Assembly (NCBI GenBank): GCA_016871255.1
Contig: VFZH01000019.1
Coordinates: 1-39,375, forward strand
Direction: 5' to 3'
Source of the DNA: Acidimicrobiia bacterium
GTDB lineage: Bacteria; Acidobacteriota; Vicinamibacteria; Vicinamibacterales; UBA2999
DNA length: 39,375 nt
Positions 1 to 39,375 of this stretch are shown here, piece by piece. The position numbers and the translations under genes were made by a program. Position 1 is the stretch's first letter; the number at the start of each line of letters is the position of its first letter. Under the pieces are notes generated by a model. The model saw only the letters and a program-made list of their open reading frames with translations, ran no database searches and was not told the DNA's origin.

Positions 1-1
1 C

Positions 2-211
2 TACGTCCGGGCCGTCGGTGTCCCGGCCCGCCGGCTCGCTGCGGCCGGCGCCGCGCAGGCCATCTTCCTGGTGCTCTTCAGCTACGCGTTCTTCCTGGAG
101 GGCTTCACCGGCCTGACGATCACGATCGGCGCCATCGTCACGCTGTTCGTGCTGATGCAGACCACGGCCCGTGTCGCGTGGGACGAGGTGTTCCAGTCTG
201 GCGGGGCGTAG
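2..211 (+). CDS. C-terminal end of a CreD-like inner-membrane protein (partial)
   Basis: The window opens inside a reading frame that runs 69 residues to a TAG stop at 209-211. The visible part has two hydrophobic stretches, one around AIFLVLFSYAFFLEG and one around LTITIGAIVTLFVLMQ, and ends in ARVAWDEVFQSGGA. This membrane-helix pair with a short polar tail containing a tryptophan resembles the C-terminus of CreD-family inner-membrane proteins (cell-envelope integrity), where a final helix is followed by a W-containing tail. This is recognition by pattern only. The N-terminal bulk lies outside the window, so another polytopic membrane family is possible. Confidence 0.5.
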   Translation, partial: YVRAVGVPARRLAAAGAAQAIFLVLFSYAFFLEGFTGLTITIGAIVTLFVLMQTTARVAWDEVFQSGGA

Positions 212-379
212 CGGAGGGCCGGCCGCGCGGCCGTGCGTGGGTCCGCCGCCTGTGATTGCGCCGTGGCGCCGTCGCTGGAGCAGCAGGTTCGTGATGTCGT
301 CGGCTGCCGCTCCGCCCTGGCCGAGGAGATCGCAGCGATTGAGCCCGGACGAGTAGGCGTACCGCCGCTGGCAGCAGAC

Positions 380-1360
380 CTACCGATCGTCGCGGGGCGC
401 GACGTAGCTCTTCCTCGCGCGCGGCTCCAGCCCGCGCACGGACACCTTCACGTCGATGTCGTGCGCCTTGCCGTCCCGCTTCGGCGGCGCGAAGCCGAGC
501 AGGTACTGGCTGTGCAGCTCGTCGGCGACCCGGGCGAACGCCGCGGCCAGATCTTCGCTCGGGCGGATCTCCAGGTAGCCGCCTCCGGTTTCCTCCGCGA
601 CCCGCGCCAGCCCGGGATCCGGCAGGTCGGCCAGCATCGCCGCCCGCAGGCCCCCGGCGCCGATCCCCGGAACCATCGGCCGGCCGCCGCGGCTCCGCAT
701 GCCGATCGCGTAGATCATCACGTTGTCGCCGCGGGCGCGATCGATCACCTCGCCCTGGCTGACGTACCGCTCGCGGAAGCTGATCGGCCCGCTGTCTTTC
801 CCGTCGCTGAGGACGAGGATGACCGGCCGCACGTCGCTCGCGGCGTCGTCTTCGTCGAACGCGTCCATCGCCGTGTCCAGCGCCCGCCAGAGCGGCGTCG
901 GCGTGTCAGGGGGGATCGCGTCAGGCAGCGCGCTCCTGAGCGCTGCGGGATCACGCGTGAAGACCGGGCTGATGACGACCTCCTTCCCGAAGGTCCCGAC
1001 GCGCGCCACGTCGTCCGGGCGCAGCCGGACGAACAGCTGCTCGGCCGCGGCGCGCAGGAGCGGCAGGTTGCCCTCCATGCTGCCCGAGGCGTCGAGCATG
1101 ACGATCAGGCGGACGGGTTGCGGCGTGTTGTCGAAGAGCGTGATCGGCTGGACCTTGCCTTCGTCCCGCACCTCGAACTGATCCTGCGTGAGCGTCGTGA
1201 CGAGCCGGCCGTCGCGGTCGGTCACCGTGACGAACACGCGCACGGTGTCGCTGCCGGCTCGAAAGACCGGCTGGTCCTGCGCGGCGGGACCGGCGACGAG
1301 ACAGCCGGCAATGAGAGAGGCGAGTGCGAGTGGACGGCATCGACGCATCTGGGCTGGCAT
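380..1360 (-). CDS. Secreted VWFA-domain protein (VWFA-related acidobacterial type)
   Basis: Predicted exported protein of about 326 residues. After a positively charged start comes a hydrophobic signal segment (LALASLIAGCLVAG), then a short beta-rich domain (VFVTVTDRDGRLVTTLTQDQFEV) and a von Willebrand A domain. The metal-ion-dependent adhesion site is visible as DASGS, with later TPTPLWRALD and LVLSDGKDSG segments in the expected order. The C-terminus (SQYLLGFAP...KVSVRG) is typical of the VWFA-related acidobacterial family. I chose the ATG at 1360 over one nine codons upstream because GGCAGGAG lies six bases before it and the signal peptide then starts close to the N-terminus. Its ligand is unknown; the family is very abundant in Acidobacteriota. 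It is monocistronic, followed downstream on its strand by the end of the CreD-like gene in the other orientation. Confidence 0.85.
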   Translation of the reverse strand: MPAQMRRCRPLALASLIAGCLVAGPAAQDQPVFRAGSDTVRVFVTVTDRDGRLVTTLTQDQFEVRDEGKVQPITLFDNTPQPVRLIVMLDASGSMEGNLPLLRAAAEQLFVRLRPDDVARVGTFGKEVVISPVFTRDPAALRSALPDAIPPDTPTPLWRALDTAMDAFDEDDAASDVRPVILVLSDGKDSGPISFRERYVSQGEVIDRARGDNVMIYAIGMRSRGGRPMVPGIGAGGLRAAMLADLPDPGLARVAEETGGGYLEIRPSEDLAAAFARVADELHSQYLLGFAPPKRDGKAHDIDVKVSVRGLEPRARKSYVAPRDDR

Positions 1361-1506
1361 GGGCGGCTCCTGCCCCACTCTTACCACGCGCCAGGGCCGG
1401 GCCGCGGCGATTTCAGCGGCGTCATCGGGTTGCGATTCTGCGTTCCGGCCCGTTTTCCGCGCCAGTTCCCGACGATCTCGCGTAGGCTCTTCGGGAGGAC
1501 CCGAAC

Positions 1507-1905
1507 ATGAGCTTCGCGCGTATCGTGTTCGCGGCGGCCGGCGTGTGGGGCCTGGTGGTCGTCACGCCGCTGTACTTCCAGATGGACGTCACCGGGCGCC
1601 CGTACCCGCCTCCGACTGAGTACCCGCACTTCTTCTACGGGTTCCTGGCCGTGACGCTGGCGTGGCAGGTGGCGTTCCTCGTGATCGCCCTGAACCCCAC
1701 CCGCCTGCGCGCCATCATGATCCCCTGCGTCATCGAGAAGCTGGGCTACGTGGCCACGGTCACCGTGCTGCACTCCCAGGGGCTGATCTCGATGGACGAC
1801 GCGCTGACCGCGGCGCCCGATCTGGTGCTGGGGCTCCTCTTCATCATGGCGTTCGCCCGGACGCCGTCATCCAGCCACGCGATCGATCAGAGTCGGTTGA
1901 GGTGA
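1507..1905 (+). CDS. Small polytopic membrane protein, function unknown
   Basis: A 132-residue protein with about four predicted membrane helices: residues 5-25 (IVFAAAGVWGLVVVTPLYF), 43-62 (FFYGFLAVTLAWQVAFLVIAL), 67-90 and 104-118 (LVLGLLFIMAFA). The start ATG is preceded by GGGAGG eight bases upstream, which supports a real gene. I do not recognise the family with confidence; the overall shape resembles small uncharacterised membrane proteins common in Acidobacteriota and Bacteroidetes. It faces the phoD-like gene tail to tail and is divergent from the VWA gene, with 146 bp between the two starts, so it is probably transcribed alone. Confidence 0.7.
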   Translation: MSFARIVFAAAGVWGLVVVTPLYFQMDVTGRPYPPPTEYPHFFYGFLAVTLAWQVAFLVIALNPTRLRAIMIPCVIEKLGYVATVTVLHSQGLISMDDALTAAPDLVLGLLFIMAFARTPSSSHAIDQSRLR

Positions 1906-1979
1906 CGCGGACAGAGCTGGATCAAGTCCCAGAACCCGAAGCCCAAGACCCAAGCCGAATCCCTCGCCGAACTGCTCCA

Positions 1980-2013
1980 GGCGCGCGAGGCCGCCGGCCA
2001 CGGGCGGCGCGCC
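1980..2013. terminator. GC-rich stem-loop between convergent genes
   Basis: Between the convergent stops at 1905 and 2083 there is a nested inverted repeat. The inner arms are GCCGCC (1990-1995) and GGCGGC (2003-2008) with a 7-nt loop, and flanking GGCGCGC / GCGCGCC can extend the pairing alternatively. There is no clear T-run, so a terminator role is inferred from position only. The rest of 1906-2082 shows no gene. Confidence 0.35.
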
Positions 2014-2082
2014 GGTGAACAGGACCTCGATGGATGGTTTCGAACTGGACGTGGGCCGGGGCCAGCGGCGACGGCACGGCGC

Positions 2083-3660
2083 CTACCCCGCCGGTTCGAG
2101 CGTCGTCGTGAACAGGCTCGCGCCGGAGACGTCCTTCAGCGTGACGGTCATCGCCGCCGTAGCGCCGTCGATGTCCACCTGCCCGAAGAACTGGTAGCCG
2201 GCGGACGGCGGCGCGTTCGGAATCGGGGACGCGCGCTGAAAGACGACCTGCGGCCCGAACGTGTCGTCGAGCGCGCTGGGGCCGAAGCTGCCGGCATGGA
2301 GCGGGCCGGACGCGAACTCCCAGAACGGATCGAAGCCGGTGAACCGCGCCCGCGCGGGATCGTAGCGGTGCGCGGCGGTGTAGTGGACGTCGCCGGTGAT
2401 CCAGACGACGTTCCGGACGCCGTGCTCCCGGATGGACCGCAGCAGGTGCGCGATTTCCAGCTCGCGGCCGAGCGGCGGCCCGCCGTCTGCGTTGGCCACG
2501 GCCTCGAACGTGGCGGGACGCCCGGACGAGTCGAGTTCGTCGGGTACGACGAGGCCGATCGGCATGTCCGAGGCGATCACCTTCCAGACCGCTGACGACT
2601 GCGCGAGCGTCTCCTCCAGCCATGTGAGCTGCGCCGCTCCGAGAAAGGCCGTGGCCGGACCGCCGATGGCCTGGCGGTTCGCGCTGTTGGGCCCGCGGTA
2701 GCTCCGCGCATCGAGCGCGAACACGTCCAGGAGCGGCCCGTAGGGGACGTGCCGGTAGATGCGCTCTTCCTCCGACGGCTCGTACCGCAGCGGCGCGTAG
2801 TCGAGAAACGCGCGGCGCGCCCGTTCGGCCAGCACGGCCACGCGCTTCTCCGTGTAACGGGCGTCGGCTGACAGATCCTTCGCGTCGGACCAGTTGTTGA
2901 CCACCTCGTGGTCGTCCCACAACCAGACCTGCGGCACCTCCGCCGAGAAGCGCTGCACGTGTGCGTCGAGCAGGTTGTAGGCGTAGCGGCCGCGGAACTG
3001 GGCGAGCGACTCGGCGACGACCGCCACGTCGGCGGTCACCAGGCTCCTCCACACGCTGCCGTCGGCCAGCTCCATGCGCTCGGCAATCGGCGCATCCGCG
3101 TAGATCGTGTCCCCGCAGTGGACGAAGAAGTCGGGATCGACCTGCCGCATCGCCTCGTACGTGCGCATCCCGCCCCGTTCGGGATCGATCCCGTAGCCCT
3201 GACCGGCGGTGTCGGCGGACCACACGAAGCGGACGTTGCGGCGGCCGGCCGGGGCCGTACGGAAACGACCGTCCACCGGCGCGGATCGCGCGCGGCCGCT
3301 CTCCAGGTCCTCGAATCGCACGCGCAGGAGCACCTCGCGATCCGGCGCGAGGCCGGAGAGGTCGAGTCGCGCGACGAAGCCGTTCTCCTGCGTCGCCACC
3401 CCTCCTCGCACCGTGACCGCCTCACGGAACGACGCGTTCGAGGCGTGTTCGACGACGAGGCGTGCGGGGCGATCGGCGCGGCCCCAGACGATCGCGCTGT
3501 CGGCGCGAACGTCGCCAATCTGGATCCCGGACGGCAGTCCGGGCCGCATGCGCCCGGAGGTGACGATCGCAGGACCCCGTCGACACGACGCGAGCGTCTG
3601 GAGAGCGACGGAGGACGCCGCTGCGGTCTTCAGGAATCGGCGCCGTGACACCGGGCTCAC
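2083..3660 (-). CDS. PhoD-family alkaline phosphatase / phosphodiesterase, Tat-exported
   Basis: 525-residue metallophosphatase. The N-terminus has a twin-arginine signal (SRRRFLKTA, residues 5-13) followed by ASSVALQTLASC, so it may be a Tat-exported lipoprotein. An N-terminal beta-sandwich (about 40-135) precedes the catalytic domain, the usual PhoD layout. Metal-binding signatures are HCGDTIYADAP (181-191), WLWDDHEVVNNW (246-257), DARSYRG and a late WITGDVHYTAAH. The length is close to the family norm. Members hydrolyse phosphomonoesters or phosphodiesters in the periplasm with Fe/Ca centres; that is family knowledge and the substrate here is not known. The gene stands alone, divergent from the exported DUF3943-like gene and convergent with the small membrane protein gene. 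Confidence 0.9.
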   Translation of the reverse strand: MSPVSRRRFLKTAAASSVALQTLASCRRGPAIVTSGRMRPGLPSGIQIGDVRADSAIVWGRADRPARLVVEHASNASFREAVTVRGGVATQENGFVARLDLSGLAPDREVLLRVRFEDLESGRARSAPVDGRFRTAPAGRRNVRFVWSADTAGQGYGIDPERGGMRTYEAMRQVDPDFFVHCGDTIYADAPIAERMELADGSVWRSLVTADVAVVAESLAQFRGRYAYNLLDAHVQRFSAEVPQVWLWDDHEVVNNWSDAKDLSADARYTEKRVAVLAERARRAFLDYAPLRYEPSEEERIYRHVPYGPLLDVFALDARSYRGPNSANRQAIGGPATAFLGAAQLTWLEETLAQSSAVWKVIASDMPIGLVVPDELDSSGRPATFEAVANADGGPPLGRELEIAHLLRSIREHGVRNVVWITGDVHYTAAHRYDPARARFTGFDPFWEFASGPLHAGSFGPSALDDTFGPQVVFQRASPIPNAPPSAGYQFFGQVDIDGATAAMTVTLKDVSGASLFTTTLEPAG

Positions 3661-3687
3661 GAGCGAATCGTACTACCCGCGCGGGTC

Positions 3688-3707
3688 GGGCCGGCGGAAG
3701 CCGGCCC
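3688..3707. other. GNRA-looped hairpin in divergent intergenic region
   Basis: GGGCCGGC, then a GGAA loop, then GCCGGCCC: a perfect 8-bp stem with a GNRA-type tetraloop in the 173-bp gap between the divergent phoD-like gene and the next gene. Further along, ATCGGGGGGGCC occurs twice (about 3790 and 3812), giving two G7 runs just before the start at 3834. Role unknown; it could be a 5' leader structure. Confidence 0.3.
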
Positions 3708-3833
3708 CCACACCTCTCGGGTTCGTACTCGTCCTCGACGAGTTCACGACCGCCGGCGGGACGCCACCGCCACGCCCGGCGCCTTTGACATCGGGGGGGC
3801 CGGTCCGCAAGATCGGGGGGGCCCCGGCCCACG

Positions 3834-4667
3834 ATGCCTCCTGGCTTTCCCGTCGCTCGTGCCCTCGTGGTCGCTCTGGTGGGCGCCGGTCTCGCGGCGC
3901 CTGCCCCGTTGCGGGCGCAGTCCATCCTGGACGCCGCAGCGCGCGAGGCCACGCCGGATCGGCTCACGCTGGCTGTTCAGGAGGCGTTCCAGCAGACGGT
4001 GGCGGTGGACGGCGCCGTTGCAGAGAGCGACGCCACGCCGGATGTTCCTGAACCAGGCATCGACCACCGGGGGCTGATCAACCAGTCGCTCGTCTTCCTC
4101 GCCGTGCAGCACGGCTACCGCCTCGGCTGGGAGGAGAAGTCGCGAGCAGAGCTGAAGGGCCCGTTCTTCAAGGACTGGTTGGACTCCATCCGGATCAAGG
4201 GGTGGGGCGACGGAGGGAAGGTCTTCACCAACTACGTCGCCCACCCGATGATGGGCGCCGCGTCGGCGTCGATCTTCGCCAACAACGACCCGGTGTCGCA
4301 GCAGGCGGAGTTCTGGGGGGACGGCTACTGGCGGGCCAAACGGCGGCAGTTCATCTTCGCGCTGATCTACAGCGAGCAGTTCGAGCTGGGTCCGCTGTCG
4401 GAAAGCTCGCTCGGGAACATCGGCAAGCGCGACAAGATGACGTGGGTCGACCACGTCGTCACCCCGCCGCTCGGCATCGCGTGGGCGATCGGAGAGGACG
4501 CAGTCGACCACTTCGTGCTCGGGCCGCTGCACCGTCGCAACAGGTATCTGGCCAACGCCATCGCGATCCTCGGCACGCCCGGGAAGTCGATGGCGAACCT
4601 GGCGCGGTTCAAGCCGCCGTGGCACCGCGACGGCTGGTCGCGGCTGCACACGCCGGACGGCCGCTGA
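3834..4667 (+). CDS. Exported DUF3943-like protein
   Basis: 277 residues with a signal peptide (ARALVVALVGAGLAAPAPLRAQ, cleavage about residue 29). The central part carries the run FTNYVAHPMMGAASAS, EQFELGPLSESSLGN and WVDHVVTPPLGIAWAIGEDAVD. This order (NY-x-x-HP, GPxSE-x-x-x-GN, VTP-x-x-G) resembles DUF3943 (lipid A/outer-membrane-like hypothetical proteins), but I make that link from memory of the pattern only. It probably sits in the envelope. The start used is the first ATG giving a complete signal peptide; no strong ribosome binding site was found. Its TGA stop forms part of a hairpin shared with the convergent glgX stop. Confidence 0.65.
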   Translation: MPPGFPVARALVVALVGAGLAAPAPLRAQSILDAAAREATPDRLTLAVQEAFQQTVAVDGAVAESDATPDVPEPGIDHRGLINQSLVFLAVQHGYRLGWEEKSRAELKGPFFKDWLDSIRIKGWGDGGKVFTNYVAHPMMGAASASIFANNDPVSQQAEFWGDGYWRAKRRQFIFALIYSEQFELGPLSESSLGNIGKRDKMTWVDHVVTPPLGIAWAIGEDAVDHFVLGPLHRRNRYLANAIAILGTPGKSMANLARFKPPWHRDGWSRLHTPDGR

Positions 4668-4694
4668 TCGAGCCGGACCCTCCGCTCGACTCGA

Positions 4695-4697
<3 letters not shown>
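4665..4697. terminator. Bidirectional hairpin containing both convergent stop codons
   Basis: TGATCGAG (4665-4672) and CTCGATCA (4690-4697) are perfect inverted arms, and each contains the stop codon of one of the two convergent genes. A competing inner hairpin pairs TCGAGCCGGA with TCCGCTCGA around a CCC loop, with one bulged C. Position and symmetry suggest a shared terminator or mRNA 3'-end structure. Confidence 0.55.
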
Positions 4698-6830
<2,133 letters not shown>

Positions 6831-6895
6831 GGAAGCGTGTGAGTCCCGTCGTGCCCGCCGCGGGTGCGTTCCGTGTACGGTATCCGTGCATGCGG

Positions 6896-6954
6896 GGGCC
6901 AGCTCCAGCTGGCCCGACCTGGCCCGGACCTGGCCCGGTGCGGCAGAGCTGCCG
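6896..6954. promoter_or_regulatory. Two palindromes and short tandem repeats in the glgX/flavoprotein divergent region
   Basis: GGGCCAGCT-CC-AGCTGGCCC (6896-6915) and CGGCAG-AG-CTGCCG (6941-6954) are perfect inverted repeats. Between them CTGGCCCGAC-type units of 10-11 bp repeat three times (6909-6938). The location between two divergent starts (6830 and 7009) suggests operator sites for a dimeric regulator. No regulator gene is adjacent, so this is inference. Confidence 0.4.
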
Positions 6955-7008
6955 CCCGTACTCCGCCAGCGGCAGAGCCCCCGAGGATACCAGCTATGCT
7001 GACCCGCG

Positions 7009-8427
7009 ATGAGCCGTCCTGACGCCGTGGTCGTCGGCTCCGGGCCGAACGGCCTGGCCGCGGCCATCACCATCGCCCGTACGGGGCGCCGGGTGCTCGT
7101 CCTCGAAGCCGCCGACACCATCGGCGGCGGCTGCCGCTCGGGCGCGCTGACGCTGCCCGGGTACGTCCACGACCTCTGTTCCACCGTCCACCCGTTCGCG
7201 CCTGTTTCTCCCGCGCTTCGTGACCTGCCGCTCGGCGACCACGGTCTCGAGTGGGTGATGCCCGAGGCGATGTTCGCGCACCCGTTCGACGACGGCCCGG
7301 CGGCCGTGGTGTCTCGGGACGTGGCGGAGACCGCGGACCGGCTCGGAGCGGATGCGGGCGCGTGGGCGCGGGTGTTCGCGCGGCTGGCCGCGGACTGGCC
7401 GCGGATCGAGCGGAACGTGCTGGGGCCGCTGGCACTGCCGCGGCATCCGTGGGCGATGGCGCGGTTCGGGATCGACGCGCTGCAGCCGGCCGCAGGCTTC
7501 GCGAGGCGCACGTTCAGGGACGGGCGGACGCGCGCGCTGTTCGCCGGCGCCGCGGCCCATGGCATGGTGCCGCTGGACCGGTCGCCCACGGCGGGCGTCG
7601 GGATCGTGCTGACGCTGCTGGCGCACGTGGCCGGGTGGCCGCTGCCGAAGGGGGGCGCCGGGCGGCTGACGGCCGCGCTTGCGTCGTACCTGCGCTCGCT
7701 TGGCGGCGAGATCGTGACGCGCACCGCGGTGACGTCGGTCGACGATCTGCCGCCGGCGCACGCCGTGCTCTGCGATGTGGGGCCCCGCACGCTGCTGCGC
7801 ATCGCGGGGCACCGGTTCCCGGTCGACTACCGGCGCGCGCTCGAGCGGTACCGGTACGGCCCGGGCGTGTTCAAGGTGGACTGGGCGCTGGCGGCACCCG
7901 TTCCGTGGCGAAACGCGGACTGCGCGCGTGCCGGGACGGTGCATCTTGGAGGGTCGCTGGAGGAGATCGCCGCGTCCGAGCGCGAAGCGTGGGAGGGGCG
8001 TGTGGCGGAGCGCCCGTACGTGCTCCTCGTGCAGCCGACCCTGTTCGATCCCTCGCGCGCGCCCGGCGGGCGGCACGTCGCGTGGGCGTATTGCCACGTT
8101 CCGCACGGGTTCGCCGGCGACATGCTCCCGAAGATCGAGGCGCAGATCGAACGCTTCGCGCCGGGGTTCCGCGAGCGGGTGCTGGCGCGCGCCGTCGCGC
8201 GGCCGGCGGATCTGGAGCGGCGGAACGCCAATCTGGTGGGCGGCGACATCGCCGGCGGGTCTGCCGATCTGCGGCAGACGTTCGCCCGCCCCACGTGGCG
8301 GACGTACTCCACGCCGGTGAAGGGGCTGTACCTGTGCTCGTCATCCACGCCGCCGGGACCGGGCGTGCACGGGATGTGCGGCCTGCTGGCCGCCGAGCGG
8401 GCGCTGGCGGAAGTGTTGCGGGAGTAG
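7009..8427 (+). CDS. Phytoene-desaturase-like NAD(P)/FAD-dependent oxidoreductase
   Basis: 472-residue flavoprotein. It starts immediately with the Rossmann dinucleotide motif VVVGSGPNGLAAAITIARTGRRVLVLEA (about residues 7-34), followed by GGGCRS and the hydrophobic substrate-side region. The C-terminus has LYLCSSSTPPGPGVHGMCGLLAAERAL, the FAD-contacting segment of the CrtI/PYROXD2-like family. There is no signal peptide, so it is probably cytoplasmic or membrane-peripheral. No carotenoid genes are nearby, so carotenoid desaturation should not be assumed; many acidobacterial members are of unknown substrate. Confidence 0.85.
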   Translation: MSRPDAVVVGSGPNGLAAAITIARTGRRVLVLEAADTIGGGCRSGALTLPGYVHDLCSTVHPFAPVSPALRDLPLGDHGLEWVMPEAMFAHPFDDGPAAVVSRDVAETADRLGADAGAWARVFARLAADWPRIERNVLGPLALPRHPWAMARFGIDALQPAAGFARRTFRDGRTRALFAGAAAHGMVPLDRSPTAGVGIVLTLLAHVAGWPLPKGGAGRLTAALASYLRSLGGEIVTRTAVTSVDDLPPAHAVLCDVGPRTLLRIAGHRFPVDYRRALERYRYGPGVFKVDWALAAPVPWRNADCARAGTVHLGGSLEEIAASEREAWEGRVAERPYVLLVQPTLFDPSRAPGGRHVAWAYCHVPHGFAGDMLPKIEAQIERFAPGFRERVLARAVARPADLERRNANLVGGDIAGGSADLRQTFARPTWRTYSTPVKGLYLCSSSTPPGPGVHGMCGLLAAERALAEVLRE

Positions 8428-8555
8428 CGGGCACCACGAGAGTGGAACATGCCGGGCCGTGAGGCTTGCCGAACGGGCAGCAGTCCAACGCGAACGCGTG
8501 TCGGCTCTTCCCGGATTCCAGGGCCTGATTCTTCCGCCTCGTTATGACGCCGATT

Positions 8556-8596
8556 CGAGACGCAGACAACGTCTCGGAATACACCCATTCGGGTGT
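8556..8596. promoter_or_regulatory. Palindromes upstream of TonB receptor 1
   Basis: CGAGAC (8556-8561) is repeated inverted as GTCTCG (8571-8576). Right after it ACACCC-ATTC-GGGTGT (8581-8596) forms a perfect 6-4-6 inverted repeat, 64 bp before the receptor start. It is a possible operator or leader hairpin. The rest of 8428-8659 holds no gene that I can see. Confidence 0.35.
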
Positions 8597-8659
8597 TGTC
8601 CGGGCTGAAGCCAAGCTCTATCATCCGCCAGGCTGGGCTACTCGAGGGAGGGTGGTGTG

Positions 8660-11600
8660 ATGACGACACTTCGGCATTTCCCGACGCGCTGCGAGGCTCG
8701 TACCTGGTTCCTCCGAATCGTGCTGACGGCGATTGCGCTGGCCCTGGTGCCATCCGCGGGCTTCGCGCAATACGGCGCCATCTCAGGCGTCGTTCGGGAC
8801 ACGACGGGTGCCGTGCTGCCGGGCGTGACGGTGGAAGCGACAAGTCCTGCGCTCATCGAGAAGGTGCGGAGCGCGGTGTCGGACGAGCAGGGGCTGTACC
8901 GCATCCTCGATCTCCCCCCGGGTACCTATTCTGTCTCCTTCACGCTGTCCGGCTTCAGCACCCATCGGCGCGACGGCATTGAACTCTCGACCGGTTTCAC
9001 GGCGCCCGTGAACGCGGACCTGAGAATCGGCGCGCTGGAAGAAACCGTGGTCGTGTCCGGACAGACCCCGCTCGTGGACGTCCAGAACGTACGCGAGCAG
9101 CGCGTCATTACCCGGGAAGTCATCGACCTCATTCCGACCGGCAGCCGGAGTTTCGACAACTTGGCTGCGCTGATTCCTGGCGTCCGCATCTCTTCCGCCA
9201 ACGCGCCGACGGGGCAGGACGTGGGCGGCACGCGCGGGGCGGGTCTGGAGCGACTGGCGATCCACGGGGGCCGGGTCACTGATCAGATGCAACTCGTCGA
9301 TGGCATGTGGATCGGCGCCGTCCAGGCCATTTCCGGCTCGTCGGCCTGGAATCAGTTCTCTGACGGCAACGTCGAGGAGATGACGTTCGGCCTGGGGGCC
9401 CATTCCGCGGAGTCGGAGACCGGCGGGGTGCAGGTGAACCTGATTCCCCGTTCGGGCGGCAACGCCGTCCGGAGCCGCTTCGTCGGAAACTTCGCCAACG
9501 GTTCGTTGCAGTCCAACAACTACAGCGACGAACTCAGGGACCGCGGACTGGCCGAGCCAAACAAGGCGAACTACGTGTCTGATGCGAATCCGACGCTTGG
9601 TGGACCAATACGTCAGGATCAGCTCTGGTTCTTCGCCGGCTTCCGCGACAACCGCCGGTCGAACTACGTCACCGACCGGTACCCCGACTCCAATCCGAAC
9701 GACTGGGTCTACACGCCGGACCGCAGTACGCGGCCGGAGGACAAGCAGACGTCGCAGGACTACCTCGGCCGGCTGACCTGGCAGGTCACGGGCAAGCACA
9801 AGGTCGCGGGCTTCTTCAACGTCAACGACAGGACCGATCCGTTCACCCCCACCAACGCCGGCGGAAACACGACGCTGGCTGCCCAGTCGGTCCAGAATCA
9901 GACGTCGCTGACCAGGCTGGCGCAGGTGACCTGGTCGGCTCCGGTCACCAATCGCCTGTTGTTCGACGCCGGCGTCTCGGTGGCCACTTTGCGGTTCGTG
10001 ACGAAGCACGCCCCCGGGGCGGCCCCTCCCGCGGTCAGAGACACCGGGACGGCGACGTTGTTCAGGGCTACCGGATTGAGCGCCGGGTTCAACACGGGCC
10101 TGTTCGGCCCGCGGCTCACGCTGTCGTCGAACTACTTCATCAAGGGCAACGTGTCATACGTCTGGGGTGGACACTCGTCGAAGGTGGGCGTGGTCGTCAA
10201 TCCCACGAAGGTCCGAATCGACATCCACGGCCACGGGGACATCGCCTATGAACTCCGGTTCCTGAACGGCGTCCCCTCGGCTGTGGCCTTCACGAGCCTC
10301 CCGTACTACGTGGACGAGCGTGTGACGAAGATGGCGTTCTTCGCGCAGGACCAGTGGACGATGAACCGCCTGACCCTGAACGCCGGACTGCGGTACGATG
10401 GCTTCGGCACCTCGTACGCCGACTACGACATTCCCGCGACCTCGCTGCTGCCGCGGCGCACGTTCCCGGGTGCTGACGTGCTCAGCTGGAAGGACCTGGC
10501 ACCGCGACTCGGTCTGTCGTGGGACGTCTTCGGCGATGCCCGGACGGCGATCAAGGCGAGCGTGTCGCGGTACGTCCTGGCCGAGACGACCGACATCACG
10601 CGGATGATCGATCCGCCCGTGGCGTCGACGAACGACCTGGTGCGGACCTGGGCCGATCGCAACGGTGACTTCGTGCCCCAGGGCGACCCGCTGAATCCGG
10701 TCGCGAATGGTGAGCTCGGACCCAGTCCGAACAACAACTTCGGTAAGCCGAACATCACTGTGCGGTACGACCCCGACTGGACGAACGGCTTCCAGGTGCG
10801 CAGCTTCCAGTGGGAGACGACCGTCGGCATTCAGCACGAGATCATGTCCGGGCTGTCAGCGCAGGCGACGTACTACCGCCGCAGCTATCGCAACTTCACC
10901 GTCATCGACAACCAGGCTGTCGCGCCGACCGACTACTCCCCGTTCTGCGTGACCGCACCGAGCGACGCGCGCCTTCCGGGCGGGGGTGGGCACGAGATCT
11001 GCGGCCTCTTCGATCTGAACCCGAACAAGCTGGGGCAGGTGAGCAACTACCGGACGCTGGCGGACAACTACGGGGAGCAGCAGGAACGCTGGCACGGGGT
11101 GGACCTCACCATGGGTGCGCGCTTTGCGAACGGGGCGCTGGTACAGGGCGGGCTCAGCACTGGAACGACGTTGACGGACAACTGCGACGTCGTGGCGAAA
11201 CTGGACAACCCGAGCCCCCTCTACTGCCACAACGAAGAGCCGTTTCTGCACCAGTTCAAGCTGCTGGGTTCGTATACCCTGCCCGGGCGTGTTCAGGTGT
11301 CGGCGGCGTTCCAGTCGGTGCCCGGGAGTCCGATCAGCGCGAGCTATGTGGTGCGGAGCGCCCAGATCGCGCCGTCTCTGGGGCGGAACCTGTCGGCAGG
11401 CGCCAATGCGACCGTGTCGGTCAACGTGATCGAGCCGAACTCGGTGTTTGGAGACCGGCTCAACCAGCTCGATATCCGGTTCGGTCGTCCGTTCACCGTC
11501 GGCCGTGCCCGTGTCAGCCCGGCCGTGGATCTGTTCAACGCGCTCAACGCCAACACGGTGCTCGCCTGGAACAACACGTACGGCACGAACGGCGCGACAT

Positions 11601-11665
11601 GGCTGGCGCCCCGGACGATTCTGACCGGCCGCCTGGTCAAGTTCGGTGTGCAGATCGACTTCTAA
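8660..11665 (+). CDS. TonB-dependent receptor 1, Oar-like with carboxypeptidase-regulatory domain
   Basis: 1001-residue outer-membrane protein. A signal peptide (TAIALALVPSAGFAQ) is followed by a CarboxypepD_reg-like beta sandwich (YGAISGVVRDTTGAVLPGVTVEA to HRRDGIELS), a plug domain with LEETVVVSG and VQNVREQRV, and a large beta barrel ending in QIDF. The C-terminal phenylalanine is the BamA-recognition signature. A late loop has FCVTAPSDARLPGGGGHEICGLFDLNP, a two-cysteine motif shared with the other two receptors here. I chose the ATG at 8660 because AGGGAGG ends seven bases upstream; a GTG three bases earlier is possible. Such receptors import large ligands such as oligosaccharides or siderophores; the ligand is unknown. 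Its TAA stop abuts a 159-bp repeat element. Confidence 0.93.
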   Translation: MTTLRHFPTRCEARTWFLRIVLTAIALALVPSAGFAQYGAISGVVRDTTGAVLPGVTVEATSPALIEKVRSAVSDEQGLYRILDLPPGTYSVSFTLSGFSTHRRDGIELSTGFTAPVNADLRIGALEETVVVSGQTPLVDVQNVREQRVITREVIDLIPTGSRSFDNLAALIPGVRISSANAPTGQDVGGTRGAGLERLAIHGGRVTDQMQLVDGMWIGAVQAISGSSAWNQFSDGNVEEMTFGLGAHSAESETGGVQVNLIPRSGGNAVRSRFVGNFANGSLQSNNYSDELRDRGLAEPNKANYVSDANPTLGGPIRQDQLWFFAGFRDNRRSNYVTDRYPDSNPNDWVYTPDRSTRPEDKQTSQDYLGRLTWQVTGKHKVAGFFNVNDRTDPFTPTNAGGNTTLAAQSVQNQTSLTRLAQVTWSAPVTNRLLFDAGVSVATLRFVTKHAPGAAPPAVRDTGTATLFRATGLSAGFNTGLFGPRLTLSSNYFIKGNVSYVWGGHSSKVGVVVNPTKVRIDIHGHGDIAYELRFLNGVPSAVAFTSLPYYVDERVTKMAFFAQDQWTMNRLTLNAGLRYDGFGTSYADYDIPATSLLPRRTFPGADVLSWKDLAPRLGLSWDVFGDARTAIKASVSRYVLAETTDITRMIDPPVASTNDLVRTWADRNGDFVPQGDPLNPVANGELGPSPNNNFGKPNITVRYDPDWTNGFQVRSFQWETTVGIQHEIMSGLSAQATYYRRSYRNFTVIDNQAVAPTDYSPFCVTAPSDARLPGGGGHEICGLFDLNPNKLGQVSNYRTLADNYGEQQERWHGVDLTMGARFANGALVQGGLSTGTTLTDNCDVVAKLDNPSPLYCHNEEPFLHQFKLLGSYTLPGRVQVSAAFQSVPGSPISASYVVRSAQIAPSLGRNLSAGANATVSVNVIEPNSVFGDRLNQLDIRFGRPFTVGRARVSPAVDLFNALNANTVLAWNNTYGTNGATWLAPRTILTGRLVKFGVQIDF

Positions 11666-11824
11666 GGGCCCTGGCGGGAATAAGGTTGCCGACTCTCGGG
11701 CGGCGAGGCGCCCGGATCGCCAGGCGCGAGGAGGGAGCAGGCCGGGTGCCTGTGACCGTCGAGCAACGCCGCGAGGCGGGATGCATCGTCGGCCGAGATG
11801 GCAACCTTATTCCCGCCAGGGCCC
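11666..11824. repeat. 159-bp MITE-like element, copy 1
   Basis: The element begins GGGCCCTGGCGGGAATAAGG and ends in the exact inverse; the terminal inverted repeats are 25 bp and perfect (11666-11690 and 11800-11824). TAA stands directly on both sides (11663-11665, the receptor 1 stop codon, and 11825-11827), which looks like a 3-bp target duplication. An internal CGGGCG / CGCCCG hairpin (about 11696-11713) lies inside. A second copy of identical length and orientation is at 38588-38746, differing at eight positions. No transposase is encoded. As RNA it would fold into one long hairpin just after the stop codon. Confidence 0.85.
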
Positions 11825-11878
11825 TAACTGACCTTGGGTCGACTGCGCGGCTGGTGGACCTGCAGAAGCGGAGGAGCG

Positions 11879-13792
11879 ATGGCGACAGGCGTGGAAAGGC
11901 TGGTTGGTGCGGTGGCGGTTGCCGGGCTGGGGGGGGCGTTCCTCTTCGGCCCTGCCGACCCGGGTACACGACGTCCGGTCGCTCCCGCGCCCGTCGCGAC
12001 GCTGTCGGCTGCGCCCACTGCGCAGGACGTTCCGGCCAATCCCGAGCGGAACGCGTACTTCGGAGACGTGCACGTGCATTCGAGCTGGTCGCTCGACGCG
12101 TACACGCTTGGCGGCAACCGCGACGAACCGGACGTGGCGTACCGCTTCGGCCGCGGCGACACGATCCGCAGGCCGGACGGTTCCATCCTTGGCCCACTGG
12201 CCGTCCCGCTGGACTTCATGGCGGTCACGGATCACGACGCGTGGCTCGGAGAAGTGCATTCCTGCGTGGACACCAGCGACCAGGCCTACGACACGCCGAC
12301 CTGCAGGCAGGTGCGCGCGATGGAGGGGTTCGGTCAGCTGTACGGCAGGTTCGGGCGGCAGGGGCTCCGGCCGCCCGATATCTGCGGTGAAAGCGGGTAC
12401 GGCCCCGGCAACCGGTGCCTGGAGCGCGCCGGACACCTGTGGCACGAGATCCAGAAGAACGCGGACGCGTTCTACGAGCCGGGCACGTTCACGACGTTTG
12501 CAGCCTACGAGTGGACCGGTCAGCCCCCGGGCATCGGCCATCTGCACCGCAACGTGATCTTCCGCGGCGAAGCCGTTCCCGAGTGGGGAGGGTCGGCCGT
12601 CGAGATGCAGAACCGCCCTGAACGGCTCTGGGAGTGGCTGGAGAAGGCGTGTGTCAGCCCCTGCCAGGTGATGTCGATTCCGCACAACACGAACTGGAGC
12701 GAGGGCGTGTCCATGGCGCCGAACAACTCCGACGGCTCGCCGTTCACGGAGGAAATCCTGAAGCGGCGCGCCTGGGCGGAGCCGCTCGTCGAGGTCTTTC
12801 AGATCAAGGGCGGGTCGGAGTGCTATACGGGTCTCGGTACCACCGATGAGGAATGTGGCTTCGAGAAGTACTACGAGATCTGCAAGCCCGGGCAGGGATC
12901 CAATTGTGCCTACGCCTCCGACTACGTCCGGAACGCGTTGAAGAGCGGCCTCCGCATCGAGGAGGAGTTCGGCGTCAACCCGTTCAAGTACGGGCTGATT
13001 GCCAGCCCCGACGGTCACAAGAGCACACCCGGCGACGTCGATGAAGATGCGTTCGTCACCGAGTCCCCGAAGTTCGCGCACGACGGGTCTCTGGCGGGCC
13101 CCTACGGCGAACGGCAGGACGGCGGCAACATCACGAACCCCGGCGGCCTCGTCGGCGTGTGGGCCGATCGCAACACGCGGGAGTCGATCTTCGACGCGAT
13201 GAAGCGGAAGGAAACGTTCGCGACCAGCGGGCCGAGAATTCACGTGCGGTTCTTCGGCGGGTGGGCCTACCCGAACGACCTCCACAGCCGGAGCGACGTG
13301 GTGGGCCAGGCAGACGCCGGTGGCGTGCCGATGGGCGGAGACCTGCCGTCCCGGCCCCCGACCGCTGGCGCACCGCGGTTCGTCGTCTGGGCGACGAAGG
13401 ACGCCCGTTCCGCGAACCTGCAGAAGGTGCAGATCGTCAAGGGCTGGTCGTCTGGAGGTGAGACCCACGAGCGTGTCTACGACGTCGCCTGTGCCGATGG
13501 CCTGACGCCTGATCCGAACACACACACGTGCACCGACAACGGCGCGAGAGTGGATGTGACCACCTGCAACATCACGGCAGGCAAGGGGGCGGCGCAGCTG
13601 AGCACGACGTGGACCGATCCCGAGTTCTCGCCGGCCGATCGCGCGTTCTACTACGTGCGCGTGCTCGAGAACCCCACCTGCCGGTGGACGACGCATCGGG
13701 CGCTCGCTCGCAAGTCACCCATCCCGGAGCCATCGACGATCAAGGAGCGGGCCTGGAGCTCGCCGATCTGGTACACCCCGCCTTCACAGTAG
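11879..13792 (+). CDS. Exported DUF3604 (PHP-like metallohydrolase) protein
   Basis: 637-residue exported protein. A short basic start and hydrophobic segment (LVGAVAVAGLGGAFLFG, about 8-24) are followed by a Pro/Ala linker. The DUF3604 domain then opens with FGDVHVHSSWSLDA (61-74), whose HxH is the first metal signature of the PHP superfamily, and continues with FMAVTDHDAWLGE. Further His/Asp segments include SIPHNTNWSEG and GLIASPDGHKS. Two Cys pairs in the C-terminal part suit a periplasmic location. The ATG at 11879 has GGAGG four bases before; an upstream in-frame ATG at 11834 has no such site. It is the first gene of an operon with parvulin and three HupE-like genes (7 bp gap, then overlaps). 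The reaction is unknown; a metal-dependent phosphoesterase or hydrolase is inferred from fold. Confidence 0.88.
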   Translation: MATGVERLVGAVAVAGLGGAFLFGPADPGTRRPVAPAPVATLSAAPTAQDVPANPERNAYFGDVHVHSSWSLDAYTLGGNRDEPDVAYRFGRGDTIRRPDGSILGPLAVPLDFMAVTDHDAWLGEVHSCVDTSDQAYDTPTCRQVRAMEGFGQLYGRFGRQGLRPPDICGESGYGPGNRCLERAGHLWHEIQKNADAFYEPGTFTTFAAYEWTGQPPGIGHLHRNVIFRGEAVPEWGGSAVEMQNRPERLWEWLEKACVSPCQVMSIPHNTNWSEGVSMAPNNSDGSPFTEEILKRRAWAEPLVEVFQIKGGSECYTGLGTTDEECGFEKYYEICKPGQGSNCAYASDYVRNALKSGLRIEEEFGVNPFKYGLIASPDGHKSTPGDVDEDAFVTESPKFAHDGSLAGPYGERQDGGNITNPGGLVGVWADRNTRESIFDAMKRKETFATSGPRIHVRFFGGWAYPNDLHSRSDVVGQADAGGVPMGGDLPSRPPTAGAPRFVVWATKDARSANLQKVQIVKGWSSGGETHERVYDVACADGLTPDPNTHTCTDNGARVDVTTCNITAGKGAAQLSTTWTDPEFSPADRAFYYVRVLENPTCRWTTHRALARKSPIPEPSTIKERAWSSPIWYTPPSQ

Positions 13793-13799
13793 GAGACGC

Positions 13800-14669
13800 G
13801 TGCCAGTGCCACGCCTTGTACGTGCTGCGCTCCGGGAGCCGCTGGTTCATTTCCTGGTAGCCGGCGCGTTCATCCTTGCCGCCAGCGCCTGGCTGAACCC
13901 GTCCGAGGATCGCCACAACCGCATTCACGTCACCGCGGACCGGATCCAGCAGCTGCACGAGACCTGGTCGACGCAGTGGGGCGAGCCGCCCGACGAGGCG
14001 CAGTTGCGCACCCTCGTGGAGGACTTCATCCGCGAAGAGGTGCTGTACCGGGAGGCCCTGGCCTCCGGCCTCGACCAGAACGACTCGATCATTCGACGAC
14101 GCCTGGCCCAGAAGATCGAGTTCCTGGCCCAGGGGGTCACGATGACCGAACCGACGGACGAGGAACTCCGGGCGTTCTTCGATCAGCACCGCGCGCGCTA
14201 CGAGATTCCGGCCGGCGTGTCGTTCGAGCACGTCTTCTTTGGAGATGCGAATGGCAAGGGCAGCGGACGGGGCGCTTCTGTTGGCGAGATCCTGGCGGGA
14301 CTGCGTTCGGGGGGCGTGCCGGCGGCCAAGGTGAGAGGCCTGGGGGACCCCTTCATGCTGCAGCTCGAGTATCCGCTCCAGACACAGACGGAGGTGCGGA
14401 ACCTTTTCGGCGTTGAGTTCGCGGAGCGCCTGTTCACCCTCCCGGTCGGCGAATGGGCCGGGCCTGTCCGGTCCGCGTACGGCCAGCACCTCGTCCGGGT
14501 GCGTGAGTCGGAAGACCGGCGTCTTCCGGACCTGCATGAAGTGCGCGATCAGGTTGCCACCGAGCTGAAGAGGCAGCGCGCGCAGGCGCTGGTCGACACG
14601 TATTACGAGCGTCTTCGCGAGAGGTACGTCGTCGAGATCGACGAAGACCTTCTGACGGAGCGGCCGTGA
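13800..14669 (+). CDS. Membrane-anchored parvulin-type peptidyl-prolyl isomerase
   Basis: 289 residues from a GTG start with AGGAG four bases upstream, 7 bp after the DUF3604 stop. A single N-terminal helix (VHFLVAGAFILAASAWL, residues 16-32) anchors it to the inner membrane. A SurA-like helical region follows (EEVLYREALASGLDQND), and a parvulin domain occupies about residues 135-245 (YEIPAGVSFEHVFF ... VGEWAGPVRSAYGQHLVRVRES). Members assist folding of exported proteins. Its place between an exported enzyme gene and HupE genes suggests it is dedicated to products of this operon. The GTGA overlap (14666-14669) with the next gene implies translational coupling. Confidence 0.85.
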   Translation: MPVPRLVRAALREPLVHFLVAGAFILAASAWLNPSEDRHNRIHVTADRIQQLHETWSTQWGEPPDEAQLRTLVEDFIREEVLYREALASGLDQNDSIIRRRLAQKIEFLAQGVTMTEPTDEELRAFFDQHRARYEIPAGVSFEHVFFGDANGKGSGRGASVGEILAGLRSGGVPAAKVRGLGDPFMLQLEYPLQTQTEVRNLFGVEFAERLFTLPVGEWAGPVRSAYGQHLVRVRESEDRRLPDLHEVRDQVATELKRQRAQALVDTYYERLRERYVVEIDEDLLTERP

Positions 14670-15694
14670 GGCGGTCTCCGGCGCGCGTTGGGACGACACT
14701 TGGCATCGCGGCCGTGGCTGCCTGCCTGGTGACACCGGTCGTCGCACATGCCCATACGACGCTACCTGCCTATCTCGAGTTGAACGAGCTTACGGCAGGG
14801 GCGTTCGACCTGGCCTGGAAGGTGCCGGCCGTCGAGGGGCCACCTCCGCCGATCTACCCCGAGTTCCCGCGGCACTGTGCGCTGGCCGCGCCTCTCTCCG
14901 AGACGCAGGCGGCAGGTTCCATCCTGATGCGTGGCGTGCTCCAGTGTGGCGCAGAGGGTCTCGCCGGGCAGTCGATCGAGATTGCGGGGCTCCGCACCAC
15001 GATCATGGAGACCGTCGTGCGGCTGGCGTTTCTGGATGGCACGAGCGCGATGCGCGTGCTCAGGCCGTCCGAGCCGTCGTTCGTGGTGACGCAGGCCGCG
15101 CCGGGTGCAGACAGCGTGGACGCGCGCGGGCACTTCCGGCTCGGCGTCGATCACATCCTGTCCGGCATCGACCACCTGCTCTTCGTGTTCGGTCTGCTAC
15201 TACTCGTGCGCGGCACCGGCCGGTTGCTGAAGGCGATCACGTCCTTCACCGTGGCGCACAGCATCACGCTTGGACTGGCCGCGCTCGGGGTGGTCCGGCT
15301 CGCGCCGGCACCGATCGAGGCGGTCATCGCGCTGAGCATCGTGTTCCTGGCGGTCGAGGTCGCGCAGGAACGGCGGGGTGTCGCGGGCCTGAGCCAGCGG
15401 AAGCCGTGGCTGGTGGCGTTTGCGTTCGGCCTGCTGCACGGCTTCGGCTTCGCCGGCACGTTGTCGCAGATCGGCCTTCCGGCTGGCGACATCCCGATGG
15501 CGCTGCTGTACTTCAACGTGGGCGTCGAGGCCGGTCAGGTCGGCTTCATCGTCGTGTGCCTGGCCGTGATGGCCTCGCTGCGCACCCTCGATCTTCGGCC
15601 ACCCGCGTGGGCACACGCCGTGCCGGCCTACGTGATCGGTCCCTTGGCGTCCTACTGGTTCCTCGAGCGATGCGTATCCGCCTTCACGTCCTGA
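14666..15694 (+). CDS. HupE/UreJ-like membrane protein 1 with periplasmic N-terminal domain
   Basis: 342 residues from a GTG start that overlaps the parvulin stop by four bases. A signal peptide (GIAAVAACLVTPVVAHAH) and a periplasmic domain of about 120 residues precede the membrane part. That part starts with LGVDHILSGIDHLLFVFGLLLL and continues with FTVAHSITLGLAALG and FGLLHGFGFAGTL. The DH, AHS and HGFGFAG motifs identify the HupE/UreJ_2 family, proposed metal (Ni/Co) permease or accessory proteins. About six to seven membrane helices are visible. It is the largest of three HupE-like genes in tandem. Confidence 0.88.
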   Translation: MRRSPARVGTTLGIAAVAACLVTPVVAHAHTTLPAYLELNELTAGAFDLAWKVPAVEGPPPPIYPEFPRHCALAAPLSETQAAGSILMRGVLQCGAEGLAGQSIEIAGLRTTIMETVVRLAFLDGTSAMRVLRPSEPSFVVTQAAPGADSVDARGHFRLGVDHILSGIDHLLFVFGLLLLVRGTGRLLKAITSFTVAHSITLGLAALGVVRLAPAPIEAVIALSIVFLAVEVAQERRGVAGLSQRKPWLVAFAFGLLHGFGFAGTLSQIGLPAGDIPMALLYFNVGVEAGQVGFIVVCLAVMASLRTLDLRPPAWAHAVPAYVIGPLASYWFLERCVSAFTS

Positions 15695-16290
15695 CGGTCT
15701 TCGCCCGCCTGGTGCGGGCGATCCTTTCACTGGCACTGGTGCTGCTGCCTTCCGCAGCCGACGCCCACACCGGCGCGGAGGTCACGGTCGGATTGTGGAG
15801 CGGCATGTTGCACCCGCTGACCGGGCTCGATCACACGATGGCGATGGTGGCGGTTGGCATCTGGGGCGCGCAGCTGGGCCGCCCGGCGATCTGGCTCCTG
15901 CCCGTGACGTTCCCGCTGGTGATGGCCCTTGGCGGCGTGGTGGGTATCCGTCAGGTCCCGTTCCCGTTCGTCGAGGTCGGGATCGCGGCGTCGGCTGTCG
16001 TGCTGGGTGCCATGGTGCTGGGCGCGGTCAGGGCCTCACTTCCGGTCGCGACGGCGGTCGTCGGGTTCTTCGCCGTCTGCCATGGGTACGCCCACGGCGC
16101 GGAGCTGCCGCACGCGGCGAATCCGTTCGCGTATGGCGTCGGATTCGTCCTTGTGACCGGGCTCCTGCACGTGTGCGGCATCGCGATCGGCCTGCTGAAG
16201 CGATGGCCCGCAGGTGCGCTGGCGATGCGGGCGTGCGGGGCCGTCATCGGCGTCGCAGGGCTGTATCTGCTTGGAGGACACCTCGGGTGA
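15670..16290 (+). CDS. HupE/UreJ-like membrane protein 2 (classical, His motifs present)
   Basis: 206 residues starting at an ATG inside the last 25 bases of the previous gene. A signal-like segment (ILSLALVLLPSAADAH) is followed by the HupE signature MLHPLTGLDHTMAMVAVGIWGAQLG and, later, CHGYAHGAELP, LLHVCGIAIGLL and a final helix. The histidines of LDH and HGYAHG are the presumed metal ligands of the family. It has six or so helices with the expected HupE length of about 200 residues. The stop overlaps the next start as GTGA. HupE proteins move nickel or cobalt for hydrogenase or urease; neither enzyme is encoded here, so the metal user is probably another envelope protein. Confidence 0.88.
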   Translation: MRIRLHVLTVFARLVRAILSLALVLLPSAADAHTGAEVTVGLWSGMLHPLTGLDHTMAMVAVGIWGAQLGRPAIWLLPVTFPLVMALGGVVGIRQVPFPFVEVGIAASAVVLGAMVLGAVRASLPVATAVVGFFAVCHGYAHGAELPHAANPFAYGVGFVLVTGLLHVCGIAIGLLKRWPAGALAMRACGAVIGVAGLYLLGGHLG

Positions 16291-16883
16291 CGGGTGGGTG
16301 GCGCCCGTGCGCGGCGGTGGCCGGGGGGGTTCTGGTCCCGTCGGCGGCCCACGCCCACCCGATGCCCGGCGTGAGCGATTTCTACGCCGGCATGCTCCAC
16401 CCGATCGTCACGGTCGAGTTCGTCATCCCCCTTGTCGCGCTTGGTCTGCTGGCGGGGCAGCAGGGACGCGGGACTGCACTCGCCTTGCTGCTCGCTGTGC
16501 CCATGGCGCTCGTCGTCGGCGCAGCAGCCGGATTGGGGTGGTCGGCACCATTTCCGGTCCCGTGGCTGAACAACCTGTCCATTGTCATGTGCGGCATCGC
16601 GCTGGCGGGTGCGTGGCTCTTGCCGCGACCGGTCGCGGTGGCGATCGGCGTCCTTCCGGCGCTCACGGTTGGATGGCTCAACGGTGCCGAGATCGACGAG
16701 TCGATGTCGGCGTTCCGGTTCGTCGGGGGCGTGGCGCTCGTCGGATTCATCGTGATTGTGTGCGGTGTGGGAGGCCTCCGGCGCCTCGAGGTCTTCTGGA
16801 AGGACATGGCGGTTCGGGTGCTCGGGAGCTGGATCGCGGCCGTGGGCATCCTCGTGCTCGGTCTCGGCTCAGGCCCATCCTAG
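16287..16883 (+). CDS. HupE/UreJ-like membrane protein 3 (histidine-poor paralog)
   Basis: 198 residues from a GTG start overlapping the previous stop, with GGAGG nine bases upstream. It aligns along its length with paralog 2: HPMPGVSDFYAGMLHP, then PFPVPWLNNLS against PFPFVEVGIAAS, and GWLNGAEID against HGYAHGAELP. The key residues differ: LDH of paralog 2 is TVEF here, and the HGYAHG histidines are replaced (VGWLNG), while the Glu stays. About six helices are kept and the frame is intact. It probably no longer binds metal the same way; a structural or heteromeric partner of paralog 2 is one reading. Confidence 0.8.
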   Translation: MTGGWRPCAAVAGGVLVPSAAHAHPMPGVSDFYAGMLHPIVTVEFVIPLVALGLLAGQQGRGTALALLLAVPMALVVGAAAGLGWSAPFPVPWLNNLSIVMCGIALAGAWLLPRPVAVAIGVLPALTVGWLNGAEIDESMSAFRFVGGVALVGFIVIVCGVGGLRRLEVFWKDMAVRVLGSWIAAVGILVLGLGSGPS

Positions 16884-16959
16884 GAGACATCCCGGTGCCC
16901 GTCGTGTCGCCTTGTCCGTCTGGTGGTTCCTGCTGGTGTCGATCGTGCCGGCGGCGGCG

Positions 16960-17199
16960 CTCCAGGCCTTTCTGCCGCATGTCGAGGTGCTCCCGGTCCC
17001 CGACGAGGCCGCCGGCGACTACGCCCGAATCCGCGCTGATCTGAAGCGTCAGGGCCGGATCACTGGCGCGAACGACCCCTTCATTGCCGCCCACGCTCGC
17101 AGCCTGGGGGTGCGGCTCGTCACGAACAACGCCGCGGAGTTCGGCTGCATTACGGGGCTGAAGGTGGAGAACTGGACCGTTCCCGTCCGCACCCGTTGA
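16960..17199 (+). pseudogene. VapC-type PIN-domain toxin, C-terminal remnant
   Basis: The frame ending at 17199 carries a typical VapC C-terminal half: a conserved helix region (DEAAGDYARIRADLKRQG), GANDPFIAAHARSLG with the catalytic Asp, VTNNAAEF and a GLKVENW ending. The N-terminal half, with the first catalytic Asp of the PIN domain, is absent; upstream the frame runs into unrelated sequence (VALSVWWFLLVSIVPAAA) and the end of the HupE 3 gene. No VapB-like antitoxin is nearby. It is taken as a decayed toxin gene. Confidence 0.75.
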
Positions 17200-17310
17200 C
17201 GCCCTCGGCCTGACACGTCAGCCAATGACCGGCTCGCACGCGATGAAGGTCGGCTTCACGATGCTCCAGGGGTCGCAGGAGTACAACATCCGTTTCTTCC
17301 CGTCCCTCCT

Positions 17311-17353
17311 CCCCCTAACGGGGTAGGCGCAAGGGCTGCCCTTGCTGCTATAG
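17311..17353. promoter_or_regulatory. Small inverted repeats and -10-like box upstream of receptor 2
   Basis: CCCC-TAAC-GGGG (about 17311-17323) is followed by CAAGGGC-T-GCCCTTG (17330-17344), a 7-bp inverted repeat with a one-base centre, then CTATAG (from 17347), a possible -10 box. The start codon is about 105 bp further. The role in regulating receptor 2 is inference. Confidence 0.35.
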
Positions 17354-17457
17354 TCCACGGCTGACTGTGGCATGCGGGGGGACGCGGGTGGGGCCGTGCA
17401 GGGTGCTGTACGGACCCTGTGTCCTCGTGCCTGCGGCCGAGCCTTGAAGGAGGCGGT

Positions 17458-20427
17458 ATGAGGCTGTCGAGGGTCGTCCTGGCGGCGACGATGGTCGTTG
17501 CGTGCGCGGCGGCGGGTTGGGCACAGTCGGCCACCACCGGTGCGATCGCCGGGGTGGTGCGGGACACGACGGGGGCGGTGCTGCCGGGTGTGACGGTGGA
17601 GGCATCGAGCCCGGCGCTCATCGAGAAGGTCCGGGTCGCGGTGACCGACGACCAGGGCAACTACAAGATCATCGATCTCCGGCCGGGCGCCTACGCGGTG
17701 ACGTTCACGCTGCCCGGCTTCTCGACCTTCAAGCGCGAAGGGCTCGAGCTGACCACCGGCTTCACGGCCACGGCGAACGCCGACATGCAGGTCGGCTCGC
17801 TGGAGGAAACCGTGACGGTGTCGGGCGCCAGCCCGGTCGTGGACATCCAGAACGTCCGCCAGCAGCGCGTGCTGTCTCGCGAGCTCCTCGACAGCGTGCC
17901 CACGAACAAGACGTTCCAGGGCTTTGCCGCGCTGACGCTGGGCGCTACGCCGGCGGGGACGGGGCACGACGTGGGCGGCAACCGCGGTGACGGCCTCGGC
18001 GGCTTCGGCTTCCACGGCAGCCGGACCGCGGATCAGCGGCTGACCATGGACGGCATGCTGTTCACCGGGCTCGGCGGCGGAGCCCAGATGCGCAACATCG
18101 TGGTGAACCAGGCGTTCGTGCAGGAGACGACGCTCGAGGTGCGTGGCGCCAGCGCGGAGAGCGAAGCCGGTGGCGCGCACATCAACGTGGTGCCGAAGGA
18201 CGGCGGCAACGCCTTCTCGTCCACGTTCACGGGGGCGGGGAGCGGATCGGCGCTGCAGGCGACGAACATCACCGAGGAACTCCAGGCGCGCGGCCTGCCG
18301 CCGCAGACCTCGTCGAAGAAGATCTGGGACGTGGGCGGTGGCATGGGCGGGCCCATTCGCCAGGACAAGCTGTGGTACTACACGGCGATCCGCTGGTGGG
18401 GCGCGCAGACGAACCTGCCGGGCGCCTTCTACAACGCGAACCAGGGCAAGTACGTCGGCGATCCCGACAGCGGCGTGACGATCTACCAGCGCGACACCAG
18501 CCGCCCGGCGTTCCAGAACATCTACAACCGCGACTACAGCGTGCGGTTCACCTGGCAGGCCACGCAGAAGAGCAAGTACGCCATCTCGACGAGTCTCCAG
18601 GACAACTGCAACTGCACGCTCGGCAGCGGGCCCTCGGCGCCCGAGTCGTACCGGAGCCCGACCTACTGGCCGATCAGCCTGACGCAGCTGACCTGGAACT
18701 ACCCGGCGAGCAACCGGGTGCTGATCGACGCCGGCACCTCGTTCCTGTACAACAACTACACGAACCTGCCCGAGCCGGAAGTCAGCCCGCGCGACATCGC
18801 GCTCCGCGAGCTGTCGAACGGCATGCAGTACAACGCCCGGGCGGCGGGGCTGTGGCTGAACGACTACGGCTACAAGAACCTGACGAACCAGTGGAACAGC
18901 CGCGTGGCGATCTCCTACGTCACCGGCTCGCACGCCTTCAAGGCCGGCCTGACGTACCTCCAGGGCTGGCAGCAGTACAACGTGCGCCTGAACGACCGGC
19001 CGATGGAGTACCAGCTGCGGAACTTCGTGCCGGTGTCGCTGCGGATGTGGGCGTCGCCGTTCGAGGCGCGCGGCCGCTTCAGCCCGAACATGGGGCTCTA
19101 CGCGCAGGATCAGTGGACGATCAGCAGGCTGACGCTGAACCTGGGCGTGCGTTACGACTACCTGCACGGGATCAACCCGTCGCACGAGAGCCCGGCCGGG
19201 CCGTTCGTGCCGGCGCGGTCGTTCCCGACGGTCGACGCGTTGCCGAGGTTCAGCGACCTCGCGCCGCGCGTGGGCGCCGCCTACGACCTGTTTGGCGACG
19301 GCAAGACGGCCGTCAAGGTGTCGCTGGGCCGGTACGTCGAGCTGGCCAGCATCTGGACGCTGACGTACAACACCAACCCCATGGCGCAGATCGCGCAGTT
19401 CTCCGATCGCACCTGGAACGACGCGAACCGCAACTACGTGCCCGACTGCAACCTGCTCGACCCGAGCGCCAACGGGGAGTGCGGGCGCGGGTCCACCGCC
19501 ACGCTGGGGCAGCTCCGGATCATCCAGCAGTACGACAAGCAGGTGACCGAGGGCTTCGGCAACCGGCCGATGAACTGGCAGGCGGGCATGTCGGTGCAGC
19601 ACGAGATCGCCGCGAACATGGCGCTGAACTTCGGCTACTACCGGACGTGGTTCGGCAACTTCACGGTGAACGACAACCGCGCCACGACGCCGGCCGACTT
19701 CGATCCGTACTGCGTGACGGCGCCGACCGACACGCGGCTGGGCGATGCGAGCGGCGCGCGGCTGTGCGGCCTCTACGACATCAACCCGTCGAGGTTCGGG
19801 CAGCAGGACAACATCTTCGTGCAGCACGCCACGTTCGGCGAGCGCACGGAGGTCTACAACGGCGTCGACCTGGGGCTGAGCGCGCGGTTCGGCGAAGGCG
19901 GGCTGGTGCAGGGCGGCGTGTCCACGGGCCGCACGCAGTACGACAACTGCGCCGTGGTCGACTCCCCGCAGGCGGCGCGCGAGGGCTTCTGCAACTACGA
20001 TCTGCCGTTCGAGGGGCAGACGCAGTACAAGCTGTCGTTCGTGTACCCCCTGCCGCTGGACGTGCGCTTCAGCGGGACGTACCAGAACCTGCCGGGCGCG
20101 GCCTACGGCGCGAACTTCGTCGTGACCAACGCCCAGATTGCGCCGTCGCTCGGCCGCAACCTGGCGGCGGGCGCGGGTGGCACGGTGATCGTGGACATCC
20201 TGCCGCCGAACAGGCTGTTCGAGGAGCGGCTGAGCCAGCTCGACCTCCGCCTCACGAAGATCTTCCGGTTCGGGCGCGGACGGCTGCAGGGGATGTTCGA
20301 CATCTACAACATCTTCAACGCCAACACCGTGCTGGGGCTGAACTCCCGGTTCGGCGCCGCCTGGCGGACACCCAGCCAGGTGCTCGCCGGCCGGCTGTTC
20401 AAGTTCGGCGGGCAGTTCGACTTCTAG
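17458..20427 (+). CDS. TonB-dependent receptor 2, Oar-like
   Basis: 989-residue outer-membrane receptor. Layout: signal peptide (VVLAATMVVACAAAGWAQ), CarboxypepD_reg-like domain (TTGAIAGVVRDTTGAVLPGV to KREGLELT), plug with LEETVTVSGASPVVD and IQNVRQQRV, and a barrel ending in GGQFDF with terminal Phe. The loop motif YCVTAPTDTRL...RLCGLYDINP is shared with receptors 1 and 3. The ATG at 17458 has AAGGAGG four bases before; an upstream in-frame ATG (17419) lacks this. The sequence is markedly similar to receptor 3 in domains and loop motifs, so they are probably paralogs with different ligands. It stands alone; a purine-rich repeat tract begins 13 bp after its stop. Confidence 0.93.
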   Translation: MRLSRVVLAATMVVACAAAGWAQSATTGAIAGVVRDTTGAVLPGVTVEASSPALIEKVRVAVTDDQGNYKIIDLRPGAYAVTFTLPGFSTFKREGLELTTGFTATANADMQVGSLEETVTVSGASPVVDIQNVRQQRVLSRELLDSVPTNKTFQGFAALTLGATPAGTGHDVGGNRGDGLGGFGFHGSRTADQRLTMDGMLFTGLGGGAQMRNIVVNQAFVQETTLEVRGASAESEAGGAHINVVPKDGGNAFSSTFTGAGSGSALQATNITEELQARGLPPQTSSKKIWDVGGGMGGPIRQDKLWYYTAIRWWGAQTNLPGAFYNANQGKYVGDPDSGVTIYQRDTSRPAFQNIYNRDYSVRFTWQATQKSKYAISTSLQDNCNCTLGSGPSAPESYRSPTYWPISLTQLTWNYPASNRVLIDAGTSFLYNNYTNLPEPEVSPRDIALRELSNGMQYNARAAGLWLNDYGYKNLTNQWNSRVAISYVTGSHAFKAGLTYLQGWQQYNVRLNDRPMEYQLRNFVPVSLRMWASPFEARGRFSPNMGLYAQDQWTISRLTLNLGVRYDYLHGINPSHESPAGPFVPARSFPTVDALPRFSDLAPRVGAAYDLFGDGKTAVKVSLGRYVELASIWTLTYNTNPMAQIAQFSDRTWNDANRNYVPDCNLLDPSANGECGRGSTATLGQLRIIQQYDKQVTEGFGNRPMNWQAGMSVQHEIAANMALNFGYYRTWFGNFTVNDNRATTPADFDPYCVTAPTDTRLGDASGARLCGLYDINPSRFGQQDNIFVQHATFGERTEVYNGVDLGLSARFGEGGLVQGGVSTGRTQYDNCAVVDSPQAAREGFCNYDLPFEGQTQYKLSFVYPLPLDVRFSGTYQNLPGAAYGANFVVTNAQIAPSLGRNLAAGAGGTVIVDILPPNRLFEERLSQLDLRLTKIFRFGRGRLQGMFDIYNIFNANTVLGLNSRFGAAWRTPSQVLAGRLFKFGGQFDF

Positions 20428-20440
20428 CGTGACGCTTGGC

Positions 20441-20540
20441 GAAGTGGAAAAGTGGAAAAGTGGAAGAGTGGAAAAGTAAAGTCGGGAGTCGGAAGGTCGA
20501 AGTGCGGAAGTAAGTGAGAAGTTGGAAAGCAGGAGGGGGG
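20441..20540 (+). repeat. Purine-rich AAGTGGAA octamer array, left arm
   Basis: Octamers AAGTGGAA repeat four times with one G change (GAGTGGAA), then a diverged purine-rich stretch that ends GAAGTTGGAAAGCAGGA. Read in reverse, the tract at 22071-22236 has the same 8-mer array and a matching diverged part. The two therefore form inverted arms around the IS256-family element. Confidence 0.75.
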
Positions 20541-22033
20541 ACTGTCCGGAATTTCGTGTGTGAAGCGGGTTGACGGCGTCGTTCTCTTTCTTCTGTCTTC
20601 TTCTCCGCAAGCGATGAGGCGTGTGGGCGCTGTGGGAAACCGCGTTCTGTGCGGTTTTCCAAGTCGCTGTGGGCGCGTTCTGTGCGTCCATAGTGACGGC
20701 AGCGTCCATGCGCTCCGGGCATTTTACGTCTGGGGCGCGAGAAAGCGATCTTCGTACAGGATCGCGAAATGACGCATCGCGGTTTTCCCGTGAATGGCGC
20801 CGCGCGCCCATTTCGCCGTGATGTGGCGGAGCGCGAGCCCAATCAGCTTGGTGGCGGCTTCGTCGCTGGGAAAATGGCCGCGCGTCTTGATGATCTTGCG
20901 CAGCTGCGCGTGGACACTCTCCAGCGCGTTGGTCGTGTCGATCACCCGCCGCACGTCGGGGGAAACGCCAAGAACGGAATCACGTGCGTCCAGGCGCGCC
21001 GCCACGACGCGACGACGGTCGGAAACGTCGTGCCCCAAGGGCCGCGTGCAACGTCGTCGAGCGCGGCGGCAGCGGCCTCCGCGTTCGGCGCGGTATCAAT
21101 TGGGCGAAGGGCCTTCGCCAACGGCTTCCGCTCTTTCCAATTGGCGACGTCGAGCGTGTGCCGAATCAGGTGCACGATGCAGGTCTGGCGCGTCGTCGCC
21201 GGATACACCGCCGCGAGCGCCTCGCTCATCCCCTGCAGGCCATCGGTCACGGCGATGAGGATGTCGCGGCACCCGCGCGTTTTCAGATCGCTGACGACCG
21301 TCAGCCAGCATGTCGCGCCTTCGGTCTGCTCGATCCACAGGCCGAGGATGTCGCGGCTCCCGTCCGGCAGGACCGCCAGCGCCAGATAGAGGGCCTGGCT
21401 GCGCACCGTCGCCTCGTCGCGAAGCTTCACGCGCAGCGCATCGAAGAACACGACGGGATACATCGCCTCGAGCGGCCGGCTTTGCCACGCGGTGACTTCC
21501 GCGACGATGCCGTCCGTCACCGTGCTGATCAGATCGGGCGACACCTCCACGCCATACATGTCCGCGAGGACACCTTGGATTTCGCGCACCGTCATCCCAC
21601 GCGCGTAGAGCGCCAGAATCTTGTCGTCGAAGCCCGTGAAGCGGCGCTCGTGTGTCGCGATGAGCCGTGGCTCAACGCTCCCGTCGCGATCGCGCGGCAC
21701 GTCGATCGCGAGCGGACCGTCGTCGGTCAGCACCGTCTTGCCGCCCGTCCCGTTCCGGTGATTCGTCGTGTCGCCCGGTTTCGTGCCGCCCGGCGGGTAG
21801 CCCACATGGTGCGTGAGCTCGCCGCCCAGCGCGCGCTCGATAATCGCCTTCTTGAAGCGACGCACCGCGGCGTCGAGCTCCTCAGGCGAGATTGGCCCTT
21901 GTCGCACGAATTGGTCGAGGATTTCCGAGAGGATCGGCGCCAGCGGGGCGTCAGGCATTAAGGCTCTCCGTTCTGCGGGGCATAGAGTCTCCTCATGGTA
22001 TGCCCCACACACGAAATTCCTGATACCCTCCCC
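20535..22033 (-). mobile_element. IS256-family insertion sequence, degenerate
   Basis: The ends carry an inverted repeat with the identical 15-base core GGAATTTCGTGTGTG (20548-20562; inverse at 22006-22020) and weaker similarity outward to G-rich tips. The size is about 1.5 kb, near the family norm. It contains one transposase gene, frameshifted, and a 160-bp non-coding part near the left end with a hairpin (20634-20660, GGGAAACCGC / GCGGTTTTCC around GTTCTGT). An 8-9 bp target duplication could not be assigned because both flanks are simple repeats. Borders are approximate. Confidence 0.7.
20724..21958 (-). pseudogene. IS256-family (mutator-type) transposase, frameshifted
   Basis: The reading frame from the Met at 21958 (MPDAPLAPILSEILDQ) gives a normal IS256 N-terminal and catalytic region: FFDALRVKLRDE with the first Asp, AVTDGLQGMSEAL with the second Asp, and CIVHLIRHTLD. 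It stops at 20942 after VIPFLAFPPTCGG. The continuation is in another frame: SPDVRRVIDTTNALESVHAQLRKIIKTRG with the catalytic Glu, ending FAILYEDRFLAP. The break lies in a run of five C (near 20960 on the + strand, GGGGG) where six would restore the frame. Without frameshifting the enzyme lacks its DDE glutamate. A sequencing error in the homopolymer cannot be excluded. Confidence 0.85.
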
Positions 22034-22070
22034 TGCTCAACTTCCCCGCAGTTCACGCCCGAACGTCGCG

Positions 22071-22236
22071 CCCACTTTCCACTTTCCACTTTCCACTTCC
22101 CACTTTCCACTTTTCACTTCCCACTTCCCACTTCCCACTTCCCACTTCCCACTTACTTCCGACTTCACCCTTTCTACTTCCACCTTTACTGTTCCACTCT
22201 TCCACTTTTCCACTTTTCCACTTCTCCACTTCTCCC
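22071..22236 (-). repeat. Pyrimidine-rich CACTTCC heptamer and CCACTTTT octamer arrays, right arm
   Basis: On the + strand CACTTTC/CACTTCC heptamers repeat about twelve times (22071-22155). A diverged part follows, then TTCCACTT octamers (about 22190-22236). The octamer part is the inverse of the array at 20441. The 353 bp between the transposase start and the next gene hold the IS right end and this tract, and no gene. Confidence 0.75.
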
Positions 22237-22311
22237 CCTCGGGGTATGCTTCCGTGCCCCGGCCGATCTAGAATCCCGCGAATCTCTGTTCCTTCAGCCA
22301 GGAGTTGTCCG

Positions 22312-24078
22312 ATGGCTCGACGATCGAAGACCCGTACCCCTCTCACCCGGCGTGACTTCCTGAAGGCGTCCGGCACCGGTTCCGGTGCACTGCTCGCGGG
22401 TGCGGTCCCGGCGATCGCCTTCTCGACAGCCACGGTCCAGGCGCAGCAGTCCTGGGACCGCGAGGCGGATGTCGTCGTGGTGGGCTCCGGCGCGGCGGCG
22501 GCGTCAGCGGCGCTCTTTGCGCACGAAGCAGGTGCGCAGGTGGTCATGCTGGAGAAGGCGGACACCTACGGCGGGACGACCGCCCGCTCTGGCGGCGCCG
22601 TCTGGGCGCCGAACAACAGCTACATGCGGAAGAAGGGGCTGGCGGATCCGAAGGCGGACTGCCTGCGCTACATGGCGCGCGTGTCCTATCCGCAGATCTA
22701 CAGCGCGAAGGACGCGAAGTTCGGCCTGCCGGACAACGAGTACGCGCTGCTCGAGGCGCACTACGACCACGCCGGCGAGGCGGTGGACGGCCTGGTGCAG
22801 ATCGGCGTGTTCCCGGGCTTCGACTTCTTCGGCGTCGAGGACGACGGCACGCCGATCGTGACGGATCACTTCGCGCACCTGGCCGAAGACAAGGCGCCGC
22901 GGGGGCGCTCGCTGCTGCCGCTGCGCGACGACGGGACGCGCGGCAACGGCGGGCTGTGGGCGCTCCGGACGAAGGCGGCGGTGGAGTCGCGCAACATCCC
23001 GATCCTGACCGGCCACCGGGTGAGCCGGCTGCTCCAGAACGGCCGCGGGGAGGTCGTCGGCGTGCAGGCGACGCTGGGGGGCGGGAAGACCGTGACCGTG
23101 CGCGCGCGCAAGGGCGTCATCTTCGGCAGCGGCGGCTTCACGCACGACCCGGAGCTGTGCCTGCACTACCTGCGCGGCCCGATCTTCGGCGGCTGCGCCG
23201 TGCCGACCAACGAAGGCGACTTCGTGCGCATGGGCATCGACGCGGGAGCCGCGCTCGCGAACATGAACAACGCGTGGTGGAACGCGCTTCCTCTGGAGGC
23301 CGCGCTCAAGCTGCGCAGCACCACCAACCTGGGCGGGCAGCCGGGCGGCGACAGCATGATCACGGTGAACCGGTTCGGCCGTCGCACGGGCAACGAGAAG
23401 ATCGTCTGGTCGGGCAAGGGCGACGCGTTCTTCTGGTACGACCCGACCACCGCCACCTACCCGAACATGGTGCAGTTCGGCATCTACGACCAGTTCACGC
23501 GCGAGCGCTTCGGCGGGTCGAGCGCGCCGATCCCGAAGCCGGGCGTCGATTCGCCGTTCGTCCTGAGCGGCAACACGCTCGAAGAGCTCGCCGCGGCGAT
23601 CGCCCAGCGGCTGGCGTCGCTCGCGGCGCAGATCGGCGACTTCACGCTCGCCGACACCTTCGTGGCCGGCCTGAAGGAGGAGATCGCGCGCTTCAACCGG
23701 TTTGCGGAAACGGGGAAGGACCTCGACTTCCGGCGCGGCGAGGGCCCGATGGACAGCACGGCCCGCCGCGACGGGAACGACAAGCCGAACCCGACGATGT
23801 ACCCGATCTCGGACAAGGGGCCGTACTACGCGGTGCTGATTGGCGCGGGCACGCTGGACACCAACGGCGGACCGAAGATCAACGCCAGCGCGCAGGTGCT
23901 CGACACGCGCGACCAGCCGATCCCCGGCCTGTACGGCGCCGGCAACTGCATCGGCTCACCCGCCGGGCAGGGCTACTGGGGGCACGGCGGGACGATCGGT
24001 CCGGCGGCGACGTTCGGCCGCCAGGCCGCGCTGCACGCGGCCTCGCAGCCCGTCCGCGACTGGGGCGGCTCGGACTGA
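22312..24078 (+). CDS. Tat-exported FAD-dependent oxidoreductase, 3-ketosteroid-dehydrogenase-like
   Basis: 588 residues. A twin-arginine signal (LTRRDFLKASG, residues 11-21) and cleavage near AQQ (about 46) precede an FAD-binding Rossmann motif VVVGSGAAAASAALFAHEAG (55-74) and GGTTARSGGAVW. The C-terminus has GNCIGSPAGQGYWGHGGTIGPAATFGRQAALHA (from about 544), the pattern of KSTD / fumarate-reductase flavoproteins (FAD_binding_2). It probably dehydrogenates or reduces an unsaturated substrate in the periplasm; the substrate is unknown and no steroid genes are nearby. The ATG at 22312 has CAGGAG seven bases upstream. It is convergent with the next operon. Confidence 0.88.
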   Translation: MARRSKTRTPLTRRDFLKASGTGSGALLAGAVPAIAFSTATVQAQQSWDREADVVVVGSGAAAASAALFAHEAGAQVVMLEKADTYGGTTARSGGAVWAPNNSYMRKKGLADPKADCLRYMARVSYPQIYSAKDAKFGLPDNEYALLEAHYDHAGEAVDGLVQIGVFPGFDFFGVEDDGTPIVTDHFAHLAEDKAPRGRSLLPLRDDGTRGNGGLWALRTKAAVESRNIPILTGHRVSRLLQNGRGEVVGVQATLGGGKTVTVRARKGVIFGSGGFTHDPELCLHYLRGPIFGGCAVPTNEGDFVRMGIDAGAALANMNNAWWNALPLEAALKLRSTTNLGGQPGGDSMITVNRFGRRTGNEKIVWSGKGDAFFWYDPTTATYPNMVQFGIYDQFTRERFGGSSAPIPKPGVDSPFVLSGNTLEELAAAIAQRLASLAAQIGDFTLADTFVAGLKEEIARFNRFAETGKDLDFRRGEGPMDSTARRDGNDKPNPTMYPISDKGPYYAVLIGAGTLDTNGGPKINASAQVLDTRDQPIPGLYGAGNCIGSPAGQGYWGHGGTIGPAATFGRQAALHAASQPVRDWGGSD

Positions 24079-24080
24079 CG

Positions 24081-24110
24081 GAAGTGGAACAGTTGAAAGT
24101 GGATTACTTC
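24081..24110. repeat. Short GAAGTGGAA-type tract between convergent genes
   Basis: GAAGTGGAACAGTTGAAAGT follows the flavoprotein stop directly and belongs to the same repeat type as the two tracts that bracket the IS. It also contains the TAA stop (24104-24106) of the opposing gene. Confidence 0.5.
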
Positions 24111-25030
24111 TCCGGCTGTACGGTAACGGTCACGTCAGCCGAGGTCTTCAGCACGCCGTCGTCAGCGACGGCGCGGAGGACGTAAGTTCCCGGCGCGCTG
24201 AAGCGCGCCGTTGTGGACACGGTGCCGTTGTGTTTGGGGACGGAAAGGACCTGGGGTTCGAAGGTGACCGTTCCGGCGCCACGGTAGTGCAGCCAGGTGA
24301 TGGCCAGGCCCGTCTCGTACGCTGCCGCGGCCTTGACCAGGTCCTGGGAAATCGGGCCACCCTGCCGGACCACGAGGGTCGGATTGAAGGCCTCCGGCCC
24401 TGGTCCTCTGGAGTTCGCCGGGCCCTCGGAGTGCCCGCCCCCCGGGCGGGGGCCTGGCTCGCCGTCGTCGCGCGCCGCCACCGTGAGTGAAACGGCGCCT
24501 GGAAACGTTACGGACACGTGCTGGTTGCCGGTGACTTCCACGGACGGCCGGAGGTTCGGCTCGAGTTCACGCGTCGTCCGTCCGTGGTTGCCGCCAGCGT
24601 TCCGGTTGACCTTGTACACGCCCTCGTCGATCTCCGCCGCCGGCAACAGATTGCCGATCGCCGTCGAGGTGCCTCCGTTGTGGGTCAGCGTCCAGACGAG
24701 GTCGCCGTTCCCGAAGTCGGCTGGCACGCGCACCTCGAACACGAACTGCTGCCGCCTCGTGTAGAAGTAGGCTGGCTGTCCGCGGTCGGCCTCGCCCGGC
24801 CTGAAGAAGTTGTTCTCGCCGACGGGGACGTGAAGTTCCTCGACGTAGTTGCGGTTCAGGTAGCCGAACACGAGCGTGAAGCTCCCGTCCGCGTTGCGGA
24901 GCCACCCTTCGAAGACCGGTTGGACGTTCTGTCCGCGCAGGAACTGGGTCTGGGCGCCGCCGGGCGCTGCGGCCGCGAGTACGAACAGCGCGGCGACGGC
25001 GCGGCGGGCGCACCGGCTACGGAACGACAT
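24104..25030 (-). CDS. Secreted protein with C-terminal Ig-like domain, function unknown
   Basis: 308 residues from the Met at 25030, which overlaps the end of the previous gene by 14 bp; AAGGGG stands seven bases upstream. A signal peptide (AVAALFVLAAAAPGGAQ) is followed by a beta-rich domain with FEGWLRNADGSFTLVFGYLNRNYVEELHVP and NNFFRPGEADRGQPAYF, then a Gly/Pro-rich linker (GEPGPRPGGGHSEGP). The Ig/PKD-like end is TARFSAPGTYVLRAVADDGVLKTSADVTVTV. I do not recognise the N-terminal domain. It is third gene of the operon with the PQQ dehydrogenase and the heme/copper protein, so it probably works with them in the periplasm. Confidence 0.8.
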   Translation of the reverse strand: MSFRSRCARRAVAALFVLAAAAPGGAQTQFLRGQNVQPVFEGWLRNADGSFTLVFGYLNRNYVEELHVPVGENNFFRPGEADRGQPAYFYTRRQQFVFEVRVPADFGNGDLVWTLTHNGGTSTAIGNLLPAAEIDEGVYKVNRNAGGNHGRTTRELEPNLRPSVEVTGNQHVSVTFPGAVSLTVAARDDGEPGPRPGGGHSEGPANSRGPGPEAFNPTLVVRQGGPISQDLVKAAAAYETGLAITWLHYRGAGTVTFEPQVLSVPKHNGTVSTTARFSAPGTYVLRAVADDGVLKTSADVTVTVQPEK

Positions 25031-26324
25031 GGCCCGGCCCCTTGCGCGTCGCGAGGACGCGCTCCTGAACTGCCTGGTTGAACTCGTCGTCCGACAGCGT
25101 GTACCACAGCAGCCAGGCGAAGGCCATGTCATCGCTCGTCCGCTGCCCGTACCCGGCCCAGTTCTGCGGGTCCGGGTTCCACTTGTTCAGCTTCGAGTTG
25201 TCGTGCCACGTGATGACGTGCAGCATCGTGCCCTTCGGCAGCAGCGGCTGCACTTCCTCGGCGTAGTTGTAGGTGATGTGCCAGCCGAAGTCCCAGTTCA
25301 CGCAGCTCAGCGACTGCACGCGGCCGTCAGCGTAGATCGCTTCGAGGCACTGCCGCTTGCCGCGGCTGTGGAGGTGCGGCTGAAAGGCGGTCAGGCGGAT
25401 GTTCTCCGTGAGCAGACGGTAGCCGTCGTGCCGAATGTCCGATTCGCCCGGGGGCAGGTCCAGGTCGGAGACGCCGCCGACGCCGGCCCGCATCTGCCGG
25501 CGCGCCGGCTCGTAGCCTTTCGGATAGAACCAGATCGCGATACTCGTCCGGTCGGTTGTGGTCGTCCCATTGGGAGCGTAGTGCATGTTGAACCGGAAGC
25601 GGGTCCCCTTCCGGAGCAGCATGGCGGACCCCTCCGGGAACACGTCGCCCGTCTTGCCGAGCGCGTACTCCGAGAACTGCGAGCCGTTCTCCTCGTCGTC
25701 GGTGACCCTCCAGGTCGACCCGTGGTGGACCACGGGAAAACCTTCGGCCGACGGCTTCGTCTCGAAGGCCCTCACCCAGCGGTCCTCGGGCATCTCGTGG
25801 TCGGCGTACAGGTCGATCCACATGTTGGGCGCATTCGCTTCGACGACGAACGGTTCGGGAATGGGCACCACGAGGTCCGGCTCGCCCAGGAGCGAGATCA
25901 GCCCGAATTTGCTCTGGTCAGGGAACTCGACGGGCGGAGGCATGTCGGCCGGGTTGCCCATGGGCGCGCCCGCGTCCACCCACCTGACGATGGTGTCCAC
26001 TTCGTCGTCCTTGAGCGACCGGTCGCCCTTGAACTGCTGGATGCCGACGTTGCGATCGATGGTCCAGGGCGGCATCGTCCGATCGGCCACCTTCTGCCGG
26101 ATGGCACGGGCCCAGGGCCGCGTCTCTTCGTACGTCACCAGCGACATCGGCGCGATGGCACCCTTGCGGTGACAGACCTGGCAGGACCGCTGCAGGATCG
26201 GCGCCACGTCTTTCGAGAACGTGATCGCGCCGGCCGGGTCCGGCGATGCCTGAGCGAGCGCCGGCTGTGGTGTCAACAGCGGGACCGCGACGACCAGTGC
26301 GGCGAGCGTGTGCCCCTTGGACAT
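25017..26324 (-). CDS. Heme c / PHM-like copper monooxygenase-fold fusion protein
   Basis: 435 residues with signal peptide (TLAALVVAVPLLTPQPALA). A cytochrome c domain has CQVCH (48-52) and MPPW (84-87) as candidate axial-ligand region. The remainder has a PHM/DBM-type copper fold, with a full set of ligand-like residues in the known order: HH (200-201), NMHY (His248), PHLH (His317, His319) and TSDDM (Met400). The last matches the Met region of peptidylglycine monooxygenases. The Met start at 26324 has AAGGAG eight bases upstream. It sits 46 bp after the PQQ dehydrogenase, suggesting electron transfer from PQQ to heme to copper. The substrate is unknown. Confidence 0.85.
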   Translation of the reverse strand: MSKGHTLAALVVAVPLLTPQPALAQASPDPAGAITFSKDVAPILQRSCQVCHRKGAIAPMSLVTYEETRPWARAIRQKVADRTMPPWTIDRNVGIQQFKGDRSLKDDEVDTIVRWVDAGAPMGNPADMPPPVEFPDQSKFGLISLLGEPDLVVPIPEPFVVEANAPNMWIDLYADHEMPEDRWVRAFETKPSAEGFPVVHHGSTWRVTDDEENGSQFSEYALGKTGDVFPEGSAMLLRKGTRFRFNMHYAPNGTTTTDRTSIAIWFYPKGYEPARRQMRAGVGGVSDLDLPPGESDIRHDGYRLLTENIRLTAFQPHLHSRGKRQCLEAIYADGRVQSLSCVNWDFGWHITYNYAEEVQPLLPKGTMLHVITWHDNSKLNKWNPDPQNWAGYGQRTSDDMAFAWLLWYTLSDDEFNQAVQERVLATRKGPGHVVP

Positions 26325-26370
26325 GGTCGATACTCCTTGGAAGAGAACGCCGGGCCGGCCTCGTGCCACC

Positions 26371-28374
26371 CTACTCCGGTGTCGCGACCGTTGTCCCTGG
26401 ACGAGGAAGGGACAGGGCCACGAGCTCGCCCGGACGGTTCCGACCGCCGACCGGGACGACGATGTACTGCCGGCCGTCGAGCAGGTAGGTCATCGGCGAA
26501 CCCGTCTGATTCGCAGGCAGCGTGAACTCCGAGATGATCTCGCCGGTTCGCTTGTCTATCGCGCGCAGCACGGGCCCACCGCTGTGGGGCCCGGCCGCGA
26601 ACAGCCCGCCACCTTCACCCGCGAACACCAGCGACTTGGTGACAATCACGCCGGACCTGTCCTGGCTCCCGGTTCTCGGAAGGGCGACCCCCTTCAGCGC
26701 GGGGTGATTCTTCACGAAATCCGGCGTATCCGAGTTCGGAATCATCCAGACGTGCTCCCCGGTGTTCATGTCGATCGCGGTGATCCGTCCCCAGGGAGGC
26801 TTGATCGGCGGCAGCCCCTGGATGTCCGGATACAGGACGCCCCCGGAACAGAACTTCATGGTGGGGATCACCGTGCGTTCCGGATCGCAGGGACGAACGG
26901 AGGTCACGAACGGATGCGTGATCGACCCGACGTAGAGGATGCCTGACTCGGGGTCGACCGCCGCGCCGGCCCAGTTGGCCCCTCCGCGCTGGCCGGGCAG
27001 CATCATGGTGCCCCTGGTCCCGTTGGGATCGACGAGAGAAGGCGGCGTGAAGAGCGGGCCGAGCCTGAACTGGGAAAAGAGCTTCAAGGCCTCCGTCTTG
27101 AGCTCCGGGGTGAAGTCGAGCGCATCGTCAAGGGTGACGCCCTGGCGGTCGAAGGGCGCCGGCTTCGTGGGGAACGGCTGCGTGCGCGACGTCTGCTCGC
27201 CGGGGACGTCCGACTGAGGCACGGGGCGCTCCTCGATCGGCCACACCGGCTCGCCCGTGGCGCGATCGAAGACGTACGTGAACGCCTGCTTGGTGACCTG
27301 GGCGACCGCCCTGATCTTCCTCCCTGCGACGGTGATGTCGAGGAGCAGCGGTGCGGCCGGCAGGTCGTAGTCCCAGAGGCCGTGATGGGTGAGCTGGAAG
27401 TGCCAGATCCGTCTGCCGGTTTCAGCATCGAGGCAGACGAGGCTCTCCGCGAACAGGTTGTCACCTGGCCGATGCTGGCCGGAGTTGTCAGCCTGCGCGG
27501 CTTCCACGGGCACGTAGACGTACCCCAGTTCCTCGTCTCCGGACAGCGGCGCCCATGCGCCCACGTTGCCGGCGTACTCCGCGGAGCCCTGTTCCCACGT
27601 GTCCGCTCCGAACTCCGCGCGATTCGGGACGGTGTGGAAGATCCACTTGCGCTTGCCCGTGCGCACGTCGTAGCCGCGGATATGGCCCACGATGGGGCGC
27701 GGGCTGTTGTTTCCCCCGAAGGCGGCGCCTACGACGATCGTGTCCCGAATTACCAGGGGCGGCGAGTTCCATCCAATGACACCGGCCTTTGGGACCTCAG
27801 GGTGATCGAGTTCAAGAAACAGATCGACGAGGCCGTCTTCTCCGAACTCGGGAATCGGGCGCCCGGTCTCCGCATTCAACGCAACGAGATGGTAGCCCTT
27901 GGTGACGTGAAGGACGCGAGCGTCGTTCCCGCTCTTCCAGTAGCCGACGCCGCGACCGGCCGCGGGGCGGACCGGCGCCAGCCGTGCGCGCTCGCCTTCA
28001 TCGAGCCGGTAGGTCCACAGTGTTTCCCCGGTGGCGGCGTCGATGGCGGCGACGCTGCGGCTGATCCCGGCTGTGGTGTAGAGGATTCCGCCGGCCATCA
28101 GGGGAGTCGATTCGAAGTTGAAATCGGGCCGCGGACCGAAGTTCTCGGTCTTCCAGCGCCAGACCACCGCGAGGTCTTTGACGTTGGTCGCGTCGATCTG
28201 ATCGAGCGCGGAGTACTTCGTGTGCCCGGCGTCCCCTCCGTAGTACCGCCACTCGCCGTCGTTCACACCCTGTTGCGCCGCTATCGCCGGCGCGAGCCAC
28301 GTCACCAGAACGACCGGCGCCAGCCGGCCGAGGACACGGAGTCGGGTCTTAGGGCCCTTAGTGTTGTGCGGCAC
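26371..28374 (-). CDS. PQQ-dependent beta-propeller dehydrogenase (quinoprotein)
   Basis: About 667 residues. I chose the GTG at 28374 because GGAGG stands five bases before and the product then begins with a normal signal peptide (MPHNTKGPKTRLRVLGRLAP VVLVTW, cleavage after AAQ); a GTG at 28458 is the alternative. The WRYYGGDAGHTKYSALDQI start and repeated propeller blades (W-motifs such as WTYRLDEGERARL, GKRKWIFHT, GRRIWHFQ, AVDPESGILYVGS) are typical of membrane glucose-dehydrogenase-like quinoproteins. They oxidise sugars or alcohols in the periplasm. There is no heme domain in this protein; the next gene supplies one. It is the first gene of a three-gene operon and divergent from the receptor 3 locus. 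Confidence 0.92.
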   Translation of the reverse strand: MPHNTKGPKTRLRVLGRLAPVVLVTWLAPAIAAQQGVNDGEWRYYGGDAGHTKYSALDQIDATNVKDLAVVWRWKTENFGPRPDFNFESTPLMAGGILYTTAGISRSVAAIDAATGETLWTYRLDEGERARLAPVRPAAGRGVGYWKSGNDARVLHVTKGYHLVALNAETGRPIPEFGEDGLVDLFLELDHPEVPKAGVIGWNSPPLVIRDTIVVGAAFGGNNSPRPIVGHIRGYDVRTGKRKWIFHTVPNRAEFGADTWEQGSAEYAGNVGAWAPLSGDEELGYVYVPVEAAQADNSGQHRPGDNLFAESLVCLDAETGRRIWHFQLTHHGLWDYDLPAAPLLLDITVAGRKIRAVAQVTKQAFTYVFDRATGEPVWPIEERPVPQSDVPGEQTSRTQPFPTKPAPFDRQGVTLDDALDFTPELKTEALKLFSQFRLGPLFTPPSLVDPNGTRGTMMLPGQRGGANWAGAAVDPESGILYVGSITHPFVTSVRPCDPERTVIPTMKFCSGGVLYPDIQGLPPIKPPWGRITAIDMNTGEHVWMIPNSDTPDFVKNHPALKGVALPRTGSQDRSGVIVTKSLVFAGEGGGLFAAGPHSGGPVLRAIDKRTGEIISEFTLPANQTGSPMTYLLDGRQYIVVPVGGRNRPGELVALSLPRPGTTVATPE
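28349..28360 (-). other. TAAGGGCCCTAA motif, possible element footprint
   Basis: On the minus strand the 12-mer TAAGGGCCCTAA lies within the first codons of the PQQ gene. It equals the outer tips of the 159-bp elements (TAA + GGGCCC + TAA) with the interior missing. It could be an excision footprint or chance. Confidence 0.3.
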
Positions 28375-28574
28375 TGCAGCCTCCGGACTGCCTTCGACGT
28401 CGCCCTCGTCAGGAGCGCCACCCGGCGTGAAGCCGTTCAACGTGGCGGGTCGAATCACGGGTCACGGCCGACACCAATCCCCTTCGCCAACCAGCTGGCG
28501 ACGCCGACGCCCGCGAGCCTAGCGCCAGCCTTGTCGAGCCGGCAATAACCAAAAAGAGGGAGGGGCCGGGCGGG

Positions 28575-28590
28575 TACCTACTTATAGGTA
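28575..28590. promoter_or_regulatory. 6-4-6 palindrome upstream of receptor module
   Basis: TACCTA-CTTA-TAGGTA is a perfect inverted repeat, 72 bp before the start at 28663. It includes TTATAG, which could act as a -10 box, so a repressor bound here would block transcription. It sits in the 288-bp gap between divergent operons, where nothing else was seen. Confidence 0.4.
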
Positions 28591-28662
28591 TGGCCGGGCC
28601 TGGATGCCTGAGGTAGCGTCCGGGCGTTCGTGGATGCAGTTCTGCCTCTCCGGAGGTGTGCC

Positions 28663-29046
28663 ATGGCGAGGTTCGGGGGATCGCTGACTGGCTTCAGGCT
28701 GGTTCGCCAAGTGGCGGTGGTCGGCGTCGCGGCAATGGCCTGCCTCGCGCGCGGCGCGTCGGCGCAGAGCGTCATCACGGGAACGGTCACGGATACCACC
28801 GGTGCGCTTCTGCCGGGCGTGACGGTGGAAGCCGGCAGCCCCGCGCTGATCGAACGGATCAGGGTGGATGTGACCAACAGGGAGGGGAGCTATCGAATCG
28901 TCGACGTGCGGCCGGGACCCTACAGCGTGACGTTCACGCTCCCCGGCTTCAGCACGCTTCGCCGGGACGGCATCGATCTCGTGAGCAACTTCACCGCCGA
29001 CGTCAGCGTGCAGCTGTCGGTCGGTGGCGTCGAGGAGGGGACGTGA
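28663..29046 (+). CDS. Isolated TonB-receptor N-terminal module (signal + carboxypeptidase-regulatory domain)
   Basis: 127 residues with CGGAGG six bases before its ATG. A signal peptide (VAVVGVAAMACLARGASAQ) precedes a complete CarboxypepD_reg-like domain (VITGTVTDTTGALLPGVTVEAGSPALIE to RRDGIDLVS). It then stops with SVGGVEEGT, at the point where the three full receptors continue LEET/IEET into the plug. The stop overlaps the next start as TGATG. It is either a truncated receptor 5' end or a stand-alone secreted domain; the intact frame and good ribosome binding site allow expression. It is a separate domain from the one carried by receptor 3 itself. Confidence 0.8.
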   Translation: MARFGGSLTGFRLVRQVAVVGVAAMACLARGASAQSVITGTVTDTTGALLPGVTVEAGSPALIERIRVDVTNREGSYRIVDVRPGPYSVTFTLPGFSTLRRDGIDLVSNFTADVSVQLSVGGVEEGT

Positions 29047-32018
29047 TGAAGACGATGCGTGCGGCCGTGGCGCTGTGCGTTCCGGCTCTGATGGTCTGCC
29101 CGATCGCGGCGTGGAGCCAGTCGACAACGACGGGCGCCATAGCCGGCGTCGCCAGGGATGCAACCGGCGCCGTGTTGCCGGGTGTGACCGTCGAAGCGGC
29201 CAGTCCGGCTCTCATCGAGAAGGTGCGGACCGTCGTGACGGACGACGGCGGCGAATACAAGATCATCGATCTCCGTCCAGGGACCTACACGGTCACGTTC
29301 ACCCTGTCCGGGTTCGGTACGTTCAGGCGGGAGGGGATCGAGCTGTCGGCGGGCTTCACTGCGGGTGTGAACGCCGACATGCGCGTGGGCGCCATCGAGG
29401 AAACGGTCACCGTGACGGGCGCCAGCCCGGTCGTCGACGTCCAGAACGTCCGCACGCAGACGCTGCTGTCGCGCGAGACGCTCGACACGCTGCCGACGGG
29501 CAAGACGGTGAGTGCCTTCGCGACGCTGACGCTGGGGACGGGTGGGTTCGATCGCCCGGTGTTCGACACCGGTGGAAGCAAGGCCGAGATGAACCTCGGG
29601 TTCGGGGTGCACGGCAGCAAGGCTGGCGACGGCCAGATCAACCAGGACGACATGCTGGCGACGAACAACAGCGGCTTCGCGGCCCGCCAGAACCAGATCA
29701 ACCAGGCGGCCGTGCAGGAGATCGCCATCGAGACGCGCGGGATCTCCGCCGAGAGTCCGTATTCCGGCGTCCGGATCAACGTCGTCCCGAAGGAAGGTGG
29801 GAACGAGTTCTCGCTGTCGTTCAGCGTCAGCGGCACGGGCCCCGCCCTGCAGGGCTCGAACCTGACCGACGAGATCCGCTCCCGGGGCGTGAACGACCAG
29901 GGCAAGGTGCGCAAGGTCTACGACGGAGGCGTCGGGGTCGGCGGTCCGATCGCGCACGATCGGCTCTGGTTCTTCACGGCACACCGCTGGTGGGGGGCCT
30001 CGGAGTACAACGCGGGGCGCTACTTCAATGCGACGCCCCACACGCGGTTCTACACCCCGGATTTCGGTCGGCAGGCCTACAACGAGCAGATCAACAGGGA
30101 CAATCAGGGCCGTTTCACGTGGCAGGTGTCGCAACGCAACAAGATCAGCGCGTTCACGAGCTACCAGGACAACTGCAGCTGCTACAAGGTGTCGCAGGCG
30201 CTCGACACGAATCGGTCGCCGGATGCCGGTCTTCACACGCGGTACGCCCCGCAGGTCCTGACGCAGGCGACGTGGAAGTGGCCGGCCACGAGCCGCCTGC
30301 TGGTCGAGGCCGGCACCACCTATCTGTACGCCGAGGCCCGAAGCATTCGGCCGGACGAGAGCAGCCCGACCGACATCGCGTACCACGAGCTGACGACAGG
30401 CTTCAAGTGGGGAGCGAAGGCGGAGGGCCTCGGGATCAACGACTACACGGGCAAGGCGCCCGGCCTGAACAACCAGGCCACGCAGCGGTTCGCGGTGTCG
30501 TACGTCACCGGCGCCCACGCCTTCAAGTCCGGCGTCACCCTGCTCCAGACGCTCGGTCAGAGCAGCGGCGAGCTGAACGACCCTCCGGTCCAGTACGGGC
30601 TCCGGAACGGGCTGCCGGCGCAGATCACGGAGTGGGCGTCGCCGTTCTTCAGCCGGAGCAGCACCCGGCAGTTGAGCCTCTTTGCGCAGGATCAGTGGAC
30701 GGTCCGTCGCGTGACGCTCAACCTGGGGCTCCGGTTCGAGCACCGCGTGGGGACCGCGGAGGCCGTCCGCATCGAGGCCGGGATGTTCCGCGCCGCGGCC
30801 GACTTCCCGGAAGTGTCGGACATCCCGAACTGGAAGGACGTGTACCCGCGCGTCGGCGCCGCGTTCGACCTGTTCGGCGACGGCAAGACGGCCGTCAAGG
30901 GTTCGATCGGCCGCTTCGCGACGGGCGGCGTCAGCGCCGGCAACGCGCCCGTGTCGAGGATTGCCCAGAGCGCCACCCGAACCTGGAACGACGCCAACGC
31001 CAACTTCGTTCCCGACTGCCAGCTGACGAATCCCCAGGCGAACGGCGAGTGCGGCCGCATCAGCAATCTCAACCTCGGCAATCTCGTGCCGGGGACGACC
31101 TGGTCGGACGAGCTGGTCAAGGGATTCGGCGTCAGCCCGTACTCCTGGCAGGCGTCATTGAGCGTCCAGCACGAACTGGTCGAGAACGTCGCACTGAATG
31201 CGGGCTACTACCGCACGTGGTACGGAAACTTCCGGGCGACGGACAACCTGGCGGTCACCCCCGAGGACTACAGTCCGTACTGCATCACGGCACCGCGCGA
31301 CGCTCGCCTGCCGGGGGGCGGCGGGAACCAGCTGTGCGGGTTGTACGACGTCAGTCCCGCTAGGTTCGGACAGGTCAACAATCTCATCGTCCCTGCGTCG
31401 CGGTTCGGCAGCCCCTCCGAGGTGTACAACGGGTTCGAAGTCGCCCTCAGCACGCGCTGGGGCGGGGGGCGGCTGCTGCAGGGCGGGGTGAGTCTTGGAC
31501 GCACGGTCGAAGACAACTGCTACGTCGTCGATTCTCCGCAGCAGCAGCGGCCCGGATTCTGCGAGGTGGTGCTGCCGTGGTCCAGGACGGTCCAGACCAA
31601 GCTGGCCGGCATCTACCCGCTCCCCTGGGGCATGCAGGCGAGCGCGACCGTCCAGAACTTCCTGCCCATGAGCGTGTCGCTGTCGGGAACGAACATCGTG
31701 GCTGCGACGCTGGTCGTTCCCAACTCCCAGATCCAGGGTCTGGGGCGGTCGCTGGCATCGGGCGTGAACGGGACGGTGTCCGTTCCGCTGGTCCCGTCGA
31801 ACACCGTCTTTCAGGAGCGGTTGACGCAGTTGGACCTGCGCCTGACCAAGAGCCTCCGGCTGGCGGGGGCGCGCGTGCAGGCCATGATCGACTGCTACAA
31901 CGCGTTCAATACGTCCAACATCCTCGAGATGAACCAGTCGTACGGCGCCAACTGGTTGCGCCCGCTGACGCTTCTCGGAGGACGGCTCGTCAAGGTCGGC
32001 GCCCAGGTGGACTGGTAG
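29046..32018 (+). CDS. TonB-dependent receptor 3, Oar-like
   Basis: 990 residues. The ATG at 29046 overlaps the stop of the module gene, and AGGAGGGG (29033-29040) inside that gene is its ribosome binding site, so translation is probably coupled. Layout: signal peptide (AVALCVPALMVCPIAAWSQ), CarboxypepD_reg-like domain, plug (IEETVTVTGASPVVD, VQNVRTQTLLS), and barrel ending GAQVDW with terminal aromatic residue. The two-cysteine loop YCITAPRDARLPGGGGNQLCGLYDVSP is shared with receptors 1 and 2. It is convergent with the response regulator gene across a strong hairpin. The ligand is unknown. Confidence 0.93.
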   Translation: MKTMRAAVALCVPALMVCPIAAWSQSTTTGAIAGVARDATGAVLPGVTVEAASPALIEKVRTVVTDDGGEYKIIDLRPGTYTVTFTLSGFGTFRREGIELSAGFTAGVNADMRVGAIEETVTVTGASPVVDVQNVRTQTLLSRETLDTLPTGKTVSAFATLTLGTGGFDRPVFDTGGSKAEMNLGFGVHGSKAGDGQINQDDMLATNNSGFAARQNQINQAAVQEIAIETRGISAESPYSGVRINVVPKEGGNEFSLSFSVSGTGPALQGSNLTDEIRSRGVNDQGKVRKVYDGGVGVGGPIAHDRLWFFTAHRWWGASEYNAGRYFNATPHTRFYTPDFGRQAYNEQINRDNQGRFTWQVSQRNKISAFTSYQDNCSCYKVSQALDTNRSPDAGLHTRYAPQVLTQATWKWPATSRLLVEAGTTYLYAEARSIRPDESSPTDIAYHELTTGFKWGAKAEGLGINDYTGKAPGLNNQATQRFAVSYVTGAHAFKSGVTLLQTLGQSSGELNDPPVQYGLRNGLPAQITEWASPFFSRSSTRQLSLFAQDQWTVRRVTLNLGLRFEHRVGTAEAVRIEAGMFRAAADFPEVSDIPNWKDVYPRVGAAFDLFGDGKTAVKGSIGRFATGGVSAGNAPVSRIAQSATRTWNDANANFVPDCQLTNPQANGECGRISNLNLGNLVPGTTWSDELVKGFGVSPYSWQASLSVQHELVENVALNAGYYRTWYGNFRATDNLAVTPEDYSPYCITAPRDARLPGGGGNQLCGLYDVSPARFGQVNNLIVPASRFGSPSEVYNGFEVALSTRWGGGRLLQGGVSLGRTVEDNCYVVDSPQQQRPGFCEVVLPWSRTVQTKLAGIYPLPWGMQASATVQNFLPMSVSLSGTNIVAATLVVPNSQIQGLGRSLASGVNGTVSVPLVPSNTVFQERLTQLDLRLTKSLRLAGARVQAMIDCYNAFNTSNILEMNQSYGANWLRPLTLLGGRLVKVGAQVDW

Positions 32019-32043
32019 GTCGGCGAGCGCGCGGCATGGACAC

Positions 32044-32073
32044 GGCGGACCGGCAGCGGGCCGCCGGTCCGCC
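32044..32073. terminator. Stem-loop between receptor 3 and response regulator
   Basis: GGCGGACCGGC (32044-32054) and GCCGGTCCGCC (32063-32073) are perfect 11-bp inverted arms around an 8-nt loop. It lies in the 78-bp gap between convergent stops, as expected of a bidirectional terminator; there is no T-run. Confidence 0.6.
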
Positions 32074-32096
32074 CGAGATGGATGGCGGTTCGCCGA

Positions 32097-32720
32097 TCAC
32101 AGCCGGATGATGCCGCGGCGGGCCGCCACGGTCACCGCAGCGCTCCGATCGGGCACGTGCAGGCGGACGAGGATGTTCTTCACGTGCGCTTTGACCGTTT
32201 CCTCGGTGATGCCGAGCTCGAGCGCGATATCGACGTTCCGGTAGCCCTTCGCGATCAGCGCGACCACTTCGATTTCTCTCCGTGTCAGCGTGCCCTGGGC
32301 CTCGCGGCCTTCGAGGAGCCTGGCAATATTGGGCGGCACCGCGGGAACCCCGGCATGGACGTCGCGCACGATCCGCAGGAGGTCGGCTGGCAGCATGTCT
32401 TTCAGGACGTAGGTGGCGGCGCCTGCGTTGAGCGCCTGAAACACCAGCTCGTCGCCCTCGTAGGCCGTGAGCACGATGATCCGGGCGTCGGCGGCTTCGC
32501 CCCGGATGGTTCGGATGGCTGCCAGGCCGCCGGCGACCGGCATCTGCAGGTCCATCAGCGTGATATCGGGCGCGTGCTGCCGGTACAGGGAGACGGCTTC
32601 TTCAGACGTCGAAGCCGACGCGACCAGCGTCATGTCCACCTGCCGGGTGATCATCAGCTCGATGCCGTCCCGGACGAGCGGGTGATCGTCGGCACAGAGC
32701 ACACGGATTTTCGGCGTCAC
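32097..32720 (-). CDS. NarL/FixJ-type response regulator
   Basis: 207 residues from a GTG with GGAGG eight bases upstream. The receiver domain has the acidic pair DD (11-12), phospho-acceptor Asp57 in LMDLQMP, Thr85 in VLTAYEG and Lys107 in YVLKDM. A LuxR-type helix-turn-helix follows (LTRREIEVVALIAKGYRNVDIALELGITEETVKAHVKNIL). It is a transcription factor controlled by phosphorylation. No intact sensor kinase is adjacent; directly upstream on the same strand lie fragments that look like the end of one. It may now be driven by another kinase. Confidence 0.93.
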   Translation of the reverse strand: MTPKIRVLCADDHPLVRDGIELMITRQVDMTLVASASTSEEAVSLYRQHAPDITLMDLQMPVAGGLAAIRTIRGEAADARIIVLTAYEGDELVFQALNAGAATYVLKDMLPADLLRIVRDVHAGVPAVPPNIARLLEGREAQGTLTRREIEVVALIAKGYRNVDIALELGITEETVKAHVKNILVRLHVPDRSAAVTVAARRGIIRL

Positions 32721-32755
32721 GGTTCGACCTCCGCGCCGGTCGCCGGCCCTGTCGG

Positions 32756-32900
32756 TTAGACGACCTCGATTTCGGTGCCCAGCTCCGGTTGACTCGCTAC
32801 CGGCACCGTCGGCTGACGGCGCCGGCGACCAGGAAGCCAATCCAGAGGCTGCCGTCCCGGTCTGCCGCGACAGGCGCCGAGAGGGAGATCCAGACGGGCA
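32756..32900 (-). pseudogene. Sensor histidine kinase debris (propeller and ATPase-end fragments)
   Basis: Two fragments in different frames lie just upstream of the response regulator. One reads ADRDGSLWIGFLVAG and stops at 32797; DGSLWIG is the classic two-component regulator propeller motif. The other ends SQPELGTEIEVV at a stop (32756-32758), like the last strand of a histidine-kinase ATPase domain. Together they look like the two ends of a propeller sensor kinase joined by a large internal deletion. Both are short, so this is a pattern-based call. Confidence 0.5.
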
Positions 32901-33272
32901 GGGGCCGCGAACAGACCGACACGTGTAGTCCGTGCTGTCGTCATGGCTCTGCCCGGCAACGTGACGAGATGACGGCACATCATAGCAGGCCCGCCGCCGG
33001 CGCTGCCGCGGCCCGCCGGTCCGTCAGCCCCGGCGGTTCGCGGCCGGCGAGCCAGCCGCTCGGCGCCGGATCCCCGACGCCCGCCCGCCGTCCCGCGGGC
33101 CGGCCAGCTGAACAGTTTGAGATCACATGTTTGCCGTACTGGGCGTCAAGACGTAATCATCTCCCTCCACATGGGCATGTTTGGACCGCACTCCGGATAT
33201 TTCATGATTGACGTCGAAGTGTTACTGTTCCGTGGTGGCTGGTCGCCTGCGTCGAGGTTCCGGACTGGTTCC
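32901..33272. other. Intergenic region with no recognised gene; probable promoter of the DUF1592 operon
   Basis: The first 200 bp are very GC-rich without a coding pattern I can support. From about 33115 composition drops (for example TTGAGATCACATGTTTGCC), which suits a promoter for the gene at 33273. The open frame from 33117 continues into that gene, but no signal peptide would result from such a start. No clear -35/-10 pair was identified. Confidence 0.4.
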
Positions 33273-35666
33273 ATGAGTCTCAGGTTGTGGTGCATCGTGC
33301 TCCTGTGGTGCGCAGCCGGTCCTGTGCCCTCTCTGCGGGCGGGGACCGCAGCCGATCGGGCGCTGCTCGATCGCTACTGCGTCACCTGCCACAACAGCCG
33401 GGCGCGGACGGCCGGTCTGGCGCTGGACGCGCTCGACGGCTCGCAGCCGGGCGCGCAGGCCGAGACCTGGGAGAAGGTCGTGCGCAAGGTGCGCGGCGGC
33501 GTCATGCCCCCGCCCGGGCAGCCGCGTCCGGACACCGAAACGCTCCTCGCCTTCGTCGAGGCGCTCGAAGCCGGCCTCGACGCCGCCGCGGCGAAGAATC
33601 CCGACCCGGGCCGCGTCCCGACCTTCCATCGCCTGAACCGCGCGGAGTACATGAACGCGGTGCGCGACCTGCTGGCCGTGGAGATCGACGTTCACGGCCT
33701 GCTGCCGTCCGACGACGCGAGCTACGGCTTCGACAACATGGCGGGCGTGCTGGGGCTGAGTCCGGCGGTGCTCGAGCAGTACCTCGCCGTGGCCGGCCGC
33801 GTCACCCGCGCGGCGGTGAACCCGCCGCCGACGGCGGTGACGGAGACCTTCAAGGTGTCGCCGGAGCTGTCACAGAACGAGCGTGTCGCGGGGCTGCCGT
33901 TCGGCACGCGCGGCGGGTCGCTGTTCCGCTACACGTTCCCGCGCGACGGCGAGTACGTCATCAGGGTGCTGATGCTCTGCACGACGGAAACCGACGTGCC
34001 CTGCAACGGCGCGCTGGGCTTCTCGGAGCCGCACGAGCTGGAGATCACCGTCGACGGCGAACGCGTGTCGCTCTTCACGCTGGAGCCGGTCCAGCGTGAC
34101 TACCGCGCCTCGGACGCGGGCGTGTCGCAGACCTACGGCTTCGAAACGCGGGTCGCGGTCGAGGCGGGCCCGCGGGACGTGGGCGTGACCTTTCTCAAGA
34201 CGATCCCGTCGGTCGAATACGTGCGCAACGGCTACCGCCAGCGCTTCGAGCGGCCGTACCGCTTCAACGCGGACGTGATGTCGATCGCCATGCCGTTCGT
34301 GGAAACGGTCAGCATCACCGGGCCGTTCGAGGCGGGCGGCGCGGGTGACACGCCGAGCCGGCGGCGGATCTTCTCGTGCCGGCCGGCGCAGGACGCCGGG
34401 GGGTCGGCGTGCGCGCGCGACATCCTGGAGCGAATGGCCCGGCGCGCGTACCGGCGGCCGGCGACGGCCGGCGAGATCGACGAGCTCGTGGCGTTCTACG
34501 AGCAGGGGCGGCAGGAAGGCGGCGACTTCGACGCGGGCATCGAGATGGCGCTGCGCCGGATGCTCGTGAGCCTGAACTTCCTGTTCCGCGTCGAGCTCGA
34601 TCCGCCCGCCGTGCAGGGGAAGGCTGGCGCGGTGTACCGCATCAGCGACGACGACCTGGCGTCGCGCCTGTCGTTCTTCCTGTGGAGCAGCATCCCCGAT
34701 GACGAGCTGCTGGACCTGGCGGCGCGCGGCGAGCTGTCGAAGCCGGACGTGCTGGAGCGCCAGGTCCGCCGGATGGTGGCGGACCGCCGGGCGTTTGCGC
34801 TGGTCGAGAACTTCGCCGGGCAGTGGCTGCGCCTGCGGAATCTGGACGCGATCCGCCCGCTCGAAGCGTACTTCCCGGATTTCGACGAAGGGCTGCGCGA
34901 CGCGCTCCGGCGCGAGACGGAGCTGTTCGTCGAGAGCGTCGTGCGCGACGACCGCAGCGTGATGGACCTGCTGACGGCGGACTACACGTTCCTCAACGAG
35001 CGGCTGGCGAAGCACTACGGCGTCCCGGGCGTCCAGGGCCCCGAGTTCCGGCGCGTGTCGCTGGCGGGCACGCCGCGCCGTGGCCTGCTGGGTCACGGCA
35101 GCGTGCTCACGGTCACGTCGCCGGCCAGCCGGACGTCGCCCGTGCAGCGCGGCAAGTGGATTCTCGAGAACGTGCTCGGGACGCCCCCGCCACCGCCGCC
35201 GCCGGACGTGCCACAGCTCCCGGAGCCGGCGGTCGGCAGCAAGGCCGAGGTCCTCTCGATGCGCGAGCGGATCGCGGAGCACCGGAAGAACCCGGTGTGT
35301 GCGGGTTGCCATTCGGTGATCGACCCGGTGGGCTTCGCCCTCGAGAACTACACCTGGGTGGGGCAGTGGCGCGACGTGGACGGCTCGTTCGACCCGATCG
35401 ACGCCTCGGGCACGCTGCCGGACGGGACGACGTTCGGGGGCTTCGACGAGTTCCGCGCCGCGCTCGCGGCGCGACCGGATCGGTTCGTCACGACGTTCGT
35501 CGAGAAGCTCTTCACCTACGCGCTCGGCCGGGGGATCGAGCACACGGACATGCCGGCGGTGCGGAGCATCCGCCGGGCCGCGGCACGGAACGACTACCGG
35601 TTCTCGTCGGTGCTGCTGGGCATCGTGACCAGCGCACCGTTTCAGATGAGGAGATCGCAGTCATGA
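33273..35666 (+). CDS. DUF1592/DUF1588/DUF1585 heme c protein
   Basis: 797 residues from an ATG that gives a signal peptide (LRLWCIVLLWCAAGPVPSLRAG). An N-terminal c-type heme site CVTCH (36-40) is followed by the DUF1587 segment FHRLNRAEYMNAVRDLLAV, a carbohydrate-binding-like beta region, DUF1592 (LSFFLWSSIPDDELLDLA, FAGQWLRLRNL), DUF1588 (RRGLLGHGSVLTVTSPASRTSPVQRGKW) and DUF1585 at the end (KLFTYALGRGIEHTD). A second CAGCH occurs near residue 676 within VCAGCHSVIDPVGFALENY. This domain order is a known uncharacterised family of planctomycetes and acidobacteria. It overlaps the next gene as ATGA. Confidence 0.9.
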   Translation: MSLRLWCIVLLWCAAGPVPSLRAGTAADRALLDRYCVTCHNSRARTAGLALDALDGSQPGAQAETWEKVVRKVRGGVMPPPGQPRPDTETLLAFVEALEAGLDAAAAKNPDPGRVPTFHRLNRAEYMNAVRDLLAVEIDVHGLLPSDDASYGFDNMAGVLGLSPAVLEQYLAVAGRVTRAAVNPPPTAVTETFKVSPELSQNERVAGLPFGTRGGSLFRYTFPRDGEYVIRVLMLCTTETDVPCNGALGFSEPHELEITVDGERVSLFTLEPVQRDYRASDAGVSQTYGFETRVAVEAGPRDVGVTFLKTIPSVEYVRNGYRQRFERPYRFNADVMSIAMPFVETVSITGPFEAGGAGDTPSRRRIFSCRPAQDAGGSACARDILERMARRAYRRPATAGEIDELVAFYEQGRQEGGDFDAGIEMALRRMLVSLNFLFRVELDPPAVQGKAGAVYRISDDDLASRLSFFLWSSIPDDELLDLAARGELSKPDVLERQVRRMVADRRAFALVENFAGQWLRLRNLDAIRPLEAYFPDFDEGLRDALRRETELFVESVVRDDRSVMDLLTADYTFLNERLAKHYGVPGVQGPEFRRVSLAGTPRRGLLGHGSVLTVTSPASRTSPVQRGKWILENVLGTPPPPPPPDVPQLPEPAVGSKAEVLSMRERIAEHRKNPVCAGCHSVIDPVGFALENYTWVGQWRDVDGSFDPIDASGTLPDGTTFGGFDEFRAALAARPDRFVTTFVEKLFTYALGRGIEHTDMPAVRSIRRAAARNDYRFSSVLLGIVTSAPFQMRRSQS

Positions 35667-37006
35667 GGTTGACCCGCACGGCCCTTCACCGGCGGACGCT
35701 CCTGCGCGGTGCCGGCGCCACGCTCGCCCTGCCGCTGCTCGACGCCATGGTGCCGGCCCTCACGCCGGTGGCGAAGACGGCCGCGCGCGCGGTGCCGCGT
35801 CTCGGCTTCTTCTACATGCCGAACGGCGTCGCCCAGCGCTACTGGGAGCCGGAGGGTACGGGCGGCGGGGACTTCACCTTCTCGCCGATTCTCAAGTCCC
35901 TGGAGCCGTTCCGCGAGCGCGTCGTCGTTCTCTCGGGGCTGGCGAACCCGGCCGCCATCTCGACGACGCAGGGGTCGGGGCCGCACACGCGGGCGCACGC
36001 GGTGTGGCTGAACGGCGTGACGCCGAAGTGGACGGAAGGCGCCGACTTCCGGTCGGGCAAGACGATCGACCAGTTCGCCGCCGACGAGCTGGGCGCGGAC
36101 ACGCCGCTCCGGTCGCTCGAGATCGCGCTCGAGCCGAACTACATGATCGGGAGCTGCGAGCTGGGCTACAGCTGCGTCTACATCAACAGCACCTCCTGGC
36201 GGTCGCCGACCATGCCGCTGCCGATGGAGAACAACCCGCGGGTGGTGTTCGAGCGGCTGTTCGGCGACGGCGGGACGGTGGAGGCGCAGCGCGCGCGGCT
36301 GCGGCAGAACCGGAGCATCCTCGACGCGGTGAAGGAGGAGGCGGCGGCGCTCGACCGGAAGCTGGGTGCGGGCGATCGCGCGACGCTGGACCAGTACCTC
36401 GGCGCCATTCGCGACGTGGAGCGGCGCATCGAGGCCACCGAACGGCAGCGCGAGACGACGCCGCTGCCCGACCTGGAACGCCCACTGGGCATCCCGTCCA
36501 CGTTCGACGAGCACGCGAAGCTGATGATGGACCTGCAGCTGCTCGCCTGGCGGGCGGACATCACGCGCGTGGCCACGTTCCAGATCGGCCGCGAGCAGAG
36601 CAACCGCACCTATCCGGAGGTCGGCTGCCCCGAGGGGCACCACGACCAGTCGCACCGGGGCGACGCCGAGAACCTGCTCATCTACTCGAAGGTGAACGCG
36701 TACCACATGATGCTGTTCGCGCGGTTCGTGGAGCAGATGCGCGACACACCCGACGGCGACGGCTCGCTGCTGGATCACTCGATGGTGCTGATCGGCAGCG
36801 GCATGGGCGACGGTGCGCGGCACAGCCCGATGGACCTGCCGCTGGTGCTCGTGGGCGGCGCCAACGGGCGTCTCGAAGGCAACCGCCACCTGGTGTACCC
36901 GCCGCGCACGGTCCCGATGATGAACCTGGGCCTGAGCATGCTCGACAAGGTGGGCGTGAAGGTGGATGAGATTGGCGACAGCACGGGGCGGCTCACGGAC
37001 CTGTAG
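35663..37006 (+). CDS. Tat-exported DUF1552 protein
   Basis: 447 residues; AGGAG stands nine bases before the ATG, which overlaps the DUF1592 stop by four bases. The N-terminus has a twin-arginine-type signal (LHRRTLLRGAGATLALPLLDAM). The body is the DUF1552 family: GFFYMPNGVAQRYWEPEG, LSGLANP, HTRAHAVWLNGV, SCVYINSTSWRSPTMPLPMENNP, and late HHDQSHRG and LIGSGMGDGARHSPMDLPLVLVGG, which recall sulfatase/alkaline-phosphatase-like DUF1501 proteins. Families DUF1592 and DUF1552 nearly always travel together; the function is unknown. Confidence 0.9.
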   Translation: MRLTRTALHRRTLLRGAGATLALPLLDAMVPALTPVAKTAARAVPRLGFFYMPNGVAQRYWEPEGTGGGDFTFSPILKSLEPFRERVVVLSGLANPAAISTTQGSGPHTRAHAVWLNGVTPKWTEGADFRSGKTIDQFAADELGADTPLRSLEIALEPNYMIGSCELGYSCVYINSTSWRSPTMPLPMENNPRVVFERLFGDGGTVEAQRARLRQNRSILDAVKEEAAALDRKLGAGDRATLDQYLGAIRDVERRIEATERQRETTPLPDLERPLGIPSTFDEHAKLMMDLQLLAWRADITRVATFQIGREQSNRTYPEVGCPEGHHDQSHRGDAENLLIYSKVNAYHMMLFARFVEQMRDTPDGDGSLLDHSMVLIGSGMGDGARHSPMDLPLVLVGGANGRLEGNRHLVYPPRTVPMMNLGLSMLDKVGVKVDEIGDSTGRLTDL

Positions 37007-37045
37007 CGCCCGGCTGCAGCTGGCCTAAGGAGACTCGGAGAACCC

Positions 37046-38587
37046 ATGCGTCAGAGACACCTGATCGTGGTCGCCGCCATGCTGGCGTTCGTGGCGATTG
37101 GCGGCCTGCACGCCACGACGCCGGAGCCGCCGGTCGTGCAGGCGGCGCGTGATGGTGATCTCGAGGCGCTCCGTGCCATCGTCCAGCGGGGCGACGGCGT
37201 GGCGGACCGGACACCCGATGGCACGACGGCCCTGCACTGGGCGGCGTCGCGCGGCGACCTGGACGCCGTCATCGTGCTGCTGGCTGCGGGCGTCGATGCG
37301 CGGGCGGCCAACCGGTACGGCGTCCGGCCGCTGTCGCTCGCGGCGGCCAGCGGCAGTGGGGAGGTCATCGATCGCCTGCTGGCTGCGGGCGCCAGGGTGG
37401 ACGACGAGCTGGCGGGTGGCGAGACACCGCTGATGACGGCGGCCCGGAGCGGCAGTGTCGCAGCGGTGAAGGTGCTGCTGGCTCGCGGCGCCGACCCGAA
37501 CGCGCGCGAGGCGACACGAGGCCAGACGGCGCTGATGTGGGCGGCGGCCGAGGGGCACGGCGGCGTCGTGCGCGCGCTGGTCGAAGGCGGCGCCGACGTG
37601 GCGGCGCGCTCGCGCGAGGTCGACTTCCGCAGCTACACGCCGATGCGCGGCGGCTCGGCGATCGGCGACGTGGCGACCGGCGTGACGATCGAGTTCTCGC
37701 CGCTGATGTTCGCGGTTCGTGCGGGCGCCCGGGACGGGGTGGCCGCGCTGATCGATCTCGGCGCCAACGTCAACGAGACACTGCCCGACGGGACGAGCGC
37801 GCTCGTGGTGGCCGCCATCAACGCGAACTGGGACGTGGGCCTGCTGCTGCTCGAGCGCGGTGCCGACCCGAACGCGATGGCGCAGGGATGGAATGCGCTG
37901 CACCAGGTGGCGCGCACGCGCACCTACAACCTGGGCAACGTGCCGCATCCCCTGGCGGATGGCTCGGTGTCGAGCCTCGCCTTCGCGCAGGCGCTCGTCG
38001 ATCGGGGCGTGGACACCGACGCGCAGATGACCGGGGAGATTCGCAACGACGGCTACCGCTTCAACATGAGCCGCATCGGCGCCACGGCGTTCCTGATTGC
38101 GGCCAAGGGGGCGGATGCGCCGATGATGCGGCTGCTGGCGGCTGCCGGCGCGGATGCCGGGATCGCGAACGAGGACGGCACGACTGCGCTGATGGCGGCG
38201 GCCGGTGTGGACCTCGACTTCCTCGGCGAGGACACCGGCACGCACGAGGATGCCTTCGAGGCGCTGAAGGTGGCGCTGGAGCACCCGCACGACGTGAACG
38301 CGGCCAACGCCAGCGGCGACACGCCGCTGCACGGCGCCGCGCGCCGGGGCGCCATCCCGATCGTCGAGGAGCTGATCGCCCGCGGCGCCAGGCTCGACGT
38401 GACGAACAGGCGCGGGTGGACGCCGCTCACCGTGGCGCTGGGCCGCAAGAACGGCCGCCCCCTGTTCCTCAACGAGCAGCGTCAGTTCGCCGCCGCCGAG
38501 GTCATCCGTCGCGCGATGATCGAGCGCGGCATCGCGATCGAGGAAGACGCCGAGGCACTGGAACTGCTGAACCTGGCCAGCAGGTAA
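37046..38587 (+). CDS. Exported ankyrin-repeat protein
   Basis: 513 residues; AAGGAG is found upstream of the ATG, and the gene starts 39 bp after the DUF1552 stop, so it is the third gene of that operon. A signal peptide (LIVVAAMLAFVAIGGLHA) precedes roughly nine ankyrin repeats, e.g. DGTTALHWAASRGDLDAVIVLLAAGVD, GQTALMWAAAEGHGGVVRALVEGGAD and GDTPLHGAARRGAIPIVEELIARGA. A non-repeat insert interrupts them near residues 190-220. It is probably a periplasmic scaffold for the DUF1592/DUF1552 pair. Its TAA stop is directly followed by the second 159-bp element. Confidence 0.9.
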   Translation: MRQRHLIVVAAMLAFVAIGGLHATTPEPPVVQAARDGDLEALRAIVQRGDGVADRTPDGTTALHWAASRGDLDAVIVLLAAGVDARAANRYGVRPLSLAAASGSGEVIDRLLAAGARVDDELAGGETPLMTAARSGSVAAVKVLLARGADPNAREATRGQTALMWAAAEGHGGVVRALVEGGADVAARSREVDFRSYTPMRGGSAIGDVATGVTIEFSPLMFAVRAGARDGVAALIDLGANVNETLPDGTSALVVAAINANWDVGLLLLERGADPNAMAQGWNALHQVARTRTYNLGNVPHPLADGSVSSLAFAQALVDRGVDTDAQMTGEIRNDGYRFNMSRIGATAFLIAAKGADAPMMRLLAAAGADAGIANEDGTTALMAAAGVDLDFLGEDTGTHEDAFEALKVALEHPHDVNAANASGDTPLHGAARRGAIPIVEELIARGARLDVTNRRGWTPLTVALGRKNGRPLFLNEQRQFAAAEVIRRAMIERGIAIEEDAEALELLNLASR

Positions 38588-38746
38588 GGGCCCTGGCCGG
38601 AATAGGGTTGCCGACTCCCGGGCGGCGAGGCGCCCGGATCGCTAGGCGCGAGGAGAGAGCAGGCCGGGTGCCTGTGACCGACGAGCAACGCCGCGAGGCG
38701 GGATGCATCGTGGGCCGAGATGGCAACCTTATTCCGGCCAGGGCCC
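38588..38746. repeat. 159-bp MITE-like element, copy 2
   Basis: Same length and orientation as copy 1 (11666-11824), with TAA on both sides (38585-38587, the ankyrin stop codon, and 38747-38749). Eight substitutions separate the copies. In the terminal stem one G-C pair of copy 1 is C-G here (changed on both sides) and one A-T pair is G-T, so pairing is kept. It lies 57 bp before the SemiSWEET start. Confidence 0.85.
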
Positions 38747-38803
38747 TAACTCGCCGCAGCGCGGACCGCGCGAAGGCGGGCGGTCCCTGATACAGTCCCG
38801 AGG

Positions 38804-39100
38804 ATGGCGGTCGCGGACACCACCCTCGCCGAGATCTTCGGCTACCTCGCGGCCTTCCTGACAACGACGGCGTTCGTGCCGCAGGTGCTGCGCACCTGGC
38901 GGACCCGGTCGGCCGGCGATTTGTCCCTGCGGATGCTCGTCATCTTCACCAGCGGAATCGCGCTGTGGCTGGTCTACGGGGTGCTGATCCGCTCGGCGCC
39001 GGTGGTCGCGGCCAACGTCTGCACGCTGGTGCTCAACGGCGTGCTCATCTGGCTTCGCCTGCGCTACGGCAGCGCACGGCCCGCCGTGGATCTCCGGTGA
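38804..39100 (+). CDS. SemiSWEET-type sugar transporter
   Basis: 98 residues forming a single triple-helix bundle: IFGYLAAFLTTTAFVPQVLRTW with the PQ motif, a second helix MLVIFTSGIALWLVYGVLI, and a third VVAANVCTLVLNGVLIWLRLRY. The length and PQ-loop motif are those of bacterial SemiSWEETs, which dimerise to move sugars across the inner membrane without an energy source. The stop overlaps the next start (GTGA, 39097-39100), suggesting coupled translation. Confidence 0.88.
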   Translation: MAVADTTLAEIFGYLAAFLTTTAFVPQVLRTWRTRSAGDLSLRMLVIFTSGIALWLVYGVLIRSAPVVAANVCTLVLNGVLIWLRLRYGSARPAVDLR

Positions 39101-39375
39101 GACGACTGCTCGCCGTCGCGGTGACGGCGGCGATGTGGTCCGCCTGCGGAGGGCCGGAGCAGGCGGGTGTGACGCAGGTGGACGTGGACGAGGATGCGGC
39201 CCTCGCGCGCACGTTGACGTCGTACGCGGTGGAGTTCCTCCGCCGCAACCCGTCTGTCAACAGCTGGCTCGGCGGGGCCGGACTCGACCAGTCGCTGCGG
39301 GCCGTGGACGGGCGGCTGCGTGACCACTCGCCGGCCTCGTTGATCCAGGAAGACCAGTGGCTGGACGACGTCTCC
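39097..39375 (+). CDS. DUF885-like lipoprotein, N-terminal part
   Basis: The frame starts at a GTG overlapping the SemiSWEET stop and runs off the window (93 codons seen). A short signal (LLAVAVTAAMWSACGG) has a possible lipobox ending in Cys. The following LTSYAVEFLRRNPSVNSWLGGAG and LRAVDGRLRDHSP suit the beginning of DUF885 proteins, which are exported and thought to be peptidase-like. The family call rests on this short segment. Confidence 0.6.
   Translation, partial: MRRLLAVAVTAAMWSACGGPEQAGVTQVDVDEDAALARTLTSYAVEFLRRNPSVNSWLGGAGLDQSLRAVDGRLRDHSPASLIQEDQWLDDVS

Follow-up and report, generated by a model that had tools for sequence, protein, structure and literature searches.

Two copies of a hairpin element behind stop codons

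The window, by which we mean the whole stretch of DNA analyzed (39,375 nucleotides), contains two copies of a short hairpin element in the same orientation, each placed directly behind a gene (Table 1). The open reading frame ended by the left TAA of copy 1 spans 8657–11665 (called gene 8720–11665) and encodes an outer-membrane β-barrel protein with a CarboxypepD_reg domain; the corresponding TAA of copy 2 ends an ankyrin-repeat reading frame at 37046–38587. Both copies have TAA on both flanks. They differ from each other at eight element positions (11, 18, 31, 56, 69, 94, 125, and 149), and the 25-bp terminal inverted repeat is perfect in copy 1 and matches at 24 of 25 positions in copy 2. 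Two of the stem pairs change between the copies, pair 11/149 from G-C to C-G and pair 18/142 from A-T to G-T. The two copies with their eight differences, inverted repeats, TAA flanks, and stem changes, and the identity of the left TAA with the stop codon of the preceding gene, had been reported in a preliminary description of the sequence and were confirmed here.

Table 1 Features of the two element copies in the window
Feature	Position	Strand	Remarks
Hairpin element, copy 1	11666..11824	+	159 bp; belongs to the 39 intact copies of the genome
Hairpin element, copy 2	38588..38746	+	159 bp
Left target TAA, copy 1	11663..11665	+	Stop codon of the preceding outer-membrane protein gene
Right target TAA, copy 1	11825..11827	+	3-bp duplication; W of TWA agrees in 18/19 copies with TWA on both sides
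Left target TAA, copy 2	38585..38587	+	Stop codon of the preceding ankyrin-repeat gene
Right target TAA, copy 2	38747..38749	+	
Left arm, copy 1	11666..11690	+	Terminal inverted repeat
Right arm, copy 1	11800..11824	+	
Left arm, copy 2	38588..38612	+	
Right arm, copy 2	38722..38746	+	
Conserved core, copy 1	11698..11795	+	Limits approximate; alignment columns 35–132, mean pairwise identity 0.82 vs 0.49 in the outer arms
Conserved core, copy 2	38620..38717	+	Limits approximate; from the cross-genome alignment

Because element position 11 is commonly polymorphic in the host genome (7 of 38 copies depart from the consensus) and pair 11/149 also occurs there in mismatched states (G-G in 3 of 38 copies, C-C in 1 of 38), the two window copies are by themselves weak evidence of compensation. 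The case for it is made by the cross-genome alignment.

A dispersed and mobile family

The window pair belongs to a set of 39 intact copies delimited in the 3.9-Mb host genome, a copy being called intact when both arms and the core were found within 150–170 bp. The length is exactly 159 bp in 38 of the 39; mean pairwise identity is 0.958, and the median identity to the nearest neighbor is 0.98. With up to three mismatches allowed, the arm pattern matched the host genome 97 times and its reversed control 0 times. Together with the presence of 39 intact copies in one genome, this excludes chance resemblance. The unit thus has the short, non-coding build, the fixed length within the 70–300 bp range, the high copy number, and the terminal inverted repeats (25-bp arms) of a miniature inverted-repeat transposable element (MITE).

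With the host genome counted in both samples, the family is represented in 37 of 297 sampled Acidobacteriota genomes and, within the relatives set, in 83 of 149, so that further copies, which the preliminary description had proposed to look for, are abundant. Four MAGs labelled Gammaproteobacteria also carry the element. The plasmids, phages, E. coli genomes, and viral contigs searched contained no match. In Rfam, elements from 10 sources gave no gathering-level match, and at E values up to 1 those from 4 sources gave two weak matches, neither of them over the element.

The element is mobile, as shown by its dispersal, its duplicated TWA (or TA/CTAG) flanks, and its presence or absence at orthologous sites. 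The empty-site evidence comes from related genomes: a copy in one relative (G302:C35) is missing from three others (G265, G316, and G273), each of which lacks the element plus 3 bp. At locus L172, and likewise at L176, two elements have a single TAA in common. At three orthologous sites that are filled, the copies differ at 0/159, 5/161, and 6/159 bases, at or below most alignable flank windows; this low divergence might point to in-place constraint or to recombination.

The target site and its relation to stop codons

Flanking triplets are identical in 19 of the 39 host copies and no longer agree in the other 20. When TWA is present on both sides, the two triplets are both TAA (12 copies) or both TTA (6 copies), with a single discordant copy. 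The identical triplets, the agreement of W, and the empty sites together identify a target site duplication. The target is TWA (TAA or TTA), with a preference for C-TWA-G, and CTAG in other subfamilies, where sliding of the flanks leaves the length of the duplication (2, 3, or 4 bp) ambiguous. The earlier proposal that the element targets TAA therefore stands as regards the duplication and the enrichment of stop codons, but the target is TWA in C-TWA-G (or CTAG) and not TAA as such.

No called gene is spanned by any of the 39 host copies or of 63 elements from relatives; a neighboring reading frame enters 5 of the latter. Stop codons are favored, yet they are not the target itself. In the host genome, 17 of 39 copies lie flush with a stop codon, compared with 16% of harmless TWA sites (p = 5e-5), and 22 do not. 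The relatives' elements are flush in 18 of 63 cases against 9.3% (p = 1e-5) when counted by the definition used for the null, or in 19 of 63 under a looser limit of ≤4 bp from the stop; restricting the count to the TWA class leaves 10 of 40 flush (p = 0.003). The stop-codon bias suggested by the window pair is thus a real enrichment, but most copies lie elsewhere between genes. Stop-flush copies are sense in 12 cases and antisense in 5 in the host genome, and 9 and 9 in relatives, with no clear orientation bias toward genes.

Conservation of the core and covariation of the stem

The cross-genome comparison is based on an alignment of 33 divergent elements (A2). From 69 delimited relatives' elements, the 58 with a length of 155–162 bp and a score ≥15 were clustered with one host copy at 93% into 34 representatives; A2 leaves out L191:1110-1269, and the limits of five other elements are shifted by one base.

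The unit, about 157–163 bp overall, is an imperfect palindrome whose arms are replaced completely between subfamilies, whereas arm complementarity, the folded shape, and the core are kept. Mean pairwise identity over the 33 members is 0.82 in the core and 0.49 in the arms. In A2, the share of paired cells is 94.5%, compared with 76.8% in shuffles and 31–44% with slid partners, and two-sided changes occur in 31 of 48 pairs (17 of 34 among pairs outside the arms). Of 141 core loci, 67 have complementary arms, as opposed to 7 of 418 when right flanks were exchanged, and at least five arm types occur together in one MAG.

Covariation of this strength would also be expected of a putative structured RNA at mRNA 3' ends, selected for termination or message stability and spreading only as a by-product, which was the second reading offered in the preliminary description. 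The + strand fold is the more stable one in 66 of the 69 relatives' elements, G-T exceeds A-C among the arm mismatches of 52 of them (30 vs 11 distinct events), many host copies adjoin stop codons, and the copies at the three orthologous filled sites are well conserved. Within the host genome, however, distinct mutations at paired sites kept the pair in 12 of 45 cases, with 12.9 expected by chance, and distinct arm changes yield G-T and A-C equally (11 vs 11). An excess of G-T in the host arms (19 vs 5) was dropped, as it disappears in this count by distinct change. We infer that the host copies decay near-neutrally once inserted. Given this decay, and since stop-flush copies show no clear preference for either orientation, the covariation reflects the spread of the hairpin and not a function at each mRNA end. 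The many copies away from stop codons and the lack of an Rfam match over the element also speak against a selected RNA; a mild indication to the contrary comes only from the three orthologous pairs. A role at mRNA 3' ends is thus not supported, and we regard it as very improbable. Maintenance of the stem, which had been read from the window pair, is real across genomes, but copies within the host genome break pairs at the chance rate.

Search for a parent element and an enzyme

An ordinary MITE would have arisen by internal deletion from an insertion sequence of IS5 or another DDE type and would have its terminal repeats in common with that parent. The terminal inverted repeats, the near-constant length, and the 2–4 bp target duplication agree with such an origin. 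IS5-family groups produce TNA, TA, and YTAR duplications, and both the target and the duplication length of the element fit this family.

However, the two whole assemblies searched, that of the host (G000) and G053, yielded no gene-carrying element that had the same ends. All 97 arm matches in the host genome pair at the element spacing or fall in enlarged, contig-edge, or truncated copies; two copies are enlarged and four are truncated inside contigs (C14, C24, C38, and C60). The 64 arm matches in G053 include, besides pairs and contig-edge arms, 12 single arms inside contigs, for which no partner arm (≤5 mismatches) was found within the next 3 kb or to the contig end. Nine of these 12 track the element through position 135–142 and then diverge, and five contigs end exactly at position 137, so the nine one-armed copies have the appearance of assembly joins and not of genuine truncations. 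When 12 arm types were sought in 142 fetched loci, arms far from a core belonged to interrupted, diverged, or truncated copies. The parent transposase with the same terminal repeats that had been anticipated was thus not found in either assembly; a parent may have been lost or left unassembled.

None of four DDE domain families was present in every copy-rich genome tested, most of these genomes being drafts in many contigs in which a single absence carries little weight. PF13586 reached E ≤ 1e-3 in 2 of the 34 panel genomes and exceeded the cut-off in none. PF01609 is represented in the host genome only by a broken gene and is absent from the copy-bearing G005, G055, G064, G047, and G099. PF13546 is absent from 20 of 25 genomes, including the host, and PF00665 from G047, G053, and G057 among 12 genomes. 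The IS5-type domains PF13586 and PF01609 were thus missing from several copy-bearing genomes. On visual inspection, the gene families that recur beside elements look unremarkable (regulators, TPR proteins, UvrA, outer-membrane proteins, and ankyrin proteins). As conservation moreover lies in the core and not in the ends, we consider descent from such an insertion sequence rather unlikely.

The whole element forms one hairpin with a strand preference and compensatory changes, as would be expected of a REPIN-like element that a Y1 (RAYT) transposase mobilizes in the form of single-stranded hairpin DNA, and the host genome has one Y1_Tnp gene. That gene, however, is flanked by its own unrelated GGGTCTGACCC repeats, and the best resemblance to the element in its vicinity lies more than 1 kb off and covers 32 bases at 78%. 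The two flanks carry an identical W in TWA, which is what a target duplication would leave, whereas IS200/IS605-type insertion is not known to make one. On the + strand of the element, both TAA and TTA occur as flanks. Movement by a Y1 enzyme is, in our judgment, very improbable.

Comparison with known systems

Bacterial MITEs (RUP, NEMIS, ERIC, Bcr1, Nezha, and QMITE2) are described as non-coding units of 70–300 bp with terminal inverted repeats and target duplications that often adjoin genes and fold into stable structures (PMC3733652, PMC10969869). The present element resembles them in all these respects. It differs in its conserved core and replaced arms, in the several arm types per genome, and in having no parent insertion sequence in G000 and G053. 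The greater conservation of the core than of the ends, the reverse of an ordinary MITE, is a point against a MITE-like reading.

REPINs are likewise small, mostly extragenic mobile hairpins with compensatory changes (PMC3116915), and GTAG REPs can provide a TAG stop codon to flanking ORFs (PMC3733652). Their ends are conserved and the spacer less so, the reverse of the present element, which in addition generates a target duplication and shows no link to the single Y1 gene of its host. By description, the β-proteobacterial repeat element BRE is similarly G+C-rich, usually intergenic, common to several genera, and sometimes found as neighboring copies, but it is shorter (75–91 bp) and often tandem (PMC3110155).

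A proposed model of hairpin-dependent spread

The dispersal, near-constant length, target duplication, and presence or absence at orthologous sites support the non-autonomous, MITE-like element put forward in the preliminary description. The element is probably mobile DNA of this anatomy whose spread depends on the hairpin and whose copies decay neutrally after insertion. An enzyme supplied in trans would cut the unit and insert it at C-T-(W)-A-G, a sequence that is rare at the 69% G+C of this genome and that frequently coincides with a stop codon. Selection would purge insertions that hit genes, and those flush with a stop would persist, as TAA, or TA together with a G from the element itself, supplies the stop. 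For propagation, the hairpin, consisting of complementary arms and a conserved core with internal loops, would have to form; source lineages would therefore keep the pairing and the core as arm sequences drift or are replaced, and inserted copies would decay as neutral DNA.

A bolder version, which we hold to be doubtful, is that the element represents a class of mobile DNA recognized by its single-stranded hairpin shape and conserved core instead of its end sequence, with the DDE-like 2–4 bp target duplication made by an undescribed enzyme. If true, shape recognition would account for arms that can vary freely provided they still pair, for the coexistence of several arm types in a genome, and for a possible passage of the element across phyla.

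The element is a widespread repeat of Acidobacteriota, of which we found no description in Rfam or in those parts of the literature that our search reached. Its conservation is inverted relative to known MITEs and REPINs, in that the ends, normally read by the transposase, are the changing part. Which enzyme moves it, and whether shape or sequence is read, is a testable question. A warning also follows for stem covariation, which is frequently read as proof that an RNA is functional: the requirements of a mobile element can produce it too. In the present case it is strong from lineage to lineage, yet none could be detected among the copies within a single genome.

Copies and target site

The element is a MITE-like mobile hairpin. 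The first description of the two copies in the window was reproduced in coordinates and length, in the eight differences, and in the terminal repeats and flanking TAA triplets, and at both the left TAA is indeed the stop codon of the preceding ORF.

Features of the window, the host genome (G000) and relatives (other G numbers); C, contig; L, fetched locus with local coordinates
Feature	Position	Description
Copy 1	11666-11824 (+)	159 bp
Copy 2	38588-38746 (+)	159 bp
ORF upstream of copy 1	8657-11665 (called gene 8720-11665)	OMP_b-brl_4 and CarboxypepD_reg domains
ORF upstream of copy 2	37046-38587	Ankyrin repeats
Three alike stretches	8738-9037; 17503-17802; 29097-29396	Close to called-gene starts; the outer two match the middle stretch at 69% and 73% identity; first lies inside the outer-membrane protein gene preceding copy 1
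Heptanucleotide arrays	20437-20503; 22071-22228	CCACTTT-like and complement; inverted, ~1.66 kb apart
ORF between the arrays	20942-22012 (-)	Enclosed by both
Enlarged copy	L061:2001-2515 (G000:C6)	515 bp
Enlarged copy	L064:2001-2357 (G000:C40)	357 bp
Y1 (RAYT) transposase gene	L202:1305-2105 (G000:C9)
Adjacent elements	L172 ~6083-6449	Different arms, opposite orientation
Adjacent elements	L176 ~5196-5603	Different arms, opposite orientation
Copy with element-free orthologous sites	G302 C35:42091-42249
Copy with element-free orthologous sites	G316:C1:2115860

In the host assembly (3.9 Mb in 243 contigs, the window being contig 19), BLAST gave at least 40 forward matches and an arm-pattern search 97 hits. 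Intact copies, defined by both arms and the core within 150-170 bp, numbered 39 distinct examples, not counting truncated copies, contig-edge copies and the two enlarged by another repeat. All but one (38/39) are exactly 159 bp long, and these 38 have a mean pairwise identity of 0.958 and a median nearest-neighbour identity of 0.98. The insert in both enlarged copies is a stretch common to another repeat of this genome, which a further copy (L003) adjoins.

With flanks oriented by the core, 18 of the 39 copies have TAA and 11 have TTA on the left, while 15 have TAA and 12 have TTA on the right. Identical triplets occur on both sides in 19/39 (12 TAA, 6 TTA, 1 CAA). TWA (TAA or TTA) stands on both sides in 19 copies, left equalling right in 18 of them, and the remaining copies have at least one side that is not TWA. 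Because C precedes the target in 23/39 and G follows it in 29/39, the preferred target is C-TWA-G; the proposed TAA duplication stands, but TAA is not the only target. Other subfamilies are flanked by CTA...TAG, where duplications of 2, 3 or 4 bp are indistinguishable.

Sites orthologous to the G302 copy lack the element plus 3 bp in G265 (flanks 93% identical), G316 (78%) and G273, whose left flank is partly rearranged. For the G316 copy, the orthologous sites in G302, G273 and G265 are likewise free of the element, at 79-80% identity, a divergence at which the exact junction cannot be placed. In L172 and again in L176, two adjacent elements have a single TAA in common, showing that an element has inserted at another copy's edge.

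Distribution

Further copies were expected in related genomes, and the element was matched in 83/149 genomes of the relatives set, the host included. A covariance-model search found it in 37/297 sampled Acidobacteriota genomes at E <= 1e-5 (host included), a lower bound because the filters were strict. A core-pattern search of GTDB genomes matched 87 stretches, seven of them in four MAGs labelled Gammaproteobacteria, one being Candidatus Rariloculus versatilis, and the others in records labelled Acidobacteria or Vicinamibacterales; mis-binned contigs are a possible source in single Gammaproteobacteria-labelled MAGs. Copies L122 and L123 have no left part. The element was not matched in the plasmids, phages, E. 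coli and viral contigs searched.

Anatomy and pairing

Among 33 divergent elements (93% cluster representatives), mean identity is 0.82 in the core and 0.49 in the outer arms, and a single MAG (NC_groundwater_58) holds at least five arm types. The consensus fold is one long hairpin with internal loops and 48 pairs, of which 31 show two-sided changes, extending across genomes the stem covariation suggested by the window copies. Helix 1 has such changes in 14/14 pairs, a figure biased upward because rows were picked by arm complementarity; helices 2-5, where rows were not selected on their pairing, have them in 17/34. The share of cells that are paired is 94.5%, against 76.8% in shuffles, which do not preserve relatedness, and 31-44% with slid partners. 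Arms are complementary in 67/141 core loci with sufficient flank, compared with 7/418 for exchanged right flanks. An A-T pair ~15 bases from the element end is nearly constant (31/33). Another small hairpin, GGGGTCCCCAACGCGGCAGCCGCGTTGGGG-like, recurs as an insertion inside the element (L148, L172, L176, L196, L324).

Across lineages, the + strand gives the better fold of the two strands in 66/69 elements, and arm mismatches across 52 elements comprise 30 distinct G-T and 11 A-C events. Both are indications, not proof, of folding as a single strand, and related elements are non-independent. Within the host genome, paired sites carry 45 distinct single changes, of which 12 kept the pair (12.9 expected), and distinct G-T and A-C changes were equal (11 each). 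The 38 copies carry 113 substitutions over 126 paired sites and 37 over 33 unpaired sites, rates we consider similar. Given no pairing signal within this genome, copies seem to decay once inserted, pairing being kept in the spreading lineages. Counting against such decay, three orthologous filled-site pairs differ at 0/159, 5/161 and 6/159 positions, with alignable flank windows differing by 0 to ~20%; the 0/159 pair could reflect recombination or constraint.

Gene context

Genes were called with a simple codon-usage caller. No copy spans a gene, either among the 39 of the host or among those 63 elements of relatives, out of 69, that have sufficient flank. The suspected stop-codon bias was borne out, its size being approximate because the caller is crude: 17/39 host copies touch a stop codon, against 16/98 harmless TWA sites, where insertion would not interrupt a called gene (144.5 kb; p 5e-5), and by the same definition 18/63 relatives' elements are flush, against 23/247 (p 1e-5). 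The stop is the duplicated triplet in ten host copies and TA plus the element's terminal G in seven. Among relatives, the TWA class is flush in 10/40 (p 0.003) and the non-TWA class in 8/23, with harmless CTAG sites flush in 6/42. Part of the enrichment could come from removal of promoter insertions. Orientation to the flush gene is sense in 12 and antisense in 5 host copies, and 9 and 9 in relatives.

On visual inspection, certain elements seem to supply neighbouring genes with codons. In L227 a called gene begins at an ATG inside the right arm (near 2133); in L235 and L236, from two related species, the upstream frame enters the left arm for a few codons and ends at the same stop.

Mobilisation

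A parent with the same terminal repeats had been proposed; neither the host assembly nor that of G053 yielded a larger element with such ends. One-armed copies inside G053 contigs (L309, L311-L313, L317, L321, L323, L326) leave the element at positions 135-142 and are probably assembly joins at the repeat, since other G053 contigs end at position 137. The single Y1 transposase gene found in the host is flanked by repeats unrelated to the element, palindromic GGGTCTGACCC, apparently a REP system of that gene's own. The host also has one broken DDE_Tnp_1 gene and two rve matches. None of four DDE domain families tested tracks the element across genomes, and none was seen in G047, which has at least six copies, single absences being weak in draft assemblies.

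Within the searches made, this element family is new, and it is unusual in that its core and shape are conserved while its ends are exchanged.

What the first reader, a model, noticed from the sequence alone, without database searches (positions are those of the whole stretch)
11879..16883. Operon of PHP-like enzyme, parvulin and three HupE-like proteins: a possible envelope metalloenzyme module
Seen: DUF3604 protein, membrane-anchored parvulin and three HupE/UreJ-like genes with gaps or overlaps of 7, -4, -25 and -4 bases. Known: PHP-fold proteins use metals via HxH motifs, parvulins fold exported proteins, HupE moves Ni/Co. No hydrogenase or urease is present. Inference: the HupE proteins deliver metal to the exported DUF3604 enzyme, whose folding is helped by the parvulin.
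Basis: partly seen in the sequence, partly recalled or inferred. Interest (0 to 1): 0.6.

Follow-up and report, generated by a model that had tools for sequence, protein, structure and literature searches.

The report
Maturation module for exported PHP-like enzyme
A secreted enzyme of unknown function (DUF3604) is almost never found without its own membrane-bound protein-folding helper and its own metal-handling membrane protein, across three large bacterial groups, so the three very probably work as one unit, although what the enzyme does and which metal it uses are still unknown.

Summary
The five genes and their spacing are as described. Genes 1-3 (DUF3604, parvulin, HupE_UreJ_2) form a recurrent module. 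In 661 genomes (217 Acidobacteriota, 232 Gammaproteobacteria, 212 Alphaproteobacteria) the module-type parvulin and DUF3604 occur together in 50, parvulin alone in 3, DUF3604 alone in 7, neither in 601 (phi 0.90). The parvulin is a distinct subfamily, nearly always next to a distinct HupE_UreJ_2 subfamily. When a DUF3604 gene lacks the parvulin beside it, the genome usually carries one elsewhere (41 of 46), which suggests action in trans. DUF3604 is predicted to be a PHP-fold enzyme (Z 17 to solved PHP proteins) with nine invariant ligand-type residues in PHP order; many members look like Sec lipoproteins. The HupE_UreJ_2 partner keeps its membrane metal motifs and a near-invariant His after the signal peptide, like the recently described 'anglerase' metal-catching proteins. 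The two extra HupE genes recur only in some Acidobacteriota, and the last has lost its metal motifs. The link is strong. Folding plus metal supply is the best mechanism, but metal delivery is unproven and the import direction expected of HupE is a problem for it. I found no published description.

The parts
11879..13792 (+). DUF3604 protein, exported, predicted PHP-fold metallohydrolase with C-terminal beta-sandwich
   Evidence: PF12228 629.9 bits; model pLDDT 89.6, Z 17.2 to 3e38; invariant H65 H67 D73 H119 E211 H223 H269 D378 H380
13800..14669 (+). module-type parvulin with N-terminal membrane anchor
   Evidence: PF13145 2e-15; conserved subfamily; hydrophobic segment 14-32; co-occurrence
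14666..15694 (+). module-type HupE_UreJ_2 protein with periplasmic N-terminal region starting with His after the signal peptide
   Evidence: PF13795 6e-47; invariant H163 D169 H170 H198 H258, near-invariant A29-H30
15670..16290 (+). canonical HupE, metal motifs intact; accessory found in some Acidobacteriota
   Evidence: PF04955 4e-55; orthologs in L021, L025, L124, L125, L127
16287..16883 (+). degenerate HupE that has lost the metal motifs; accessory found in some Acidobacteriota
   Evidence: PF04955 1e-16; motif loss shared by orthologs

Best explanation
This is a copy of a widespread functional module: an exported PHP-fold metallohydrolase (DUF3604) plus a dedicated pair that matures it. 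The pair is a membrane-tethered parvulin that helps the enzyme fold after Sec export, and a HupE_UreJ_2 protein that catches transition metal with an N-terminal-His periplasmic domain and either hands it to the enzyme in the periplasm or keeps up the local metal supply. The pair can serve several DUF3604 paralogs in trans. In this genome the pair is joined by a second HupE and a degenerate HupE, probably metal-related accessories. Shown: gene content, recurrence, subfamily specificity, predicted PHP fold, invariant ligand-type residues, His after the signal peptide. Inferred: foldase action on DUF3604, identity and direction of the metal, substrate.
For: Co-occurrence in 661 genomes: both 50, parvulin only 3, DUF3604 only 7, neither 601, phi 0.90; by Acidobacteriota genus 9 shared, 1 and 2 unshared of 130, p 2e-11. 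Parvulin lies next to module-type HUP2 in nearly all loci. 41 of 46 genomes whose sampled DUF3604 lacks an adjacent parvulin carry the parvulin elsewhere, and six genomes with DUF3604 and parvulin but no adjacent HUP2 carry a module-type HUP2 elsewhere. Of ten genomes with DUF3604 but no module parvulin, none has a module-type HUP2. DUF3604 predicted fold is PHP with nine invariant ligand-type residues. 67 of 128 DUF3604 have a lipobox by a simple rule. HupE/UreJ-2 proteins with N-terminal His bind Cu and Ni in vitro (PMC12537917).
Against: No experiment ties the parvulin or HUP2 to DUF3604. HupE proteins are described as importers, which does not by itself metallate an exported enzyme. About a dozen DUF3604 genomes lack the pair (G266, G271, G276, G283, G304, G577, G313 and others), some perhaps through incomplete assembly, so the enzyme may work without it. 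One small genome (G680) has DUF3604 and a divergent parvulin but no HUP2. Distance correlation of DUF3604 with the pair is only moderate (0.35 and 0.28, against 0.63 within the pair), as expected for action in trans but also for loose linkage.
Confidence: 0.55

Rival explanations
1. Catabolic uptake module: DUF3604 cuts an outside substrate, HUP2 imports metal into the cytoplasm for downstream enzymes, and the parvulin folds envelope proteins such as TonB receptors. There is no metal hand-off to DUF3604.
For: HupE family members are importers (PMC12537917); TonB receptors flank the window module and recur, with sulfatases, near other DUF3604 loci.
Against: No single catabolic gene is as constant as the parvulin and HUP2, and generic parvulins and HUP2 proteins exist in the same genomes, so a dedicated pair would be unneeded.
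Confidence: 0.25
2. The parvulin is a DUF3604-specific foldase, while HUP2 is not a metal protein here but a membrane scaffold or a transporter of the reaction product.
For: The parvulin is nearly exclusive to DUF3604 genomes.
Against: HUP2 keeps every His and Asp of the membrane motif and the His after the signal peptide.
Confidence: 0.15
3. Neighbours by chance or shared mobility, without functional link.
For: Present on plasmids and patchy: found in only one of 36 genomes of the window's own family.
Against: Co-occurrence holds across three phylum- or class-level groups, in several gene orders, and when unlinked.
Confidence: 0.03

Closest known systems
PHP-family metal-dependent hydrolases (3e38 BVU_3505, 2anu TM0559; CehA/McbA family NF038032)
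   Same: Predicted PHP fold followed by a beta-sandwich; ligand-type residues HxH ... DH ... E ... H ... H ... DxH in order
   Different: No detectable sequence relation to any solved chain; far below the CehA/McbA cut-off (17 against 80 bits); exported; has dedicated partner genes
Anglerase HupE/UreJ-2 proteins (PMC12537917)
   Same: PF13795 permease domain behind a periplasmic domain that starts with His after the signal peptide
   Different: Distinct subfamily tied to a parvulin and DUF3604; the paper's text mentions no parvulin or peptidyl-prolyl isomerase, and the passages I read do not mention DUF3604
HupE of hydrogenase and UreJ of urease clusters
   Same: HX5DH and HGxAHGxE motifs in gene 4; metal permease family
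   Different: No hydrogenase or urease gene among the window genes scanned; the partner is an exported PHP-fold enzyme
Anchored or periplasmic parvulin foldases (PrsA, PpiD, SurA, HP_0175)
   Same: N-terminal anchor and a parvulin domain with conserved GPxxSxxGxHLV
   Different: Subfamily nearly restricted to genomes with DUF3604

Membership tests
DUF3604 (PF12228) | profile match over full length above curated cut-off | tested here: met
   629.9 bits against 20.4, positions 1-591 of 591
PHP superfamily | PHP fold | tested here: met
   Predicted model pLDDT 89.6; Z 17.2, 16.8, 14.0, 13.5 to four PHP entries, next row 6.2; plain Foldseek gave no significant hit
PHP superfamily | four-motif metal ligand set | tested here: met
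   H65, H67, D73, H119, E211, H223, H269, D378, H380 invariant in 78 sequences; correspondence to a solved trinuclear site made by order only, from memory
PHP superfamily | metal-dependent hydrolysis | not testable with these tools
   needs biochemistry
CehA/McbA metallohydrolases (NF038032) | score above curated cut-off | tested here: not met
   17 bits against 80
HupE_UreJ_2 anglerase proteins | PF13795 domain plus His directly after the signal peptide | tested here: met
   A29-H30 nearly invariant; the cleavage site was not predicted with a dedicated program
HupE_UreJ_2 anglerase proteins | binds Cu or Ni | not testable with these tools
   shown only for other members (PMC12537917)
HupE (PF04955), gene 5 | HX5DH and HGxAHGxE motifs | tested here: not met
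   it still matches the Pfam profile
parvulin (PF13145) | profile match above cut-off | tested here: met
   58 bits against 27
parvulin (PF13145) | prolyl isomerase activity | not testable with these tools
   H230 is invariant, the upstream His is not

The most novel reading that the evidence does not exclude
The parvulin and HUP2 form a dedicated periplasmic metallation machine: the anglerase-like domain of HUP2 hands metal directly to a folding, parvulin-held DUF3604 enzyme on the outer face of the inner membrane, a route for loading Sec-exported metalloenzymes after export that uses a HupE-family protein outside its importer role.
Probability: 0.25. Interest if true: 0.75.

Novelty: new variant of a known kind. 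Interest (0 to 1): 0.55.

Why it matters
DUF3604 turns up in marine gammaproteobacteria, alphaproteobacteria and some acidobacteria, often in several copies per genome, and has no assigned function that I could find. Tying it to a specific foldase and a specific metal protein gives a direct way to make active enzyme (co-express the pair) and to test how an exported metalloenzyme gets its metal, which is poorly understood for Sec substrates.

Tried and rejected
Chance clustering: rejected by co-occurrence even when unlinked. Generic HupE_UreJ_2 association: rejected; 59 of 217 Acidobacteriota genomes have PF13795, and in the 31 generic loci fetched (210 bits or less on the module profile) no module parvulin lay nearby. 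Filing DUF3604 under CehA/McbA: below cut-off. Sequence search for a solved relative of DUF3604: none. Single-sequence structure prediction: useless, pLDDT 33. Plain Foldseek: no significant match; only the realignment gave PHP. Tat export: only 7 of 128 have a Tat-like motif by a crude rule. Literature: one incidental mention of DUF3604, none of PF12228, no relevant paper joining parvulin and HupE. Rfam on the upstream palindrome: no match.

Full report
The window lies in an Acidobacteriota genome (the closest related loci are Vicinamibacteria and Terriglobia). Pfam names them DUF3604, Rotamase_2, HupE_UreJ_2, HupE_UreJ and a weaker HupE_UreJ. 'HUP2' below means the HupE_UreJ_2 protein.

Recurrence. 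Plasmids of Sinorhizobium, Pseudoalteromonas and Roseibium show DUF3604, peptidylprolyl isomerase and HupE/UreJ in a row. Of 91 DUF3604-bearing loci, 35 have both the parvulin and HUP2 nearby, in several gene orders: after, before, or divergent from DUF3604. The parvulin and HUP2 usually overlap or abut, so they are the tight unit.

Specificity. A profile of the module parvulin gives 277 bits or more for full-length Acidobacteriota members and 87 or less for other hits. The module HUP2 mostly scores 300-440 on its own profile, generic HUP2 210 or less. Generic HUP2 is common (59 of 217 Acidobacteriota genomes have PF13795); in the 31 generic loci I fetched, none lies near the module parvulin. 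Divergent module parvulins in some Gammaproteobacteria and Alphaproteobacteria score lower (about 100-230 bits), but those I fetched mostly sit next to DUF3604 or module-type HUP2.

Genome profiles. Acidobacteriota: both 18, parvulin only 2, DUF3604 only 2, of 217. Gammaproteobacteria: 10, 0, 2 of 232. Alphaproteobacteria: 22, 1, 3 of 212. Together phi is 0.90. Ten of the 18 Acidobacteriota cases are one genus; counted by genus it is 9 shared, 1 and 2 unshared of 130, p 2e-11. Relatedness above genus is not corrected for. Several of the few exceptions are fragments or contig ends (G082, G179, G641, G705, G691, G073).

Action in trans. Where the sampled DUF3604 lacks a parvulin beside it, 41 of 46 genomes carry the parvulin elsewhere. 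In one acidobacterial genus the pair sits apart from the four to six DUF3604 matches. Six genomes with DUF3604 and parvulin but no adjacent HUP2 have a module-type HUP2 elsewhere, and ten genomes without the parvulin also lack the module HUP2; G384 has only a fragment, and G680 is an exception (divergent parvulin, no HUP2).

Enzyme. The AlphaFold2 model from 78 sequences is confident (pLDDT 89.6). Realignment puts four PHP entries on top (Z 17.2 to 13.5) with the next row at 6.2; plain Foldseek alone missed this. Nine ligand-type residues are invariant in the PHP order. Matching them to the trinuclear site of E. coli YcdX is from memory and by order only. About half of the family (67 of 128) has a lipobox by a crude rule; the window copy has only a weakly hydrophobic N-terminus.

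Pair. The parvulin has one N-terminal hydrophobic segment, a conserved N-terminal EPLVHF stretch and a conserved parvulin C-terminal motif. HUP2 keeps H163, D169, H170, H198 and H258 invariant and a near-invariant His after the signal peptide. This is the layout of 'anglerase' HupE/UreJ-2 proteins, which bind Cu and Ni in vitro and were proposed to feed metal into the permease (PMC12537917).

Genes 4 and 5. Relatives follow HUP2 in five other Acidobacteriota loci. Gene 4 keeps the HupE motifs. Gene 5 has lost them in the window and in the four orthologs aligned. Why a degenerate HupE is kept is unexplained.

Mechanism. The functional link is close to certain. Folding help by the parvulin follows from its family and its near-exclusivity but is inferred. 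Metal supply by HUP2 is inferred, and the known import direction argues against simple delivery; a periplasmic hand-off would resolve it but is untested. The substrate is unknown: sulfatases, TonB receptors and catabolic enzymes are frequent but not constant neighbours.

Novelty. I found no description of this module in the held literature, which lacks most subscription journals and all preprints. The parts are known families; the dedicated combination is new to my knowledge.

Noticed in passing
window 11667-11823 (second copy 38589-38745): A 157-bp palindromic element with 24-bp inverted-repeat ends, about 48 copies in the genome, nearly all of fixed length (97 end matches, control 0), 95-98% alike among copies in the same orientation, with a TWA target duplication at many copies; MITE-like. 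It sits at the stop codon of the upstream receptor gene, just before DUF3604, and folds far better than shuffles.
   Followed up: partly
window 16756-17199: C-terminal part of a PIN-domain (VapC-like) gene directly after the module, probably a remnant.
   Followed up: no
window 20724-22012, minus strand: Mutator-family (IS256-like) transposase that looks split between two frames.
   Followed up: no
window 16287-16883 and loci L021, L025, L124, L127: A degenerate HupE paralog without metal motifs is conserved next to an intact HupE in several Acidobacteriota; its role is unexplained.
   Followed up: partly
window 2086-3660, minus strand: PhoD-like phosphatase gene near the module.
   Followed up: no
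L024 2159-14100: The closest relative of the window module carries a tandem run of five DUF3604 genes around one parvulin-HUP2 pair.
   Followed up: no
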